From the NCBI GenBank assembly GCA_005116835.1, contig SWDM01000013.1:62001-126000 (forward strand): 64,000 nucleotides of DNA, written 5' to 3'. Made by a program: the position numbers and the translations under genes. The stretch is from Nitrospira sp. (GTDB taxonomy: Bacteria; Nitrospirota; Nitrospiria; Nitrospirales; Nitrospiraceae). A model generated the notes under the pieces. The model did not search any database and was not told the DNA's origin. It was given only the letters and a program-made list of their open reading frames with translations. Of this stretch, positions 1 through 64,000 are shown one piece after another. How positions within the stretch are numbered: the first letter of the stretch is position 1; each line of letters opens with the position of its first letter.

Positions 1-312
1 AACGAACACGATCGGGGAAGCCAGATATTCGGTGAGTCGGTCAGCGATGCGCTTCGCCAATAAATTGCCTGTCAGCCCGGTCGCCTGGATATCCCCTACC
101 AGCGGCATCGAGATCATTCCATCCGGACGAACCACCACGTCGCGAGACAGATCCGAGTTTTTCCAGACGGTCACAGTCAGCACGTCCTCTGGGCCTAAGA
201 GAAACTCAGCAGGCGCAACCATATCGACCTTGTAGTTGGTCTGCTCTGCCGCACAGCCAGTCATACCGCCCACCATGACCGCAACAAGACACCAGCTGAT
301 TATGAGGCGCAT
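1..312 (-). CDS. Polysaccharide export lipoprotein, Wza/SLBB family (3' end outside window)
   Basis: The visible 104 codons begin MRLIISWCLVAVMVGG and show a signal peptide with a lipobox ending at Cys20, so an outer-membrane lipoprotein is expected. The next residues contain FLLGPEDVLTVTVWKN and VVRPDGMISMPLVGDI, the hallmark of the polysaccharide export domain of Wza-type proteins, which form the outer-membrane channel for EPS. The ATG at 312 follows a GGGGGA ribosome site. It lies 58 bp downstream of a second export protein, probably in the same transcript. The reading frame is open to the window edge, so the SLBB part and the C-terminus are unseen. Confidence 0.88.
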   Translation of the reverse strand, partial: MRLIISWCLVAVMVGGMTGCAAEQTNYKVDMVAPAEFLLGPEDVLTVTVWKNSDLSRDVVVRPDGMISMPLVGDIQATGLTGNLLAKRIADRLTEYLASPIVFV

Positions 313-370
313 CACATTCCCCCTTTGTAGTACGATTTGAGAATCATCGATCGCCATACCCTTGCTCCGT

Positions 371-1027
371 CTACCGGCTTGGCATCACCACCATCGACTC
401 AGACGGCACGACGATGGTATCGCCTGGCTTCAACTCGATGTTCTGATCGGTCCCATCCCGCAAGACAATGTCGTCAAAACTGGCCTTGATTTTTATCAAG
501 GGCTCTCCGTCCTTGGGGAAACGGAAAATGACGATCTTGTTTCTGGAAGCCACCGGCGTAAACCCGCTGGCCAGAGTCACGGCCTGAAGCAAGGTGGTCT
601 TACTCTTCAACGGATAGCGGCCCGGCTTGGAGACTTCACCCAACACGAAAATGGCATAGCTATTGACCTCTTTCACGACAATCGAGACAGCGGGGTTTTC
701 CACGTAGGCTTTCAAGCGATTGGAAATGGCCTCGGTCAACTGCACACTGGTGTGGCCGACTGCCGTCACATCGCCGATCAACGGCAAAGAGATCCTCCCG
801 TCTGGCCGAACTTGCACTATTTTGGAAAGATCCGGACTTTTCCACACGGTGATTTCCAGCACATCTTCCGGTCCGATGAAGTAGTCCGTCGTCACGATAA
901 GCGACGATTTCTCCATCGCCGGCTCATGGACCGGATTCATGACGGACGGCTTTGGATCTGCCAATGCCGTTGTCGCTGTCATGCCCACTATGGCGATGAT
1001 CGAACCGATACGCGTCATCATATTCAT
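371..1027 (-). CDS. Periplasmic polysaccharide export protein, Wza/SLBB family
   Basis: The ATG at 1027 is preferred over an upstream in-frame start at 1048 because GAGGG lies about 6 nt before it. The product (218 aa) has a cleavable signal peptide ending near ALADP, without a lipobox. The polysaccharide export domain follows (YFIGPEDVLEITVWK, VRPDGRISLPLIGDV), then one SLBB-type segment (AIFVLGEVSKPGRYPL). It is shorter than E. coli Wza and lacks the C-terminal amphipathic helix, as is common for PEP-CTERM-type EPS loci. It is a paralogue of the proteins at 1..312 and 50191..50814. Role in EPS export is inferred from family. Confidence 0.9.
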   Translation of the reverse strand: MNMMTRIGSIIAIVGMTATTALADPKPSVMNPVHEPAMEKSSLIVTTDYFIGPEDVLEITVWKSPDLSKIVQVRPDGRISLPLIGDVTAVGHTSVQLTEAISNRLKAYVENPAVSIVVKEVNSYAIFVLGEVSKPGRYPLKSKTTLLQAVTLASGFTPVASRNKIVIFRFPKDGEPLIKIKASFDDIVLRDGTDQNIELKPGDTIVVPSESMVVMPSR

Positions 1028-1332
1028 GGTTGCCCTCATATGGCCCAACTGATAATGCCTGTGGAGTCACAACACTGTATCGCTCTGTCGATCTCTGTAT
1101 CCGTCGCCTTCATTAAGAAGCGCCACACTCGAGACAGTAGGTCATTCCGGCGAGTTTTCATATGACTCTTCCGAGGGGAACCTTACGCGCCGGGGGAACC
1201 TTTCGAGGTATAGATTCGACCGGCTTGATAGTCAGACGCGGGGAAATTAGCGCTCAACCTTAGGTTAAATAACTTACATGAGGCCGAGCCTGCGGGAGGA
1301 AACCATTCAGACGCAAGAAAGGAGAATGGATA

Positions 1333-1458
1333 TCGCGGAATCGCGTTGCGAGACGGGCATGCGGATCCGTGAGAAACCGAGGCGCACGTGAACAGTACAT
1401 CGAGGGAGCGAGCGGCGAGCCTGCCAGCCGAAGGCGCGTCGCAACAGCGAATCCGCGA
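1333..1458. repeat. Long imperfect inverted repeat in a 694-bp spacer
   Basis: No gene is visible between 1028 and 1721. Arms at 1333-1355 (TCGCGGAATCGCGTTGCGAG start) and 1437-1458 (CGTCGCAACAGCGAATCCGC start) are near-perfect reverse complements with small bulges. The roughly 80-nt interior is GC-rich and has further short pairing. It could be a structured RNA or a palindromic mobile repeat; the sequence alone does not decide. Confidence 0.5.
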
Positions 1459-1621
1459 TTGCAGCAGGCGCGCTCACGAATAATGCGGATTAGGCAGATC
1501 GTCTGACGGTGTTAGGCAGTAGGTGTTTTAACCGAGGAATGGCCCAGACAGAGATGAATACCGGACGTAGAAAACAAGGGGTCAGTGAAGCATGAGCGAG
1601 ACGGGCACAGACTGGGGAAGA

Positions 1622-1715
1622 TAGGCTGAAGGGGTTCAGGCTGAAGGCTGAAGGCCGGAGTTCGAAGTTCCGAAACCTTCGGCCTGAATCCCTTCAGCCT
1701 GAATCCCTAAGGAAG
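1622..1715. repeat. Intergenic repeat family A
   Basis: GGCTGAAGGGGTTCAGG words on the left and their reverse complement on the right form an inverted repeat around a variable centre. It starts 6 bp after the dehydrogenase stop codon. Confidence 0.8.
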
Positions 1716-1721
1716 GGGCTT

Positions 1722-3023
1722 CTACAACCGCCAGTAGTTGAGCGTTTTAGGTAGGTCCTCCGGCTCTAACAGGCATTTCACGTCGATCACCACTCCCTCC
1801 CACTGGCTGCGGAGAGGTTTGAGCAACGATGGAATCCCCATGTCCGCATAGGACCGATGAGCGACTGCAATGACCAGCCCGTCGATATTTTTCAGTTCGT
1901 CCCACTTGCTCAAATGTATCCCGTATTCGGCGACCGCCTCTTCCGGCGACGCGACCGGATCGTGCACCAGCACTTGGACGCCATACTCCTGCAACTCTCG
2001 AATAATGTCCGGCACCCTGCTATTGCGTAGATCCGGCACATTTTCCTTGAAGGTGAGCCCCAAGACGGCCACCTTGAGATCGTTGACCGGCCGAGCCAGA
2101 TCGCTCAACCGCTTCATCGTCTGCTCCGCCACAAACTTGCCCATGCCATTGTTGATACGCCGGCCCGCGAGAATGACCTGGGGATGATAGCCGACCGATT
2201 CGGCTTTACTTGTCAAATAATACGGGTCGACTCCGATACAATGCCCGCCGACCAATCCAGGAGAAAACTTGAGAAAGTTCCACTTGGTGCCGGCGGCCTC
2301 TAAGACCGACTTGGTATCGATCCCGAGCCGATGAAAGATGAGAGCCAACTCATTCATCAGCGCGATGTTCAAATCCCGCTGCGTATTCTCGATCACCTTC
2401 GCCGCTTCCGCCACCTTGATACTGGGCGCCCGATGGATCCCTGCCTTGACCACCAGCTCATAGGTCTTGGCGACAATCTCCAGCGATGCACTGTCCTGGG
2501 CGGATACCACCTTGATGATAGTTTCCAGTCGATGTTCCTTATCGCCTGGATTGATGCGTTCTGGAGAATAGCCCAGCTTAAAGTCGACTCCACACTTCAT
2601 CCCGGAGGCCTGTTCAAGGATAGGTTGACAAACTTCTTCCGTGGCGCCCGGGTAGACCGTCGACTCGAAGACTACGATCGATCCGGGAGACAGATTGGCG
2701 CCGATCAGTTCAGATGATTTGCGTAGCGCCGTCAAGTCCGGCTGCAGGGCCTCATTAATCGGCGTGGGCACGGCGACGATGATAAAATCTGCCGCTTTGA
2801 GTTCGCTCGGTTGAGATGTGTATTGAACGTCCGTGGCTTTCAGATCCTCATCTGACACCTCACCGGTATGGTCAATTCCCTTTTGTAACTCCGCGATCTT
2901 GGCTTTGTTGATATCGAATCCGATCACTCGCTGCTGCTTCCCGAACGCAACAGCAATCGGCAGACCCACATAGCCAAGTCCCACGACGGCAATTTTTCGC
3001 GCGCGATCTTTCTTCTGTGCCAT
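1722..3023 (-). CDS. Nucleotide-sugar 6-dehydrogenase (TviB/WbpO-like)
   Basis: The enzyme oxidises a UDP-N-acetylhexosamine to the uronic acid using two NAD+. The N-terminal Rossmann motif AVVGLGYVGLP and the segment RVIGFDINKAKIAELQ resemble the TviB/WbpO branch more than WecC or WbpA. The catalytic cysteine is in GGHCIGVDPYYL, and the C-terminal UDP-binding domain contains GLTFKENVPDLRNS. The ATG at 3023 has GGGGAGG five bases upstream and gives 433 aa, the normal family length; the longer frame to 3077 is unlikely. It precedes the export proteins on the same strand. Substrate (UDP-GlcNAc or UDP-GalNAc) cannot be told from sequence. Confidence 0.93.
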   Translation of the reverse strand: MAQKKDRARKIAVVGLGYVGLPIAVAFGKQQRVIGFDINKAKIAELQKGIDHTGEVSDEDLKATDVQYTSQPSELKAADFIIVAVPTPINEALQPDLTALRKSSELIGANLSPGSIVVFESTVYPGATEEVCQPILEQASGMKCGVDFKLGYSPERINPGDKEHRLETIIKVVSAQDSASLEIVAKTYELVVKAGIHRAPSIKVAEAAKVIENTQRDLNIALMNELALIFHRLGIDTKSVLEAAGTKWNFLKFSPGLVGGHCIGVDPYYLTSKAESVGYHPQVILAGRRINNGMGKFVAEQTMKRLSDLARPVNDLKVAVLGLTFKENVPDLRNSRVPDIIRELQEYGVQVLVHDPVASPEEAVAEYGIHLSKWDELKNIDGLVIAVAHRSYADMGIPSLLKPLRSQWEGVVIDVKCLLEPEDLPKTLNYWRL

Positions 3024-3154
3024 GATGCCTCCCCAGCGGTTTTGACCAAGAATGGCAGAACCTAGGATGTCAGTCAATGAAATCGAGTGATTTCGGCGCT
3101 ACCCCATTATTACTGCGTGGGAGGCAACAGGTAAAACGATATGCATTCAATCAT

Positions 3155-3448
3155 CTAACCCACCTTCTTCATTTCGCTCGCCAACATGTCGTTAATCAAC
3201 GATTGATACGGCACCTGCCTCTTTGTCGCAACGGCCCTGAGCCAGCGAAGCACCTTGGGATCGAGACGGATGGCAATCAGTTGCCTCGGTTCATCTCCCA
3301 ACGGGGGACGCCCTACCCGGCGCATTGAAGCCAATTGCTCGTCAGTCAGCGGGGGAATGTCTGAGTAATCAATTTTCCGCTTTTTGATAGCGCTTGTTTT
3401 CTTTGCGATTCGCCAGCCTTCCACTGATGAGTCTGATCGTTTTTTCAT
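3155..3448 (-). CDS. brnA: BrnA-type antitoxin
   Basis: The 97-aa protein has the BrnA pattern: a basic N-terminus, IDYSDIPPLTDEQL, then a ribbon-helix-helix-like region (GRPPLGDEPRQLIAIRLDP) and a helical tail. BrnA neutralises the BrnT ribonuclease and represses its own operon. The ATG at 3448 has AAGGAG nine bases upstream and lies inside the 3' part of the broken brnT gene, overlapping it by 80 bp in another frame. With the toxin inactive, this antitoxin appears orphaned but still intact. Confidence 0.8.
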   Translation of the reverse strand: MKKRSDSSVEGWRIAKKTSAIKKRKIDYSDIPPLTDEQLASMRRVGRPPLGDEPRQLIAIRLDPKVLRWLRAVATKRQVPYQSLINDMLASEMKKVG

Positions 3449-3656
3449 GGCCGCGGCTCCTTCTTGTATAGACGATGACGAGCAGATTTCAGGAAACTGA
3501 TTTCGCTAATCTGTATCGGCGTTCTTCCTTTGCCGAATACCCAAGGTCCTCGCCGTCTAATCCTGCGGGGTCAAAGAATGCTCTGCTTGCTTACTCAAAA
3601 GAGACTCCGTGCTTGCCCTCATTACTGTCTGCCTTCTTGGAATCCCACTCGAACAT
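3369..3656 (-). pseudogene. brnT: BrnT toxin, broken by two in-frame stops
   Basis: Reading from the ATG at 3656 gives MFEWDSKKADSNEGKHGVSF, the typical start of BrnT ribonuclease, then a TAA. The same frame continues with a BrnT-like middle (SAKEERRYRLAKSVS), a TGA, and NLLVIVYTRRSRGHEKTIRL followed by ISGRLANRKE, the usual BrnT C-terminus, ending at a TGA at 3369. The whole gene is thus present in one frame with two nonsense codons and some missing core residues. It is not expected to make active toxin. Confidence 0.8.
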
Positions 3657-3713
3657 CGCATTATGTATATACTTAACTCGGTCGATTCGTAAACCTCGGC
3701 TCAGCCGTTGGGA

Positions 3714-3745
3714 AAAGGGATTCAGGCTGAAGGTTGAAGGTTTGG
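3714..3745. repeat. Intergenic repeat family A (half copy)
   Basis: A single arm, GGGATTCAGGCTGAAGG type, upstream of the brnT remnant and next to a family E copy. Confidence 0.6.
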
Positions 3746-3754
3746 ACGGGAAAC

Positions 3755-3830
3755 AGGGACAGGCGCCGGCGGGGACTGTACCACACCGGGACTGTCCTTC
3801 TTCTCAGCCGGAGCCAGCCACCCTCGGCTC
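3755..3830. repeat. Intergenic repeat family E (diverged)
   Basis: GGGACAGGCGCCGGCGGGGA and the following ACTGTCC resemble the palindrome found at 9912 and 11368, but with a broken stem. Confidence 0.5.
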
Positions 3831-3857
3831 CGCGCACTGGTCATCGCCCATGCTGAG

Positions 3858-3900
3858 CGCCAAAATGAAAAGGCCGGCCCCCTTGCGAGGACTGGCCCTG
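3858..3900 (-). terminator. Intrinsic terminator, repeat family D copy 1
   Basis: On the minus strand GGGCCAGTCCTCGCAAGGGG pairs with the following GCCGGCC, then TTTTCATTTT. It lies about 145 bp beyond the stop codon of the TPR lipoprotein gene, with a family A copy in between. The same module recurs at 7645 and 8719. Confidence 0.7.
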
Positions 3901-3917
3901 CTTTTCCGATTCTCTGT

Positions 3918-4041
3918 TGAGGGGTTCAGGGGTAAAGGCTGAAGGGATTCAGGCTGAAGGCTTACATGTCAGGAACTTCGAACTCCGACCTTCGGCCTTA
4001 ACCCCTTCAGCCTTTACCCCTAGCTTAGCCCCTTCAGCCTG
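3918..4041. repeat. Intergenic repeat family A
   Basis: Inverted-repeat copy beginning about 4 bp after the stop codon of the TPR lipoprotein gene. Confidence 0.8.
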
Positions 4042-4043
4042 TT

Positions 4044-6329
4044 TTAGAGCTCCGCCAACGCAGCCTTCGCCTCAGCTGCTCCAGGATGGCTTGCGCTAAG
4101 TTGAATCGACTTCTCTAGAGCTTTGCGGGCTTCGGGTTTGTTCTCATTTTTATACAGAGCCATGCCGTAGTGATACATAATCACCGGATTCTCATGTAGC
4201 TGATCGGCTGCTTCCTTCAGAAGCGATACCGCCTTGAGATAGACCTTCTTCTGATAATAGATCCATCCAAGCGTGTCGGCGATGTTGGGATCGTTCGGAG
4301 CCACCTCCCTCGCAGTCTGCGCGTACCCCAAAGCCACATCGAGATTGCCACCGCGCTCGATCATGAGCCAGGCCAGGTTGTTGGCTGCCGGGGCGAAGCG
4401 TGGATTAATGCGGACCGCTTCCTGATAGCGTGCCTCTGCCTGCTCATACTGTTTGCGGGATTCGTAAATCATGCCGATCATCATATGGGCGGGAGCCAGC
4501 TTGGGGTTTTTCGTCAGGGCTGTTTCATATTCCTTAATCGCCTGGTCCAGTCGCTTGGTTTGTAAGTACAGTCCTGCCAGGCCTGTATAGGACTCAAGGA
4601 TCGCGTCATTCAGCCCAATCGCCTGTTTGAACGAGGTTTCTGCCTGGTCATATTCCTTGGTCGCAGTGAAGAGTTGACCCAGCAGGTTATAGACTTGCGG
4701 ATTCTTGGGCACCAACACGAGATGTTGCTTGATACGATCGCGCGCCTCGGCCAATTTGCCCTGGCTAGCCTTAATAGTGGCAATCTGTGCGAGGGGCTCA
4801 ATAAACTCCGGCTTCGCCTTGAGCGCCTGTTCGAAATGAATCAGGGCCTCGACAGGATTCTTGTTGGAGCGGGCAATCAATCCCAGCCGGTGATGCGCCA
4901 TCTCATGGTTCGGCTGAACCTTGACGATGGATTCAAAGACCTGGCCGGCTTTTGCTGTGTCGTTTTTCCGCAGATAAGCCTCTGCCATCATCGTGGCAGC
5001 CTGCACACTCCGGGGATTGAGGCGCAGCACAGCCTGGGCCTGTTCAAGGGCGAGGTCTGCCGATCCCTGCGTGAGGTAGACGGCGGCCAGGGCTGCATGC
5101 GATTCGATCGAGTTCGGCGCCAGTGACAGAACCTCGCTGAGCTCCTGAACAGCTTGGGGCAGATCCCCCTTCTTCGCATAGGCCACGCCCAAGAAATGGT
5201 GCGCGGCAGGCGAACGCGGCTCATCCTGGCTTAGGGACTGGAGAAGGGGTATGGCACTGTCGATCTGTCCACGGGCGAGCTTGAGCTGAGCATCGAAGAG
5301 ACGGCCGCTGGAGTCCTTACTATTCGCTTGCAGAATGGCGCTGGTCTGTTTCTCTGCTTCATCGAGCTTGTGGGTCGCGATGAGCACGGCAATCTGCCGA
5401 TCCCGCGCTGCCATCGATTTTGGATTGACCGCCAGCGCCTTTTGATAGCTGGCGGCAGCCTTATCGATCTGGTCTATGGCCCGATAGAAATCTCCCAACG
5501 CAACCAAGGGTCCGTCGTCTTGCGGTTTGGATTGGGCCCAGGCTGAATATGTGACTTCGGCATCGCTGAGGCGATTCACCGACGCGTAGAAGCCGGCCAG
5601 CTTGATGCGAGGTTCCGGCCGATCCGGCGCATCGCTGAGCGCGCGCTTATACTCGGCTTCGGCAAGATCTGCTTTGCCTCTGAGGAAGTGAAGATCGCCG
5701 AGGGCGAACCGAGCCTCAAGAGACTGCGCGTTGGCCTGCAGTGCTTGCTGCAAGACTGATTCAGCCGAGTCATAATCTTTGATGTGGACATAGGCCCTGG
5801 CCAGATCGATGTGGATGCTGATGTTCTTGGGATCCAGGACGATTGCCCGCTTCAGTTCTGCAATGCCTTCCTGAATTTTTCCTTCGTTCAGTAAACTCGC
5901 CCCCCGAAGAATGACGCCCTCTTTGTGATCCGGTGCCGAGGTCAACACGATGTCCGCATGCGCACGCGCTTTCGCAGGCTCCTTTGCAAGGAGCAATAGC
6001 TGTCCGAGCTTCAGCTGCGCATCCTGGTTCGCAGCATCCAATTCAACGGTGGCGGATAATTCCTTAAACGATTGCTGAAGATCCGGGACAGTTCCCAGCT
6101 TCAGGTAGGTCAGCGCCATCCGATAATGGGCATCGGGATCGTTCGGAGCGAGCTGTAGGGCGTTCTTGAATTCGACGATGGCTTCGCGATATTCGCCCTT
6201 GTCGAAATAGGCGAGGGCTCGTTCCCGGTGGTGCGCCGCCTTTGCTTCTGCCGTTTCCTTCGTGCAGCCACCAGCGGCAATTAGCATCAGCGGGAGCACA
6301 ACAGCTGCAATAGACCAATAGCGGTTCAT
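4044..6329 (-). CDS. prsT: PEP-CTERM system TPR-repeat lipoprotein (PrsT-like)
   Basis: The 761-aa product has a lipoprotein signal ending IAAGGC with Cys22 as the lipidation site. The rest is an almost unbroken array of about 20 tetratricopeptide repeats (for example AHYRMALTYLKLG and AHHRLGLIARSNKNPVEALI). The combination of lipoprotein, TPR-only architecture and position beside PEP-CTERM genes, exosortase and PrsK/PrsR matches the family of PEP-CTERM-associated TPR lipoproteins. It probably scaffolds the EPS export apparatus at the periplasmic face of a membrane. The ATG at 6329 has GGAG about 10 nt upstream. Repeat B lies 20 bp upstream of the start. Confidence 0.88.
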   Translation of the reverse strand: MNRYWSIAAVVLPLMLIAAGGCTKETAEAKAAHHRERALAYFDKGEYREAIVEFKNALQLAPNDPDAHYRMALTYLKLGTVPDLQQSFKELSATVELDAANQDAQLKLGQLLLLAKEPAKARAHADIVLTSAPDHKEGVILRGASLLNEGKIQEGIAELKRAIVLDPKNISIHIDLARAYVHIKDYDSAESVLQQALQANAQSLEARFALGDLHFLRGKADLAEAEYKRALSDAPDRPEPRIKLAGFYASVNRLSDAEVTYSAWAQSKPQDDGPLVALGDFYRAIDQIDKAAASYQKALAVNPKSMAARDRQIAVLIATHKLDEAEKQTSAILQANSKDSSGRLFDAQLKLARGQIDSAIPLLQSLSQDEPRSPAAHHFLGVAYAKKGDLPQAVQELSEVLSLAPNSIESHAALAAVYLTQGSADLALEQAQAVLRLNPRSVQAATMMAEAYLRKNDTAKAGQVFESIVKVQPNHEMAHHRLGLIARSNKNPVEALIHFEQALKAKPEFIEPLAQIATIKASQGKLAEARDRIKQHLVLVPKNPQVYNLLGQLFTATKEYDQAETSFKQAIGLNDAILESYTGLAGLYLQTKRLDQAIKEYETALTKNPKLAPAHMMIGMIYESRKQYEQAEARYQEAVRINPRFAPAANNLAWLMIERGGNLDVALGYAQTAREVAPNDPNIADTLGWIYYQKKVYLKAVSLLKEAADQLHENPVIMYHYGMALYKNENKPEARKALEKSIQLSASHPGAAEAKAALAEL

Positions 6330-6348
6330 AGCAATGAAACTCCTGCTG

Positions 6349-6448
6349 GTTGATTTAGTTTGTTTGGTCTGTTTGGTTCATTTGGTTCATCCGGTTAGTT
6401 CCGCTCAACCAAATCGCCAAACAAACCAACTAAACAAAATAAACCAGG
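6349..6448. repeat. Intergenic repeat family B
   Basis: Left arm of 9-nt words (TTTGGTCTG, TTTGGTTCA), a loop GGTTAGTTCCGCTCAACC, and a right arm of complementary words (CCAAACAAACC). It lies just upstream of the TPR gene start. Confidence 0.85.
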
Positions 6449-6507
6449 TTCCGACCTTCATGGTACGGTCTCGTTCCGAGCTGGCAAAGAGATTTCTCTT
6501 TCTTCAC

Positions 6508-6684
6508 AGGGGTTCAGGCTGAAGGGATTCAGACTGAAGGCTAAGGGAATAGGCTGAAGGCTAAGGACACAGGCTGAAGGGGTTCAGACTGAAGGTTAGA
6601 GGTCGGAGGTCGAAGTTCCGAACACTTCAGCCTACCGATTTCCGCCTGTACCCCTTCGGCCTGAACCCCTAGCCTTCACCCCTT
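6508..6684. repeat. Intergenic repeat family A (expanded)
   Basis: Several GGCTGAAGG/GGTTCAG words, a variable centre, and complementary words. The right end runs into the last codons of the PEP-CTERM gene at 6669, giving its Gly-Glu-Gly end and TAG stop. Confidence 0.8.
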
Positions 6685-7334
6685 TTCTTCCTCCTCCATA
6701 TCTCAATCCCTGCCAAGCCGACACCGAGGAGCAATAACGACGCTGGTTCAGGGACATTGGGGTCTGGACAGTTGTTTCCTGTACAGCCCCCTCCTGATGG
6801 ACCTGAGCCAGAGGCCGCTGTGAGTCGGATGTTGTCGATATTGAACGAGGTAACGCCCACGCCGCGCTTCCCGGTGATGGTCAGTCGGTCTACGGCTGCT
6901 AAACCACTAAACAGTTTCGACTCGAAGTGGTTGATGCTATCAATCGTAAAAATTCTTGTGAAAATAGCCACCGTACTTATGTCTTTGAAACCTTCAATCA
7001 TGTACTCCGTTCCACCCGCGCTGTTGCTTGTCAGGTCAACGCCCCCGAATGTGAACGTTCCCCCGGTCACGGTGATCGTCGACGTACCTCCATCTGGATC
7101 ATGGACGTCGCCTGCGCCAATGGCAGGCACTCCATTGCCGAAAATATGTGCCTCGAACCATTTGCCTCCCGATGTTGGCGCGACGGTATAAACACTTTCC
7201 GTATAGGAAGTGAACGTACTCAGGTTAGATCCGGTCAAGCCATCGAACTCAATCGTGTAGGCCATGGCCTCCGTGGCCCAGAGCATCACTACCAGAGCCA
7301 CCAGCAACGCATATCGTGTCATGTGTGTTCGCAT
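6669..7334 (-). CDS. PEP-CTERM sorting-domain protein
   Basis: The 221-aa protein has a signal peptide (MTRYALLVALVVMLWATEAM), a beta-rich secreted middle without a recognised enzymatic domain, and a C-terminal PEP-CTERM signal: VPEPASLLLLGVGLAGIEIW then RRKKRGEG. This signal is the substrate of an exosortase, one of which is encoded at 14812. Before it lies a Gly/Ser/Pro/Cys linker (SGPSGGGCTGNNCPDPN). The final GEG and the stop codon come from an adjoining family A repeat. Likely an exported surface or EPS-associated protein; the individual function is unknown. Confidence 0.9.
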   Translation of the reverse strand: MRTHMTRYALLVALVVMLWATEAMAYTIEFDGLTGSNLSTFTSYTESVYTVAPTSGGKWFEAHIFGNGVPAIGAGDVHDPDGGTSTITVTGGTFTFGGVDLTSNSAGGTEYMIEGFKDISTVAIFTRIFTIDSINHFESKLFSGLAAVDRLTITGKRGVGVTSFNIDNIRLTAASGSGPSGGGCTGNNCPDPNVPEPASLLLLGVGLAGIEIWRRKKRGEG

Positions 7335-7351
7335 TTTTTCTTCTTCAGTAA

Positions 7352-7463
7352 CTACTCAGGTAGATAGGCTGAAGGGGTTCAGGCTGAAGGTTGAAGCGAT
7401 CAGACATCCAACTTTCAGTCTGAACCCCTTAACCCCTTCGGCCTGAACCCCTGAGTAGCTACC
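7352..7463. repeat. Intergenic repeat family A
   Basis: Inverted repeat closed by CTACTCAGG and CCTGAGTAG outer arms; lies upstream of the 7334 gene start. Confidence 0.75.
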
Positions 7464-7579
7464 TTCTACATAGACCTTCTGCAGATTTTCTTCGTTCGCA
7501 TGCTACAGAACCGGGTCAAGACATTGAAATTCCCCGTTAGGGTTACGTTGTTCTATCGGTGGGTAGACACAGGTAGAAG

Positions 7580-7621
7580 ATAGGCTGAAGGGGTTCAGGC
7601 TGAAGGTCGGAGGTCCGAGGA
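7580..7621. repeat. Intergenic repeat family A (half copy)
   Basis: One arm with GGCTGAAGGGGTTCAGG and a trailing GGTCGGAGGTCCGAGG. Confidence 0.65.
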
Positions 7622-7644
7622 AAAAGACAAGAATAGTAACTGTC

Positions 7645-7690
7645 CCCGTCAAAATAGAAAGGGCCAGTCCCCTTGCGAGGACTGGCCCTG
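7645..7690 (-). terminator. Intrinsic terminator, repeat family D copy 2
   Basis: On the minus strand a perfect 10-bp stem (GGGCCAGTCC and GGACTGGCCC, loop TCGCAAGG) is followed by TTTCTATTTT. It ends transcription from the PEP-CTERM gene at 7755..8459. Confidence 0.85.
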
Positions 7691-7720
7691 CTTTTTCGAT
7701 TCTCTACGACTCAGGTAAAT

Positions 7721-7806
7721 AGGCTGACGGGGTTCAGGCTGAGGTCGGAGTACTTCAACCGATCGTACGTAGCCTTATCCCCTGAACCCCTCCACAGCCT
7801 GAACCA
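7721..7806. repeat. Intergenic repeat family A, partly translated
   Basis: This copy overlaps the 3' end of the PEP-CTERM gene at 7755 and encodes its unusual C-terminal tail. Confidence 0.75.
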
Positions 7807-8459
7807 CTATTCTTCCATCTCGCCGCTTTCCGTCTCCAGATCCCGATCGCAGCCAATGCGACTCCGAGAAACAGCAATGACGTAGGTTCAGGAACAGAAG
7901 AACCGCAGCTGCTAGTCGCATTGCCCTCAGCAGTCCTTCCCGAAACGAACCCTGAACAGCCATCGCCGTACCTAACATGGGCCGCGAATTGTGTATCGCT
8001 GGTAAATAAAGATGTTACATCGCTATTCAAGGTGAAAATTATACGATTGGCAAAACTCGTTCCCAACGTCCCCCCCGGATCGGCCCCCTTTGCATAGAAA
8101 GACCCAAAGCCATCCATATTTTGCACACCACCATACGTAAACCCTTCGGAGGGCGGCGGCGAAGTCCAACTTTCTGGTGCGAATGAAACGGTAGCCGAAA
8201 CACCATCATAAGCAAACTGATCAATCCCAATTGCCGTCAATCCACTATTTCCATCAAACCAATAAACAGCTAATTGCGTAGAGCCATCGACTGTTGATAC
8301 ATCAACGTAGACCGCATCACTTGATGCATCCAAGAAGGGATCGTTCCAGTTGTTCAGTGTAAATGTAAGAGCATGCACGTTTTGGGCAAACCCGAAACAC
8401 AATGCAACAATCAAAGCGGCCAAGAAAAATCTCATACGTGCTAACATTCTTTTCTTCAT
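7755..8459 (-). CDS. PEP-CTERM protein with repeat-derived C-terminal tail
   Basis: The 234-aa product has a signal peptide (FFLAALIVALCFGFAQNVHA), a beta-rich secreted domain, and SVPEPTSLLFLGVALAAIGI then WRRKAAR, a normal PEP-CTERM signal. A further 19 residues (from WKNSGSGCGG) follow the basic cluster, where family members normally stop. A related remnant at 8921 has TAG at the codon where this gene has TGG, so the native stop seems to have been lost and translation runs into repeat A. The ATG at 8459 has AGGGGG upstream. A D-type terminator lies 66 bp downstream. Whether the tail impairs exosortase recognition is unknown. Confidence 0.88.
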   Translation of the reverse strand: MKKRMLARMRFFLAALIVALCFGFAQNVHALTFTLNNWNDPFLDASSDAVYVDVSTVDGSTQLAVYWFDGNSGLTAIGIDQFAYDGVSATVSFAPESWTSPPPSEGFTYGGVQNMDGFGSFYAKGADPGGTLGTSFANRIIFTLNSDVTSLFTSDTQFAAHVRYGDGCSGFVSGRTAEGNATSSCGSSVPEPTSLLFLGVALAAIGIWRRKAARWKNSGSGCGGVQGIRLRTIG

Positions 8460-8604
8460 TTTATTTCACCCCCTGCAAGCTTGAGAAAACCTATACAACT
8501 GTGTGAGAGTCAAAGCACATCTTGTGCTAGCGAGGTGCAGCTATATATGTTATTGAAAGTATTATAAGTGCAATCAAAAACTTCCCCACGTACCGCAACC
8601 ACCT

Positions 8605-8619
8605 GTAAGAAATTCTTAC
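8605..8619. promoter_or_regulatory. Perfect palindrome upstream of PEP-CTERM gene
   Basis: GTAAGAAATTCTTAC reads the same on both strands around a single central base. It lies in the AT-rich leader region of the 8459 gene and could be an operator; no protein partner can be named. Confidence 0.35.
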
Positions 8620-8676
8620 GGTTATTGGGGCATCAAAACACTGTAACAATTACATGTATAAGTGGTTTCAACATCT

Positions 8677-8693
8677 TGCACACCAACAGCCAC
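8677..8693 (-). promoter_or_regulatory. Possible sigma-54 promoter for the 8459 gene
   Basis: Minus-strand TGGC, ten bases after GG, then GCA (TGTGGCTGTTGGTGTGCA) keeps the GG-N10-GC spacing. The match is weaker than the sites at 9168 and 24265, and the predicted leader of about 205 nt is long. Confidence 0.4.
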
Positions 8694-8718
8694 ATGTAAA
8701 ATTACTTTGCGCTGCTGG

Positions 8719-8760
8719 TGAAGGAAAATAAAAAGGCCAGCCCCCTTGCGAGGACTGGCC
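8719..8760 (-). terminator. Intrinsic terminator, repeat family D copy 3
   Basis: Minus-strand GGCCAGTCC and GGGCTGGCC arms followed by TTTTTATTTTCC. It follows the PEP-CTERM remnant at 8921 through a family A copy, the same order as at 7645-7806. Confidence 0.8.
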
Positions 8761-8793
8761 CTGCTTGTCCGATTCTATTCGACTCAGGTAGAT

Positions 8794-8913
8794 AGGCTGA
8801 AGGGATTCAGGCTGAAGGCTGAAGTGTTCGAACATCCGACCTTCAGTCTGAACCCCTGAATCCCTTCAGCCTGTGCCCACAGCCTTACCCCCTGAACCCC
8901 TTCAGCCTAAACA
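8794..8913. repeat. Intergenic repeat family A
   Basis: Inverted repeat between the D terminator and the PEP-CTERM remnant. Confidence 0.75.
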
Positions 8914-8920
8914 CCTGTTT

Positions 8921-8980
8921 CTACCTCGCCGCCTTCCGTCTCCAGATCCCGATTGCGGCCAATCCGGCGCCGAGCAGCAT
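8921..8980 (-). pseudogene. PEP-CTERM gene remnant (last 19 codons)
   Basis: The minus strand encodes MLLGAGLAAIGIWRRKAAR and TAG, which is the end of a PEP-CTERM signal without the PEP motif or any upstream protein; a TGA lies in frame nine codons before the ATG. The bases are close to the 3' end of the gene at 7755. It is the truncated 3' piece of a former PEP-CTERM gene with its repeat and terminator still attached. Confidence 0.7.
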
Positions 8981-9167
8981 GAAAGATAACATGAAACAGC
9001 ACTGTCAGAAAATTTTACAGACACAAAGACTGCAAATGATTGATTCCATTAATATTTCTTTGAGAAGGAAAACTGAGGCTGATTCTGTTGTAAAATTTAT
9101 TCACAATGCCTTTGGTGTGCTGAAATTAATATCTTTACAGTTCAATAACTTGCGTGACAAGCCAAAG

Positions 9168-9182
9168 TGGCACGCTGTGTGC
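9168..9182 (+). promoter_or_regulatory. Sigma-54 promoter of the 9270 PEP-CTERM gene
   Basis: TGGCACGCTGTGTGC differs from the consensus TGGCACG-N4-TTGC by one base and has exact GG-N10-GC spacing. Transcription would start near 9194, leaving a leader of about 75 nt. PrsR, a sigma-54 activator encoded next door, is the obvious candidate regulator. Confidence 0.72.
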
Positions 9183-9269
9183 TTAACACAAGGACAAGCA
9201 TCCGGAGTTTATAGGAATGAAGGAATATAACGTTCTAGAGGTTCTTAAATTTAGCACGAGGAGAATATT

Positions 9270-9788
9270 ATGAAGTTATTGGAATCAATTAACATGGGAC
9301 GACACAGGTCCAGTCGGTGGGCAATGCTCGGGGGCATCATGCTCTGGATGAGCGTTTTGATCGCCTCCCCTGCGCAAGCTGTCCCAACGAATTACGAAAT
9401 AGTCCCTGGGGGATTCTTTTCCGGTACATTCACCCTGGATCCAGCAGGCACCATAAATCCGTTTACTATTTGGAATATTACCCCATCCTTCCCGCTCTCT
9501 ACTCCGGCTATCATTTCGCCTACGTTTACAACGAACTTCGGGAACGGAGCAGGGTTTGCGCAGTTAACGCGGTTTGACGGCCTACTACAGTTTACATTTA
9601 CCGTTTTACCATCTCTGCAATTTATTGCCTTCCATTCTGCAGATGGCGGATCGAACTCAACATCGCAAGTAGGGACCTTCCGCGTGGCAGATGCAACGGT
9701 CCCTGAACCAACGGCTGCAATTTTATTGGCTATCGGCTTGCTGGCCCTAGCAGGTTCTCGCTGGTTGCCAGGCCGACGTGAGCAATAG
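9270..9788 (+). CDS. PEP-CTERM sorting-domain protein
   Basis: The 172-aa protein has a long signal peptide ending SPAQA, a short beta-rich exported region, and the C-terminal VPEPTAAILLAIGLLALAGS then RWLPGRREQ, a clear PEP-CTERM exosortase signal. The ATG at 9270 follows a strong AGGAG site. It runs against its neighbours and converges on prsR, with a family E palindrome between the two stops. A sigma-54 site at 9168 suggests control by PrsR. The mature function is unknown. Confidence 0.9.
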   Translation: MKLLESINMGRHRSSRWAMLGGIMLWMSVLIASPAQAVPTNYEIVPGGFFSGTFTLDPAGTINPFTIWNITPSFPLSTPAIISPTFTTNFGNGAGFAQLTRFDGLLQFTFTVLPSLQFIAFHSADGGSNSTSQVGTFRVADATVPEPTAAILLAIGLLALAGSRWLPGRREQ

Positions 9789-9911
9789 CAGCTGGAGTAA
9801 GCCCCCTGCTAACCATCGCTGCCACCGTCATACGAAACTGCGAAGGGGTAAGGACTATAGTCCTCACCCCTTCCGCTCATTAAGTCAGCTCATTATTCCC
9901 AAGGAAGAGAA

Positions 9912-9952
9912 CAAGGGACAGGCACCGCCGCAGACGTCGGAGCCAGTCCCCC
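9912..9952. repeat. Repeat family E palindrome between convergent genes
   Basis: GGGACAGGCACCGCCG and CGGAGCCAGTCCC form a long imperfect stem. It sits between the PEP-CTERM stop (9788) and the prsR stop (9968) and could terminate either transcript, although it has no clear T-run. Confidence 0.55.
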
Positions 9953-9967
9953 AGCGCCACGCATAGG

Positions 9968-11356
9968 CTAGGCCTTCCCGTTCTGCTCCCCAGATTTTGT
10001 CTTTTTCAGGCCGTACCGGACAAGTAACTGATAGAGCGTGGGTCGGCTGATTCCCAGTTCCGAAGCGGCCCTGGACACATTCCCTTCAGCCTTCTCCATT
10101 GCCAGCCGGACCAGATCCTTTTCTCTATTGTCACGCGAGGATTTGAGCGTGGGCACGTCCTCTTCGCTCGACGAGGGGTCCTTCAATTCCAAGTTGGCTG
10201 GGGTCACATACTTTCCCTCCGCCATCACCACCGCCCGCTTGATCCTGTTTTCCAGTTCCCGGACATTCCCAGGCCAAGAATGGGCTATCAAAGCCTCCGC
10301 TGCTTGAGGCGTAAATCCCTTCAAGGATTTCTTTTCCTCTGCCGCAAACTTCGTCAGGAATGTCCGCGCCAGCAGTGTGACGTCTGAACCCCGTTCGTTG
10401 AGAGCCGGCACCGAAATCGTGATCACGCAGAGCCGATAATAGAGGTCTTCTCTGAATCGTCCTTCCGCGATGGCTTTGTGAAGATCGACGTTCGTCGCAG
10501 CCAGAATCCGCGCATCAACGGCAATCGTCTCTTTTGCGCCCAACCGTTGTATCGTGTGGTCTTGCAGGAACCGCAGCAGCTTCACTTGTAACGCGAGCGG
10601 GACATCTCCGATTTCGTCCAGAAAGAGCGTACCGCGTTGAGCGCTTTCGATGCGCCCCTTTCGTTGCTGCGTCGCTCCGGTAAAGGCCCCCTTTTCGTAG
10701 CCGAACAGTTCGCTCTCCAGGAGGGTCTCCGGAATCGCGCCACAGTTGATCGCGACGAAGTGCTCTCCCTTTCGAGAACTCTGCCGGTGGATGGCACGCG
10801 CGACCAATTCCTTCCCTGTGCCACTTTCTCCGGTAATCAACACCGGCACATCGGACGGCCCTACACGGCGAATCATACGGAAGACGTCCAGCATCGGCGC
10901 GCTGTCTCCCACAAGTCCTTCTAGCTCATTGTGTCCGGCCCGCTCGAGCAGGGCGCGATTCTCCTGTTCGACATTGGCAAGATAGATCGCGCGCTGCAAC
11001 AGGATCTTCAACACATCCAGCTGGACAGGTTTCTCGATAAAGTCGTAGGCGCCGCTTGCAACAGCCGCGAGGGCGTTTGCGCGATCACTATTGCCGGTAA
11101 CGACGATCACCTTGGCCGTCGGATTGACCTCAAGGATTTCCCTCAAGATGGCCAATCCCTCGGAGGCCCCGTCCGGATCGGGAGGCAATCCCAAATCGAG
11201 CAGGACCAACCGCGGCATCACCTCCCTAACATGCGCCAACGCCGTCGAACGATCCGACGCCTCCAGCAATTCGTAATCTGCTGCGAAGGCCCATTTCATT
11301 TGGTCCCGAATCTCGGAATCGTCATCGACAAGAAGCATGACAGGACGAGCAGTCAT
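9968..11356 (-). CDS. prsR: Sigma-54-dependent response regulator PrsR
   Basis: The 462-aa regulator has a receiver domain (phospho-acceptor Asp54 in VLLDLGLPP), an AAA+ domain with Walker A GESGTGKE near 176-183 and the sigma-54 contact loop GAFTGA near 223-228, and a Fis-type helix-turn-helix at the C-terminus (NVSRAASELGISRPTLYQLL). Architecture, length and coupling to a PrsK-type kinase match the PEP-CTERM-box response regulator family. It should activate PEP-CTERM and EPS genes from sigma-54 promoters. Its ATG overlaps the prsK stop (ATGA), and a strong hairpin lies just before its ribosome site. Confidence 0.93.
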   Translation of the reverse strand: MTARPVMLLVDDDSEIRDQMKWAFAADYELLEASDRSTALAHVREVMPRLVLLDLGLPPDPDGASEGLAILREILEVNPTAKVIVVTGNSDRANALAAVASGAYDFIEKPVQLDVLKILLQRAIYLANVEQENRALLERAGHNELEGLVGDSAPMLDVFRMIRRVGPSDVPVLITGESGTGKELVARAIHRQSSRKGEHFVAINCGAIPETLLESELFGYEKGAFTGATQQRKGRIESAQRGTLFLDEIGDVPLALQVKLLRFLQDHTIQRLGAKETIAVDARILAATNVDLHKAIAEGRFREDLYYRLCVITISVPALNERGSDVTLLARTFLTKFAAEEKKSLKGFTPQAAEALIAHSWPGNVRELENRIKRAVVMAEGKYVTPANLELKDPSSSEEDVPTLKSSRDNREKDLVRLAMEKAEGNVSRAASELGISRPTLYQLLVRYGLKKTKSGEQNGKA

Positions 11357-13560
11357 CTTTGCTCCAAGGGGACTGGCTCCGCCGTCTGCGGCGGTGCCTG
11401 TCCCCGTCTGAAACTGAAGGCTGAGGGCTGGGGGCTGAAGGCTGAAGGCTGAAGGCTGAAGGCTGAAAGCTGAAGAGTTTGGGACTTTGACCTCAGGCCT
11501 TCGGAGAGTGGCAGTTCAATCCTCACCTGAGTTCCTTGTCCCTGCTTACTCCTGATTTCGATCGTCCCCCCATGCGCTTCTACAATCTGCTTGCACTGGT
11601 AAAGTCCAATCCCAAGCCCGCCTGGCCGGCTCGATTGCGACGGTCGAAACAACGATTCCAGTATGGATGAAGGAATTCCACAACCTGTATCCTCAACCGT
11701 CACCACGACGGAACCGCCGGATTCGCCGATTCTGATTGAAAGATCCCCCTCTAGGCCGATCGCTTGTTTGGCATTCAGGATCACATTGAGTAACACTTGA
11801 TGGACCTGATCCTTCACGGCTAGAACTGGCTGAGCTATTCCTCCCGTGATTTGGAGCCGTACCCGCTCCTCTCCCCTCATGGGTGCAATAATCCCATCGA
11901 TCAGCGCAGGGATATCCACCAATTCAGGCGCCTCGGTCAGGACAGGCTTTACAGATGCGAGGGATAGCTTGCTCATGAGCGATGTCATTTTCGCCGCCGT
12001 GTCCGTCACCGTCCTCATAGCCGACTCCTGAAAGGCTGGGTCACGGCCATGACGCTCGGCATTCTGAGCCACGAGCGATAGCCTTGCCGCTAGATTCTTC
12101 AGGTCATGTAGGCAAAACACGGAAAATCGATGGAGCGCTTCCAGTTGCGCAGACGCCTGTCGATCTTCTGCCAATTTGGCATGAGAGAGTAAGGCGCCGA
12201 CGTGATGGGATATTCCACGGAGCAGGTCACAGTCGTCCGTTCCATAGGTTTCCCCGTGGAGTGGCCGCCCCAAGGCGATGAAGGCCGTGAGTTGGCCCTG
12301 GGCGCGAATGGGAAAACAGAGCGCCGTCCCGGACGCCATCAAGGGATCTGAGCTGTCTGTTATCACAACCGGCTCATCCTCTTTCAGGAGCCGCGCGATT
12401 ACAGGATGGGAGAGCTCCAGGGGAAACGATTCTTTCTCACTGGTCATCGAACGGATTCGGTAAAATTGGCGATCGGATTCACGACACGACCAAATCGACA
12501 TGGATGTGGTGGGAAATGTCTTGATGAGCAGATCCAACAGGCGATCCATGATCGCCTCTTTGCTCGCCGCCTGCTCAAAGGCCTCCGTGACTTGTAACCA
12601 CTGGGCTCGGTAGTCGTGCTTAGATCGATAAAAATTCCTGGTGAGAAACCGTCGGACATCGGCGCGCACCGTTTTTGAGAAGGCCAGGACGACCAGCCCG
12701 ACCAGGGCTCCGAATACCACCACGACGCTGAGCCCCAGCCCCAACGGCTGATTCGTCCGGCGAAGCCATTCGCCGATCACCCCCACCGCCAGTAAATACA
12801 GCCCAATGACGATAAAGGTCACTGAGCCGAACAGAGCCTGTTGGGAGACATAGGCATTGACGAAGACATCGCGCAGATGGGTCCGTCCCAACCCATAGGC
12901 GGTCAAACAGAGCGCCATGGCCGTCACGATGCTTCCAATCAAAACCTGATTCTCCTGCCAGACTGGAAGCAGGAGCATCTGGCTGGCTTGGTAGATTTGG
13001 TAACCGGCCAGCCCCCCTAACCCAATCACCATGAATTTCAACTTATGACGAACCGGTTCCTGGCTAGCGCGCAAGACTAACTCCAGTTGTGCCAGCGCGA
13101 GAACCATGCCGATCACAATAAAGACATAGGGCATGCGTCCCAATACGGTGAGAGCAATCGCTGTCCCGGCATCCTCAAGAACCTTCCACTCGAAAATCTG
13201 TCCGATCACTACGAAACCAGTCAGCAACAAGCCTAAGCATCCCACGATGCGAGCCCGCCATAAGGCAGAGCGATTACTGCTCCGCTGAACCGGATTCAGG
13301 AATCCCAGGCCGACATAGAGCAACGCGGCTGGTTCGACAAGCTCTGCAACCATTGCGGCCACACGCCACCCTAGAGCATGGGATTCGACGAACAGACCTG
13401 CAGCATTCGCCAAATGGGCCAAGGCGATCGTTCCCAGCAACAGTGCGATACTCCGGTGCAAGGAACTCCCTGGCCGTATAACAAGCAGCGTACAGGCCAT
13501 CACGCCGGCCATCGCCGCGACGAGAAAAGCCGCTATTGAAAACCAAGTCGGAATCATCAT
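11353..13560 (-). CDS. prsK: PEP-CTERM system sensor histidine kinase PrsK
   Basis: The 735-aa protein begins with about eight membrane helices (roughly residues 5-290), followed by a GAF-like region and a kinase core: H-box FCLHDLKNLAARL, N-box VLLNVILNAKQAIG, and the ATP-lid motifs EDTGCGIP and GGLGIGLYQCKQIV. This is the PrsK architecture; it should phosphorylate PrsR. After the expected end (VRIELPLSEG) come about 45 residues that are simply translated repeats A and E (LQLSAFSLQPSAFSPQPSAF and RRGQAPPQTAEPVP). The last codon overlaps prsR, so the tail keeps the two genes translationally coupled. Confidence 0.92.
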   Translation of the reverse strand: MMIPTWFSIAAFLVAAMAGVMACTLLVIRPGSSLHRSIALLLGTIALAHLANAAGLFVESHALGWRVAAMVAELVEPAALLYVGLGFLNPVQRSSNRSALWRARIVGCLGLLLTGFVVIGQIFEWKVLEDAGTAIALTVLGRMPYVFIVIGMVLALAQLELVLRASQEPVRHKLKFMVIGLGGLAGYQIYQASQMLLLPVWQENQVLIGSIVTAMALCLTAYGLGRTHLRDVFVNAYVSQQALFGSVTFIVIGLYLLAVGVIGEWLRRTNQPLGLGLSVVVVFGALVGLVVLAFSKTVRADVRRFLTRNFYRSKHDYRAQWLQVTEAFEQAASKEAIMDRLLDLLIKTFPTTSMSIWSCRESDRQFYRIRSMTSEKESFPLELSHPVIARLLKEDEPVVITDSSDPLMASGTALCFPIRAQGQLTAFIALGRPLHGETYGTDDCDLLRGISHHVGALLSHAKLAEDRQASAQLEALHRFSVFCLHDLKNLAARLSLVAQNAERHGRDPAFQESAMRTVTDTAAKMTSLMSKLSLASVKPVLTEAPELVDIPALIDGIIAPMRGEERVRLQITGGIAQPVLAVKDQVHQVLLNVILNAKQAIGLEGDLSIRIGESGGSVVVTVEDTGCGIPSSILESLFRPSQSSRPGGLGIGLYQCKQIVEAHGGTIEIRSKQGQGTQVRIELPLSEGLRSKSQTLQLSAFSLQPSAFSPQPSAFSFRRGQAPPQTAEPVPLEQR
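11368..11476. repeat. Repeat families E and A inside the prsK 3' end
   Basis: The E palindrome (11368-11405) and about seven GGCTGAAGG words of family A (11408-11476) are in frame with prsK and encode its tail. The E hairpin ends directly before the prsR ribosome site. Confidence 0.85.
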
Positions 13561-13571
13561 GCTGGACCTTT

Positions 13572-13756
13572 ATGCGTGAAGCGTCGTTCGTGAAGCGTAT
13601 TTCGTTTCAGAGTTGGACCCTTCACACTTCACCCCACGGACAATTCCAATTCCGATAATTCAACATTCCCAATGTCGTCCCTCTCTTCACCCCTTACTTC
13701 TCACTTCTTACTTCAAACATTTACCCACTTACCACTCACAACTAACCACTTCCCCC
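13572..13756. repeat. Intergenic repeat family C (simple words)
   Basis: Degenerate words such as GCGTGAAGCGT, ACAATTCCAATTCC and CACTTACCACTCACAAC fill the spacer between the FemAB-like gene end and prsK. Similar text occurs at 18324, 21380 and 56700. Confidence 0.55.
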
Positions 13757-14815
13757 TCACCCAATATGCCGATAGAGAAGCCTGCCTGCTAACGTGAGCG
13801 CGCTGTTAGGAAGACGCGCAAACCCCTCTTTTGCCAGCCATCCTTTTACCTGGTCAAAGGATGAAGACGCGGTCGCGGCGGGGCAGCGCCATGTGGTCAG
13901 AGTTGAACTCGCTGCCGACCAGTGTTCCTTGAACGCAATCAAGCCTGAATTATCAATATCTGAACGTCCAAAATCGAACCCTTCTGCCCCGATTGCTTTG
14001 GCCTCTCTAATCACATGCCACAAGAGCATCGGTGTGCCGCCGAAATTATTGTAACGGGTGTCAGATCCACTATATTTGTAGACTATTTTCTTTCCGTGTC
14101 TAAGGGTCAAGATGCCTGCTACAGGCCTCCCTGCCTTTGAAGCAATCCTAATACACATATCATCACCCATACAGGTCGCGAGGTTCCGAAACCATTCGAT
14201 CGGTTGCGGGGGAATGCGGTGTCGTGCCCGAGTCAGCTTGAGCAGAGCAAACAGCTGTTGGATCAAGGATTCACTTCGACCCACTTCATAACTGAGCGAC
14301 TCTCGCACCGCGCGACCGATCCTGTGCTGGACACCTTTCTTACTAAATCCTTTCTGCAACGTGTCAAGACTGGGGCGAAGATCGAGCTGGTGCAGACAAT
14401 AGGTCTTAGCCTCGCTAAAACCGTTGCGATAATCCAAGAGGGAGTCTGATGACCGAATTTCCACATACCTCCATCGTTCGTGTTTCCTCAGCGATTCGGC
14501 ATAAACACAAATTGTTCCGAATTCACCAATATCGTCAACGAGCGGCTCACAGTGATCCGAAAAAGGCAACGACACAAGCCGGTCGCCGGTCAGCCAACTA
14601 CGAACGACGCAAAACAGTACGGCATTCGTGAGTTCTTGGGATGCCGGGGACGTCGTGAAGGCGACCGGTTCATACCCGTAGGTTGTCTGCAATGCGCGCA
14701 ACCAGCCGCGAGTATGAAACACCGAGGCCTTTGGGTGTCGGGCAATGAGCTCAGGCCAGCGATCATCCTGTAGTGGATCAATCGTATAGACGCTCATGCT
14801 CGGATAAGTACTCAC
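13757..14815 (-). CDS. FemAB-like protein, PEP-CTERM system associated
   Basis: The 352-aa protein has the GNAT-type double fold of FemAB enzymes, with VFHTRGWLRALQTTYGYEPV near the N-terminus and the C-terminal segment GAEGFDFGRSDIDNSGLIAF typical of this group. FemAB enzymes transfer amino acids from aminoacyl-tRNA to cell-wall or other acceptors. Members of this subgroup are found in exosortase/EPS loci, where their substrate is unknown. The frame opens with GTG at 14815, overlapping the exosortase stop (GTGA); an ATG at 14797 is an alternative start. The overlap implies co-translation with the exosortase. Confidence 0.87.
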   Translation of the reverse strand: MSTYPSMSVYTIDPLQDDRWPELIARHPKASVFHTRGWLRALQTTYGYEPVAFTTSPASQELTNAVLFCVVRSWLTGDRLVSLPFSDHCEPLVDDIGEFGTICVYAESLRKHERWRYVEIRSSDSLLDYRNGFSEAKTYCLHQLDLRPSLDTLQKGFSKKGVQHRIGRAVRESLSYEVGRSESLIQQLFALLKLTRARHRIPPQPIEWFRNLATCMGDDMCIRIASKAGRPVAGILTLRHGKKIVYKYSGSDTRYNNFGGTPMLLWHVIREAKAIGAEGFDFGRSDIDNSGLIAFKEHWSAASSTLTTWRCPAATASSSFDQVKGWLAKEGFARLPNSALTLAGRLLYRHIG

Positions 14816-15807
14816 GATCCTGTCCGATCATCAAGTTGGGGATGAATCCATCTTGTCTCAAGTCTGCGTAACAGCCAGGCGATGGAAAGCAGAACAACAA
14901 CGGAAAGTACGAAGAGGGGAATGCCTCCGCTACGGTGCAACAGACTATTCGTAATGAATGTCGGATCCACATAATTGGCGAGAAGGGCCAACCCGACGAT
15001 GCGAAAAGCATTCTTCACGATGGCGAGAGGAATTACGACCGCTATCAGCCCCAGCTTCGTCCCAATGGACCGAAGGAGGAAATGCCCGGCTACAACACTG
15101 GTGATGAGAAGAGAAAGTGCCGATCGGATTCCGCTACATTCCTCCGCAACATGAATCGTGAAATTCGATAGACTGAATACGAAGCCTTGCCGGAAAACCG
15201 GGATCCCCAGAAGCGAAAACAGCGCGGCGGTTGCCTCTGTCGACGAACGCTGAAGAAATCCTACAATGGCCTCCAAAAGAAACGAGGGAAGCGGCACCAT
15301 AAAGAGAAGACAGAGCAGCCCAAACGACACCCTGCGACAAATGCCGACCCCGAAACAGGACAGCACGATCCCCCAGCACATCATCACGAACGCCAATACC
15401 GTCATCGACAGCTGGTCCGGGGCAAAGATCGCAGCATCGGCAGACCAGTAGCCCCAAGCCCCCAGCCCGATCAATAGAGAACCAAGCCATGGGCTCCACT
15501 CCCTTGAGGCAAAGGTCGCCTTCCGATCGAGATAGAGCACATACAGGCTCAGTCCTGGGATGAGCAGAATGTGCGAATACTGTTCCTGCTGTTGCGTGAG
15601 TGAAAACAGCGAAACCAGCGGTTGCCAAAACCATGCAATGGCAGTAAGCAACAAGAGAAGGGACAGGCCATTGCGGGTCTGTATACTGAACGGCAAAGGC
15701 TGGCTTAAAGCCAGAGTCGGCCCTCCCCTCAGACGGTCGGCTCTTCTGCCGGCAGGCGCCTTAGCCTCAAGCGGAGCCGTTGTGCTCATATGATCGCTGA
15801 TCTGCAT
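14812..15807 (-). CDS. Exosortase (PEP-CTERM processing transpeptidase)
   Basis: The 331-aa protein is integral to the inner membrane with about eight to nine helices. It carries the exosortase active-site signature: Cys224 in HVAEECSGIRSAL, Arg269 in VKNAFRIVG and His291 in LLHRSGGIPLF. It should cleave the PEP motif of the PEP-CTERM proteins encoded nearby and transfer them to an unknown acceptor. No EpsI-type domain is fused and none was seen elsewhere in the window. The N-terminal 40 residues before the first helix are unusual and basic. A start at the internal ATG (residue 7) is possible. Confidence 0.92.
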   Translation of the reverse strand: MQISDHMSTTAPLEAKAPAGRRADRLRGGPTLALSQPLPFSIQTRNGLSLLLLLTAIAWFWQPLVSLFSLTQQQEQYSHILLIPGLSLYVLYLDRKATFASREWSPWLGSLLIGLGAWGYWSADAAIFAPDQLSMTVLAFVMMCWGIVLSCFGVGICRRVSFGLLCLLFMVPLPSFLLEAIVGFLQRSSTEATAALFSLLGIPVFRQGFVFSLSNFTIHVAEECSGIRSALSLLITSVVAGHFLLRSIGTKLGLIAVVIPLAIVKNAFRIVGLALLANYVDPTFITNSLLHRSGGIPLFVLSVVVLLSIAWLLRRLETRWIHPQLDDRTGS

Positions 15808-15810
15808 ACA

Positions 15811-15922
15811 ATCTGGTCTATTTGGTTTGTTTGGTTCATTTGGTCTATTTGGTTTGTCTGATTTAGCCGGTTAGTCTGGTTCAACCAAAGGCACAAAACA
15901 AACCAAACCAACGAGTCAAACC
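15811..15922. repeat. Intergenic repeat family B
   Basis: TTTGGTTTG/TTTGGTTCA words, loop GGTTAGTCTGGTTCAACC, then complementary words. It begins 4 bp upstream of the exosortase start. Confidence 0.85.
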
Positions 15923-15960
15923 AATTTCGTTTCACGTCTAACGTTTCACGCTTCCCGTTC
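15923..15960. repeat. Intergenic repeat family C
   Basis: TTTCGTTTCACG and CGTTTCACGCTT words immediately after the sugar transferase stop. Confidence 0.6.
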
Positions 15961-17080
15961 AGCAAGCTCCTTTGCCCTTTATAACTGCAGCAGGAGTCGC
16001 AAGAAGAATTTTAAAATCGGCCCAGAGCGAACGCCTCCTGGCATAGCGAATATCGAGTCGGACCATTTCGTCGAACGTTGTCCGGCTCCGGCCAGTCACC
16101 TGCCACAATCCCGTGATGCCAGGCTTTGAATCCAAGACTCGGTGACGATGCCAGGGCTTATACTGTTGCAGCTCATACCACAGGGGAGGTCGTGGCCCCA
16201 CTAACGACATGTCTCCCCAGAGCACATTCCACAATTGGGGAAGCTCATCCAGGCTCGACTTTCTCAGAAAACGTCCGATCGGAGTGATGCGAGGGTCGTT
16301 GGTTAACTTGAAAGTCTTAGGCTTATCTTTACTTCCCTCCTGCTCCTTGCCGCTTGAACTAATGAACCAGCTCACATAATGATGATGGATCGAATGATCT
16401 GCATCGGCGATCATGGTCCTAAACTTGCTCATCATGAAGGGTTTCAACATCTGACCGAACCGCACCTGATGAAACAAAATCGGCCCGCGAGAAGAACACT
16501 TGACGAGTACTGCAATGGCCGAGAGTATCGGCAGGAGAAGCAGCAGAAGCGCAAGACTGCCAACAATATCCACGCCTCGCTTCAAGACTTGAAACAGCGT
16601 GACCCTCTCTTGCCTCGCATACAGTTCCGGATAGAGAAACGGATCCAGCGTTTGGAGATCTTCCTCTCCAAACTGCAGTGATTCGGGATGAACGCACAGC
16701 CGGATCGACAATCCCTCGGGAAGTTCCCCCTCAAATCGAGTCGCGATCTCTTTTCGAATGTTGGAATCGAGCCGCTCGCAGATATCGGCCATGTCCGCCG
16801 GATCAAGATCGGGAACGATCAGCCCCATGATGGACTCTCGTTCAAACCATCCGACGATGTCGATGTCCGACTTGCCTGCCGCCATGGCGTCGACAATCCC
16901 GGCAAACAGCGCCGGCCCATTATCATGCAGGCTATCCTGCGCGCCGATCAGCAGCATCGCCATGGCGAGGCCTGACCGATCCGCACGCTTACGCTCTCTT
17001 GTGACTGTATCCCGAAAGATGTCTTCGTCGAAAACGAGGGGAACCGTCCCGCTCTTTTTCCTTTCCGCGCACGAGGACAT
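15959..17080 (-). CDS. Priming sugar transferase with N-terminal GGDEF-like domain
   Basis: Residues about 165-373 are a bacterial sugar transferase: a membrane helix (VDIVGSLALLLLLLPILSAI), then KFRTM, DELPQLWNVLWGDMSLVGPR and PGITGLWQVTGRS. Such enzymes move a sugar-1-phosphate to undecaprenyl phosphate to start an EPS repeat unit. The first 140 residues are not the usual membrane region but a soluble domain (VFDEDIFRDTVTRERKRADR, DIVGWFERESIMGLIVPD) resembling a GGDEF fold without the GGDEF signature. The separate protein at 18413 has the same domain alone. GGAGG lies five bases before the ATG. Confidence 0.92.
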   Translation of the reverse strand: MSSCAERKKSGTVPLVFDEDIFRDTVTRERKRADRSGLAMAMLLIGAQDSLHDNGPALFAGIVDAMAAGKSDIDIVGWFERESIMGLIVPDLDPADMADICERLDSNIRKEIATRFEGELPEGLSIRLCVHPESLQFGEEDLQTLDPFLYPELYARQERVTLFQVLKRGVDIVGSLALLLLLLPILSAIAVLVKCSSRGPILFHQVRFGQMLKPFMMSKFRTMIADADHSIHHHYVSWFISSSGKEQEGSKDKPKTFKLTNDPRITPIGRFLRKSSLDELPQLWNVLWGDMSLVGPRPPLWYELQQYKPWHRHRVLDSKPGITGLWQVTGRSRTTFDEMVRLDIRYARRRSLWADFKILLATPAAVIKGKGAC

Positions 17081-17090
17081 CAGACCTCCG

Positions 17091-17186
17091 GTCTTGTTTG
17101 TTTGGTTGATCTGGTTTGTTTTGTTTATTTGGTTGAACTGATTGAACCAGATGAACCAAACAGACCAAACAAACCAAATAAACCGG
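17091..17186. repeat. Intergenic repeat family B
   Basis: Inverted repeat of TTGGTTTGT-type words around GGTTGAACTGATTGAACC; starts about 10 bp upstream of the sugar transferase start. Confidence 0.85.
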
Positions 17187-17192
17187 CTGTTG

Positions 17193-18203
17193 TTACCTCA
17201 TCGATGCGTAAGCAACTTCTCTATGTTGTTTAAGCGACAGTTCTCCCGCTTCTAGAATCCGCACGACGCGAAGACCAGCCTGCCCATCATTGAAGGGTTT
17301 CGTGCCGTCCTTGATACAATCCAAGAAGTACCTGGTTTCAAGCTGGAGCGCTTCCAGCTCCTCCACCCTCGGCGCCCACATATCGCCGCTTCGATAGCTG
17401 ACGAGTAATTGGTGAACCCCCAGCTCAGACTTGATATCAGCCCCCTTGTCATACACCCGTACTTTCTCGGCTGGGTCCAGATCGTTCCATACCAGCATCT
17501 TCTTCTGACCCCCGACCAGCGTCGTCCGAACCTTCACCGGCGAGAGCCAATTGACGTTGATGTGAGCGAGTATTTTATTGGGGAAATAGATCGTCAGATG
17601 CGCAACATCTTCCAAACAGTTCACATGCGCGCTGCCCGTCGCAACGACCAAATCCGGCTCCGACCCGATCAGATAATCCATGATCGACAGATCGTGCGGA
17701 GCGAGATCCCACAACACATTGACGTCATGCTGGAAGAGCCCTAAGTTGACGCGCGTCGAGTCATAGTAATAGAGAGGCCCCAGAGTTCCATCGTCGACAA
17801 GCTGCTTGATCTTGCGGACCGCCCCGGTGAACAGAAACGTGTGGTCCACCATGATCTGCAGGTGTTTGCACTCCGCCAGTTCGATCAGTTCTTCCGCTTG
17901 CGCGGAAGTCGCGGTAAAGGGCTTTTCGACAAATACGTGCTTGCCATTCTCCAGCGCCTTCTTAGCCAGCTCAAAATGGTATGAGACCGGTGTCACGATG
18001 GCCACCGCGTCGATGTCCGGAGATGTGACGATATCATCTGAATCGGTCGTCACCCTAACACCGGGATGACGGGCCAACACCCGGGCCAATGCCACAGAGT
18101 TCTTATCGCACACGGCCACAACCTTGCAGTCTTGGTGTCCTGCAAAATTACGCACAATGTTCGGCCCCCAGTATCCGTACCCGATGACTCCGAGCTTAAT
18201 CAT
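17193..18203 (-). CDS. Gfo/Idh/MocA-family sugar dehydrogenase (WbpB/WlbA-like)
   Basis: The N-terminus has the NAD-binding motif GVIGYGYWGPNIVRNF, followed by the EKPF signature of Gfo/Idh/MocA oxidoreductases and a C-terminal alpha/beta substrate domain (LWDLAPHDLSIMDYLIG). Related enzymes oxidise C3 of UDP-N-acetylglucosaminuronic acid before amination. The ATG at 18203 has GAGGGG upstream; an in-frame TTG at 18212 is less likely. With the aminotransferase at 42908 and acetyltransferase at 44316 it would form a WbpB-WbpE-WbpD type route. The exact substrate is inferred. Confidence 0.88.
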   Translation of the reverse strand: MIKLGVIGYGYWGPNIVRNFAGHQDCKVVAVCDKNSVALARVLARHPGVRVTTDSDDIVTSPDIDAVAIVTPVSYHFELAKKALENGKHVFVEKPFTATSAQAEELIELAECKHLQIMVDHTFLFTGAVRKIKQLVDDGTLGPLYYYDSTRVNLGLFQHDVNVLWDLAPHDLSIMDYLIGSEPDLVVATGSAHVNCLEDVAHLTIYFPNKILAHINVNWLSPVKVRTTLVGGQKKMLVWNDLDPAEKVRVYDKGADIKSELGVHQLLVSYRSGDMWAPRVEELEALQLETRYFLDCIKDGTKPFNDGQAGLRVVRILEAGELSLKQHREVAYASMR

Positions 18204-18218
18204 GGCATTCAACCCCTC

Positions 18219-18292
18219 ATCTGGTTCGTCTGATCTGTCTAGTTCATCTGGTTTGTTTGGTTCATTTGGTTAGCTTCGTTCAACAAAACAAA
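18219..18292. repeat. Intergenic repeat family B (short right arm)
   Basis: TTTGGTTCATTTGGTTAGC and TTCGTTCAAC loop with a shortened complementary arm; about 15 bp upstream of the Gfo/Idh gene start. Confidence 0.75.
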
Positions 18293-18323
18293 TCGTACCT
18301 CCGCAGCTGTCCAGCGCCTTGCT

Positions 18324-18418
18324 GCTTTTACCCACTTCCCACTCACTACTTCCTACTCACTACTTCCCACTCCCCACTTACTACTCACAACTCACCACTT
18401 ACCCCTTCCTACTTATCC
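18324..18418. repeat. Intergenic repeat family C
   Basis: Repeated CCCACTCACTACTTCC-like words with no coding signal. Confidence 0.55.
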
Positions 18419-18952
18419 CCCGGATTCGAATCCCTCTAACTCGTGAGGTTGACAGACGAGAATCCGCATGTGACTAGTTTCCTCAATACCGATCTCGCCC
18501 CGGATAACTTCTTCGAGATGCGACTTAAACCGAGTAGCCACCTGCGGCATAGATTCTTTCGCCAGAACCGTGAGGACAGCTCCGATAATCCGCCCATCGC
18601 GATACCAGCCGACGTAATCCGTTTCCCGAACGCTGCGGAATGACGCGGCTATTACTTTGGGGGCGATATCAGAATTCATCTGAACAATTCCCCCCTGCGC
18701 ATCAGTCCAATGAACAAGGATGATCTGCCAATAACGTCCGGACTGCTCAGATCGCTTCGATTCGATCGCCAGGAGATGCCTAAAGGCTTCTTCGTTATAC
18801 GCGCCGCTTTCAGAGCGACTCGCCACAGATGCCATTGCTTCCATCGGCCTAGTCGCTGTTACCATGTTGATGAAACCGCTGCTAATTTCATTACTCGTAC
18901 GAAACAAGGCACGCCCAACTGACTTTTCCAACCCCCAAGTCCCTTCCAGCAT
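18413..18952 (-). CDS. Stand-alone degenerate GGDEF-like domain protein
   Basis: The 179-aa protein aligns by eye with the N-terminal domain of the sugar transferase at 15959: both have a helix (EEAFRHLLAIESKRSEQSGR here), then a DYVGWYRDGRIIGAVL strand-turn matching DIVGWFERESIMGLIV, and a C-terminal strand of the form MRILVCQPH. No GGDEF or EAL motif is present, so diguanylate cyclase activity is unlikely. It may bind or regulate the transferase. The N-terminal 45 residues are not conserved, and the start at 18952 has a weak ribosome site. Confidence 0.7.
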   Translation of the reverse strand: MLEGTWGLEKSVGRALFRTSNEISSGFINMVTATRPMEAMASVASRSESGAYNEEAFRHLLAIESKRSEQSGRYWQIILVHWTDAQGGIVQMNSDIAPKVIAASFRSVRETDYVGWYRDGRIIGAVLTVLAKESMPQVATRFKSHLEEVIRGEIGIEETSHMRILVCQPHELEGFESGG

Positions 18953-19035
18953 GGAGCACTATCACCCGACTTCGCTCCGTCAACAATACCGATGAGGTGG
19001 GGGCACCCCCCTCGAAAGGGTTATAGGGGAAACCT

Positions 19036-19111
19036 GGCTGGTCCAACTCGTTTGGTTGGTCGAACGAAACAAACCTGATGAACCAAATTAACCAGATGAA
19101 CCAGACAGACC
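19036..19111. repeat. Intergenic repeat family B (degenerate)
   Basis: CGTTTGGTTGGTCGAACGAAAC followed by GATGAACCAAATTAACCAG words; mainly the right arm of the element remains. Confidence 0.7.
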
Positions 19112-19319
19112 GCCTGAAGATTTAGCTTGTGGATGAATGGGAAAGAAGGGTGAAACCTAGAATGGTTGGGGGGAAAGTGGCTGCAGGTGCGAACGTGATC
19201 GGGGGTTACAGGCAGGCCTCTCAAGAATCGAAGGGTATGTTACGCGATGATGAGCTCTATGAGGATACGCAAAAACTATGCTTACTCGCGAGACTGGCGG
19301 GACGAGTGAGACGAGGGGA

Positions 19320-19377
19320 GGCAGGCTGAAGACTGAATTATTCAGAACTCCGGAACTTCGAACCCAAACCTTCGGCG
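19320..19377. repeat. Intergenic repeat family A (degenerate)
   Basis: AGGCTGAAGACTGAA, a centre with AACTTCGAA-like text, and CCTTCGG. Confidence 0.5.
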
Positions 19378-19426
19378 CGCACAGTGTGGTCAACAACCAC
19401 TGTTCTTCCGTCTTGGCCAGTCTGCA

Positions 19427-19711
19427 CTACGCCGCAAATTCAACTCGAATGGTACGCCCAAGACGCGCTTCAAGCGTGATGAGCATTTCGAGACTAAACT
19501 TGTCCCATTTGCCACACACGAGGTCGGATACACGGGATTGCGCGATGCCGAGGCGCTTGGCCGCTGCTGCCTGGGTAAGCTTCTGCTTCTCGATATAGAG
19601 TCGCAGATCGCTCATTAAATTGGAGCGCATTTGGAGCACCGCGGCCTCGGCTGGATCGAAACTCAGGTCAACAAACACATTGCCGCTAGATTTAGTAGGT
19701 TTCTTCTTCAT
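19427..19711 (-). CDS. XRE-type helix-turn-helix antitoxin (HigA-like)
   Basis: The 94-aa protein has one XRE-type DNA-binding domain (KLTQAAAAKRLGIAQSRVSD, then LVCGKWDKFSLEMLITLEAR). It is encoded directly after, and overlapping by four bases, a Gp49/HigB-type toxin, which is the usual toxin-first order. It should neutralise the toxin and repress the pair. A palindrome upstream of the toxin gene (20040) is a candidate operator. Confidence 0.85.
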   Translation of the reverse strand: MKKKPTKSSGNVFVDLSFDPAEAAVLQMRSNLMSDLRLYIEKQKLTQAAAAKRLGIAQSRVSDLVCGKWDKFSLEMLITLEARLGRTIRVEFAA

Positions 19712-20028
19712 GGCCGCCCTCCAATTTGATGATACCGTTTGCGAGCCAACTCGATGTCTTCTCTCCGAGTCTTCTGTGTTTTCTTTTGGAACGCATGGAG
19801 CACATAGACCGCATCAGCGAACTTGGCCACATAAAGCACGCGCCATTCCCCCAACACGTGGATGCGAATCTCCCGGACCCCCGCACCCACCTCGCCCATG
19901 GGCTTCCAATCCAAGGGAGCCAACCCCCGCTGAACAAAGCCCAACTCGAAACCGGCAGCACGCCGGGCTTCAGCCGGAAATTCCCTAAGATCATCCAGGC
20001 TGGAGCCAACAAACTCCAGACGCTTCAC
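19708..20028 (-). CDS. Phage Gp49-like/HigB-type toxin
   Basis: The 106-aa protein shows the RelE-fold Gp49-like pattern: GVREIRIHVLGEWRVLYVAK, then ADAVYVLHAFQKKTQKTRRE and a final basic helix. Such toxins cleave mRNA on the ribosome. The start is a GTG at 20028. The gene overlaps the XRE antitoxin by ATGA. All catalytic-region residues expected of the family appear intact. Confidence 0.85.
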   Translation of the reverse strand: MKRLEFVGSSLDDLREFPAEARRAAGFELGFVQRGLAPLDWKPMGEVGAGVREIRIHVLGEWRVLYVAKFADAVYVLHAFQKKTQKTRREDIELARKRYHQIGGRP

Positions 20029-20039
20029 GGTCGCAATTA

Positions 20040-20055
20040 TATAAGTTTACTTATA
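20040..20055. promoter_or_regulatory. Palindromic operator/promoter of the Gp49-XRE pair
   Basis: TATAAGTTTACTTATA has 7-bp arms that are exact reverse complements, 11 bp upstream of the toxin start. On the minus strand it overlaps a TATAAT-like -10 element, so repressor binding would block transcription. Confidence 0.55.
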
Positions 20056-20200
20056 ATGCATTCAACAAGAAAATCGTGACGAGATGCACTGAGGACAGCC
20101 TGGGTGGTTCCCTGTGCTAACCGATGGTGCGCGATAGGCGAGACGGGGGACTGTTCGAGATCCGAAGTTCGAGGCTTTCCCCACTTCGTGGCTGACCCTC

Positions 20201-20239
20201 GTTTCACCTCTCACCCCTCCCGTCCCGCCCGTTCCGCGC
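20201..20239 (+). repeat. 39-bp direct repeat, left copy
   Basis: Begins GTTTCACCTCTCACCCCTCC and is identical to 21434-21472. The two copies flank the Phd-RelE toxin-antitoxin pair. Confidence 0.8.
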
Positions 20240-20373
20240 TTCAACACCGCTTCTCGGTACCTGCGACGCTTGAACAGTTGCTGTCCCTTATTTCTGTCCA
20301 TTGTAGGATTACAGATCTGACCACCTATGGCTTCAGATTAGGATTTTGCTGGGCACTTGAAGCAATGTAAATT

Positions 20374-20395
20374 ATGCGCTACAGTATGCGCTATA
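20374..20395 (+). promoter_or_regulatory. Tandem operator half-sites of the Phd-RelE pair
   Basis: ATGCGCTACA and ATGCGCTATA are spaced 12 bp apart, about one helical turn, 34 bp before the antitoxin start. They are candidate binding sites for the antitoxin. Confidence 0.45.
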
Positions 20396-20428
20396 TTGTA
20401 CGTATGATTTATCACAATGAGGTGCATA

Positions 20429-20719
20429 ATGGCCATCGCCTACAAGAAAGATGAAATACTCAGCGCTTCCAGAGTGGCGCGTTCCTTCGGACAGGTATTG
20501 GCTGATCTGAGCGGTAAACGCCGCCGCGTGGCGGTCGTCAAAAACAACCACTTGGAGGCGATTCTCCTCCCCATTGAAGACTACGAAACGATGGCGGAGG
20601 CCCTTGCCATTTTGGAACATCTTGAGATTTATCGTCTCGTACGGGAGCGGAAGGGCAAGAAACGTCCCAACACCATAAGCCTCGACGCCTTGCTGAAAGA
20701 ACAAGGCCTTGCCGTATAA
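20429..20719 (+). CDS. Phd/YefM-type antitoxin
   Basis: The 96-aa protein matches the Phd/YefM fold: SASRVARSFGQVLADLSGKR, VAVVKNNHLEAILLPIEDYE, then a helical toxin-binding tail. The ATG at 20429 is chosen over 20417 because GAGGTG lies six bases upstream. Its last codons overlap the toxin gene. Candidate operator repeats lie at 20374. Confidence 0.85.
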   Translation: MAIAYKKDEILSASRVARSFGQVLADLSGKRRRVAVVKNNHLEAILLPIEDYETMAEALAILEHLEIYRLVRERKGKKRPNTISLDALLKEQGLAV

Positions 20720-21017
20720 AGTCACCCTTACGGCAGAGGCAGCCGATGACTTTCGACACCTTGATGGTTCCCTGAAAAAACCGGTCGCCACGCAGCTGAA
20801 AAAGCTCGAAACATCTCCCCTTCTCGGCGAGCACTTGGGAAATAGGGCAGGTCTCGACCTCACGGGCTATTACAAGCTCTATGCGGCAAAGAAGGGGGTC
20901 AGAATCGTCTACCGCATCATTGAACAGGAAGTGATTGTGGAAGTAGTGGCGATCGGGAAACGCGAGGACATGAGCGTCTACCAAACCGCGCTCAAGCGAA
21001 TCAGCTCAAAGGCCTGA
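20709..21017 (+). CDS. RelE/ParE-family toxin
   Basis: The 102-aa protein has the RelE fold sequence: YKVTLTAEAADDFRHLDGSL, LTGYYKLYAAKKGVRIVYRI, then VIVEVVAIGKREDMSVYQTA. It likely cleaves mRNA at the ribosome or, if ParE-like, targets gyrase. The start is TTG at 20709, inside the antitoxin gene by 11 bp, so translation is coupled. A 39-bp direct repeat flanks the pair. Confidence 0.87.
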   Translation: MPYKVTLTAEAADDFRHLDGSLKKPVATQLKKLETSPLLGEHLGNRAGLDLTGYYKLYAAKKGVRIVYRIIEQEVIVEVVAIGKREDMSVYQTALKRISSKA

Positions 21018-21218
21018 CCATGTCCCCCTGCCGGACCTACCGATCAACGCCGCTTTTGACAATGCGTTGCCGCATATGACCGCGACTGGAGTCCATCTTC
21101 CGCCCTTGCGTTCGTCTGCCGCTCTGCAAGAAGCGGCAGCTTGCGTCAAGCGTTACCCCTAATAGTCGGCGCCCACCAGATCAGAAAAGGCCACTCACCA
21201 GACGACCGATCTGAAGCC

Positions 21219-21286
21219 ATCTGGTTGATTTGGTTTGTTTTGTTTATTTGGTTCATTTGGTTAGCTTTGTTCAACCAAACAAACTA
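21219..21286. repeat. Intergenic repeat family B
   Basis: TTTGGTTTGTTTTGTTTATT words and loop GGTTAGCTTTGTTCAACC, with a short right arm. It lies after the RelE gene in a 579-bp spacer without genes. Confidence 0.8.
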
Positions 21287-21338
21287 ACGGGACGGGCGAG
21301 ACGGACGCAAGTTCGAGGTCCGAGGTTTCGGGATCTTC

Positions 21339-21380
21339 GAACTCCGACCTTCAGCCTTCAGCCTTTACCCCTTACCCCCC
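21339..21380. repeat. Intergenic repeat family A (half copy)
   Basis: CCTTCAGCCTTCAGCC words only. Confidence 0.55.
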
Positions 21381-21433
21381 TTCTTCCAACTCCGACAATT
21401 CCACATTCACCATTCATCATCATTCCCAATTCC

Positions 21434-21472
21434 GTTTCACCTCTCACCCCTCCCGTCCCGCCCGTTCCGCGC
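21434..21472 (+). repeat. 39-bp direct repeat, right copy
   Basis: Identical to 20201-20239; embedded in family C text that runs to 21596. Confidence 0.8.
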
Positions 21473-21596
21473 CTTACCCCTTTTACCCACTGACCACTTA
21501 CAACTCACCACTTACCCCTGACACTAACCCTTACCACTCACGCGTTCCGCTTCGCCCCCTACCCCCTATCCCCTCACCCCTTCACCTCTTACCCCT

Positions 21597-23855
21597 TTAC
21601 CCGTGACCCGCGTTCAGGAGCTCGACCGCCACATCCACGAGCTTTCTTCTCTCGTTATCCCAGACGTGGGCACGGTATACATTCTGTCCACGCTTCACGA
21701 CCTCAAAGGATTCTTCTGGGTGGAAATAGAGATGTGAAAGTTTCAACGCAAGATCATCAGCATTCCCAAGATCGAAAAACATCAGGGAGTCTTCACGAAA
21801 GTAATCCTGAATGCCCTGCGTGCGAGGCGCCACAACAGGCTTTCCCAATGCCAGATATTCCAGGATACGAGTCGGTAAATTAAGCTCCGTGAAGATGCTG
21901 CGCTTATTGGGGATGACGCCCACATCGCATTCCGCGATCGCTTCAGTAAGCTGCTCTAATGACTTTTGCCCGAGATAATGAACCGATTTCCCCAGGCCCT
22001 TTTCAGACAGGGTCATCATGATCTGGTCCAAATACGGTGTCCGAGGACCGTAAAGCCTCAACTCTGCAGCAGGGACAGACTGGCGTAATTTCACGAGTGC
22101 CTCCACGGCCAAATCTGCCCCGTTCCGGTCCACTAACGTGCCGTGATACATGATGACGAAGGGCGCACTACGCTGATCCGACGGTCTACTCCTCATTTGC
22201 GCTGGAGAAAACTTGAATATTGTTTCATCCGGTGAATTCATAACTATACGCATTTTTGATGCTGAACAACTGCGTGAAACGAACAACCGTTCGAACGCGG
22301 AGTTCGTGGTGACAACCACATCGGCAAATGCGATGCTCCACTTTTCGATACGGGCCATCAGCCGAACCGCCAGGCTTTCCCTCCGCAAGTTGAAGATCGT
22401 CATCATGAGTTCCGGCATTGGATCATGCAAATCCAATATCACCTTGGCGCCGAACAACTTGGGAACCAAAGCAGCGAAAACGAGAATATCCGGCATATTA
22501 TGAACATGCACGATATCGTACGGCTTTGTCAGCGAGCGAGCAGCAAGCTTTGCAAGGGCGATCACGATAAACAGGCCATACCGGAGCATATAGTGAAATT
22601 TAAAACCGCGGTTATGCACAATGCCGACCCGGTCGATGTGTATGCCCTTGAATGTTTCCTGCTTCGGATCGTCCCCCTCTTCCATAAGACAGATAATGTC
22701 GACGTGCATGCCTGCCTGCACGAATGTTTCTGCAGCCCTTCGAGGACGCGCATCGCCAGGAAAATCAGAAAATAATACGACCGCCATGCGTTTTCCCCGC
22801 AAATCGGAAGTCCCAGGACTCTGAGTCTCTACTCGGTCAACCGGTAAAGGATTACACGGCCTCTCGAGTAAGACCTCCCGGCCCTTCGGACTAGAAGTTG
22901 CGGCGATCTCCTGCGCGAACAAACATTTATTTACACCTGAGCCAGAACCCATATTCGCGTAGAAATAGTGCGCGACCTCCTTTGGCAAGGCGAACCAACA
23001 TTGTTCAGCATAGCGCTTGGTGACATATTCAAGCAGATCGCGATACAGCTGCAGACTGTACCCACCAACCCGCTTCTGACCATTGAGACTCATATAGTCC
23101 GGATGGGTATTGAGCAACACCATCCCTCCATGCGCGGCCACCCAATCAAGCTTTCTGACCCAAAGGTCAATATTCGTTTCCTCCAGCAGAAGAAAGACCG
23201 TCGAGTCCTGCGGCATGGTGTAAGGCAACTCAACATATCCTTTCCCATCTATTCCAGGAACCCAAAACGGAAAAATCGTCCGCACGCCATCTGGCTGTGG
23301 CTCAAACGGGTCCGTATCAAAGGTGGAGGCATCGTAGAGAACATTGAGATCCTGCAGCCATTCCAGATTATGGAACATGAATCCTGAACGAAACCCCACA
23401 GCCTTCCACGATTGCAGATATTGGTTGATTCTCTGAGCCTGTCGTCTGAACGTCCCCTCCGAGCGATAGAGCGACCCATCATGATGTAGGTCATGGATAC
23501 CAACCTCGAATCCGCTTTCACCGAGAAAGGCACGGAGCGTTTCGGAAACTGCATACTCTCCTTCCGGCACAAAATTAAATGAGGAGCGAAACCCCAGACC
23601 GATCTCCACCTCAGCAAGGGCACGGCATCGTTCCAACCCTTTCCTTCCCTCGACATCATGAGTGAGGACAAAGGCAAACTTCTTACCTCCTGGCCACCCT
23701 GGCCACCCTACAGGAGTGAAAGCAGCCGCCGGATCGATTGGCCAGATATTGCCGACATGACGCCTCAATCGTCTGGCAAACAACCGTCGTATCGTCAGCC
23801 GAACACTCCGTGGAATGGCCGGCTTGAGAAAGTAATAGATACCTGTCACAGACAC
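21597..23855 (-). CDS. Polysaccharide deacetylase fused to GT4 glycosyltransferase
   Basis: Residues about 50-300 are a NodB-type deacetylase: FAFVLTHDVEG with the metal-binding Asp, GFEVGIHDLHHDGSLY with the His motif, and a late GGMVLLNTHPDYM. After a linker, residues about 350-750 are a GT-B glycosyltransferase of family 4: KRMAVVLFSDFPGDARPRRA, FVIMYHGTLVDRNGADLAVE and LNLPTRILEYLALGKPVVAP. Linking de-N-acetylation to sugar transfer in one chain is unusual. The start is a GTG at 23855 or, with better spacing to GAGG, the GTG at 23849. The protein probably modifies or extends the EPS unit. Confidence 0.9.
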   Translation of the reverse strand: MSVTGIYYFLKPAIPRSVRLTIRRLFARRLRRHVGNIWPIDPAAAFTPVGWPGWPGGKKFAFVLTHDVEGRKGLERCRALAEVEIGLGFRSSFNFVPEGEYAVSETLRAFLGESGFEVGIHDLHHDGSLYRSEGTFRRQAQRINQYLQSWKAVGFRSGFMFHNLEWLQDLNVLYDASTFDTDPFEPQPDGVRTIFPFWVPGIDGKGYVELPYTMPQDSTVFLLLEETNIDLWVRKLDWVAAHGGMVLLNTHPDYMSLNGQKRVGGYSLQLYRDLLEYVTKRYAEQCWFALPKEVAHYFYANMGSGSGVNKCLFAQEIAATSSPKGREVLLERPCNPLPVDRVETQSPGTSDLRGKRMAVVLFSDFPGDARPRRAAETFVQAGMHVDIICLMEEGDDPKQETFKGIHIDRVGIVHNRGFKFHYMLRYGLFIVIALAKLAARSLTKPYDIVHVHNMPDILVFAALVPKLFGAKVILDLHDPMPELMMTIFNLRRESLAVRLMARIEKWSIAFADVVVTTNSAFERLFVSRSCSASKMRIVMNSPDETIFKFSPAQMRSRPSDQRSAPFVIMYHGTLVDRNGADLAVEALVKLRQSVPAAELRLYGPRTPYLDQIMMTLSEKGLGKSVHYLGQKSLEQLTEAIAECDVGVIPNKRSIFTELNLPTRILEYLALGKPVVAPRTQGIQDYFREDSLMFFDLGNADDLALKLSHLYFHPEESFEVVKRGQNVYRAHVWDNERRKLVDVAVELLNAGHG

Positions 23856-24454
23856 CTCTGATCCGCTGAGTCGTGGACTAAGACAGCGGCACTACGTGAT
23901 TCAGCTAAAGCGATCGAACGACGTTGCTCGCGTCACTCCAAACTCCAATGCAGCAAAAACGCGAATCGCTGCATTCGGTCGTAAGAGACGCCGACATCAG
24001 TCCCTGTCAGGACATGGCCTCGTATGGTTCCATGTCAAAGAGAGTCCGGAGAATGAGTAGCGGAGATGTCCTGCGCATGTCCCAAAATACGGAAAGAGCA
24101 AAACTGGACAGATACTGTATTCATATACCAGATAGGTTCACTTGCGATGCTAGGTGGTGACAGAGTGCCCCGGGCGCGACAACCTAGCGCACCTACACAC
24201 ATATACATATCAACATACGAGCAGGGTATTGAATAGCTTAACGGAGAAACCGATCAGCGCTACCAGGCACCAGACTTGCGTATCCTCTACCTGTTTACCC
24301 ATGGATGGTTCAAGATAGAGGCGGGTGGGACAGTACAGGTACGGCTCACCACGAAGGAAGATCAAGACCCGTCCTGGTAGATCACAATGAGCCTAACCCC
24401 ATTATTATCATCTCCCCTGAGATGGGCACCGCTAAACTTTACCTGGAGAGAGCC
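23856..24454. other. Divergent spacer with regulatory sequence
   Basis: No gene or A/B repeat is seen. It separates the divergent deacetylase-transferase and beta-helix genes, and contains a good sigma-54 site at 24265. Short frames are weak in coding character. Confidence 0.6.
24265..24279 (+). promoter_or_regulatory. Sigma-54 promoter of the beta-helix gene
   Basis: AGGCACCAGACTTGC matches TGGCACG-N4-TTGC at all key bases except the first T and the seventh G, with exact GG-N10-GC spacing. The predicted leader is about 165 nt. Confidence 0.68.
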
Positions 24455-25864
24455 ATGAAACAACTTCTCTTGATCATGACCATGATTTTATGGGCGGCCT
24501 CGGCACAAGCGGCAACCAGATATGTAGATGGCGGCGTCGCCGTATCGGGCAATGGCCTGTCCTGGTCGACCGCCTGGAAAACCATCGCCGACATCGCCGG
24601 GTTGAATCCTGGTGATACAGTCTACTTTAGTGGAGGATCTTCCGGTCGAACCTACAGTACGCCGGTTGATTGGCAACCCCCGAGTGGGTCCGCCGGCGGG
24701 GGCCCCATCACCTATGCAGTAGGACAAGACAAGGGACATAACGGCATGGTGGCGTTTACTCGCGCTGGCACCTCAGCCAGGATGTCCTTTATCTCTTTGG
24801 ACACGACACGCTATATCACGATCAATGGAGGAGTGAATGGGCAACGGCGCATGACGGTAGATAAGTCGTTTGCATATCTATTCTATACGCAAAACATGGC
24901 GGACAAGCATGTGCGCCTCCTCTATGTCGAATGGAACGGTCCTGCCATCCTCAGTTATGGAAACTATTATGAGATCGCCTATTGTTACGGAATTGCACCG
25001 TTATCGGAAGGAGCATCGAGCAGTGATGGATTTATTCAATATATTGGCAGTGGTGGTTCCTCGTCTGGCTATGGGCTGAACTCAATCCATCATAATCATT
25101 TTGAAGTCCCGCATAAGAAGAGTGCGGGCGAAGGCTTTGACTTACTGAAGTGGGTAGGGAGTGTTGACATTTACAATAATACGTTTCTTTCTGTGTACAA
25201 CCCAGGCTATACGGGGAATCAACATAACGATGGGATACAGACGGGTGCAAGCTTTGTCCGCGTCTATAATAACTACTTCGAGAATTTCAATTCCTATCCA
25301 ATCTTCAACCAAATGTTCGGTGACACGGCCCACTGGAGAATCTACAACAACGTCATTAATGCACAAGAGTCAGGTGTGGACTGGACAGCCTATCATTGTA
25401 TGGCACTGGGATTTCCTGTAACAGGTAAGACCGTTTCGGATTATATCGTCGCCAACAATACCTGTATCGGCGGCGCTAATCGACGGGGGATTCACTTTAA
25501 TACAGGTGCGGTGGGGACAATCGGAGCGGATGTCTATCTCGTGAACAATCTTGTCTACGACAGTGACACGGTCGTCACATGGAATGGGCCAGGCACACCA
25601 ACCGTCTCGAACAATGTCGGCGGAACCAGCAATCTTGGGTTCGTCAATAATGCACTCTTTCCAATAGCAGATTTTCGCTTAACAGCTGCGGCTACTTCAG
25701 CCATCGATCAAGGCATTAGGCCCTCGTATCTAACATCTGTGTATACAACAGACAAGACGGGTGGTTCTCGAATGCTAAAGCCCACTTGGGATATCGGAGC
25801 ATACACGTCAGACGGGCAAGATCAAGTAACACCCAGTCCTCCACTAAATCTGTTCATTAAATAA
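24455..25864 (+). CDS. Secreted right-handed beta-helix protein
   Basis: The ATG at 24455 follows GGAGAG and starts a clean signal peptide (MKQLLLIMTMILWAASAQAA); the longer frame to 24305 is rejected. The 469-aa product begins ATRYVDGGVAVSGNGLSWST, typical of pectate-lyase-like parallel beta-helix proteins, and has repeated rungs with Asn-rich turns (DIYNNTFLS, RIYNNVINA, VYLVNNLVYD). Such folds act as polysaccharide lyases or epimerases, or as surface binders; catalytic residues cannot be assigned. No PEP-CTERM signal is present; it ends TPSPPLNLFIK. It is the only plus-strand gene in the EPS block and has its own sigma-54 promoter. Confidence 0.82.
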   Translation: MKQLLLIMTMILWAASAQAATRYVDGGVAVSGNGLSWSTAWKTIADIAGLNPGDTVYFSGGSSGRTYSTPVDWQPPSGSAGGGPITYAVGQDKGHNGMVAFTRAGTSARMSFISLDTTRYITINGGVNGQRRMTVDKSFAYLFYTQNMADKHVRLLYVEWNGPAILSYGNYYEIAYCYGIAPLSEGASSSDGFIQYIGSGGSSSGYGLNSIHHNHFEVPHKKSAGEGFDLLKWVGSVDIYNNTFLSVYNPGYTGNQHNDGIQTGASFVRVYNNYFENFNSYPIFNQMFGDTAHWRIYNNVINAQESGVDWTAYHCMALGFPVTGKTVSDYIVANNTCIGGANRRGIHFNTGAVGTIGADVYLVNNLVYDSDTVVTWNGPGTPTVSNNVGGTSNLGFVNNALFPIADFRLTAAATSAIDQGIRPSYLTSVYTTDKTGGSRMLKPTWDIGAYTSDGQDQVTPSPPLNLFIK

Positions 25865-25879
25865 TATACACATCCTCCG

Positions 25880-26650
25880 CTATTCGACTCTTAGCAATGA
25901 TCTTGGATCCTCAACCCTAGAGGCAGGCATAATTGATTTGCCTAGAAATCTATTGACGGCTTCATGAATTCTCCTTCGGTGAATCTCTCCGTCGAAACGC
26001 GAAATGGTGATACAGGATGTATAGATCGGCAGGTACTTGCTCCATCGACTCTTGACGTGTCGATAACAGTTATAAAACTCTTTGGGCAGATTCACTATTT
26101 GGTTCGTATTGTGCACGCAGAATGCCGGTATGGCATAGGACTTCATCCCCTTTTCTAGGGCAGACAGGCAGATGTCGGCGCCATACATGTGGAAATGAGG
26201 CAGCGTGGGATCAAACCGCAGACCAGATGATTTTCGTATCACCAACACAATCTCATCCAAAGTCTGAACAGGTTCAGGCTTGTCGATTTCGTTACCGTGA
26301 AACCCCATGCCATTTGTATAAACTCGGCCTATCCCCCCAGGCCCTCCTGGCTTAGACCCAAAGCACCCTAGTACACCCCAACGTGTCTTTTCTTTTTCAA
26401 GACAAGAAAGCGACTTTCTTAAACCCGGCAACCATGTTTCCGGTAAATACACATCCTGATGCACAAAAACGATGACATCGTTGTCTGCTTCATCGATGGC
26501 CTCGTTATACGCCAAAGCGGCTGAAGGAAAATTATGCTTGGTAATAAGTTGCATGTTACCATTGCGGATATCAGGCGAAAGGGAGAGATTCCTTTGAAGG
26601 ACCACCCTGTTATTGACTGCTGCAACAATAGTAACGTTATCCTGTTTCAT
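25880..26650 (-). CDS. Glycosyltransferase, family 2-like
   Basis: The 256-aa protein has a GT-A fold sequence: TIVAAVNNRVVLQRNL, ALAYNEAIDEADNDVIVFVH, then QDVYLPE, where the HQD takes the place of the usual DxD metal site. GADICLSALEKG corresponds to the acceptor-side motif. Unlike classical GT2 enzymes the nucleotide-binding start is short. It ends 15 bp from the convergent beta-helix gene and probably adds one sugar of the EPS repeat. Confidence 0.78.
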   Translation of the reverse strand: MKQDNVTIVAAVNNRVVLQRNLSLSPDIRNGNMQLITKHNFPSAALAYNEAIDEADNDVIVFVHQDVYLPETWLPGLRKSLSCLEKEKTRWGVLGCFGSKPGGPGGIGRVYTNGMGFHGNEIDKPEPVQTLDEIVLVIRKSSGLRFDPTLPHFHMYGADICLSALEKGMKSYAIPAFCVHNTNQIVNLPKEFYNCYRHVKSRWSKYLPIYTSCITISRFDGEIHRRRIHEAVNRFLGKSIMPASRVEDPRSLLRVE

Positions 26651-26709
26651 TCAATTACATGAATCATATGGTTTCGCTGAAATACGCACCTGTTGAAAAG
26701 GCATGACTG

Positions 26710-27642
26710 CTAGGTCTGCTCGCCCGCATTTCTATCCGTCTGGAAAGGGCTATGGTGCTTATAGTTAGCCTCGCCTGAAAGAAAGAGCGAATTACTCACA
26801 TCTTCATAACTCGAAGCTTTTCGCGCAAGAACTACGATGTGATACGGCAGGCCTAACTGAATATCTAGTATCTGCAATCTGAAGTAATCAACTGTCTGTA
26901 TTACCAAGTTAGTATCGAAAACGTGATGATGGAAGCATCGATTATCATAGTTCTTCATCGATCGTCGTCGGAAAGAAGTCATGTCGCCAGCAGCTGGGTC
27001 TAACCCCAAGTCATGCAACTCCATAATTTCGTCGAAATGAGTCCTATCATCTTCAGTCGTGGACCGATCATAATCGTCGATAAGGTGTTGCAATTGTGTC
27101 ACCGGACGTTTGTGATCGAAGGTCCCATCTTTGTGAGGAACGACCATCAATAACACTCCGCCAGCCTTTAATACCCGTAACCACTCAGAGATCGCTTTCA
27201 GAGGATTCGCAATATGCTCAACAGCGTGACTTGATAAGAGAAAGTCATATTGTTCGTTACCTATCCCACTTAGATCGACTGCATCCTTGACATACTGATA
27301 ACCCTTGCGTTTCCCTCTTTGATAGAGATACTTGTCCTGGCCTTCTGTTATATGCCCCTCCCACACAGTGTTCTCGTTGAAGTTGCATCCATCAAGGTTA
27401 CTAATAACGCGATAGACTGGTATCAGTCCGATCCCCTTGAAGATATTGCTTGGCCCACCGATCTCCAGCCCATTCTTTCCTTTTAAGTAATCGGAATATA
27501 ATTTAAAACTGCCTATCCTTTTCGGAAACACATAACTCGTCGCCCTCGATAGTAGATTTAATAATTTATTCAAGTTGAAACAAGAAGTGCTATCGCGATC
27601 GACTTGAGCCATTCCATCTCTATCAGCGCTATAGCAAGTCAT
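26710..27642 (-). CDS. Class I SAM-dependent methyltransferase
   Basis: The 310-aa protein has motif I as GLEIGGPSNIF, the motif-IV-like DFLLSSHAVEHIANPLKAI, and VLKAGGVLLMVVPHKDGTFD. This resembles methyltransferases in polysaccharide clusters that cap or decorate sugars. The start at 27642 overlaps the upstream glycosyltransferase by 14 bp; a later ATG (27612) is possible. Acceptor unknown. Confidence 0.8.
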   Translation of the reverse strand: MTCYSADRDGMAQVDRDSTSCFNLNKLLNLLSRATSYVFPKRIGSFKLYSDYLKGKNGLEIGGPSNIFKGIGLIPVYRVISNLDGCNFNENTVWEGHITEGQDKYLYQRGKRKGYQYVKDAVDLSGIGNEQYDFLLSSHAVEHIANPLKAISEWLRVLKAGGVLLMVVPHKDGTFDHKRPVTQLQHLIDDYDRSTTEDDRTHFDEIMELHDLGLDPAAGDMTSFRRRSMKNYDNRCFHHHVFDTNLVIQTVDYFRLQILDIQLGLPYHIVVLARKASSYEDVSNSLFLSGEANYKHHSPFQTDRNAGEQT

Positions 27643-28840
27643 TCGACCTAGCCTTCACAGTGGGCTTGCTGCGTCTATTTCCAGATTTTCCAACTTCGAA
27701 AAGCGCCTGCATCAAATCATCACCATATCGCTCCTGAGAAAATTTGGCTGAAGCCCACTCTTTCGCACTCTTTCCCATCAGCTCTGCCTGGGCTGGATTG
27801 TTAAACACATACTCAATTTTCTGCGCGAGCTCTTTGTAGGCCCCAAGGGTATACAGTAACCCCGTGACCCCATCTTCAACTAACTCAGTCGTGGCTCCGC
27901 TTCTTGCTCCAATTATTACCTTACCAGCAAGCATCCCCTCGACCGTAACTCGGCCAAACCCCTCGGATCGGGAACACATCAACACCACGTCCGCGATGCA
28001 CATGTAACTATATGCATCATTTTTGAAACCCAGAAACCGGACATTGTCCTGTATGCCATTTCTTGCAATTAGGCTATTGAGACGAGCGGTATAATCTTCA
28101 TAACTGTTTCCGATTAGGTATAACTCTATGTTCATTCCCCTTTTTACCAGTTCCGCTACTGCCATTATCGCTTCTTCCTGATTCTTGCCTTCCGCAATTT
28201 GTCCGACAAATATACATTTGAAAGCGCTTGATTCTATCTGAGCCGGCATGACTGGATTAGAAACTGAAACACTCTGATATATGACTTTCAGCTTTGAAGG
28301 AGGAATGAACCCTTGCAAAGCATCTGCAATCGCCTTTGAAGCAGCAATGCATAGCACCGATAGTCGGCTAATTAGGCTTAGTGAAAACTTTTTCCCACAA
28401 ATAAATCGGAGGCCGTGCTCTAGATAACCGTACTCATGGACATGCCAGATATGCGGTCGACCGGTTAAATATGCCGCCACGGCTCCCGTAAAAACCGTTG
28501 TGGTATTCGTATAAACGATGCTGCTTCTCCATCGAAGTATTGTCACCAAGACAGGAATGACCATGACCAGTGATATGAAAAGGCTCCTCATGCGGCGCCA
28601 CCAGGACATGGAACCTCCGTAAACCCATGGCTGGTACTTTACAACCCGAAAGGCAACATTCAATTTTGAGAGTTCCTCACATAGAGGACCTTTATATGGC
28701 AAAAGCACATGACACGTAATGCCTCTATCAGTCAGCGACTTGATGGCTTCAAGCAATGCTCTTTCTGCTCCCGCCACATAGGCAGAATGGGAGACAAAAC
28801 AGACACTCATAGAATTTACATTTCTGCGGTCGTTTGGCAT
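27629..28840 (-). CDS. Glycosyltransferase family 4
   Basis: The 403-aa GT-B enzyme starts VCFVSHSAYVAGAERALLEA, the usual donor-side start, and has CIFVGQIAEGKNQEEAIMAV and the family signature SRSEGFGRVTVEGMLAGKVI with its catalytic Glu. It should act at the inner face of the cytoplasmic membrane on a lipid-linked intermediate. It overlaps the next gene by 14 bp. Confidence 0.9.
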   Translation of the reverse strand: MPNDRRNVNSMSVCFVSHSAYVAGAERALLEAIKSLTDRGITCHVLLPYKGPLCEELSKLNVAFRVVKYQPWVYGGSMSWWRRMRSLFISLVMVIPVLVTILRWRSSIVYTNTTTVFTGAVAAYLTGRPHIWHVHEYGYLEHGLRFICGKKFSLSLISRLSVLCIAASKAIADALQGFIPPSKLKVIYQSVSVSNPVMPAQIESSAFKCIFVGQIAEGKNQEEAIMAVAELVKRGMNIELYLIGNSYEDYTARLNSLIARNGIQDNVRFLGFKNDAYSYMCIADVVLMCSRSEGFGRVTVEGMLAGKVIIGARSGATTELVEDGVTGLLYTLGAYKELAQKIEYVFNNPAQAELMGKSAKEWASAKFSQERYGDDLMQALFEVGKSGNRRSKPTVKARSNDLL

Positions 28841-28942
28841 CTCACTTCATAGGATCATTTATTGATGTCAGAGCCAAACCTGCCCACTTCTTGAAGCGGC
28901 AACGGCGCGAGTGGAAGCAAGCTTTTCGGGCAATGGGAAGCC

Positions 28943-30283
28943 TTACGATGTGGTGTATTGCACTGATCCCTGAGTGTCTCGCACCTCGTTTTCAGGCAGG
29001 TTTTCCTTAGAACCATGCAAGAGCGCGACAATCATCGCGATGATCATGAACCAAAATATGACGATCTGATCGAAATAAGACACGGAAAGAAAGGAGACAA
29101 CATGGCTAAGAATTGTACAGCCCAGAGACCAGATCATGAATTGTTCCGGGAAGGAATACCGCACTTCGCTCCTAACTGCCTCACCAGTAGTCCTAAAACA
29201 ATGGACGATCAGCCAGATAAACAAACTCAGCTCAAGAAGCCCTCCATTCACTCCTTCAGCAACAAATTGGTTTACGATGTCCGTCTTAGTAGGATCAATA
29301 GAAAGACCCGTCGGCATCCAGTGTGCGGTATATCCTGTCCCATAGAGCCACCACTCATCAAAATGCGTGATGAACGCATCGATCAAAGCAGAGCGGTACC
29401 ACCCGCCGCCGCCAGTCAAGTCACTGAGCCGAGCGATGAGAAACCACACAGGCGCTTTCATGAAGGCGTGTGCAGCCAACACGAAAATCACAATGCCCCA
29501 GCGGATGGCCCTCATATTTGCCCTGGCTCTCCAGCACAGTAATCCGACTACGCTTACGACAAAAGCAAGAAGAGGTCCGCTTGACGATGACGCCACGACA
29601 ATAATGGTGGCTGACAGGATCGCGCCTCCTGCGAGGAGACGATCTCTCGTACTGTACACCCACAATCCTACAAATAAGGGTAAGGCTGTAGCTCCAAAGG
29701 TGCCGGCCAAGATGGGATGTTGAAACGGCCCCTGACAACGAAGTCTGCCTTCTCGAATCATCGCAAACTCTGGCACGCCACCGAAAACAGAAAACGGGTT
29801 TTTACCGGTCAAATATTCCACTGCAAAAAGAACAGCAAGAGGTATAATAATAACGGCGAACATCTTAACCGTGTGCACAACGTCATCGAAGTCCCATATC
29901 AAAGCCCGAATGAGAAAATAGATCCCCAGTGAATTATAGGCAGCGCCAAGACGCTCATTAAAACTCACATGACTTCCATCGAAGAGAACGTACAAAAATG
30001 AATGGACCACGACCCAAGCGATTAACAGCTTGTCAAAGACGTTCAGCTTGATATTGAGGACCTCCTGCCTGACAACGAGCCTGACCACACCAAACAATAT
30101 TAATATTCTAAGTAAATAGAAATGCATTCCTCCCACGAGAAGGAATTGCCCTAGCGTCATGTAGCAACCGCCAATCAACATCGGCACTAAGGCATACCGC
30201 CGTGGCAGTACTACCAACAGAATCCCCAGGCATAACGTAAGAACAAGGCTGCCTGCTGTTACGGTACTTACAGCTTCTTGCAT
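28943..30283 (-). CDS. O-antigen polymerase/ligase-like membrane protein (Wzy)
   Basis: The 446-aa protein has about eleven predicted membrane helices with a long periplasmic loop (about 280-340, GGGGWYRSALIDAFITHFDE then WWLYGTGYTAHWMP), the pattern of Wzy polymerases and O-antigen ligases. It probably polymerises the EPS repeat units flipped by the Wzx protein at 38333. No other Wzy candidate is present. Family sequence conservation is low, so assignment rests on topology and context. Confidence 0.82.
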   Translation of the reverse strand: MQEAVSTVTAGSLVLTLCLGILLVVLPRRYALVPMLIGGCYMTLGQFLLVGGMHFYLLRILILFGVVRLVVRQEVLNIKLNVFDKLLIAWVVVHSFLYVLFDGSHVSFNERLGAAYNSLGIYFLIRALIWDFDDVVHTVKMFAVIIIPLAVLFAVEYLTGKNPFSVFGGVPEFAMIREGRLRCQGPFQHPILAGTFGATALPLFVGLWVYSTRDRLLAGGAILSATIIVVASSSSGPLLAFVVSVVGLLCWRARANMRAIRWGIVIFVLAAHAFMKAPVWFLIARLSDLTGGGGWYRSALIDAFITHFDEWWLYGTGYTAHWMPTGLSIDPTKTDIVNQFVAEGVNGGLLELSLFIWLIVHCFRTTGEAVRSEVRYSFPEQFMIWSLGCTILSHVVSFLSVSYFDQIVIFWFMIIAMIVALLHGSKENLPENEVRDTQGSVQYTTS

Positions 30284-30400
30284 GTCAAGGCTCTGATCTT
30301 CAGACCTACTAACATCTCGCCTCTCAGCACAGGATATTCCCGGTATCGACCGACAACGTCTTTCCGTTGCAGGTAAGTCATGGGCTCATAATCCGTATCA

Positions 30401-32299
30401 TTACGCTATTGGCTGATCGATAAAGCATCGATGCCACAGTTCCAGAGCGACCAATAGGAATATCTCTTTCGAGTAAGATGGCCGCCGACTATTGGCGTCA
30501 AGCAGGTGAGCGATTAAGTTTCGCTGAAAGTACCCCCTGCTTAACGTCCTCTCGTCGAGTAACAGATCATGGACGTAGGTATTCAGTTCCTTTGATAACC
30601 AATGTTCATAGGGGACAGGAAATCCCGTCTTCTTACGATGCAATATCTCATAAGGTACCCGCCCCTCAAAGGCCTTCTTCAAGATGTATTTCGTCGTAAA
30701 ACCCTTCACTTTCAAATTAGCAGGCAGCGAGGCAGCATACTCGAGGACAGCATGATCCAACAGCGGGACGCGCAGCTCAATCGAATTTGCCATGGTCATC
30801 TTGTCGGCCTTCAAGAGCAGATCGTCCGGCAACCAGGTTTTCGAATCGAGGTACAGCATCTTGTTGAGCAGATCCAGATCCTCTGTCTTGGGCAAGAGCG
30901 ATTTTCGATATCGATCCAGGCCTCTGCCTCCGACATCTGAATCGAGCAAGCCTGGATTGAGGACAACATCGATATTGGCATTGATAAAAGATAGAGGAGT
31001 TGAGGACCTGCTCAGATAGTAGTCTTCAAACTCCATTCCCATAAGCCCACCGTATCTCCCCAATTTCCCTGAGGCCCCCATTTGTGTGAACGAAGAAAGG
31101 ATCTGGCCGACAACATGTTTCAAAGGACCGGCGGCTCCCTTTATTTTCTCCAACCACAGGAGGTTGCGATAACTCTCATAACCTGCGAATGCCTCATCCC
31201 CTCCCTCTCCGGAGATCAGAACCTTTACGTGATCCTTCGCAAGCTTCGAGACATAATAGAGGGCAACGGCAGGAGGTTCACAGATCGGTTCTTCCATATG
31301 CCAAACATAGTTTGGAAGAAAGTCGAGGAACTCCTTTGCCGTCAAGGATATCTCGTGGTGATCGGTCCCATATTTCTCCGACGCGAGCTTCGCGTAGGGT
31401 CGTTCATCAGCAAAGGTTTCTCCCTCGAAACCGACTGTAAATGTACTGAGTTTCTTGCCTGTTTCTTCTACGGCCAGACTGAGCAAAACCGTAGAATCTA
31501 CTCCGCCACTGAGCAGAAAACCGACCGGCACATCACTGATCATGTGGTCCCGAACCGATTGCCTTAGGATATCGACAAGGCCCTCTTCAGCCTCCTTGAT
31601 CGTGACATGATTGTGCTCCCGAGAGAATGAAAGATCCCAATATTCCTTATCGACGCATTTCCCATTTCTCACGGTAAGGCAATGGCCAGGGAGAAGCTTC
31701 TTTACTCCTTTCAGGAGAGTGTCCGCGCCAGGAATGTAGTAATAGGCCAAAAGGAGTCTGAGCCCATTGAGATCGACATCTCTAGGAACTGCAGGATCTG
31801 CAAGGATAGATTTAATTTCTGACCCAAAGAGAATACAATCGTCATTCATGAAATAATAAAGTGGTTTTATCCCTACTCTGTCGCGCGCAAGGATTAAGGT
31901 TTCGCTCGTTTCATCCCAAAGCGCGATGGCAAACATGCCACGCAGTTTCCGGACAAAATCCTCTCCATGGTCTTCGTACAGATGCACGATGACCTCTGTA
32001 TCGGTTTGGGTCTTGAACGTATGACCCCGTCGTAATAATTCATTCCTGAGCTCCCGAAAGTTATAGATCTCTCCATTGAAGACCACCCAAACAGTATTAT
32101 CCTCGTTGGATAAAGGTTGTTTGCCCGCTTGAAGATCAATAATAGACAGCCGCCTATGTCCAAGTCCGATGTTGCGAGTTGTATAAACCCCCGAATCATC
32201 CGGCCCTCTATGGGCCATGGCCGAGTTCATCCTCCCGATTAATGTCGGCTCAACTGCTCCCTCCTTGCTAAAGAATAGCTTTCCACAAATACCGCACAT
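30401..32299 (-). CDS. asnB: Asparagine synthase-type amidotransferase (EPS associated)
   Basis: The 632-aa protein has the class II glutaminase domain with nucleophile Cys2 (MCGICGKLFF), AHRGPDDSGVY, and FNGEIYNFRELR, followed by the ATP-pyrophosphatase domain with the PP-loop LLSGGVDSTVLLSLA. It is homologous to AsnB. Copies in exosortase-type EPS loci have been named amidotransferases and probably amidate a uronic acid or a protein, since a free asparagine role is not needed here. Length is typical. It sits alone between Wzy and the FkbM methyltransferase. Confidence 0.92.
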   Translation of the reverse strand: MCGICGKLFFSKEGAVEPTLIGRMNSAMAHRGPDDSGVYTTRNIGLGHRRLSIIDLQAGKQPLSNEDNTVWVVFNGEIYNFRELRNELLRRGHTFKTQTDTEVIVHLYEDHGEDFVRKLRGMFAIALWDETSETLILARDRVGIKPLYYFMNDDCILFGSEIKSILADPAVPRDVDLNGLRLLLAYYYIPGADTLLKGVKKLLPGHCLTVRNGKCVDKEYWDLSFSREHNHVTIKEAEEGLVDILRQSVRDHMISDVPVGFLLSGGVDSTVLLSLAVEETGKKLSTFTVGFEGETFADERPYAKLASEKYGTDHHEISLTAKEFLDFLPNYVWHMEEPICEPPAVALYYVSKLAKDHVKVLISGEGGDEAFAGYESYRNLLWLEKIKGAAGPLKHVVGQILSSFTQMGASGKLGRYGGLMGMEFEDYYLSRSSTPLSFINANIDVVLNPGLLDSDVGGRGLDRYRKSLLPKTEDLDLLNKMLYLDSKTWLPDDLLLKADKMTMANSIELRVPLLDHAVLEYAASLPANLKVKGFTTKYILKKAFEGRVPYEILHRKKTGFPVPYEHWLSKELNTYVHDLLLDERTLSRGYFQRNLIAHLLDANSRRPSYSKEIFLLVALELWHRCFIDQPIA

Positions 32300-32715
32300 G
32301 ATTAGAATATCCCTGACAAAATCATTGTAATTTCCCTACAGCTCACTTGATTCATCACCATCGATTATCTCAATGGTTATAACTCAAGCTTTTATTCACA
32401 CTCAGCTGGCCAGTTTCAGGGATCAAGCAAGTCGCAGAAGCGACTCATCTGAACGAAGCCAGCGGGCGAATAGCAGCCAGAAATGTCCTTGCACAGGCAT
32501 TTCGCTAACTCGAAAATCAGAATTTGAACCCGCTGGATTTGCGGTTGGCAGGGATAAACTCTTTATTGAAGCTCCGGACCGATATCCTGCCAGACCAGGT
32601 CTTCCGCTTCCTACAGAGTAGGGACATGAAGATTCCCAAGACTTGGTGTCGGCCCCAGCTAAGACTGAATGATAACTTTGGTGGGTCCCTATAAATCGGC
32701 AGCTCGCTTCTACCC
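32300..32715. other. 416-bp spacer, nothing recognised
   Basis: AT-richer DNA without A/B repeats. Frames are short and give no family match by eye. It may hold the promoter of the asparagine synthase gene. Confidence 0.5.
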
Positions 32716-33513
32716 TTACTCCAATCTCTTGACGAAGATGTCCCCGTGCTTATCACTTGCTCCCAGACTACTTTCTAGACTGTTCAGTTTATCCTTAAAC
32801 TCCACCAGACCAAGCCAATTGGACAGTTGAAACTCGCCTGGTTTTGCTCCCCACACAAAGTTAAACGTGGAGTTGCCAGAAATAATACGTTTGTCTAGAC
32901 ACGCTATCGCGCTCTTGAGGCTGGCCAGATTAAATTCGAATGATAGGAGATGGGGTTGTACGGATAAGCCATCAAGAGCAGCCTCTTCAAATCCCTCAAC
33001 ATCAATCTTGATATAGTGTGGCACGCCATAATGTTCAATCAGAGTATCAAGTGTAAACATCGGAACCACAATTACCCGATTCCACAAGTTCAGATATTCA
33101 TCATGCTGGCTTTTCAGCGTTGCCATCCACGCCACCGAAAGTGTGCTGACATCGTCGCGTTCGTCTGATATCTTAATCTCAGCCAGGCCATTCCGCGATC
33201 CAACTGCCGCCTGTATCGCTTGGATTCGCCTGCTAGAATAAGATAGTTCAATATGTCTCACGCAGTCAGGGTTAGGCTCGACAGCAATCACTCGCGCTCC
33301 CGCAGACTCCAGCGCTTCCGCGTATTGTCCTGTGTTTGCACCGATGTCAAATACCAAAACGTCGGTCGGGAGCAAAGAAGAGTAAAACCTATTAAGCTCT
33401 GCCTTTCCTTGCGCAGCTCTCTGGCCGCTCGTTGCGCGGTAGATTCGGCGCGCAACTGCATGCGCACCGAGGACCCACATTAATTCCTCAAATCTTCGTC
33501 TGGACGATTTCAT
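32716..33513 (-). CDS. FkbM-family methyltransferase
   Basis: The 265-aa protein has the FkbM motifs: VLVFDIGANTGQYAEALESA (SAM motif I), RVIAVEPNPDCVRHIE, and YIKIDVEGFEEAALDGL. FkbM enzymes O-methylate sugars or polyketides; a sugar in the EPS is most likely here. It starts three bases after the upstream glycosyltransferase stop, so the two are co-transcribed. Confidence 0.88.
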   Translation of the reverse strand: MKSSRRRFEELMWVLGAHAVARRIYRATSGQRAAQGKAELNRFYSSLLPTDVLVFDIGANTGQYAEALESAGARVIAVEPNPDCVRHIELSYSSRRIQAIQAAVGSRNGLAEIKISDERDDVSTLSVAWMATLKSQHDEYLNLWNRVIVVPMFTLDTLIEHYGVPHYIKIDVEGFEEAALDGLSVQPHLLSFEFNLASLKSAIACLDKRIISGNSTFNFVWGAKPGEFQLSNWLGLVEFKDKLNSLESSLGASDKHGDIFVKRLE

Positions 33514-33516
33514 GCT

Positions 33517-34806
33517 TCAGCTCGTCACTGTACGTGTGTTATTGGCGGGTGTGGATTGATCATCATGACTTGACCCTACCCTGTTTATGATAGCGTGCGA
33601 ATCGCGTCTACTAGAGTAACTTGCAACAACCTCACTATACACTTGAAGAAGCGTTATCCCAGCTGCATTCCAGGTGATCTCCGGAACTGCACGTAGCCCC
33701 GTAGTGCGTAACTTTTCCAACAATGTCCGATCACTATGCAATTTCGTAATATGACCGGCGAGGGCACTAACATCTCCCACCTGATGCACCAGTGCATTTT
33801 CCATATGCATGCAAAGATCTGTACAAGCATCTGAAACAAGCGGAACACAACCACTACCCATGGCCTCGGTGCACACTAAGCCGAAGCCCTCTTCAATACT
33901 GGGAAGTACCAGCACATCGCTGCTGCGCATGAGCTCCGGCACATCGTTTCTATGGCCCAACACCTTCACACTAGGATGGGCCAGCATTGAAGACAGCTTG
34001 TGAGCATATGCAGGGAGGAAGTCTCCCGCGATCAGGAACGTGCCATCATTCGACGCCGGCGATTGCAGCCACGCCTCCAGCGCATAGTGCAACCCTTTTC
34101 TCACGGCACAAACGCCGACAGACAACATAGTAAAGCCCCGCTGTGGATTGCGCGGCTTCGTGTCAGGATAAAATCGCTTCTCGTCGAAACCGTATATATG
34201 GCGCACAAGTTTCTTTCGCTCAAACCCCCGTTCGAGATACGTGCGCACGACAAAATCAGATGGGCATAGTAGCCGGTAGGTTATGTCGTACTCTGCCTCT
34301 TCTCTACGAAGGACATCTTCCTTGTAGGCATGTTCGTGATCCGGAGGCAAGACAACTCCAAGACGCTCACATTCTTTTTGTACCACCTCGTAGGCGAACC
34401 GGGTATGCGCATTCGGCCTTTCCAGAACGGTAGGGATCCCGAGCCGTGCCGCAGTCCGCAGTGTCCGCAGCGACCCCAGCGGCCAAGCATGCACGATGTC
34501 GACCTGACCCGCCAATTGTTCAAGCCTGCGAGACACAATGTAGTCATGCCAGATGCACGCTCGCATAGTCCCGACCAGCTTATAGGAGATCCGCGCTTTC
34601 CCCCAAGACAGAGTTGGATTGACTGTGACATTGGCAGGAACCGGTCTCTGAAGGACACCGGGGAATGCCAGCACCTCCGCGCCGGCTGCAGCAAGTCCAT
34701 TGACCTGCTGCCAGGCTGTATAGCAGATCCTATCCGCGCCAAGTTTATGGGGAAAGCTGTATAAGACCCTGACCTTCTGAGTCTTACCATTGTGCAATCC
34801 GGCCAC
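33517..34806 (-). CDS. Glycosyltransferase family 4
   Basis: The 429-aa GT-B protein has VRVLYSFPHKLGADRICYTA at the start, FTMLSVGVCAVRKGLHYALE, and the GT4 signature LVLPSIEEGFGLVCTEAMGS. The start is a GTG at 34806 with GGAG five bases upstream. The C-terminal 40 residues are hydrophilic and not typical of the family. It precedes the FkbM gene. Confidence 0.88.
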   Translation of the reverse strand: MAGLHNGKTQKVRVLYSFPHKLGADRICYTAWQQVNGLAAAGAEVLAFPGVLQRPVPANVTVNPTLSWGKARISYKLVGTMRACIWHDYIVSRRLEQLAGQVDIVHAWPLGSLRTLRTAARLGIPTVLERPNAHTRFAYEVVQKECERLGVVLPPDHEHAYKEDVLRREEAEYDITYRLLCPSDFVVRTYLERGFERKKLVRHIYGFDEKRFYPDTKPRNPQRGFTMLSVGVCAVRKGLHYALEAWLQSPASNDGTFLIAGDFLPAYAHKLSSMLAHPSVKVLGHRNDVPELMRSSDVLVLPSIEEGFGLVCTEAMGSGCVPLVSDACTDLCMHMENALVHQVGDVSALAGHITKLHSDRTLLEKLRTTGLRAVPEITWNAAGITLLQVYSEVVASYSSRRDSHAIINRVGSSHDDQSTPANNTRTVTS

Positions 34807-34898
34807 GACTTCTCCTTACGTTATCGGAGCTAGTTTCGCGGATCAGAGCTCTTCATGTTTCCGGCGAGGGGGGGGAAATGGATGCAGAAGAGGGAAGA

Positions 34899-35843
34899 TC
34901 AATGGGCCCATTTTTCCATACCGAGCGTCCAACGAATGATCGCTTTCCACTTGATCAGTGAAGACCGATACCTTGATCCTTGGCCGATCAAGAGGCCGAC
35001 GGCCGATGCCAGGGATAATATTCCGAATCTCGCAACGCCATTCAGGAACATCGCCTTTTTGTAGAGGCCTGCGTAGGCCCCTCCCCTCGTCTTCTTAAGA
35101 AATTTGAAAATAGATTCCCTCATCTGGATATTGGCGTAGGAATTTTCTTTTCGTTGCTGGGAACTTCCCCCACCGTGATGAACAACTGAAACAGAGCCGG
35201 TGTAGTAATTCACATATCCCGCCTGCCACACTTTATAGGATAGGTCCAGATCCTCCGTGTACATGACATACTCAGGGCTGAACCTTCCGACCTCTTCGAA
35301 TAGCCCTGCCCTGATCATCAGGCATGCCCCGGAGATGGCCTGGGCTGTTGCGAGTTCCGCCTGCAAATCCTTCACGTTCCCTATAGGGACTATTGATAGC
35401 CTTCTATTCATGATTTCAGAATCGTACATTTGGTTCAGAATGGTCGGAAAGGCCATCACACAGCTGGTCTGAAGGGATCTGTCCGAATTCAGCAACTTAC
35501 AGCCCAGGATTCCGGCCTTTGGGAGTCCCCTTATGAGGGTCAACATCCTGGGAACAGCATCACCGATGATTTCCGTGTCAGGATTCAGAAAGAGCAGATA
35601 GGCTCCCGTCGCCTGTTCCGATCCGTAGTTATTGCCCTTGGCAAACCCCAGATTCTCATTGCTCTGAAAGAAGCGAACCTTGGGAAACTCACTAAGAACC
35701 ATTCGCCCGCAAGCATCGAAGGAACCGTTATCGACCACGATGACTTCAAGGTCTATGCCCGCGGTGTTTTCAAATAGCGACTCAAGGCATTTCCTTGTGT
35801 ATTCGGCCGAGTTCCAGTTGATGATGATAATTGAGAGATCCAC
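34899..35843 (-). CDS. Glycosyltransferase family 2 (rhamnosyltransferase-like)
   Basis: The 314-aa protein begins DLSIIIINWNSAEYTRKCLE, typical of inverting GT2 enzymes, with VIVVDNGSFDACG, the LFLNPDTEI metal-binding stretch, and MYTEDLDLSYKVWQAG near the catalytic base. A hydrophobic segment lies at the C-terminus. The start is GTG at 35843, just after the upstream gene stop. Donor sugar is unknown. Confidence 0.9.
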   Translation of the reverse strand: MDLSIIIINWNSAEYTRKCLESLFENTAGIDLEVIVVDNGSFDACGRMVLSEFPKVRFFQSNENLGFAKGNNYGSEQATGAYLLFLNPDTEIIGDAVPRMLTLIRGLPKAGILGCKLLNSDRSLQTSCVMAFPTILNQMYDSEIMNRRLSIVPIGNVKDLQAELATAQAISGACLMIRAGLFEEVGRFSPEYVMYTEDLDLSYKVWQAGYVNYYTGSVSVVHHGGGSSQQRKENSYANIQMRESIFKFLKKTRGGAYAGLYKKAMFLNGVARFGILSLASAVGLLIGQGSRYRSSLIKWKAIIRWTLGMEKWAH

Positions 35844-35844
35844 G

Positions 35845-36717
35845 CTATTCCCAGATGGTCTCTCGCATGAAGATTTTATTGAGTTGCTGTTTTCTCAGAT
35901 AGGCAATCAGCTCCCGATCGTCCACTTGCGGCACACCGTTGAGGTACCCGGAAATATAGCCATATAAAATCCCTATGCTGCCAATCAGAATTGGAGATCT
36001 GAAGGTTCGCCGCAAGCATTTGAGAGCCATGAATAATGGGTGATATCCAGAAATATAATTGGCCCTCCCGTATTTGACGCACGATCGCCACTGCCCATCT
36101 GCAGCACCTGTATGCCGATAATGGATGACCTTAAGGTCTAGAATGGTTCGCGATTTCCACCCAAGCATGTTGGCCTTAACTTCATCGAGAGTGTCCCAGC
36201 CAGGCGCAGCCAACAATCCGCCGATCGCATCCCAACATTCTCTCTTGTAGATTTTCGTCGCACCTCGAACATGAAAACGAGGACACTGCTCTAGCACTTG
36301 AACGCCATTTACAATGTTATAAATTGCCCCTCCTGCAATCCCAAGATCCTGAGATTGACGGAAATATTCGAATATCTTCTCAAAATAATCGGCATCAAAA
36401 GCAAGATCACCATCGAGCTTAACAATAAAATTCCAGTCCTTTTCGTTCACTGCATTGTAGCCCGCGTAGAAAGCTTCTATGACTCCGCCTCCAGAACTGC
36501 GAAACCCTCTATTCTGCCTGTGCACAGCATGAATCCAAGAGTACTGCTCAACATATTTATCAACTATCTGCCCGGTGAGGTCCGTGGACCCATCATCTAC
36601 GATCATCCACTCCACAGGCAGGATAGTCTGTGAGGTAACGGATTGTAATGTCTTTTCTATAAAAGCTTCTTCATCGCGGACAGGTGTGACGATCACGTAT
36701 TTATGATTTAAACGCAC
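35845..36717 (-). CDS. Glycosyltransferase family 2
   Basis: The 290-aa protein starts YVIVTPVRDEEAFIEKTLQS, with EWMIVDDGSTDLTGQIVDKY and a VKLDGDLAF DxD-type site. It ends with a hydrophobic segment (SPILIGSIGILYGYISGYLN) and probably binds the membrane. The first codon is a GTG without a clear ribosome site. It is one base away from the next glycosyltransferase gene. Confidence 0.9.
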   Translation of the reverse strand: MRLNHKYVIVTPVRDEEAFIEKTLQSVTSQTILPVEWMIVDDGSTDLTGQIVDKYVEQYSWIHAVHRQNRGFRSSGGGVIEAFYAGYNAVNEKDWNFIVKLDGDLAFDADYFEKIFEYFRQSQDLGIAGGAIYNIVNGVQVLEQCPRFHVRGATKIYKRECWDAIGGLLAAPGWDTLDEVKANMLGWKSRTILDLKVIHYRHTGAADGQWRSCVKYGRANYISGYHPLFMALKCLRRTFRSPILIGSIGILYGYISGYLNGVPQVDDRELIAYLRKQQLNKIFMRETIWE

Positions 36718-36897
36718 CGGAAATAGTTCCCTAATAAATCGGTACTCAAAGTCTTGGAAAATTTGTAGCGCGTGGGAGGAGCGGCACCCGAAAATTCCGA
36801 CACTATACTAAGTGGTAGCCTTGCTTAGTCGACGTCGCCGAACAAGGCGACCCAGAGGAGCGAGTCTATAAAGCGAATGAGAAACAATCACCAAATA

Positions 36898-37878
36898 TCA
36901 TGAAAGAGATCTTGCATCATTGCGAAATACCGCTGTTATGGTATGCCCTGAGCCCAAAGCCCTATGTGAAGATTTTCTTGATAGAAACGCCCGCAGGGCG
37001 CCCATAATTGTCTTATCTTCCTCGGTAACAAAGTATAGCAACCTGGACAACCTGTTAAGGTTCTTGTAAAGAAAGTCATGCCTTACTTGTGTCGGGCCTC
37101 CATTCCACATTGTAGTTTCCCAATACTGAAGGGTGCATCCTGCTTTGCATGCGAGGCGCTTCAGTGTTTCTGCATTGAAAAAATAGAGATGTTCGAAACT
37201 ACAGTTGAACCCGAACCAGGCGCCACCATAACGAGAAGAGCAGGAGTAATTTGGTGTGCTCAACAGCAATAACCCGCCAGGCTTAATACATTTCACCACA
37301 CTTTCAAAAAACCGTATCGGACTAGTAACGTGTTCGATGACTTCGAATGCCATGACGATGTCAAACGTCTTAACCTCGCTTGCCAGATAATCCTCAATAG
37401 TCCCTGTCGTGACTTCCATCCCACGGCTCCTAGCAATCCTAGCAGCGAAATCGGAAATTTCCAGGCCCCTAGCCCGAGCCCCCTCTTGTACCATTCTTGA
37501 TAGAAGATCCCCGGTCGCACAGCCAATTTCAAGGACATCCTTTCCTTGCATACCACCAAACCGATCATTTATAAGTTCGATAGGCCTCGGGATCCGCTTT
37601 TTACCTTCCAGTATAGGATCTTTCCCCGCTATGCCCAATTCAAGTTTTAACCCACCTTCCCCACGCTCGGCCATGACCCCGGTGAAATACTCTTCCTCAT
37701 AAAACCTAGGAATTAGATTTTTCAACGGACGTGGATTTAGGTATGCGAGGCCACATATGGCACACTCGACTACACGCATTCCGTCACCACGAAGGTATTC
37801 GGCACAGAACTCGTGCGCCCCACAGAAATCACACTTGACCAGCTCTAATTCCTTAGAGTCCCATTTTCTCATAATCAT
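36898..37878 (-). CDS. SAM methyltransferase with N-terminal zinc ribbon
   Basis: The first 45 residues hold four cysteines as CDFCGAHE and ECAICGLAYLNPRP, a zinc ribbon found in a large group of polysaccharide-cluster methyltransferases. Then comes a class I fold: KDVLEIGCATGDLLSRM, DIVMAFEVIEHVTSPIRFFE and KPGGLLLLSTPNYSC. The ATG at 37878 is adjacent to GAGGG, so the ATG two codons later (37872) has better spacing. Likely sugar methylation. Confidence 0.87.
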   Translation of the reverse strand: MIMRKWDSKELELVKCDFCGAHEFCAEYLRGDGMRVVECAICGLAYLNPRPLKNLIPRFYEEEYFTGVMAERGEGGLKLELGIAGKDPILEGKKRIPRPIELINDRFGGMQGKDVLEIGCATGDLLSRMVQEGARARGLEISDFAARIARSRGMEVTTGTIEDYLASEVKTFDIVMAFEVIEHVTSPIRFFESVVKCIKPGGLLLLSTPNYSCSSRYGGAWFGFNCSFEHLYFFNAETLKRLACKAGCTLQYWETTMWNGGPTQVRHDFLYKNLNRLSRLLYFVTEEDKTIMGALRAFLSRKSSHRALGSGHTITAVFRNDARSLS

Positions 37879-38001
37879 ACCCTCAACGCGGAACTACAGA
37901 ATCTCTCATCTTGTTTTTATACTTTTCCCATTATTTGGTACGGCGTTCAGACAGGTTGCGCTAATCGGAAGGGAAATTGATCCGCCTGAGGGAGAGTTAT
38001 A

Positions 38002-38267
38002 GTTTATTTGGCGCGTCTGGGTTTCGCATGGGTAGTCTGACGGGGTAGGATGCGGGCCTCATCAGGAGGCCACCATGCAAGACACCGCGTTGTATCAATA
38101 CCTGCTGGGCTTGAAGTCGCCGTGGATCGTGAGTCAACAGCCAGATCCAGAAGATCAAGAGCATGGCCTGCGGGTTTCGCAACATCGAGAACTTCAAGAC
38201 GGCGATCTACTTCCACTGCGGAGGGCTCAATTTGTACCCATGCTGAACCCGGGAGCGCCGTTTATTT
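38002..38267 (+). mobile_element. Deleted ISL3-family element with 8-bp target duplication
   Basis: The 250-bp element (38010-38259) starts GGCGCGTCTGGGTTTCGCAT and its right end, read inward, starts GGCGCTCCCGGGTTCAGCAT, a matched terminal inverted repeat. GTTTATTT is directly duplicated on both sides (38002-38009 and 38260-38267), the 8-bp target repeat typical of ISL3. Only the two ends of a transposase gene remain between the repeats. The element cannot move by itself. Confidence 0.85.
38075..38246 (+). pseudogene. ISL3-family transposase, internal deletion
   Basis: The ATG at 38075 gives [20 protein letters not shown], an ISL3 transposase N-terminus. After a frame change near 38130 the DNA encodes [20 protein letters not shown] then [10 protein letters not shown] and a TGA, the C-terminus of the same family. 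About 350 residues of the centre, including the catalytic DDE region, are missing. Confidence 0.78.
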
Positions 38268-38332
38268 AACTTAGCAGCAAAGAACCGGGGTGACGTTCAT
38301 CGCCCCAGGACTGAAGGCATGAAAGCTTCTAA

Positions 38333-39691
38333 CTACGACGCTTGCTCTTTTCGAAAAAAATAGAACGTCCAGGCGAAAACCCAAGTTGCATGAAAACAGT
38401 AAGAAGCAAGCCTCGCTGAGGCTAAGCCTATAGCTCCCCAACGAACAAGTAAGAGTGCAGAGATCACAAATACTATTGCCCATCCTAAATTCATGGAAAA
38501 CCCAACCCACATTCTTCCTGAGGCTCCAAGCACATGCCCAACTGGGTCTTGAATACCTACGAGTCCAGCAGTGATGACCACAATCACTAAGGTGGCCCAA
38601 CCCTCCCGATAACTATCGCCGTATGAAGCCATAATGAACGGACTCAATAGGCATAGGACTATTATTATCGGAAACAGCATCAGCGCATTGACCATCAAGG
38701 AAAAGGATAAGATTTTGATGGAACTCTTCCTGTCGGAAATACCAAACCTTTCAGACAGTAGTGGCATCACAACTTGGCCCAGAGTCTGAGGTAAAAATAG
38801 TAACGCCCCGAACCATTGATTTGCAGCGCTGAACACTCCCATTTCCGCGTACCCGCCCTCCTGATTCACCAGTAGCGCTGAACAAACCCAATTGATCGGG
38901 GTGACCAGCATGCCTCCGAGCAACACAGGCATGCTAAAGCTCCATAGCACTTTAGCTTCCTTGAAACATCCTAAATAAGTACTCGATATTCCATGACGCT
39001 TCATTTCTCTTCGCAAAGAGATATTGTTTAAAACCGCATTTAACACCATGCTAATGACCGTACCCCAAATCACTCCTGCTATACCTGCGAAGTAGACCCC
39101 TCCCACCGTAATGGGAAAAGTCATGATACCTATTATTAGACTAATGCGGGCTTGGCTCTTAAATGCTTCAAAGCCTGCCAACGCACCTGTTTGAGCGCCA
39201 TTGATTGCCCCGGCTAAAATGGTAAGCGAGCTAATCCGAATCAGATTCGCCAGATGCGGTGCATTGAGAGCTTTCGACGCAATTTGTTCTGCAAATATGG
39301 CTAATATAGCCGCAACGACCACACCAGTGGAAACAGCAATGATCTGGGACAATGCGATAATTCGACCGGCTCTAATGGGATCTTTCGCCTTAAATTCAGC
39401 TACATACTTGAGCCCCGTCATTCCTAAGCCAAATCCGGCAAACAACTGGTACATCGCAATGGTGCTATAGATGATACCTAGGGATCCAAATTCTTCTTTA
39501 CCCAGAAAACGGGCGATGAGAATTGTCGAGGCGAGACCTAACAGACGTCCTATTGTCGCTCCAGCAACAGACCAAAACACACCATATGCAAGTCGAGAGC
39601 CTATCGGGGACTGTTCAATGCGGTCCACATATTGGCGAGCAAATCGTGGCAATATGCGATCACCTATCCACTTAACGTAGCGATGTGCCAC
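38333..39691 (-). CDS. Wzx-type polysaccharide flippase
   Basis: The 452-aa protein has about twelve membrane helices and the N-terminal pattern of MOP-family flippases (GVFWSVAGATIGRLLGLAST, FLGKEEFGSLGIIYSTIAMY). It should move lipid-linked EPS repeat units across the inner membrane for the Wzy polymerase. It overlaps the 2-epimerase gene by 20 bp. A transposon remnant lies just after its stop. Confidence 0.9.
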   Translation of the reverse strand: MAHRYVKWIGDRILPRFARQYVDRIEQSPIGSRLAYGVFWSVAGATIGRLLGLASTILIARFLGKEEFGSLGIIYSTIAMYQLFAGFGLGMTGLKYVAEFKAKDPIRAGRIIALSQIIAVSTGVVVAAILAIFAEQIASKALNAPHLANLIRISSLTILAGAINGAQTGALAGFEAFKSQARISLIIGIMTFPITVGGVYFAGIAGVIWGTVISMVLNAVLNNISLRREMKRHGISSTYLGCFKEAKVLWSFSMPVLLGGMLVTPINWVCSALLVNQEGGYAEMGVFSAANQWFGALLFLPQTLGQVVMPLLSERFGISDRKSSIKILSFSLMVNALMLFPIIIVLCLLSPFIMASYGDSYREGWATLVIVVITAGLVGIQDPVGHVLGASGRMWVGFSMNLGWAIVFVISALLLVRWGAIGLASARLASYCFHATWVFAWTFYFFRKEQAS

Positions 39692-40835
39692 TCTTGGTTC
39701 TTTCCAATATGACCCTTAGAATTCTCTCTGTCGCTTTTCCATCTCCATAGGGATTATGCGCTTTCGACATTGCACGATATTCACTCTCATCGGTTAGGAG
39801 TCGGGCCGTCTCCCGAATAATATCTTCGGCTTTTGTTCCGACGACTTTCACTGTCCCGGCAACGACAGCTTCCGGACGCTCTGTGGTGTCGCGCATCACA
39901 AGCACCGGCTTCCCTAAGCTTGGTGCTTCCTCTTGTATCCCACCGGAATCGGTCAAGATAAGCGTCGCCCGATTCATCAACGCCACAAAGGGCAAATAAG
40001 GAAGTGGGGCAATCAAGTGAATATTATCGGCCGCTTTGTTCTTTCCTCTGCCTTCCCCGAGCAGCCTACTAACTGCAGAACTCACATTCGGATTCAAATG
40101 GACAGGAAAAATAAATTGGGTTTCCGTGAATTGCTCAGCCAATGTGCTAATAGCCTTGCAGATTCCTATAATACCTTCCCCTAGATTCTCCCGACGATGA
40201 CATGTAATCAGAACAACGGGCACATGAACATCGCGATGTAATAAAGAAGCCTCGACACCGCTAATGGCGGGTGGATTAGCCTTGACTCTTTCGAGTGCAA
40301 GGGAAAGGGCGTCAATGCCTGTATTTCCGGTTACAATTACTTTTCCTTGATCTACTCCCTCATCAAGTAAATTCTTTCTGTTTCGTTCTGTGGGAGCGAA
40401 ATGCAAATCCGCAAGACGCGAGGTGAGCGCACGATTTGCCTCTTCAGGCCATGGAGCGCGTAGATTACCTGTCCGCAAGCCTGCTTCAACGTGACCAATG
40501 GCTATGTTGTTGTAAAAGGCTGCTAGAGATGCGCTGAAGGTTGTGGTGGTATCACCCTGAACCAGAACCATGTCTGGTTTCTCTTTATGCAGATAGTCAT
40601 CAATTGCCTCAACCGCCCTCGCTGTCAAACATGCGAGGCTTTGATTGGGTCGCATGATTGCCAAATCGGCATCGGGAATGATTCCGAACACATCTAGTAC
40701 CTGGTCCAACATTTCTCGGTGTTGAGCGGTCACACAAACACTGGTTGACACTGCCTTTTCTCTTTTCAGCCTCAAAATAACTGGAGCTAACTTTATACCT
40801 TCTGGACGAGTGCCGAAAATAATGGATATTTTCAT
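39672..40835 (-). CDS. wecB: UDP-N-acetylglucosamine 2-epimerase (non-hydrolysing)
   Basis: The 387-aa enzyme interconverts UDP-GlcNAc and UDP-ManNAc. It has the family start ISIIFGTRPEGIKLAPVI, VLVQGDTTTTFSASLAAFYN, the HVEAGLRTG motif and ILTDSGGIQEEAPSLGKPVL. It is closer to WecB than to WbpI by its first residues. It probably feeds ManNAc-type sugars into the EPS, possibly together with the dehydrogenase at 1722. Confidence 0.94.
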   Translation of the reverse strand: MKISIIFGTRPEGIKLAPVILRLKREKAVSTSVCVTAQHREMLDQVLDVFGIIPDADLAIMRPNQSLACLTARAVEAIDDYLHKEKPDMVLVQGDTTTTFSASLAAFYNNIAIGHVEAGLRTGNLRAPWPEEANRALTSRLADLHFAPTERNRKNLLDEGVDQGKVIVTGNTGIDALSLALERVKANPPAISGVEASLLHRDVHVPVVLITCHRRENLGEGIIGICKAISTLAEQFTETQFIFPVHLNPNVSSAVSRLLGEGRGKNKAADNIHLIAPLPYLPFVALMNRATLILTDSGGIQEEAPSLGKPVLVMRDTTERPEAVVAGTVKVVGTKAEDIIRETARLLTDESEYRAMSKAHNPYGDGKATERILRVILERTKSGTSLR

Positions 40836-40972
40836 CTTTACTCAAATGCCCGATTCAGACAGGTGGGATTCCAATAGTTGCTTGCGATCATTCCGGAGAA
40901 ATACATCTCTCATTCATTCCCTTATTTACTCCTGCCGTTTCATTTTTCCTCACTGCAACCCCGGCGGCACCT

Positions 40973-42274
40973 CTAGCTGGCGCCAACCGGTCTTAGGTTA
41001 CGAAGACGACTGGCCAAATCCAAAAATGTTCCAACGACGTTCTCTTCATCAAATTTCAACCTTAGATCTTTAGAAGGAGCGTAGCTCTCAAGTTCGTTGT
41101 TCTTAAATGCGTTGTAATAGCGAATAATGGCGTCGCCAATAGCCTTAGGATCATCACTGTCAACGCGGAAAATCCCACTGGTTCGAGACAAATCGCTTAG
41201 AACTCCATCCTTGGGACTTACTGCTAGTACAGGTTTACCCGCGGTAACATAGTCGGCCAACTTAGAAGGAAGATAAATTCCTTCGTCCATTTCCATCTCG
41301 AGCAGCAGACACAGATGGGCCGACGCGATGCATTTTAAGCTTTCTTCGTAATGCAACATTCCTGTACATTTGACCATCTGATCTAATTCATACTCCTTTA
41401 CTAAACTTCGAATGCCAGCCTCTTCTCCACCGATGAAGAATACCCGCAGTTTGCCATTTGTCTCTGGAATCCGATTCTGAACAATCTTGAGCGCCTGCAG
41501 AATCGGAAGCGGAGATCGCCTAAGCCCTGTGTCTAGGCCAAGTACCCCCGCATGAACGATAGTGAACACCTCACGATCAGGCGTCACTTCTCTGCCATAC
41601 CCAATATGTGCCAGCACCTCTGCTCGATGGTGGATTCCTGAGATTTTCTCATGAAACTTCCAAAGTCTATCGGATGGATACGTAACGAGATCAGCATTCT
41701 CTATAGTACGCCGCAACCAATAATTTGAAACGCTCTGTGAAACACACTGATAGAGTGATGCTTTCTTCTTCTCAAGAAGAGGGATGTGATGCCAATCCCA
41801 CGGATCATTTATGTTTGCAATCCATGGAATTCCCAAATACTTAGATAGCCAAAATCCTGCTATATGTGCCACCATCGGCAAGGACCGCGAGTACACAATG
41901 TCAAACTTATTGGCAGCATGTAACATTTGTGATTTTTCTATTACAGCGGCAATCCATCTAGCATAGGCTAGCGTCTTGTACCTCAGTGCGCTATCTATCG
42001 CATACAGCTTGCTCGTTTTAGGTGATGCAGGGAATTGATACGTGTAACCCTTGAGTAGGTCCCAATACTTAGACTCATCTCTACGGCCCAAATAACCTGG
42101 AGATTGATCTGGGGATAGAGTTAATACAGCGACTTGACAGTGCCTTTTAAGTAACCCAAGCACCACTTTCCCGCCACAAAAAGCCTCAGAGTTAGCAGTT
42201 GGAACAAAATACGGACTAATGATCAAAATTCGAGAGGGCTTCTCGTTCCCATAACTCTGAATAACAGCTGGCAT
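40973..42274 (-). CDS. Glycosyltransferase family 4
   Basis: The GT-B protein begins SRILIISPYFVPTANSEAFC with GGKVV, contains FTIVHAGVLGLDTGLRRSPL, and has a late YLPSKLADYVTAGKPVLAVS motif like GT4 enzymes that transfer amino sugars. The ATG at 42274 (433 aa) is preferred to the longer frame from 42361, which would add a Cys-rich stretch unlike the family. It is followed after 137 bp by the epimerase gene. Confidence 0.82.
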   Translation of the reverse strand: MPAVIQSYGNEKPSRILIISPYFVPTANSEAFCGGKVVLGLLKRHCQVAVLTLSPDQSPGYLGRRDESKYWDLLKGYTYQFPASPKTSKLYAIDSALRYKTLAYARWIAAVIEKSQMLHAANKFDIVYSRSLPMVAHIAGFWLSKYLGIPWIANINDPWDWHHIPLLEKKKASLYQCVSQSVSNYWLRRTIENADLVTYPSDRLWKFHEKISGIHHRAEVLAHIGYGREVTPDREVFTIVHAGVLGLDTGLRRSPLPILQALKIVQNRIPETNGKLRVFFIGGEEAGIRSLVKEYELDQMVKCTGMLHYEESLKCIASAHLCLLLEMEMDEGIYLPSKLADYVTAGKPVLAVSPKDGVLSDLSRTSGIFRVDSDDPKAIGDAIIRYYNAFKNNELESYAPSKDLRLKFDEENVVGTFLDLASRLRNLRPVGAS

Positions 42275-42370
42275 GCTAATCTGATTCCTGAGTAGCTGTC
42301 CTAGGTAATACTTGGAAGGGGTTTCCCATGGGCATAGCAGTCGACACTGGCACCAGAACAAGGCGGGCGA

Positions 42371-42844
42371 TCACCCCGTCCGATCAGCGATTACCAGCCA
42401 CCAATGACAGGGCATTTTCAGGTCGCCAAATCGTCCAGTCAGTAAGAACCACAAGGCTGTTCGGGTCGGGAGATAGACGCGCTTGATGTAATGCCCTGGG
42501 TCGGCTCGGTCGTTGTCAATATCTCCGCCTTCAGGGCTGGTACCCGGAAGCTCTTCGGTGAATCCCTGAATCTTCAATCTCGCTGTGTAGAGACGATCGC
42601 GCCAATATCGATCTGGCACACTAAACGTGCCGTACACATGATGCGGTCCCTGCCAAGGTTGAACCACCGTCTGTGTCGCGCGAAACCCGTATTGCCCGGC
42701 TACAACCGGCGCTTCTGAATGACAGTCGGTGAGCGGCGGCATATTGAGTAGGACTGTCGCTGTTGCCAGGAGCACTGACAGGATGCAGAAAAGAATAAAC
42801 CAGGCAGGTTTGTTGATTTGGTTTCTTTGGTTTGTTTGGTTCAT
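42371..42844 (-). CDS. Hypothetical membrane-anchored protein whose start lies in repeat B
   Basis: After a polar start MNQTNQRNQINKPA comes one membrane helix (WFILFCILSVLLATATVLLN) and a periplasmic part of about 110 residues with no recognised domain (VAGQYGFRATQTVVQPWQGP). The first ATG (42844) and the first ten codons lie inside a family B repeat, and no ribosome site is visible. A TTG start further back would be entirely repeat-coded. It may be a real small EPS protein with a repeat-captured start, or it may start elsewhere. Confidence 0.5.
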   Translation of the reverse strand: MNQTNQRNQINKPAWFILFCILSVLLATATVLLNMPPLTDCHSEAPVVAGQYGFRATQTVVQPWQGPHHVYGTFSVPDRYWRDRLYTARLKIQGFTEELPGTSPEGGDIDNDRADPGHYIKRVYLPTRTALWFLLTGRFGDLKMPCHWWLVIADRTG

Positions 42845-42911
42845 TTGGTTAGTTTCGTTCAACCCAATAACCAAACAGACCAAATAAACAAAACAAAACA
42901 AACAAGATCAA
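42806..42911. repeat. Intergenic repeat family B
   Basis: TTTGGTTTGTTTGGTTCATT words, loop GGTTAGTTTCGTTCAACC, and complementary words ending at the TGA stop of the aminotransferase gene. Confidence 0.85.
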
Positions 42912-44107
42912 CCAGAAATAACGGCGAGAGATTTCAGCACTGCAGTCACGACGCGATCTTGCTGGCAAGAGGTGAGATCCGGGAACATGGGTAGCGACAG
43001 CACCTGTGAAACGGCTTTCTCCGCGACCGGAAAATCGCCGGCGCGGGAACCAAGTCCTTCGTAGGCCTTCGCCAGATGAAGCGCGATCGGATAGTGAATA
43101 CCTGTACCAATGCCTGCTTCGTCCAACTTCTTCTGGAGCTGTGCCCGATCAACCACCCGTACCGCGTAGATATGGTAGACCGATCGAGACCAATCCGGCT
43201 GATAGGGAAGGGTTACATCCCCCTCCACCGTAGCAAAGAGTTTGTTGTAGCGCTCTGCAATCTCTCTCCGTTGTCCATTCCACTTCTTCAAATGACGAAG
43301 CTTGGCCCGCAGAAAACCAGCCTGTATGGCATCCAGCCTCCCGTTGTATCCTTCAATGTCGTGAAAGTACTTCTTTGACTGGCCATGGTCACGCAACAGC
43401 CGACAGGTCTGCGCTAACTTGTCGTCATCGGTTGTAATAGCGCCTGCCTCTCCAAGTGCACCCAAGTTCTTGCCGGGATAAAAGCTGAACGCGGACGCAT
43501 GTCCCATCGAACCGGCCTTGCGCCATCGGTCTTCTTTCTTTGAGAAATACTCGGCTCCATGCGCCTGGCAAGCGTCTTCGATCACTTTGAGATTGTATTG
43601 GCTGGCCAGGTCGAGAATAGGGTCCATATCGGCTATCTGCCCATACAGGTGGACCGGAACGACTGCCGTCACAGGCTTGCCGGTTCGCTTGTGGAAAACC
43701 CTCTTCGCATCTGCATCCCACGAACAGTCCTTCTCCAGATATTGGCGGAGCTTCCCAGGATCCATGTTGTAAGTCCGCTCGTCGATGTCGACAAAGTCAG
43801 GACTCGCGCCTGCCTGGGAGATCGCCTCTGTCGTGGCGATGAACGTATTCGGCACCGTCACCACCGTATCGCCTGGCTGTATCCCCGCAGCGATGAGTGC
43901 AAACCGTAAGGCATCCGTGCCGCTACCGACCCCTATACAAAATTTCGAGTCGCAAAACTGAGCGAACTCCTGTTCGAATCCCTGGACCATCGGACCACCG
44001 ATAAATCCCGCGGTGCTGAGTGCTGTCTTGAGGACATCGACAAACTCATCCTGCAGGCTCCGGTGAGCCGTGACCAAATCAAGGAAGGGGACTTTCTCAT
44101 CGTTCAT
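42908..44107 (-). CDS. DegT/DnrJ/EryC1 sugar aminotransferase (WbpE-like)
   Basis: The 399-aa PLP enzyme starts VPFLDLVTAHRSLQDEFVDV and has VVPVHLYGQIADMDPILDLA, EDACQAHGAEYFSKKE and the PLP-lysine motif SFYPGKNLGALGEAGAI. It should transfer an amino group to a 3-keto or 4-keto UDP-sugar. With the Gfo/Idh dehydrogenase and the N-acetyltransferase downstream it fits the C3-amination step of UDP-diacetamido-uronic acid synthesis. The TGA stop lies in repeat B. Confidence 0.92.
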   Translation of the reverse strand: MNDEKVPFLDLVTAHRSLQDEFVDVLKTALSTAGFIGGPMVQGFEQEFAQFCDSKFCIGVGSGTDALRFALIAAGIQPGDTVVTVPNTFIATTEAISQAGASPDFVDIDERTYNMDPGKLRQYLEKDCSWDADAKRVFHKRTGKPVTAVVPVHLYGQIADMDPILDLASQYNLKVIEDACQAHGAEYFSKKEDRWRKAGSMGHASAFSFYPGKNLGALGEAGAITTDDDKLAQTCRLLRDHGQSKKYFHDIEGYNGRLDAIQAGFLRAKLRHLKKWNGQRREIAERYNKLFATVEGDVTLPYQPDWSRSVYHIYAVRVVDRAQLQKKLDEAGIGTGIHYPIALHLAKAYEGLGSRAGDFPVAEKAVSQVLSLPMFPDLTSCQQDRVVTAVLKSLAVISG

Positions 44108-44128
44108 TCTTGGCTCCTCTTTTAGGTG

Positions 44129-44193
44129 GATAGGGGTTCAGACTGAAGGGGTTCAGGTTGAAGACTAGGGACATAGGCTGAAGGGGTTCAGGC
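44129..44193. repeat. Intergenic repeat family A (half copy)
   Basis: GGGGTTCAGACTGAAGGGGT words just upstream of the aminotransferase start, next to a B copy. Confidence 0.65.
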
Positions 44194-44195
44194 GG

Positions 44196-44297
44196 TCTTG
44201 TTCATTTGGTCTATTTGGTTTGTTTGGTTTATTTGGTTGAATCAGACTAATCGGAGAAACCAGATGAACCAAATCAACAAAACAAACCAGATAGACC
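44196..44297. repeat. Intergenic repeat family B
   Basis: Inverted repeat of TTTGGTTTG-like words with a longer, less paired loop (AATCAGACTAATCGGAG). Confidence 0.8.
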
Positions 44298-44315
44298 TAT
44301 CTTCAGCCTGGATCC

Positions 44316-44852
44316 CTACTTCGACTCAAAGAACCGGACCACTCTTCCAGGATTTCCTGCCACAATCGCGTTCGCAGGCACATCGCTGGTCACCACAGAG
44401 CCGGCACCGATCAAGGCGTTTTCGCCAATCACGACCTTTGATAGGATCGTCGCGCCGGATCCGATTGACGCACCCCTTTTAACCAGAGTCACTTCCACCT
44501 TCCAATCCTGCTCGGTTTGGAGTGCACCTGTCTTGCTTGTCGCGCGGGGAAAGGAGTCGTTGACGAATGTGACGTTGTGCCCGACAAAGACCTCATCCTC
44601 GATCGTCACGCCCTCGCAGATGAAAGTATGACTCGATATCTTGCATCGTTTACCGACCTTGGCATTCTTTTGAATCTCGACAAACGCTCCAATCTTGGTC
44701 TCATCCCCAACCTCGCAGCCGTAAAGGTTGATGAACTTTGAAAACTTCACGTTCTTTCCAAGCTTGACGTCTGGAGCAATGCAGAGATAGGGGTTGGCTT
44801 GCATATCGCCGTTCTTATGGCCTGGCAGCGGCTTATTGATCGGTTTTTTCAT
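44316..44852 (-). CDS. Hexapeptide-repeat sugar N-acetyltransferase (WbpD-like)
   Basis: The 178-aa protein is built of left-handed beta-helix hexapeptides (LGKNVKFSKFINLYGCEVGD, IGAFVEIQKNAKVGKRCKIS, IGSGATILSKVVIGENALIG) and ends AGNPGRVVRFFESK. Similarity to WbpD/WlbB enzymes suggests it acetylates the 3-amino group of a UDP-amino-uronic acid. It lies upstream of the aminotransferase on the same strand. Confidence 0.88.
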   Translation of the reverse strand: MKKPINKPLPGHKNGDMQANPYLCIAPDVKLGKNVKFSKFINLYGCEVGDETKIGAFVEIQKNAKVGKRCKISSHTFICEGVTIEDEVFVGHNVTFVNDSFPRATSKTGALQTEQDWKVEVTLVKRGASIGSGATILSKVVIGENALIGAGSVVTSDVPANAIVAGNPGRVVRFFESK

Positions 44853-44862
44853 GGGTAAATTC

Positions 44863-44974
44863 TCAGGGGTTCAGGCTGAAGGGGTTCAGGTCGGAGATCG
44901 GAGGTCCGGACACTTCAGCCTTCAGCCTCCGTCCGAAACCTTCAGCTTGAACCCCTTCAGCCTGTGCCCCTAGC
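44863..44974. repeat. Intergenic repeat family A
   Basis: Inverted repeat between the four-helix-bundle protein stop and the acetyltransferase start; CCCCTAGCCCTC at its right end gives the TAG stop at 44970. Confidence 0.8.
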
Positions 44975-45329
44975 CCTCATCGCGCAAGGCACGAATCAAG
45001 CTATTCAACACCTTCTCGGTTTCTACAATCTTGGGTTCAAGCAGCAATGAATCCTCGTTGCGCAAGAAGCCCAACCGCTTCGACAAATTTAATTGATAAT
45101 GTAGTTCCCTCAATGATCCGAAGGCGATATTGAGAAACCTGAGATACTCTGCCTCGCTGTCACGAGCGCAACCTTCTACGATATTCGAAGGAACTGACAC
45201 TGCTGCACGTCGTATTTGAGACGTCAGCCCGAACAACTCTTCTTTCGGAAACCCTGCGGATGCCCGATATACCAACAGGACTACTTCGTCAGCCAACTCA
45301 AATACCCGAAGCTGCGTGTGGTCGCGCAT
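44970..45329 (-). CDS. Four-helix-bundle protein (S23/IVS-encoded family)
   Basis: The 119-aa protein fits the family first found in 23S rRNA intervening sequences: LRVFELADEVVLLVYRASAG, FGLTSQIRRAAVSVPSNIVE, then EYLRFLNIAFGSLRELHYQL. It is predicted to form a pentamer of four-helix bundles; biological role unknown. Here it stands free of any rRNA and is framed by family A repeats on both sides. The last residues (DEG) come from repeat A. Confidence 0.88.
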   Translation of the reverse strand: MRDHTQLRVFELADEVVLLVYRASAGFPKEELFGLTSQIRRAAVSVPSNIVEGCARDSEAEYLRFLNIAFGSLRELHYQLNLSKRLGFLRNEDSLLLEPKIVETEKVLNSLIRALRDEG

Positions 45330-45336
45330 GCTGAAC

Positions 45337-45430
45337 TCCTGAACCCCTTCAGCCTGTATCCCTAGTCTTCTGCCTGAATCCCTTCAGCTTCTTCTCGGAA
45401 CCTTCAGCCTGAACCCCTTCAGCCTATCAA
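45337..45430. repeat. Intergenic repeat family A
   Basis: TGAACCCCTTCAGCC words repeated three times between the NusG-like stop and the four-helix-bundle gene. Confidence 0.75.
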
Positions 45431-45446
45431 CCTGAGGCGTTGCGCC

Positions 45447-45947
45447 TTACAACGCCTTCAGAAGCCCCACCTGGTCACTGTCCAGGGTTACCTTCGCATG
45501 AAATCCTAGCGTGTTCAGAAGCAAGAGCACTCTGTTTCGATCCGTCATCTCCCTCACGAAGACTGCTTCGAGCCCTGCGAGTGGGCCACCCTTGATATGG
45601 ACGATCTGGCCCTTGACGGGGCGTATGGGTGTGACCGTCACATAACCATTATTCAGTTTTTCCCTAATACCATCGATCATCCGTTCATCGAGCTCAATCG
45701 GTCCCGATCCGAACTCGACGATTTTGCGCACCCCCGTGGCGTAACTCACTGCCCGGTAGTGCCGGGATAGATCGAATCGCGCGAAGAGGTATCCGGGGAA
45801 CAATGGTTGAATGACCGTCTTGCGCGTCCGACGGATAACTTTGCTCACCTTCAACAGCGGCAAGAGACACTCGATGCCCCACTGTTTAATATGCGCTTCG
45901 GCCTGTTTTTCTTGGTGAGGCTTTGTGCTGACTACATACCAAGGCAT
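45447..45947 (-). CDS. NusG-family antiterminator (RfaH/UpxY-like)
   Basis: The 166-aa protein has the NGN domain (MPWYVVSTKPHQEKQAEAHI, PLFPGYLFARFDL) and a KOW domain (VKGQIVHIKGGPLAGLEAVF). In polysaccharide clusters such paralogues prevent premature termination in long operons. AGGAG lies seven bases before the ATG. It is located between the export genes and the sugar-modifying genes, and has its own upstream spacer, so it may control the EPS operon. It is not the housekeeping NusG, whose usual neighbours (secE, rplK) are absent. Confidence 0.92.
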   Translation of the reverse strand: MPWYVVSTKPHQEKQAEAHIKQWGIECLLPLLKVSKVIRRTRKTVIQPLFPGYLFARFDLSRHYRAVSYATGVRKIVEFGSGPIELDERMIDGIREKLNNGYVTVTPIRPVKGQIVHIKGGPLAGLEAVFVREMTDRNRVLLLLNTLGFHAKVTLDSDQVGLLKAL

Positions 45948-46446
45948 TCCGAACTCCTAATTCGCGAGCGTGAAACGCGGGAAATGCGCGACAGGCGCGA
46001 CTCGCAAAGAAGAAACAGCCGGCTCGTCTCGCTTTTCCCGCCAGTCCCGCGCGTCTCGCCCATTAAATGGGCTGCCGCCATTCCGGTGCTAATCCGGTTA
46101 TCGGTGAATAGCTTTCATCCCAGGCATTCAGGCCGAAGGCTGTTAGGCTGAAGGTGTGATTTCCGGACACTTCGGCCTGAACCCCTTCAGCCTGTGCCCC
46201 TAGCCCTCGGCCTGAACCCCTTCAGCCTTCGACCCCTCGTATCTTTCGCGTCTCGCTCGTCCCGCTTTTCTCGCGAGTCTCGCGGGAACAATGCAGGCTA
46301 ACACGAGACCGTGTATGGGCCTAGGATATCAGGGGTTTCTGAACGTAACCGGCGTGGTCTATTTGGTTTGTTTGGTTTGTCTTGTTTCTTTGGTTGAACC
46401 AAATGAACCAAATCAACCAGATGAACCAAATAAACCATCTGAATGG
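45948..46446. other. 499-bp repeat-filled spacer
   Basis: It carries CTCGC/TTTCGCG words (for example CGCGACAGGCGCGACTCGC), a family A copy and a family B copy, and no gene. Confidence 0.6.
46125..46232. repeat. Intergenic repeat family A
   Basis: GGCCGAAGGCTGTTAGGCTG and later CCTGAACCCCTTCAGCC words. Confidence 0.7.
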
Positions 46447-46447
46447 T
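46355..46447. repeat. Intergenic repeat family B
   Basis: Tight inverted repeat: TTTGGTTTGTTTGGTTTG words, TTTGGTTGAACC centre, CCAAATGAACCAAATC words; ends at the Wzc stop. Confidence 0.85.
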
Positions 46448-48786
46448 TATGCGGATCCCACTTCCTTTTCATCGGAAATAGTCCCGTAGCTCTCTTGCAT
46501 GTAGTATGGGACTCCTGCTGCCTCTAGGCCGTTCAGAATGATACAGGGGTTACTCGGCCCACCGATTGTTCGGACGGCTTTCTCCACCACAGTCCGCGGC
46601 GTGAGGCCTGCACGGACCACAAGAACTATCGTGTCGGCTATGCCTGCTAGCATGTGCATGTCCGCAAGGGGCAGGATTGGCGGGGCATCGATGATGATGT
46701 GCTCATACTGCTTCCTCAACTCCGTCAGCAGTTCAGCAAGTTTATGAATATCGGACAACTCCAGGGTCCGACCGGAGGCCACGCCGGACGGCAGAACCCA
46801 CAATGGTAGTTCCCCTGCCCGATGGAGACAGGAATCGACCGGTCGCCCCCCTTCAAGCACATCCCGCAGACCGGGGAAATTGCGGGTTCCCATACAGTGG
46901 TGGACCGTCGGACTCTTCAAGTCGACATCGATCAGCAGGGTCGGCTTGCCTAAATTCCTGGCAAGGACATAGGCAAGATTGGCCGCCACGACCGATTTCC
47001 CTTCGTCCTTGACCGCGCTGGTGATAACCGTCACTCCACTCCCCTTCCCGGATTGCAGCAACACGAGCCTTGCCGCTGCTACGCGGAACTGCTCGGCCAC
47101 TACCGACGACGGGCTCCACTTTGCAATCAGATCCAACTGCCGCCCGGTCCCAGATTTACCAGAAAGATCTCTCGTTTTGACGGCCGGCAATCCACCCTTT
47201 CCTTTACTCGATTTATCTTGATGGCTTCCATTTCGTTTATCATCGTGCCTCCGAACAGGCAGTAGTCGGCCATTCATCACATCGGTTGCACTTGCCGCTG
47301 TGGCGCTTCCCAAAAAGAGTTTCTGCGTGCGATCCGCAACGCTGCCGAAATTAGGAATCGATGCAAGCACCCTCAACTTCAAGTAGCTCTCTATTTCGTC
47401 CGATCGTCGGAACACCGGTCGATAGGACTCCAGAGCCACAACGCCCCCTACTCCCAGACCACATCCGAGCGCCAGAGACATCAACATGATCTTGAGCCGG
47501 TCCAGCTTCTCAGGTTTTTCAGGCAGATTCGCCGGATCCAGAATCCTAAACTGCTCACCCTTCTGACGTTTTTCAAGATTTCCTGAGAGTCGTGCGTTGA
47601 GTTTCTTATCCAACAGAGACCGGTAATTTTCTCTTAAATTTCCATAGTCTCGTTCCAGAATCATTAATTCTTGTTCCCGCGCCGGCGCCATCTCGACCCG
47701 AGCCTCATATTCTCTTATTTGATCTTTTATCCGAAGAATTCGATCCTTCAACGCTGCAATTTCAAGCTTCAACTCCTCACGTTGCCGAACGAGTTCTCTC
47801 AGGTACGTATCTATGGGTTTCCCCTCCTTCGTGAAATGCATGCGCCCAATCTCTGCCTTCAGCGCCTTGATCTCCTGCTTCAGGGCAATGATGTCGGGAT
47901 AGTTGTCTTTATATTCGGACGCGAGAGCCGTGAGCGTTTTCTCAAGCTCTCTCAGACGGAGCACCGAAGGATCCCCCGTGAATGTTCCGCCAGAGCCCTG
48001 CCCCATACCTGCCGTAGGCGACGTTAGCGCTTCGTATTCTTTGAATGTTTTCTCAACCAGCGCCAGCCGATCCGCTGCCCGCTGAAGCGCATCGATCGTG
48101 CCCCCCTGCTGAAGCGAGAGCCGATCCAGCGCGCTGAGGTTTGCCGCCACTTGTTCAGGCAATTCCCCCATGTACTTGGTCTTGAACATACTGAGGGCCC
48201 GTTCTTGGGACTCAAGTCGTTCCTTCGCCATGACCAGCTCTTGCTCGATGAATTCGGACGCCCCCTCAACCCGTTGCTCTCGTGATCTGAGGTTCTCGTC
48301 GATGAATTGCGACGCGAGATTGGCGGTCACTTTCATGGCCATTTGGGGATTTTTGTGCGCAAACGAAATCTCGAATGCATCAATATTTCCCCGCTGGGAA
48401 CGTGTCGCGTTCGTGACCACCTTGATGTCTTTTCGCACCCGCTCGATCACTGCTTCATTTCCATCCCGGCGAAGGATATCCGGATAGAGGTTGAATTCCC
48501 GGATTACTTGATTCAACAGGGTCCGGCTCATGATCTGCTGCTGCAGTGAACTTAACCGCTCTTCGATGCTGGGTCCTACAAGGGCTTTCACATAGTCTTC
48601 AGGGATTTTTTGACTCTCCACCAGAATCAGGGTGCTGGAACGATAGCTATCCGGCGACATAGTAGAGACAATGCCGCCGCCGCCGACACAGGCGAAGATA
48701 ATGGCAAGGGCAAGCCATTTCCTTCGGAGAAGGATGTGCCAGTACTCGAGAGGCCCCATTGTTATTGCATTGCTTTGGCTCGCCAT
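46447..48786 (-). CDS. Wzc-type polysaccharide co-polymerase/tyrosine autokinase
   Basis: The 779-aa protein has an N-terminal chain-length (Wzz) domain with two membrane helices, a long periplasmic coiled-coil region (about 180-400), and a cytoplasmic BY-kinase: Walker A SAVKDEGKSVVAAN, Walker A-prime TLLIDVDLKSP and Walker B HIIIDAPPIL. The Walker A has DEGKS where GEGKS is usual. Only a short tyrosine cluster (PYYMQESYGTIS) remains at the C-terminus. The ATG at 48786 follows GGGGGT and lies two bases after the upstream barrel gene stop; the longer TTG start is unlikely. Confidence 0.92.
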   Translation of the reverse strand: MASQSNAITMGPLEYWHILLRRKWLALAIIFACVGGGGIVSTMSPDSYRSSTLILVESQKIPEDYVKALVGPSIEERLSSLQQQIMSRTLLNQVIREFNLYPDILRRDGNEAVIERVRKDIKVVTNATRSQRGNIDAFEISFAHKNPQMAMKVTANLASQFIDENLRSREQRVEGASEFIEQELVMAKERLESQERALSMFKTKYMGELPEQVAANLSALDRLSLQQGGTIDALQRAADRLALVEKTFKEYEALTSPTAGMGQGSGGTFTGDPSVLRLRELEKTLTALASEYKDNYPDIIALKQEIKALKAEIGRMHFTKEGKPIDTYLRELVRQREELKLEIAALKDRILRIKDQIREYEARVEMAPAREQELMILERDYGNLRENYRSLLDKKLNARLSGNLEKRQKGEQFRILDPANLPEKPEKLDRLKIMLMSLALGCGLGVGGVVALESYRPVFRRSDEIESYLKLRVLASIPNFGSVADRTQKLFLGSATAASATDVMNGRLLPVRRHDDKRNGSHQDKSSKGKGGLPAVKTRDLSGKSGTGRQLDLIAKWSPSSVVAEQFRVAAARLVLLQSGKGSGVTVITSAVKDEGKSVVAANLAYVLARNLGKPTLLIDVDLKSPTVHHCMGTRNFPGLRDVLEGGRPVDSCLHRAGELPLWVLPSGVASGRTLELSDIHKLAELLTELRKQYEHIIIDAPPILPLADMHMLAGIADTIVLVVRAGLTPRTVVEKAVRTIGGPSNPCIILNGLEAAGVPYYMQESYGTISDEKEVGSA

Positions 48787-48788
48787 TC

Positions 48789-50204
48789 TTACCCCCAACT
48801 GGCCCCTATGCTAAGCGTAATGACATGGCGGTCAAACTCCGTGTTCACCGACCCTGACTCACTGGTGAATTTTGTATAGTTGTAGCTTAATGCAGTCGAC
48901 CAGACGCCGGTGACCCAATACACTATATCTCCACCTGCTTGAAACGAGTCATATGTCTGTGCTTTGAGACCACCCCCGCGAGTCGTGTGCACATAACTCG
49001 CCGATTCTGCTAACTGCCATTGTCGACCGATTCTCTGGATGGCGGCCAATGAGAACCGATCTGCAATCAGCGCTTCTCCCGCATCTACAAAACTTGGAAT
49101 GGCTGTACGCGCATAGCTCATCGTTGCGCTATTGTTTAAGAAATTCATGGCCAGCGATGCATTCGCAGCGTAGGTTGTCAGCCCGGTGCTGATCACAATG
49201 CCTCCGCCCCCCAACTGAGCGCTAAGGTTTTGTGTCAGCAGTCGTGACCATCCGAGGGTCGCAGTATCTACCTTGAAGAAGGACGATGTGGCGCCCCTCG
49301 TGGATTCGGTTTGCGATTGAGAATACCTGATATTCACTGTGTCAAGATCGCTTAGTCGAGCTGTCCCTCCCACTGTGCCGGTTTGCATTGTCGTATTGAA
49401 CAGATTCGACCCTTGCGTTGAAGGAGACTCCGTGAACCTCAGTATTGAGTAGGAATATGATGCGTCTATACTGGTCAAATTTGTCGTGGCATAGGATGTC
49501 GATATGGTCCCGATATTCATCAGGTTGTTTCTCCGCAGGAACTGAATACCTTGCGCAAACACATCATCATTTTTGGGAATATTGGGATCGACCTGAATAT
49601 TGGGATCGCTGGGACTCGTTCCAGCTGTCGGATTCACTAACCGGGGTGGTAGCTGCGTATAACTGAACGTGTCCGTGATGCGTAAACTTGCATGTGGAAA
49701 CAACCTCTTTATGGAGTTGTCGAGGTTGAGAAAGAGGCTGCCGCGCGCGCCAAGGAAGTCGAGATTGGGATTTCTCACATAGGTTTCGCTAAATCCCCCG
49801 ATACCCAGACCGCCAGATGCATACTCTCCGAAGTGGTTTACTCGAAGGTTTGGACTCACGTTTGTCACGAAATCGTCTCTCCGGAGACCTGGTGTCGCAG
49901 GCCTAAAGAACACATTGCTGTCATACCGCTCAGAAACACAGAGGGAAGGCACTACCTCAAAGGAACCGGTCCCTGATGCTCGTGAAAGGGGCGAAGACGT
50001 TCCGCAAGCTCGGGTGTACTGTGCATGGGCCATGCTCGTCATTCCCATAATAAGGAGAACCAGCAAAGCACTGAATAAGCCGCTCACGGGAGGCGTGAAA
50101 CGTGAAACGTGAAACGTGAAACGAGCCGAAAGAGTTTTTCCGCAGTCTCCAAGAGCGATCGCTGAGACGTTCCTTCGATACCCATATCTTTTACGGGACA
50201 ACAA
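48789..50204 (-). CDS. Outer-membrane beta-barrel protein, EPS/PEP-CTERM associated
   Basis: The mature part (from about AQYTRACGT) is made of alternating-residue strands, many ending in aromatic residues (YDSNVFFRPATPGLRRDDFV, SYATTNLTSIDASYSYSILR), finishing in HVITLSIGASWG. This resembles the EpsL-like or PEP-CTERM-associated porin families that pair with Wza and Wzc. A signal-like helix ends SMAHA. The start is uncertain: a TTG at 50204 overlaps wza by 14 bp, and a GTG at 50087 lies after a family C repeat; the residues between are repeat-coded (RFTFHVSRF). Confidence 0.78.
   Translation of the reverse strand: MLSRKRYGYRRNVSAIALGDCGKTLSARFTFHVSRFTPPVSGLFSALLVLLIMGMTSMAHAQYTRACGTSSPLSRASGTGSFEVVPSLCVSERYDSNVFFRPATPGLRRDDFVTNVSPNLRVNHFGEYASGGLGIGGFSETYVRNPNLDFLGARGSLFLNLDNSIKRLFPHASLRITDTFSYTQLPPRLVNPTAGTSPSDPNIQVDPNIPKNDDVFAQGIQFLRRNNLMNIGTISTSYATTNLTSIDASYSYSILRFTESPSTQGSNLFNTTMQTGTVGGTARLSDLDTVNIRYSQSQTESTRGATSSFFKVDTATLGWSRLLTQNLSAQLGGGGIVISTGLTTYAANASLAMNFLNNSATMSYARTAIPSFVDAGEALIADRFSLAAIQRIGRQWQLAESASYVHTTRGGGLKAQTYDSFQAGGDIVYWVTGVWSTALSYNYTKFTSESGSVNTEFDRHVITLSIGASWG
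50093..50123. repeat. Family C repeat (tandem CGTGAAA)
   Basis: CGTGAAACGTGAAACGTGAA continues to four tandem copies of a 7-bp unit. It lies in the uncertain 5' part of the barrel gene. Confidence 0.7.
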
Positions 50205-50814
50205 TGGTGTCCCCCGACTTCAAGGTAAAGTTCCCGATCGCACCTTTCCCGGCAACCAACTCGTTGTAAGGAACAGGGATCCGAATTTGAACTTCTTTTC
50301 CGTTCTCGTACGTGCGGGTTCGGATGACTTGCATATTGTTCTGTGACGCAAACGGCAAAAATCCACCTGCCATTGAAATACCCTGGAGGACCGTGACATA
50401 TGACTTGAGGGGGTATTTGCCAGGCCGATGAACCTCGCCCAGCACATAGATGAAGTAGCTATTCACTTCTTTGATGCTCACAGATACATTTGGGTTTTCT
50501 TTGAACTCCGCCAGTCGTGCGGCAATCTTTGCTGCAACCTGAGCAGGATTGGATCCGCTGGCCTGGATTTCCCCAATCAAGGGGAGAGAAATTTTTCCGT
50601 CTGGGCGAATGACCACGGTCCGGGAGAGATCCTGATTGCGCCAGACCGACACCTCAAGCACATCCTCAGGCCCCAAAAGGAAATCCTTCGGGACCGGCTT
50701 CACCGCTTCTTCGAACGCCTCTTTGGAGACTGAGGCGCACCCTATCGGCACAGCGAGCAACAGCCCAGCGATGATAATCATTCTGACTGAAGTCATTTTC
50801 GATCGATTCTCCAT
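50191..50814 (-). CDS. Polysaccharide export lipoprotein (Wza family)
   Basis: The 207-aa protein has a lipobox ending at Cys26 (GLLLAVPIGC), then FLLGPEDVLEVSVWRNQDLS and IRPDGKISLPLIGEI (polysaccharide export domain) and FIYVLGEVHRPGKYPLKS (SLBB). It starts the export gene set wza-barrel-wzc on the minus strand. It is a closer relative of the proteins at 1..1027 than of enteric Wza in length. A family B repeat lies upstream. Confidence 0.92.
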   Translation of the reverse strand: MENRSKMTSVRMIIIAGLLLAVPIGCASVSKEAFEEAVKPVPKDFLLGPEDVLEVSVWRNQDLSRTVVIRPDGKISLPLIGEIQASGSNPAQVAAKIAARLAEFKENPNVSVSIKEVNSYFIYVLGEVHRPGKYPLKSYVTVLQGISMAGGFLPFASQNNMQVIRTRTYENGKEVQIRIPVPYNELVAGKGAIGNFTLKSGDTIVVP

Positions 50815-50900
50815 ATATCAACCTATGGCTTGCCTAGACTATGCGCTCACGTCTACCGAATCACCACGATAGGGTGAAAATGTCCACCAGTCTGTATTTT

Positions 50901-51000
50901 TCATTTGGTCTATCTGGTCTCTTTGGTTAATCTAGTTTGTTTGTTCATCTGGTTAGTTTCGGTCAACCAAATAGACCAGACAAACCAAATAACCCAAAAA
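50901..51000. repeat. Intergenic repeat family B
   Basis: TTTGGTCTATCTGGTCTCTT words, loop GGTTAGTTTCGGTCAACC and complementary words, between the PilZ-like gene and wza. Confidence 0.85.
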
Positions 51001-51009
51001 CCCCGCGAC

Positions 51010-51354
51010 CTAGAACATGAACTTCAAGCCAACGAAGTAGGCGCCATTGCCATTGGATTTGCCGAAAGGTAATCTCCTCATCCACCTCACCTCCGCCAGT
51101 GTCGGGGTTTCCGCTGCAGTGGGTGTCGGCACATACACTTTCATCACTTGTTCGATCTCCGGCAGCTGATCCATCAAGACCAACATCCCTCCGCTGCTAA
51201 TGTTCAACGAGATCGCTTTCCCACTGAGGGGCGACACAGCTGCATCTTCTGCCGGCGTAGTCATCTCATACAGTATGGGTCTTAACAACGCCGCCCGCTC
51301 ACTGTGACTCTTCTTACTGTCTACCATCGACCATTCCCACTCTGTCTGTGCCAC
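51010..51354 (-). CDS. PilZ-like domain protein
   Basis: The 114-aa protein has ISLNISSGGMLVLMDQLPEI, a hydrophobic-residue pattern and final GAYFVGLKFMF typical of PilZ domains, which bind cyclic di-GMP. The N-terminal RxxxR motif is weak here (ERAALLRPILYEM). It stands upstream of the EPS export genes and might couple export to c-di-GMP. Binding of the ligand is not assured by sequence. Confidence 0.72.
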   Translation of the reverse strand: MAQTEWEWSMVDSKKSHSERAALLRPILYEMTTPAEDAAVSPLSGKAISLNISSGGMLVLMDQLPEIEQVMKVYVPTPTAAETPTLAEVRWMRRLPFGKSNGNGAYFVGLKFMF

Positions 51355-51391
51355 GTCGCTCCTCCTCTATATGGAACATTCACTCACAATG

Positions 51392-51492
51392 GTTTAGGTG
51401 TGTAGGCTGAAGGGGTTGAGGCTGAAGGCCGACGTGTCCGGACCTTCATCCTCCTACCTTCAGCCTGTGCTCGTAGCCTTCAGCCTCCACCT
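51392..51492. repeat. Intergenic repeat family A
   Basis: Copy upstream of the PilZ-like gene in a 389-bp spacer that also holds the leader of the divergent LuxR-type gene. Confidence 0.7.
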
Positions 51493-51743
51493 GTTTCGTT
51501 CTCATTCCTGTACTGGCACTATAGGCGTGACGAGCAATAGCGACAATACCGACGATGTAGGACTCGCTGCCCGAAAGGAGGGTGCTGTTGACTTTAAAAG
51601 CTGAAAGTGTTGACTCCCCCAAAAGGGTTAGGTAGTATTTCCACTCTAAAGTTACCTTCTTTCTCGTTGTGTGTTAGCTTAGCTGAACACATTGAATTGT
51701 CCAGAATTGTGCCTCTTATGACTTCGAAAGTATCCAGCCACCC

Positions 51744-52352
51744 ATGAATGAATCGTCTTCCCCTGTAGAGCCAACAGACACTCTCGCGGATCAGCGCGTG
51801 GGCTCGGGGATTGTCGTCCTCTCGGCTTCCATGCAGCTCCTCCACATGAACCATCAGGCATCAGAGCTATCCAAGCAAATTAATGCATCGGAACATGCCG
51901 GAGGAAACCTCAAATCTGCTCATGGCGTACTCCCGACTGCGCTGACAGAACTCTGCGGAGAAATTATCAAGGCCCTCCACGTTCGTACCGAGGCAAAGGA
52001 CTGGGAACAGTTCGAGATCAAACGCGTGGCGGGCAATCCTGAAAAGCCAATCCTGCTGCGGGGGTTCGGCCTACCGGATCGGGGCGGGGTCCAGTATGCG
52101 AGGCTAGTGGTCACACTGGAAGAGTTGGCCAGGAGACAACAGCTCAATACCGATCAAGCAAAAGAAAAATTTCAATTAACCAATCGCGAACAGTCTGTCA
52201 TTGAACACCTGGCCAAGGGATGGACTAACAAAGAGATTGCTAATGCTCTTCTGATTACCGAACAAACGGTAAAAGAACACATCAAACACATTATGAGAAA
52301 GACCAATTCCACGACCAGGACAGGAATCCTCGTTCATATCTTCAATTCGTAA
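51744..52352 (+). CDS. LuxR-type transcription regulator with PAS-like N-terminus
   Basis: The 202-aa protein has a PAS-like sensor region (about 15-130; GIVVLSASMQLLHMNHQASE) and a C-terminal GerE helix-turn-helix (LTNREQSVIEHLAKGWTNKE then IANALLITEQTVKEHIKHIM). No receiver domain is present, so it is not a normal response regulator. It is divergent from the PilZ/EPS export genes and may regulate them. No clear ribosome site precedes the ATG. Confidence 0.85.
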   Translation: MNESSSPVEPTDTLADQRVGSGIVVLSASMQLLHMNHQASELSKQINASEHAGGNLKSAHGVLPTALTELCGEIIKALHVRTEAKDWEQFEIKRVAGNPEKPILLRGFGLPDRGGVQYARLVVTLEELARRQQLNTDQAKEKFQLTNREQSVIEHLAKGWTNKEIANALLITEQTVKEHIKHIMRKTNSTTRTGILVHIFNS

Positions 52353-52361
52353 TCGGGTCGA

Positions 52362-52542
52362 GGGATACAGGCCGAAGGGATTCAGGCTGAAGAGACCAGG
52401 CTGAAGGGATTCAGGCCGAAGGGATTCAGGCCGAAGGGATTCAGGTCGAAGAATCGAAACTCCGCCATCCGACCTTCAGCCTCTGTCCGAAACCTTCAAC
52501 CTGAACCCCTTCAGCCTGTGTCCCTAGCCTTCAGCCTAATCC
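52362..52542. repeat. Intergenic repeat family A (expanded)
   Basis: Four tandem GGGATTCAGGCCGAA words and a complementary right arm begin 10 bp after the LuxR-type gene stop. Confidence 0.8.
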
Positions 52543-52651
52543 GCCACAGTATCCGTGTTAAAAATACCATAGTGCGTTATCTGCAACACAGACCCACTTC
52601 GGAATTACTCAATTTTATCGTTTTTAATCAATAACTTACAGGCGTAAGCTT

Positions 52652-52667
52652 TGGCCTGTTGATTGCA
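52652..52667 (+). promoter_or_regulatory. Sigma-54 promoter immediately before the 52683 gene
   Basis: TGGCCTGTTGATTGCA has the GG-N10-GC spacing and matches TGGC, G and TTGCA of the consensus. The predicted start site lies about 5 nt before the ATG, so the transcript would be nearly leaderless. A CTTACAGGCGTAAG palindrome lies just upstream. Confidence 0.6.
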
Positions 52668-52682
52668 TTACACTGAAGTAAC

Positions 52683-53177
52683 ATGAAGAACCTTCGCTTA
52701 ATATTAGTGGGTATTCTGGTTTCAGTGGCTGGACTCCAGTTTAGCCATCCAGTTCAAGCAGCTCCCATCGACAACGGAAGCTTCATGAGCCTTTGGAGCA
52801 CCTACTCCCATTGCCAAGACGCCACCGATATTGAGCAGCTGAAAGCAGATGCCTCCACCCTGACGAATGTGGCAAACCGCGCCCTGACGCAAGATGGATT
52901 TGTTCTCCCCCTGCCAAGCAAGATTGAACAGTTTGTATCGACTCCAGCTGCTAGGTTTGCCGTGGACGTGAAGGCTATGGCTGCTGCCTGTTCCTTAAAA
53001 GCAGGGTCCGCTGCGGTCGAAGCAGGAAAGTTCGAAGTTGCAAAAGATCTTCTCAAAACGATTCTGATCTACGAGCCCCAATCCGAGTATGCTTACTACG
53101 CATCGCAGGCAAAGGCTCTGCTTTCTGAGCTTGAGACAGCCACCGTTCAGGTCGTAACCCTTCGCGTCCCCGAATAA
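52683..53177 (+). CDS. Small secreted protein, unknown function
   Basis: The 164-aa protein has a signal peptide (RLILVGILVSVAGLQF, ending HPVQA) and a helical mature part with two cysteines (SHCQDA and AACSLKAG) and a TPR-like C-terminal helix pair (GKFEVAKDLLKTILIYEPQS). No family is recognised. It is preceded by a strong sigma-54 site and may belong to the PrsR regulon. A family A repeat starts immediately after its TAA. Confidence 0.7.
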   Translation: MKNLRLILVGILVSVAGLQFSHPVQAAPIDNGSFMSLWSTYSHCQDATDIEQLKADASTLTNVANRALTQDGFVLPLPSKIEQFVSTPAARFAVDVKAMAAACSLKAGSAAVEAGKFEVAKDLLKTILIYEPQSEYAYYASQAKALLSELETATVQVVTLRVPE

Positions 53178-53346
53178 GGGGTTCAGGCTGAAGGGATTCA
53201 GGCTGAAGTATCCGGACCTCTGAACTCCTACCTTCAGCCTAACAACCTTCGGTCTTCAGCCTGTTCTCGGAACCTTCAGCCTGACCCCCTATCTTAGCCT
53301 TCAGCCTAAGCCCCCCTTCAGCCTGAACCCCTTCAGCCTGGGCCCC
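53177..53346. repeat. Intergenic repeat family A (expanded)
   Basis: Fills the whole gap between the secreted protein and glgA; GGCTGA at its right end provides the glgA stop codon. Confidence 0.82.
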
Positions 53347-54832
53347 TAACCAGCGACCCAAACAGCCGGTCGTAGGTATCAGCCGAACGGGCCCAAGACA
53401 CATCCGTTTTCATCCCTGCCTCAACCAGTTGTTCCCACCTCGATTGGTCCTGATACAACGCTATAGCCTGACGTAATACCAGCAGAAGAGCCTCTGCCTT
53501 GTCCTCTTCAACATGAAACCCCGTCGCCCCTCCCGCTTCCCGAACCTGTGAGGTGAGAGGTATGACGGTATCTGCCAACCCGCCCGTTTTCCTCACCACT
53601 GGAACCGTTCCATAACGGAGGCTGTAGAGCTGACTCAGCCCGCATGGCTCATACCTCGACGGCATCACAATCATATCTGCTCCGGCTTCGATACGATGGG
53701 CTAGCCCTTCATCGAAGCCGATACGCAGTCCAATTCTAAGTGGATAGCGGGCCTGGAGGATTTTAAATTTTGCTTCAAGCTCTGGCTCTCCGGTTCCCAA
53801 AATCACCAACTGCAGATCCATGGCCATCAATTGCGGGACGATGGCCTCGACGAGATCCAAGCCCTTCTGTGGCGTCAATCGGGCAATCACACTGAGAAGC
53901 GGAACCGCTGTCTCCGGCAACTGAAACTCTCGTTGCAGCATCCGTTTGCAGAGCTGCTTCCCTGAACGATCAGATACCGAGTAGTTGGCCGGCAGATAGG
54001 AGTCGGTTTCTGGATTCCATCGAACGGTATCGATACCGTTCAGAATTCCGCTGGGTAAGTTCGCTCGATTGCGCAATACGCCTTCGAGCCCAAACCCAAA
54101 TTCCGGCGTGAGGATTTCCTGCGCATAGGTGGGGCTGACCGTCGTCACGTAGTCGGCAAATACAATTCCCCCCTTGAGCAAATTCACGGATCCATAATAC
54201 TCAAGGCCAGCGGGATTATACAGCGATGGCGGCAACCCTGTTTTCTCAAATTGATTTTCGGGAAAGAGTCCTTGATATCCGACATTGTGCAGTGTCAGTA
54301 CCGTGCGCACCCCCTGTGCCTCTGGTCGATCTCGATCGATGGTCTTGAGATACACCGCGCACAACGCTGCTTGCCAATCATGGAGATGGAGGACATGGGT
54401 TTCCCATTGGCATGAAGCTCGAAGGTACGCCATCACTTTGATCGTGGCGCGGCAAAGAAATGAAAACCGGTCAAGGTTATCAGGGTAGTCGGCCCCCTGA
54501 TCCTGATAGAGGCCAGGCCGGTCGTACAAGGCCTCGTTCCGGATCGTCCATACCCGCACGCGACCGTCACCTTCGCCCACAGGGATGACGTCTTCCTCTA
54601 TCAGCGTGTCTACAAGCCCCTGCGGTGTCGGCACATGGAGCCGACAGACGGAACGAAAGGATCGTCCTGACTCGCTCAAACAACGGTAGTGTGGGAGCAG
54701 AAGAATGACGTCGTGGCCAAGTTTTGCCAACTCAATCGGCAATGCGCCTGCGACATCGGCGAGCCCGCCGGTCTTGGCATAGGGGACCGCCTCGGAGGCG
54801 ACCATGAGCAGGTTCAGGGGATGCTGCGTCAT
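53333..54832 (-). CDS. glgA: Glycogen synthase
   Basis: The 499-aa GT5 enzyme transfers glucose from ADP-glucose. It has the ADP-glucose site KTGGLADVAGALP (Lys20), HVLHLHDWQAAL, LSVIARLTPQKGLDLVEAIV, and MPSRYEPCGLSQLYSLRYGT with the catalytic Glu. Its ATG overlaps the lipoprotein stop (ATGA). The last four residues (RGPG) and the stop come from the adjoining family A repeat. Glycogen metabolism seems unrelated to the EPS block. Confidence 0.95.
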   Translation of the reverse strand: MTQHPLNLLMVASEAVPYAKTGGLADVAGALPIELAKLGHDVILLLPHYRCLSESGRSFRSVCRLHVPTPQGLVDTLIEEDVIPVGEGDGRVRVWTIRNEALYDRPGLYQDQGADYPDNLDRFSFLCRATIKVMAYLRASCQWETHVLHLHDWQAALCAVYLKTIDRDRPEAQGVRTVLTLHNVGYQGLFPENQFEKTGLPPSLYNPAGLEYYGSVNLLKGGIVFADYVTTVSPTYAQEILTPEFGFGLEGVLRNRANLPSGILNGIDTVRWNPETDSYLPANYSVSDRSGKQLCKRMLQREFQLPETAVPLLSVIARLTPQKGLDLVEAIVPQLMAMDLQLVILGTGEPELEAKFKILQARYPLRIGLRIGFDEGLAHRIEAGADMIVMPSRYEPCGLSQLYSLRYGTVPVVRKTGGLADTVIPLTSQVREAGGATGFHVEEDKAEALLLVLRQAIALYQDQSRWEQLVEAGMKTDVSWARSADTYDRLFGSLVRGPG

Positions 54833-55338
54833 CGAGTAGCCGGCACTTCAAACCTGGACCGGAACTTCTCCTCGTGCTGCCAGCTGTGTCCCAGCTCATG
54901 GAGTTGCGCCGCAGTCAACGCTTCGCGATAGACGAGCCGTTCTTCAAAAAATACTACGAGCCACCCACGGTCAGGATAAGCCAGAAACAGCGCATCGCCG
55001 GCCTCAATACGGACCTCCCAGCCACGCGGCGGCTCTCCCATCGCCAACCGCGACCGTGGAATCAGCTCATCGTCTTTCATGCCGAAGAACTGCATGAATC
55101 CGGCATGCTGATACGCCGGTATTCCCCATGCCTTGACGAATGCCTGGGGAGCCAACTGATTGAGCGCCAACTTATTGTTTTGCACCATGCGTTCCTGCTC
55201 TTCCAACGAAGGCATCACGCTGCAACCCAAGTCCGACACGAGAGTCGCCACAATGAACAGACCTGTCCATCCTAAGCGCTGGAAATAGTTCCCCCTGTTC
55301 CCCTGAGCCATACGTGGTATTGGTCTGACCGTACCCAT
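54829..55338 (-). CDS. Hypothetical lipoprotein
   Basis: The 169-aa protein has a membrane segment ending ATLVSDLGC, with Cys39 the probable lipidation site, then a soluble part (QAFVKAWGIPAYQHAGFMQF, RGWLVVFFEERLVYREALTA) with no recognised family. AAGGA lies six bases before the ATG at 55338. It starts 8 bp after the DUF971 gene and overlaps glgA by four bases. Confidence 0.75.
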   Translation of the reverse strand: MGTVRPIPRMAQGNRGNYFQRLGWTGLFIVATLVSDLGCSVMPSLEEQERMVQNNKLALNQLAPQAFVKAWGIPAYQHAGFMQFFGMKDDELIPRSRLAMGEPPRGWEVRIEAGDALFLAYPDRGWLVVFFEERLVYREALTAAQLHELGHSWQHEEKFRSRFEVPATR

Positions 55339-55346
55339 AAGTTTCC

Positions 55347-55703
55347 TTACATCAAACGCCGGGTCTTTGGCTCAATCGGCTTCACAGGCTGACAGATATC
55401 GCACTGGCAAAGCCGCCGAAGAAGCGCATAGGAATAAATCCCCGTATCGTGGCCATCGCTCCAGCTGAATTGCAATGCATACCGCCCGACCGACTGCACA
55501 TCCTGCAGCATAATCAACATTGGCACATCGTCAGGCTGCAACCGCCGTGCGCCGGACCATTCGTCTACACAAGCGGCACAGGGACATTGCTGCCGAAGAT
55601 ACCTCACGGGGTAGACAGCCTTGTGTCCATCGTTCCATTCGATTCCCAACACGCCCTTCTCAATCCAGGCCATGTCTTTGGGTTCACACATCGTCTCTGC
55701 CAT
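55347..55703 (-). CDS. DUF971 domain protein
   Basis: The 118-aa protein has the pattern of DUF971 (the N-terminal domain of gamma-butyrobetaine hydroxylase): GVLGIEWNDGHKAVYPVRYL, then RQQCPCAACVDEWSGAR and ALQFSWSDGHDTGIYSYALL. It has CPCAAC and CQCDIC cysteines that could bind metal. Family members are often linked to iron-sulfur metabolism. AAGGAG precedes the ATG by nine bases. Confidence 0.85.
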   Translation of the reverse strand: MAETMCEPKDMAWIEKGVLGIEWNDGHKAVYPVRYLRQQCPCAACVDEWSGARRLQPDDVPMLIMLQDVQSVGRYALQFSWSDGHDTGIYSYALLRRLCQCDICQPVKPIEPKTRRLM

Positions 55704-55728
55704 CTTTACAAACTCCTTCTTGCAAGCC

Positions 55729-55834
55729 TAGGGGCACAGGCTGAAGGGGTTCAGGCTGAAGCGTTCGGACCTCCTACCTTCAGCCTGAACCCCTTCGGCC
55801 TGTACCCCTAATCTGAGCCTGAACCCCTTCAGCC
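55729..55834. repeat. Intergenic repeat family A
   Basis: Inverted repeat between the recO stop and the DUF971 start. Confidence 0.78.
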
Positions 55835-55845
55835 CATCTACCTCC

Positions 55846-56598
55846 TCATGACGGATATGACAGAAAATTTACAGGAGGTAGTTGCCTGCCTGCCACAACG
55901 GTGACATACCCTTCAATCGCGTTTTCCACTTCATGCCGAACCTGACCGGCGGCCTTCAGACGATCGATCACAGCGGGCGAAAGCCGCAACGCCTGGTGCA
56001 AGAACGCCAAACTCCCTCGTGAGAGAGGTAGGCAGCGGAACGTGTGGCGCGCAGCACAGACCATACAGACCAGCCCTCCAGAGACAGGGGAGAATTGCAG
56101 ATCTCCTAACAACCGGCCCTTTCCACAAGCGGCACAGTGGTCGGTCTGAGGACGAAATCCGGTAAGACCCAACAGGCGAATCTGAAACAGCAAGGCCGTC
56201 AATGCCGGATCCTGGCTCACGACTAAGGCGCGCAGACCCTGTTCAAGCGTCTCAAAGAGCAGTTGATCCGGATCTCCATCCGGCGTCACCGCACCCACCA
56301 CATTGACCATCCTGGCTGCAGCGGTCATCAGCGTCAAGTCTTCGCGGAACCGCAAAAACGGCTCCACGAGGTCGACCTGAGACACTCTATAGAGCGAATC
56401 GCCTGACTTTTCGAACAGGTTCAGATGGCAAATGGTGAGCGGCTCGAGCGAGGCGCCAAGTCGGCTCTTCATTCTCCGAGCCCCCCGAGCCACCGCGCGA
56501 ACTTTTCCTATCTCCTTGGTATAGAAGGTAACGATACGATCTGCATCACCCCATTTCCGGCTTTTCAGTGTGATCGCAGCGGTCTTGATCAGCGGCAT
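55846..56598 (-). CDS. recO: DNA repair protein RecO
   Basis: The 250-aa protein has the N-terminal OB fold (IKTAAITLKSRKWGDADRIV, KVRAVARGARRMKSRLGASL), a central helical region, and a zinc finger with CAACG and CMVCA. RecO helps load RecA at gaps with RecR. The length is normal. It lies downstream of mgtE with family C text between. Confidence 0.92.
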   Translation of the reverse strand: MPLIKTAAITLKSRKWGDADRIVTFYTKEIGKVRAVARGARRMKSRLGASLEPLTICHLNLFEKSGDSLYRVSQVDLVEPFLRFREDLTLMTAAARMVNVVGAVTPDGDPDQLLFETLEQGLRALVVSQDPALTALLFQIRLLGLTGFRPQTDHCAACGKGRLLGDLQFSPVSGGLVCMVCAARHTFRCLPLSRGSLAFLHQALRLSPAVIDRLKAAGQVRHEVENAIEGYVTVVAGRQLPPVNFLSYPS

Positions 56599-56607
56599 GG
56601 AGGAGAT

Positions 56608-56790
56608 CCGTGAAACGTAAACCGTAAAACGTGAAAAGTTTCTGAGGAAGAGTGCTCGGCAGTCCTACGTGTCACGCTTCACGCATCATCTTGTTCCCTC
56701 ATCCAACTCTGACAATTCCACATTCACCACTCCTCATTCCCACTGCGCCTCACCCCTCACGCGTTTCACGCCTCACGTTTTACGGTTCCT
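56608..56790. repeat. Intergenic repeat family C
   Basis: TTTCACGCCTCACG, CGTAAAACGTGAAA and the phrase TGACAATTCCACATTCACCA, the last shared with 21393. Confidence 0.65.
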
Positions 56791-56791
56791 G

Positions 56792-58258
56792 CTAGCGAAG
56801 ATAATCCATGAACAGCGTAGCGAGGGAGAGATAAATAGTAATACCCGTGATGTCGTTGGCCGTCGTTACAAAGGGACCGGCCGCAACGGCAGGATCCACA
56901 TTCATCCGTTTCAGCAAAATAGGCATAAACGTCGCCATACTGGTCGAAACCATGAATGCGATAATCAGCGAGAGCCCCACGACCATGCCGAGAAACTCTT
57001 GATGCCAAATCCACCCGACGATCGTGAGAATCACGCCGCAGGCGAGCCCCATCAGGAGTCCAACTTTGATTTCCCTGAAAAACACGGCGCGCACATCTGT
57101 CAGCTCGATCAGCCCTGTCGCCAGCCCTCGTATAATGAGGGTCGAAGACTGGAGGCCTACGTTACCCCCCATGGCAGCGATGACCGGGATAAAACTGACG
57201 ATGGCCACCACTTCCTGAATCGTGTATCGAAACTCCCACAGAATCGCGCCTGAAAACAGGCTGCCGACGAGATTGGTAAAGAGCCATGGGAGCCGATGTT
57301 TTGCCGACGCCAGGCTGGAGGACTTCGAGACCGAATCCTCTTCGATCGCGCCGGCCATCTTGAGCATGTCCTCGGTCGCTTCTTCACGGATGACGTCCAC
57401 GACGTCGTCCACCGTGATGATACCGACCAGTCTGGTATCGCTGTCGATGACCGGAATCGCGAGCAGGTTGTAACTCGCCACCTGACGGGCGACCTCTTCC
57501 TGGTCCATGTCGACTGTCACGCTGATCACGTCTCGCGTGGCGATATTTTTCAGCGGTGTCACGGGAGGAACCGTCAGCAGCTGCCGGAGAGAGAGCACCC
57601 CGACCAATCGCTCATCCTTGTCGGTCACATAAATATAGAACACCATCTCCGCATCCGTCGCCAACTGGAGACGCCGGATGGCATCTTGCGCCGTCGCATC
57701 TTCCGGAAGCGCGAAAAACTCCGTCGTCATGATGCCGCCGGCCGTATCCTTCGGATACTTCAGCAAGTCGGCAACTTCCGTGGAATCCTCCGCCCTCATG
57801 AGCGAGAGGATTTCTTTGACCCGTTCTTCCGGCAGAACACCGAGGAGGTACGCCACATCGTCGGGGCCAAGATCTTTGATCAGCCAGGCAATATCCGAGT
57901 GCAGCAGGTCCGCCAGCACCTGATTGATGCTGTCGCTGTCGAGCTCGCTCAGCACTTGGCCTCGCTTCGACTCGCCTCGCACCAGTTCGAACACTTCCCG
58001 TTTTTCTTTCGGGGAAGACAGATGCATAATCACTTGCGCCACGTCGGCCTGGTGCATCCGGCCCAGCATCTTCGCAAGGTTGGTGATCGCACCCCGATGC
58101 AACAGCCGCTGCACCGACAACAGCACGATGTCGAACTTCGTCCGGCCCCGATCGGGCTGGTCACGGGCCACGTCGCGGAGAAGATCTTTGTCCGCTGGGC
58201 GAGGACGCGGATCCACCGGGTTCGTTTCTGGCATACGTTCTGTCGGCTGCATTGTCAC
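56792..58258 (-). CDS. mgtE: Magnesium transporter MgtE
   Basis: The 488-aa protein has the MgtE N domain (about 50-160), paired CBS domains (TTEFFALPEDATAQDAIRRL; PVIDSDTRLVGIITVDDVVD), and five membrane helices with the pore signature GNVGLQSSTLIIRGLATG. It is a Mg2+-gated channel in the inner membrane. The start is a GTG at 58258 or an ATG at 58252. Confidence 0.93.
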   Translation of the reverse strand: MTMQPTERMPETNPVDPRPRPADKDLLRDVARDQPDRGRTKFDIVLLSVQRLLHRGAITNLAKMLGRMHQADVAQVIMHLSSPKEKREVFELVRGESKRGQVLSELDSDSINQVLADLLHSDIAWLIKDLGPDDVAYLLGVLPEERVKEILSLMRAEDSTEVADLLKYPKDTAGGIMTTEFFALPEDATAQDAIRRLQLATDAEMVFYIYVTDKDERLVGVLSLRQLLTVPPVTPLKNIATRDVISVTVDMDQEEVARQVASYNLLAIPVIDSDTRLVGIITVDDVVDVIREEATEDMLKMAGAIEEDSVSKSSSLASAKHRLPWLFTNLVGSLFSGAILWEFRYTIQEVVAIVSFIPVIAAMGGNVGLQSSTLIIRGLATGLIELTDVRAVFFREIKVGLLMGLACGVILTIVGWIWHQEFLGMVVGLSLIIAFMVSTSMATFMPILLKRMNVDPAVAAGPFVTTANDITGITIYLSLATLFMDYLR

Positions 58259-58296
58259 ACGCTAAGCCTAAAAGTCTGAATGTCTTAAAGTCAGAA

Positions 58297-58362
58297 AGTC
58301 GTCAAGTCATCATGTCTTAGCTCGAGACGTGACGACTTTATGACATTATGGACTTGACGACT
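58297..58362 (-). repeat. Hairpin of AGTC words after era
   Basis: AGTCGTCAAGTC (58297-58308) and GACTTGACGACT (58351-58362) are perfect reverse complements; ATCATGTC and GACATTAT extend the stem inward. It begins three bases after the era stop and could serve as a terminator without a T-run. The adjacent AAAGTCTGAATGTCTTAAAG has the same words. Confidence 0.7.
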
Positions 58363-58364
58363 CT

Positions 58365-59249
58365 CTAATATCCCAATTCCGTGAGGGCATGCTCATCTTC
58401 CCGCCACGCCTCCCGCACCTTCACCCACAGCTGCAGATACACTTTCATCCCAAAGATTTGTTCCATGTCGCGTCTGGCATCGGTCCCGACCGATTTGAGC
58501 CTCTCCCCGTGCTTCCCGATCACGATCGCCTTATGCGACTCTCGTTCGACCAGCACCGTCGCGCTGATGCGCGCCAGCTTCCCCTCCTCGACAAACTCAT
58601 CGATCTCCACGGCAACCGAATAGGGCACTTCCTCATAGGTCTGGAGCAATATCTTTTCGCGAATCATTTCGGCCGCCAAGGTCCGCATCGACTGATCGGT
58701 AACGGTATCCGCGTCATAGGCCGCGTCCCCTTCCGAAAGATGAGCCACCGTGACGGACAGCAATCGATCGACATTATCCCCTGTTTCAGCCGACACGGGC
58801 ACCACGTCCGTCCAAGCGAATAGCCTGGCGTAGGCCTCCATCACCGGCAGCAACTTCAACTTATTGACCAGATCCACCTTGTTCAGCACCAAGATAATCG
58901 GCCGAGGGCGCTTCCTGACCGCTCCCTTCACATGATCGAGGACCAAGAGATCGCCGGGGCCCGGCAAACTGGTCGTGTCCATCAATACATAGACGATATC
59001 CGCCTCTTCCAGCACATCGACCGTGGTGCGGACCATGCGACGATTGAGCAGATGTTGCGGCTTGTGCAAACCCGGCGTATCGAGCAGCGCAATCTGCGCG
59101 CCAGGGACATGCACAACCCCCAGAATCCTCGTCCTCGTCGTTTGCGGCTTGTCCGAAACGATCGCAATCTTCTGCTCAAGCAATCGATTGAGCAGGGTCG
59201 ACTTGCCGACGTTCGGTCGTCCAATAATTGCGACTGTGCCAAATTTCAT
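58365..59249 (-). CDS. era: GTPase Era
   Basis: The ATG at 59249 gives a normal 294-aa Era; the extra 68 residues of the longer frame are antisense-like text from the upstream gene. Motifs are GRPNVGKS (G1), TTRTR (G2), DTPG (G3) and NKVD (G4), then a KH RNA-binding domain (VIGKHGERLKSVG). It binds the 3' end of 16S rRNA in small-subunit assembly. It starts four bases after the ftsB-like stop. Confidence 0.95.
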   Translation of the reverse strand: MKFGTVAIIGRPNVGKSTLLNRLLEQKIAIVSDKPQTTRTRILGVVHVPGAQIALLDTPGLHKPQHLLNRRMVRTTVDVLEEADIVYVLMDTTSLPGPGDLLVLDHVKGAVRKRPRPIILVLNKVDLVNKLKLLPVMEAYARLFAWTDVVPVSAETGDNVDRLLSVTVAHLSEGDAAYDADTVTDQSMRTLAAEMIREKILLQTYEEVPYSVAVEIDEFVEEGKLARISATVLVERESHKAIVIGKHGERLKSVGTDARRDMEQIFGMKVYLQLWVKVREAWREDEHALTELGY

Positions 59250-59253
59250 AAGG

Positions 59254-59604
59254 TTACGGGCGTGGCCGCTCTTGCGATGGTGATGGGACCAATTGATACA
59301 CAGTTTCGCCCTTGCGCACGTAACCGAGCTGCTCTCTCGCCAACTGTTCGACTTTTGCGGGATCATGTTCCAGCCGATCGATATCCTCCCGCAGGGTTCT
59401 GGTCGTTCGTTGCAACTCCTGCAGATCCACATCCAGCCGTTGGGCATGCTCACGCATGGAGAAGTACCGTGGCAGACCCATGTCGCCGAAGACCAGGACG
59501 ATCAACAACAGCAGACAGGCGCCGACACCGACATAGTGCACACCCGTGATGGCGCGACGCTGCCAATCGAGCCACTGCCTTCCCCGATTTCGCTTAATGA
59601 TCAT
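59254..59604 (-). CDS. ftsB: FtsB/DivIC-type septum formation initiator
   Basis: The 116-aa protein has a short basic N-terminus, one membrane helix (YVGVGACLLLLIVLVFGDMG), and a coiled coil (MREHAQRLDVDLQELQRTTR) followed by the family motif EQLAREQLGYVRKGETVY. It is expected to bridge FtsL and FtsQ in the divisome. Position directly after eno is the usual gene order in many bacteria. Confidence 0.9.
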   Translation of the reverse strand: MIIKRNRGRQWLDWQRRAITGVHYVGVGACLLLLIVLVFGDMGLPRYFSMREHAQRLDVDLQELQRTTRTLREDIDRLEHDPAKVEQLAREQLGYVRKGETVYQLVPSPSQERPRP

Positions 59605-59622
59605 CGTCGACCGTCCCTGTGA

Positions 59623-60912
<1,290 letters not shown>

Positions 60913-60946
60913 TTACTCCATCTAAAAAATCGAAAGTTATTCCCCT

Positions 60947-61177
60947 CTACTTCGTCGCAAAGTCGAACACAGGTGTTTGGAGCACTCGCGACGGCGATCG
61001 CTGTTCCCACACCGTCTTCTGCAACCGCTCAACCGTTTCTGGGCTGTACAGCCGTTCCCCACATTGGTCACAGACTTTGGCTGGCACATGCTCAACAACG
61101 ACTAACTTGTCATCCATTTGAATCGTATAGGTCACCAGTTCTTCATTCATTGGCGATCCACATGCATCGCATTTCAT
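60947..61177 (-). CDS. YgiT-type zinc-finger protein
   Basis: The 76-aa protein has CDACGSP and CDQCGER cysteine pairs, a YgiT/MqsA N-terminal-type zinc finger, with VTYTIQMDDKLVVVEHVPAK between. The helix-turn-helix part of full MqsA is absent. It is one base from the DUF4258 gene, the usual arrangement of this toxin-antitoxin-like pair, and 37 bp from eno. Confidence 0.85.
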   Translation of the reverse strand: MKCDACGSPMNEELVTYTIQMDDKLVVVEHVPAKVCDQCGERLYSPETVERLQKTVWEQRSPSRVLQTPVFDFATK

Positions 61178-61178
61178 G

Positions 61179-61484
61179 TTATCGCCTCCTTACCTTAAAC
61201 TCGATCCAAAGAGCAGGGGCTGGTTCATAGACCGTAACAATCTTCACTATGGGCCTGCTTGGGTCGCTGCATTGAATATGAATAGGACGGCCCGCTCTCG
61301 TCATTCCGAAAATCAAACAACTGGGACCATACTTGTCGTCCAGATACACCTCAATAACTTCGCCACCAGTAATAGCCTCTCGCAACTCCTGCACTAAAAT
61401 GTGGCGAATGATCGCCTGATCGACAGCATGTTGGGAGAATTCAAAGTCTCCCCGCACAACTCTCCGTCGAATCTCATCGATCAA
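61179..61484 (-). CDS. DUF4258 domain protein (probable toxin partner)
   Basis: The 101-aa protein has FEFSQHAVDQAIIRHILVQE, then GPSCLIFGMTRAGRPIHIQC and IVKIVTVYEP, matching DUF4258, which is related to RelE-fold toxins and is commonly paired with a YgiT-type zinc finger. The start is TTG at 61484, directly after the stop codon of the enolase fragment. No toxin activity is shown by sequence alone. Confidence 0.83.
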   Translation of the reverse strand: MIDEIRRRVVRGDFEFSQHAVDQAIIRHILVQELREAITGGEVIEVYLDDKYGPSCLIFGMTRAGRPIHIQCSDPSRPIVKIVTVYEPAPALWIEFKVRRR

Positions 61485-61544
61485 CTATTTTCTTCCCCAC
61501 GAATCCAAAATCTTCCGCCCCATGATCTCTCGAATCGCATTCAT
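61485..61544 (-). pseudogene. Enolase 5' fragment
   Basis: From the ATG at 61544 the strand reads MNAIREIMGRKILDSWGRK and TAG. Thirteen of the first seventeen residues equal those of the intact enolase, while about 37 of 51 bases agree. It is a degraded fragment of an enolase gene start placed directly before the DUF4258 gene. Confidence 0.75.
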
Positions 61545-61580
61545 TCCCTCTACCTTGAGTGCGGGTGGCGCTGACCTGGG

Positions 61581-61751
61581 AGCCCGTCCGCTTTTATTTT
61601 CCTTCTACTACTATTTACAGGGGATGGCCCGATTGGTCTCCAACTGCGCGCGTCCAACGAGGCCCTTCCGAGGGCGCGCGTTGCGCGAGCAAAGGAGACT
61701 AACGGGCCACCCCTCCCTTCCTACACCGGGCGGGGTGAGCGGCGGACGGGC
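61581..61751. repeat. Inverted repeat enclosing hairpin element copy 1
   Basis: AGCCCGTCCGC (61581-61591) and GCGGACGGGCT (61741-61751) are exact reverse complements, and the outward sequences (GTGCGGGTGGCGCTGACC and GGTCGGCGACAGGACCCGCG) also pair partly. Confidence 0.6.
61619..61713 (-). ncRNA. Structured hairpin element, copy 1
   Basis: Outer arms AGGGGATGGCCCG and CGGGCCACCCCT with GGTCTCC and GGAGAC enclose a core ACTGCGCGCGTCCAACGAGG that carries GCCCT-TCCG-AGGGC and CGCGCGTTGCGCGAGCAAAG. The core matches copy 2 at 61821, but the outer stem is different and still pairs. It may be an RNA element or a mobile palindrome; the strand is not certain. Confidence 0.55.
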
Positions 61752-61820
61752 TGGTCGGCGACAGGACCCGCGCGCACTACTTTTAACCAGTTCAGCATCC
61801 CTTATCTTCTACACCTTCAA

Positions 61821-61915
61821 GGGATGGGGCTGGGTTGCCTTCGACTGCGCGCGTCCAACGAGGGCCTTCCGAGGCCGCGCGTTGCGCGAGCAAAGAAGGC
61901 ACCCAGCCTCATCCC
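61821..61915 (-). ncRNA. Structured hairpin element, copy 2, at the end of gatB
   Basis: On the minus strand GGGATGAGGCTGGGTGCCTT pairs with AAGGCAACCCAGCCCCATCC. The core equals copy 1 except for the apical stem, GGCCT-TCCG-AGGCC, where the closing pairs have changed together. The outer stem starts within the last codons of gatB, so the mRNA end would fold into it. Confidence 0.6.
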
Positions 61916-63336
61916 AACCTCTTCTTCAGCAGCTCATTCACCTTCCCCGGATTCGCCTTGCCGCCGCTCGACTTCATCACCTGCCCCACCAGAAATCCCA
62001 GCACTTGCTGCTTGCCCTCTTTGAACTGCGCCACCTGTGTCTGGTTCTTTGCAAGCACGTCGCCGATGATCTTGTCGAGCGCCCCTTCGTCGGATACTTG
62101 AATGAGCCCTTTTTCTTGAACAATCTGTTCCGCTGTCTTTCCGCTGCTGTAGATCTCTGGAAAAATCTCGCGCGCGACTTTCAAACTGATCGTCCCCTGC
62201 TCGACCAACTGGAGAAGACTGACGAGCCGTTCGGGTGAAACAGGGGAAGCGCTGGCATCGGTGCCGGAATTATTTAGTTCTCTGGTCAGCTCACCCATCA
62301 CCCAATTACTCACCGTCTTGGGTTGATTGAACAGCTTTACACAGGATTCGAAGTAATCGGCCACCGCCTTCGATGCCGTCAATACTCCTGCATCGTATTC
62401 GGACAACGCAAACTCGTGAACAAACCTCGCCAGCCTGGAAGCAGGCAATTCAATCATCTGCTTCCGACACCCTTCGATCCATTCCTTCTCCAACTTCAAC
62501 GGCACCAGATCGGGATCGGGGAAATAACGATAATCGTGCGCTTCTTCCTTGGAACGCATCACCACCGTCTCGCCTCGGTCGAGATTCCATAGACGGGTCT
62601 CCTGGTTGATCTTGCCACCCTCGTTCAGCACCTTGGCCTGACGCTTGATCTCGTATTCGATGGCATCCTTGACGAACTTGAATGAATTGATGTTCTTAAG
62701 CTCAACCTTGGTCCCGAATGCCTTCTGACCCAACGGACGAAGAGAAAGATTCGGCTCGCAACGGAAGCTCCCTTCATCCATATTGCCGTCACAGACCTCA
62801 AGATACATCAGCACATCGCGAAGGCCTTTCAAATAAGCCACGACTTCATCGGCTGACCGCAAGTCCGGCTCTGTGACGATTTCCAACAATGGGGTTCCCG
62901 CCCTATTTAAATCGACGCGGCTCCCGTTGGCACCGGCGACATGAACACTCTTTCCCGCATCCTCTTCCAGATGGGCACGACGGATACGGACGCGCCGTGA
63001 GCCTTCACTTCCCGTAATCTCGATCCACCCATGCTCACAGATCGGCGCTTCGTATTGCGAAATCTGGTAACCCTTGGGCAAATCCGGATAGAAATAGTTC
63101 TTGCGCGCAAAGACATTGTTCGCCGCAATCGTGCAGTTCAGCGCCAGCCCTGCGCGCACCGCCATCTCCACTGCCGCCTGGTTGATCACCGGCAAGGTGC
63201 CCGGAAGCCCCAAACACAAGGGACAGGTCTGGCTATTGGCCGTGAGCCCGAAGACCGTCCCGCAGCCGCAGAACAGCTTGGACTTCGTCCGCAGCTGCGC
63301 ATGCACTTCCACGCCGATGACGACTTCGTACACCAT
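61909..63336 (-). CDS. gatB: Asp/Glu-tRNA amidotransferase subunit B
   Basis: The 475-aa protein starts [20 protein letters not shown] with FCGC and has [44 protein letters not shown], and the C-terminal tRNA-binding tail ([20 protein letters not shown]). It amidates mischarged Asp-tRNA(Asn) or Glu-tRNA(Gln) with GatA and GatC, which are not in the window. Length is normal. The YtxH gene ends three bases before it. Confidence 0.96.
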
Positions 63337-63339
63337 CGT

Positions 63340-63660
63340 TTACCCCTGGGGCTCTCCATGCTGCCGATCGCGCTCGCGTCGCATCGCTTCACGTCCGGCG
63401 TCGAACGCTTCGCGCAAGACCGCCTTCTTCGAATCCACAAACTGTTTCCCCTCTCCCACGACCTCTTCGAATGTTTCGCCTGCGCAACCAGCCAGATCCC
63501 GCAGATTGCCTTCTGCGCGGCGGGCATAGCCGCGCAATTGCTCCCGCGACTCGCTTCCGGCCTGCGGAGCCAGCAATAACGCCGCCACCGCGCCTAACGC
63601 CGCGCCGCTCAAAAACGCAAGCAAGACCCCCGCTGATGAGGAACCTCGATCATCCGCCAT
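63340..63660 (-). CDS. YtxH-type small membrane protein
   Basis: The 106-aa protein has one membrane helix (SSAGVLLAFLSGAALGAVAA) followed by APQAGSESREQLRGYARRAE, the YtxH/gas-vesicle-like pattern, and a charged helical tail. Function is unknown; such proteins are often linked to stress. It overlaps the DUF948 gene by 11 bp and precedes gatB by three bases. Confidence 0.82.
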   Translation of the reverse strand: MADDRGSSSAGVLLAFLSGAALGAVAALLLAPQAGSESREQLRGYARRAEGNLRDLAGCAGETFEEVVGEGKQFVDSKKAVLREAFDAGREAMRRERDRQHGEPQG

Positions 63661-64000
63661 TGTGATGCCCTCCTTCTTCTCGAAACCGTTCCTTCATGAC
63701 TTGGGTTGCGGCTTTAACTCCTGCAACCATACTTGCCACATTGGCCAACATCGATCCGCTCGAACCTCGGACGGCATTATGAACCTGCTGTACCGATTCC
63801 CCTACTTCTCCGACCGCATGCAAGAGAACGGTCGCATGCTCCACTCCCCCGCGGGCCTGTTCAGCCAAATCGTTCACCTTGTGACTCATCGTCCGGAGCT
63901 CGTCTATCAGCGGCGGCAAGTCGTGGTTCATCTTGGCGAGAAGCTGTTCGGACTCCGCCACGGTCTTGCGAATTTGAACCAACATGGGCACGAGAAAACC
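63650..64000 (-). CDS. DUF948 domain protein (5' end outside window)
   Basis: The visible part reads LVPMLVQIRKTVAESEQLLA and then a long helical region with HKVNDLAEQARGG and NVASMVAGVKAATQVM. DUF948 proteins have an N-terminal membrane helix and a methyl-accepting-like coiled coil. Codons continue upstream of the first ATG (63991) to the window edge as FLVP, the end of the membrane helix, so the true start lies outside. It precedes the YtxH gene. Confidence 0.8.
   Translation of the reverse strand, partial: GFLVPMLVQIRKTVAESEQLLAKMNHDLPPLIDELRTMSHKVNDLAEQARGGVEHATVLLHAVGEVGESVQQVHNAVRGSSGSMLANVASMVAGVKAATQVMKERFREEGGHHNGG

Follow-up and report, generated by a model that had tools for sequence, protein, structure and literature searches.

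Unrelated families of palindromic short-word repeats in the intergenic spacers of Nitrospira

The gaps between genes in a 64-kb stretch of Nitrospira DNA (the window, with 38 spacers) hold degenerate short words, mostly arranged as inverted repeats, that fall into several families without sequence in common, and this raises the question of what kind of process could put so many unrelated repeats into the spacers of one genome. Here the window was compared with a wider sample of 800 kb of the same genome (G000), containing 464 spacers, and with a set of 61 genomes, of which 32 belong to the genus (G000 and 31 more) and 29 lie outside it. Genes were called with our own codon-usage script, under which the coding fraction of the window is 0.77 and spacer limits, start codons most of all, are approximate. 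Inverted repeats were scored as z against 40 dinucleotide shuffles per sequence. Families were called with a classifier of hand-made patterns, whose background is notable for some families (spacers against shuffled sequences and gene fragments: H 27 vs 6 and 5; C2 10 vs 5 and 1; G 14 vs 3 and 3; K2 4 vs 0 and 3; N 6 vs 0 and 2; S 6 vs 1 and 0) and which overlooks diverged copies of family B, including three at the spacer before ispD.

Word repeats in the spacers

The first-pass annotation of this DNA had placed the repeats in most intergenic gaps, which holds for the window, where a word family is present in 26/38 spacers and a strong inverted repeat in 15/38, but not for the larger sample, in which 173 of the 464 spacers receive a family call. 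Between 23.85 and 42.76 kb of the window only one of 11 spacers has such a call, and a weak one. The repeats themselves are real and lie mostly in spacers, as a series of controls makes clear. Exact words were counted in window spacers and genes as 48 and 7 (GGCTGAAGG), 23 and 1 (GGGGTTCAGG), 10 and 0 (TTTGGTTTG), 12 and 2 (TTTGGTTCA), 9 and 1 (CGTTTCACG) and 3 and 0 (CACTTACC), and GGCTGAAGGGGTTCAGG with at most one mismatch has 98 matches genome-wide, its reversed control having none. Throughout the 800 kb, an inverted-repeat z above 5 is reached by 106/464 spacers and by 1/464 gene fragments; arrays of three or more degenerate 7-nt words in tandem occur in 84/464 spacers (9.6 when shuffled; gene fragments 6/464) and tandem 9-nt words in 43/464 (0 when shuffled; gene fragments 3), and a strict test leaves inverted arrays in 16 (7-nt) and 10 (9-nt) of the G000 spacers. 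Divergent spacers appeared depleted by their inverted-repeat scores (9/65 vs 97/399 others), a hint not upheld by the family calls (21/65 vs 152/399; p=0.41, not significant).

Word periods of 9, 7 and 15 nt are prominent in 95 hairpin spacers, with a lag excess, in standard deviations, of 21 at 9, 17 at 14, 16 at 7, 13 at 8, 11 at 18, 10 at 27 and 8 at 15. Periods 7 and 9 are found in hairpin spacers of both G000 and a congener, G026, and those of G033, from another genus, show lags 7, 14 and 21 without 9. Over four sampled genomes 35 seven-mer clusters, each in at least three spacers, were assembled greedily, some of them perhaps split families or chance. The repeats are unlike CRISPR, as had been stated, being degenerate and inverted and not near-identical direct repeats with unique spacers. 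An Rfam search gave nothing at gathering scores, and no tRNA genes were found in the window. For chance, low-complexity composition or an assembly artefact as the source of these patterns we found no support, and the shuffled, reversed and gene-fragment controls, together with the recurrence of the same hairpins at orthologous positions of genomes assembled independently, make this explanation scarcely conceivable.

Families and their copies

Family B gives the clearest view of how copies are related. The window has 10 loci once split clusters are merged, the number counted earlier by eye: 6341..6446 (9-nt words TTTGGTTNN / NNAACCAAA; fold z -5.3), 15808..15930 (followed by C1 words, TTTCACG), 17085..17190 (filling its spacer; z -8.5), 18213..18300, 19045..19116, 21216..21295, 42806..42907, 44192..44300 (z -6.6), 46349..46445 (z -6.8) and 50894..51000. 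The 800 kb contain 55 merged loci, 52 of which have both arms and match the tip core; among the 60 raw clusters, 41 have the left arm before the right, one the reverse, and 18 are one-sided or complex. The directed tip common to most B copies therefore shows their descent from one hairpin, and the idea that each copy is built anew is not supported for this family. With up to three mismatches the tip occurs 78 times in G000, 111 times in G026 and 0-2 times in eight congeners, and outside the genus in one of 29 genomes (two matches, each at three mismatches); its reversed control gives 0 in all 61 genomes. This search replaced a reversed-pattern control on the B words (268 vs 407), which was useless, the B word and its reverse being too alike.

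The building process had been guessed to be slippage on hairpin templates, and the two parts of that guess fare differently. At one orthologous B site the arm is 16 nt long in G026, 34 nt in G000 and 43 nt in G017; the differences of 18 and 9 nt amount to exactly two and one 9-nt words and so reveal slippage. The template part is not borne out, as the arms fail to co-vary: comparing B arms from the same locus yields no closer match than comparing them between separate loci (alignment p=0.051; 55 merged loci), and eight duplex-energy tests of B arm co-variation give p=0.13-0.82. An orthologous hairpin of family G, whose loop is conserved in seven species, likewise shows no co-variation, with 0/33 pairs changed on both sides (seven sequences, few changes) and 89.4% paired cells, the same as in shuffles. 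Co-variation would be predicted for B by hairpin-templated copying of arms or by selection for their pairing, and its absence speaks against such copying.

It could still be supposed that hairpins are built locally, by slippage plus hairpin-templated (foldback) synthesis, the similarity between loci being that of shared word composition. The whole-word steps would fit, as would the very unequal arms of some hairpins (in G013, by eye) and the loops of family C1, which hardly resemble one another between loci (similarity 0.292 vs 0.274 shuffled) by a blunt measure that gives only 0.437 vs 0.392 for B loops and includes false loops in the C1 set. This account is at odds with the tip common to most of the 55 B loci, with same-locus arms no more alike than those of different loci and with the G loop conserved over seven species; we regard it as quite unlikely overall, and for B it is already weak. 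Common descent is demonstrated for B and less so for the heptamer families.

Family A has 14 clusters at threshold in the window, with weaker pieces near 3714, 7582, 7726, 19313 and 21328, so that the earlier estimate of about 18 loci was fair. Hairpins lie at 1623..1708 (RNA fold z -7.1), 3923..4042 (in which the open reading frame 3475-3942 terminates), 6508..6678, 7354..7460 (outer arms ACTCAGG/CCTGAGT; z -7.9), 8782..8917, 44861..44979, 46122..46244 (between H words, GTCTCGC/GCGAGAC), 51404..51494, 52361..52545, 53173..53347 and 55726..55845 (z -11.4). Three further clusters are a one-sided GGCTGAA heptamer array (11424..11500), a single arm adjoining B (44128..44197, plus strand) and words in right-arm orientation only (45330..45441, minus strand). 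The A core is found 98 times in G000, 50 in G013, 43 in G026, 20 in G017, 16 in G005 and 0-7 times in each of the 27 remaining congeners, the reversed control never exceeding one per genome and strand. Families A and B are both dispersed, abundant in some Nitrospira species and almost missing outside the genus.

What had been taken as one family C comprises at least two 7-mer families, CGTTTCACG (C1) and CACTTACC (C2). C2 words occur at 13690..13757, 18322..18410 and 21452..21520, the last adjoining several other word families. C1 words (GTGAAACGT), interrupted by other words, occupy the spacer behind mgtE (56599..56791), traced over 21 genomes; the stretch 56599-56730 folds no better than shuffles (137/200 as good). 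The C1 heptamers extend across the wider family to which Nitrospira belongs, and seven stretches of viral contigs carry an exact C1 array. Family D is a terminator-like hairpin of 52 nt in three copies (3862..3913, 7652..7703 and 8725..8776), two of which share 88 and 94% identity with the reference copy. The AGTC set (family S, 58262..58364) folds as a hairpin (z -3.6), and among ten window hairpins nine have a better fold than every shuffle. The palindrome listed as E had no coordinates; a K-like palindrome at 1334..1488 (by eye; a related K copy has a clean empty site) and two Q palindromes (GCGCGCGTCCAACGAGG...GCGCGTTGCGCGAGCA) at 61620..61908 (by eye, approximate limits) are candidates for it. 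Plasmid searches with one B and one F hairpin returned five records each. Plasmids of Nostoc, Kovacikia, Legionella antarctica, Erwinia and Burkholderia stagnalis carry F-type heptamer arrays, which in the stretches examined are direct repeats, not inverted ones, and may share one heptamer by chance. In small locus samples from Geobacter and other lineages one heptamer hairpin (L047) was seen by eye.

Turnover of hairpins at orthologous spacers

Among 57 orthologous spacers of G000 and G026, nine hold the same family in both genomes, nine hold different families, 12 have a family in one genome only and 27 in neither. With shared families excluded, joint occupation by unrelated families exceeds chance (odds ratio 6.75, one-sided p=0.006), as it does between G000 and G012 (odds ratio 11.4, one-sided p=0.018); this may partly reflect permissive spacers and not targeting. 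The spacer behind mgtE, read by eye in 21 genomes, contains C1 in nine (two cut off), C1 with nested H or A in four, B in one and J in two, and is short without a word family in five. Before ispD, 20 loci share both neighbours (eight were excluded for want of the same neighbour within reach, or for a gene between) and hold B in 11 (eight by pattern, three by eye), H in three, K2 in two, J/L-like elements in three (by eye) and nothing in one. A third spacer has G in eight of 19 loci (one cut), O in four, L in one, a remnant in one and 0-7 nt only in five. Elsewhere 39 nt in G000 and G012 face 369 nt in G026, in which palindromes flank the same 39 nt. Since a given gap often contains another hairpin, of unrelated sequence, in related species, the gaps evidently keep being rewritten.

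One way of reading such exchange is that selection maintains the hairpins as 3'-end structures, be they mRNA stabilisers, attenuators or terminators, for which any hairpin behind a stop codon would serve; a hairpin would be kept whatever its sequence, and unrelated hairpins would therefore be interchangeable. Joint occupation by different families and the folding of nine of ten window hairpins are in keeping with this, as is the presence of some repeat at 19/20 same-neighbour loci before ispD (partly by eye). The position of B in 37 co-directional G000 spacers fits as well: its median distance is 12 nt from the upstream stop and 89 nt from the start that follows, and 27 of these spacers have B nearer to the stop (Wilcoxon p=0.003). 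On the other hand, this bias is not significant in G026 (median 15.5 nt from the upstream stop; 24 loci, p=0.34), families are not significantly scarcer in divergent spacers (p=0.41), the arms do not co-vary (in B, and in the G hairpin at 0/33 pairs of only seven sequences), and at the third spacer 5/18 loci with the left neighbour visible have 0-7 nt and no hairpin. We consider such selection an unlikely explanation.

A search for gaps at 147 orthologous gene pairs gave seven rows, none an insertion of A or of B alone in which a target duplication might have been recognised, and neither a duplication nor a transposase could be linked to A or B. G000 has three Y1_Tnp (RAYT-type) genes, whose flanks of about 0.5-1.8 kb contain other palindromes and no A or B (by eye); RAYT as mobiliser was set aside, the repeats flanking these genes differing from A and B. 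MITEs typically have terminal inverted repeats with a target-site duplication. The J/K/L elements are MITE-like in their terminal inverted repeats and clean empty sites, and one K is flanked on both sides by CTAG (by eye), whereas A, B and C have no identified duplication or partner transposon. Word hairpins might then be interchangeable inner parts of J/K/L frames with conserved ends: in 4/29 J-end pairs of G000 and 3/14 of G026 the enclosed words are those of C1, B or H and not the J core, and the same J right end stands behind B in one species and behind H in another (by eye). Several of these J-end pairs look like chance pairs in coding-like sequence, however, and outward-facing J ends accompany only 6/30 B loci in G026 and 3/55 in G000 (controls 8/179 and 5/349 windows); J frames were thus rejected as carriers of B, most of whose loci have no J end nearby, and the idea as a whole strikes us as improbable.

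On balance we favour, with some confidence, a reading in which several families of small, dispersed palindromes spread, have their arms reshaped as words slip, and take one another's place or insert within one another. Each family consists of non-coding palindromic repeats of about 50-200 nt, with arms of degenerate tandem words of 7, 9 or 7+8 nt. In a first step, demonstrated for B, most copies in a genome derive from one directed-tip hairpin, copy number varying more than tenfold among species of the genus. In a second, observed at single sites, an arm changes by whole words through slippage, gaining or losing them, and the two arms mutate independently. In a third, observed in the comparisons, whole hairpins at orthologous spacers appear, vanish, nest in or substitute hairpins of unrelated families. 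Spread may be REP- or MITE-like or occur via template switching at hairpins; selection would mainly exclude hairpins from genes, and no host function would be required.

More speculatively, and with distinctly low confidence, a general process indifferent to sequence may make and spread inverted arrays of 7- or 9-nt words in Nitrospiraceae and perhaps many other bacteria; each new hairpin would enter at the tip of an earlier one, and unrelated families would in this way originate and oust one another within the same spacers. If this were true, the machinery and not any sequence would set the word length (7, 14 and 21 in G033; 7 and 9 in G000 and G026). Apart from this reading, the many families side by side in Nitrospira make two questions directly testable, namely the old one of why repeats of 7 nt are so widespread among bacteria, and that of the means by which small palindromes disperse in the absence of any known enzyme. 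There is also a warning here, in that the spacers of such genomes are a poor search ground for conserved regulation.

Likeness to known repeat systems

In the Nitrospira literature surveyed (titles, largely open-access) such repeats are not named. Some A copies end in CTGAGTAGTTAC, which includes GTAG (by eye), presumably on the side opposite to the REPIN tag, and the cyanobacterial STRR sequences are also tandem heptamer words. Nitrospira moscoviensis appears in a RepRanger table of palindrome counts (PMC12306157). REPs are described near the 3' end of the upstream gene (PMC3733652), and REP/REPIN elements resemble Nitrospira B as dispersed spacer palindromes in many copies near an upstream 3' end (PMC3733652, PMC3116915). 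Tandem words are present in Nitrospira and are not a REP feature in the excerpts of these two papers; a GTAG/CGTC tag and a RAYT link are not shown for Nitrospira, and no such tag was seen in the B alignment by eye. The first-pass statement that the repeats are not like REP is therefore only partly right, given that B in G000 lies directly behind the upstream stop, as REPs do.

TAACTGA repeats are tandem heptamers, mostly intergenic and patchy over phyla, for which slippage has been discussed; they form direct arrays, the genome studied having 169 such sets beside a single inverted repeat (PMC4679880), whereas those of Nitrospira are inverted. The degenerate GGGAATC heptamers of Xanthomonas lie in tandem in spacers, with 70 (Xcc) and 75 (Xac) inverted convergent array pairs, mostly between the same genes in the two species and varying in length and sequence (PMC4692102). 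That single G-rich family was read as forming G-quadruplexes (PMC4692102), whereas one Nitrospira genome has many unrelated families, with 9-nt and 7+8-nt words as well, and with hairpins that nest in and replace one another. Geobacter metallireducens has several families in which octanucleotides (GTTGCTYN) or heptanucleotides (MTYCTGA) stand in tandem and form pairs across the two strands; their function is described as unknown, with a guess at IHF/HU sites, and three sets are called genome-unique (PMC2700814). Its words differ from those of Nitrospira, for which orthologous spacers are compared here. Inverted short-word arrays have so far been reported one or a few families at once, with ad hoc functions; Nitrospira has many unrelated families together, and 31 further genomes of the genus let gain, loss, change of word number and replacement be traced spacer by spacer. 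Inverted arrays of 7-8 nt words are thus already described, in Xanthomonas and Geobacter, and those of Nitrospira are a new variant of them.

Enrichment and spread of the spacer families

The word families claimed for the window spacers in the first-pass annotation are present, namely B (a hairpin of 9-nt words) at 10 loci, A in 14 clusters with weaker pieces, the heptamers C1 (TTTCACG type) and C2, three terminator-like D hairpins and one AGTC hairpin. By our own gene calls, 26 of the 38 window spacers carry a repeat family and 15 have an inverted-repeat score (z) more than 5 sd above the mean of 40 dinucleotide shuffles of the same sequence. The window covers positions 62001–126000 of contig C5 in a 3.94 Mb genome of 24 contigs (G000), of which about a fifth was examined in full and the remainder by pattern searches. 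An 800 kb sample gave 464 spacers of at least 50 nt with our own gene caller, and in these z exceeded 5 in 106 spacers versus one of 464 gene fragments, while 144 spacers versus 14 fragments scored above all 40 shuffles. Using hand-made family patterns, 173 of the 464 spacers hold at least one family. Counts in spacers, shuffled spacers and gene fragments were 34, 1 and 2 for A, 48, 0 and 0 for B, 49, 3 and 6 for C1, 19, 1 and 1 for F, and 20, 0 and 3 for the palindrome J; softer calls are H (27, 6, 5), C2 (10, 5, 1), G (14, 3, 3), K2 (4, 0, 3), N (6, 0, 2) and S, the AGTC hairpin (6, 1, 0).

By Pfam, the window genes form an exopolysaccharide-type cluster followed by mgtE and enolase. A 735-aa histidine kinase, which we take to be PrsK-like, has its best matches in Nitrospira, Nitrospiraceae and Nitrospirae MAGs (6 loci, 62–72% identity), with the next lineages at about 30%. 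Between 23850 and 42760 the G+C content is lower (0.46–0.52 in 2-kb steps), and a word family occurs, weakly, in one of 11 spacers against 25 of 27 in the rest of the window; this stretch may be recently acquired DNA that repeats have not yet colonised. A plus-strand ORF at 3475–3942 ends inside an A repeat, so that its stop codon and last residues come from the repeat.

Family B shares a tip and has spread. After merging, the G000 sample has 55 B loci; the majority align on one directed tip, GGTTAGTTTCGTTCAACC, and 52 of the 55 have the tip match and both arms. Across 32 congeneric genomes there are 0 to 111 tip matches per genome (up to 3 mismatches), with at least one in 30; outside the genus, one of 29 genomes has two matches with 3 mismatches, and the reversed control gave zero in every genome searched. 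Of the 32 congeneric genomes 23 carry the A core, as do two of the 29 from outside the genus, each of those two with a single match (reversed control 0 or 1). C1 arrays occur in 93 of 395 genomes sampled across the phylum, 78 of these belonging to the same family by our own count of the table, and in a few genomes outside the family the reversed control had as many matches as C1 itself. Several such control matches, up to 9, were seen in G093, G100, G122 and a few others of the phylum, which may therefore carry a different heptamer family.

Words and change within hairpins

Autocorrelation of the 95 hairpin spacers gave an excess at lags 9 (21 sd), 14 (17), 7 (16), 8 (13), 4 (13), 18 (11), 27 (10), 13 (9), 22 (9) and 15 (8), among others, consistent with word lengths of 9, 7 and 7+8 nt. 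The best lag per spacer was 9 in 26, 7 in 12, 15 in seven, 18 in four, another value in eight and none in 38; a best lag was found in 15 of 266 other spacers. The B word is TTTGGTTNN, and among 232 in-phase words T stands at position 1 in 225 and at positions 3 and 6 in 231 each, position 2 holds a pyrimidine in 231, position 4 is variable, and NN is TG, TA, CA or GA in 196. In 400 kb of G033, from another genus of the same family, z exceeded 5 in 21 of 232 spacers; taken over 18 of these there was an excess at lags 7, 14 and 21 (20, 16 and 11 sd) and none at 9, and tandem words of 7 nt occurred in 58 of the 232 spacers and of 9 nt in six.

Word-unit length change, clean gain and nesting were each seen at single sites. 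Before ispD, one B hairpin with the same flanks is common to G000 and its congeners G026 and G017, with a right arm, from tip to end, of 34, 16 and 43 nt respectively, differences of two and then one 9-nt words. The arms of B evolve independently of each other: left arms match the complement of right arms at 17.27 within loci and 16.62 between loci (52 loci, p=0.051), and eight tests of duplex energy, covering both genomes, strands and arm lengths, showed no within-locus excess (p=0.13–0.82). At another spacer, 8 of the 19 orthologous loci have a G-family hairpin whose loop is conserved, and in seven of the eight sequences none of 33 pairs was altered on both sides. G026 has no hairpin there and its flanking words are joined; loss is likely, being the simpler reading because distant congeners carry the hairpin.

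Occupation of orthologous spacers

Unrelated families occupy the same spacer in related species, each represented by one genome. Between G000 and G026, 57 orthologous spacers comprised nine with the same family, nine with different families, 12 occupied in one only and 27 in neither. Without the nine shared (counts 9, 6, 6 and 27), joint occupation is above chance (OR 6.75, one-sided p=0.006), and the comparison with the congener G012 gave counts of 5, 18, 1 and 41 (OR 11.4, p=0.018). Three spacers were traced across many genomes and sorted mostly by eye. The 21 loci behind mgtE (start of the next gene found in 19, two cut) comprised nine C1, four C1 with nested H or A, one B, two J and five short spacers without a word family. 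Among the 20 loci at which the spacer before ispD has the same gene on each side, we found 11 B, three H, two K2, three J/L-like and one without any. For the third spacer 29 genomes gave a match and 19 loci were examined, 18 of them with the left neighbour visible; the 19 comprised eight G, four O, one L, one remnant and five of only 0–7 nt. By eye, the spacer before ispD in the congener G023 (L196) has a B hairpin that encloses, close to its tip, a second palindrome, whose ends read GGGAAGGTCTGATTAATTC and which has CTA(G) on either side. A spacer of 39 nt in G000 and G012 measures 369 nt in G026, where the same 39 nt are kept between palindromes, one of them containing B.

In co-directional spacers of G000 (37 loci) B lies a median 12 nt past the stop and 89 nt short of the next start (p=0.003); in G026 (24 loci) the medians are 15.5 and 70.5 nt (p=0.34). 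The placement in G000 is like that described for REPs, close to the upstream stop, in the available part of PMC3733652.

Separately, a non-coding element that is conserved as GATCGCGTAAGACCTTCCGTG...GCGATCTTTTTTT, or in a form close to it, lies at most 220 nt upstream of a gene without a Pfam match at L207 and 18 orthologous loci (19 of 20 by eye, the twentieth being without upstream sequence). It had no Rfam match at the two loci tested (L207, L209), and is possibly a small RNA.

Possible mobile elements and known systems

The repeats are most likely small dispersed palindromes whose arms consist of slipping words. Their route of spread is inferred; template switching between hairpins, if it occurs, would account for nested hairpins and for the absence of sharp ends. 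Target duplications, sought in long-gap rows of orthologous spacers, gave no general answer; of seven rows two were alignment-end effects and one had poor flanks, and the others involved the G hairpin and J, K or L palindromes, with one event appearing twice; A was in none of them. Frames of J elements at B loci, in 6 of 30 in G026 and 3 of 55 in G000, likewise gave no general answer, nor did a search for a RAYT link around Y1 transposase genes.

Three Y1 (RAYT-type) genes were seen, at L267, L268 and L269. By eye, that at L268 has GGGGACAGGCTACTTT palindromes on its flanks, and similar GGGACAGGCACCGCC palindromes lie in the window at about 9905–9960 and 11365–11410. The J, K and L palindromes form a superfamily whose ends differ around a common core, GAGGCGTAC..GTACGTTGAGG or near variants of it (for example C5:146577 in G000 and C16:34140 in G026); they have clean empty sites, K in one case lying between CTAG on both sides, and look MITE-like. 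A Geobacter MAG (L047:15027-15129) has a hairpin of heptamer words GTTCAAA / CTTTGAACC with z=7.7.

The literature searched on Nitrospira repeats contained no report of such repeats, and we have not seen described many unrelated families per genome, 9-nt and 7+8-nt words, nesting and replacement at orthologous spacers. The kind of repeat is already known, because the available portions of earlier accounts describe 70–75 inverted GGGAATC array pairs per Xanthomonas genome, variable between two species (PMC4692102), several families of multicopy elements in Geobacter metallireducens, built of tandem octa- or heptanucleotides that lie on opposite strands (PMC2700814), and TAACTGA arrays, which are scattered among Beggiatoaceae, cyanobacteria and Bacteroidetes and are almost all direct repeats in the genome analysed there (PMC4679880). 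With the Xanthomonas and G. metallireducens systems, as far as those portions describe them, the Nitrospira repeats share short-word arrays that are inverted or on opposite strands.
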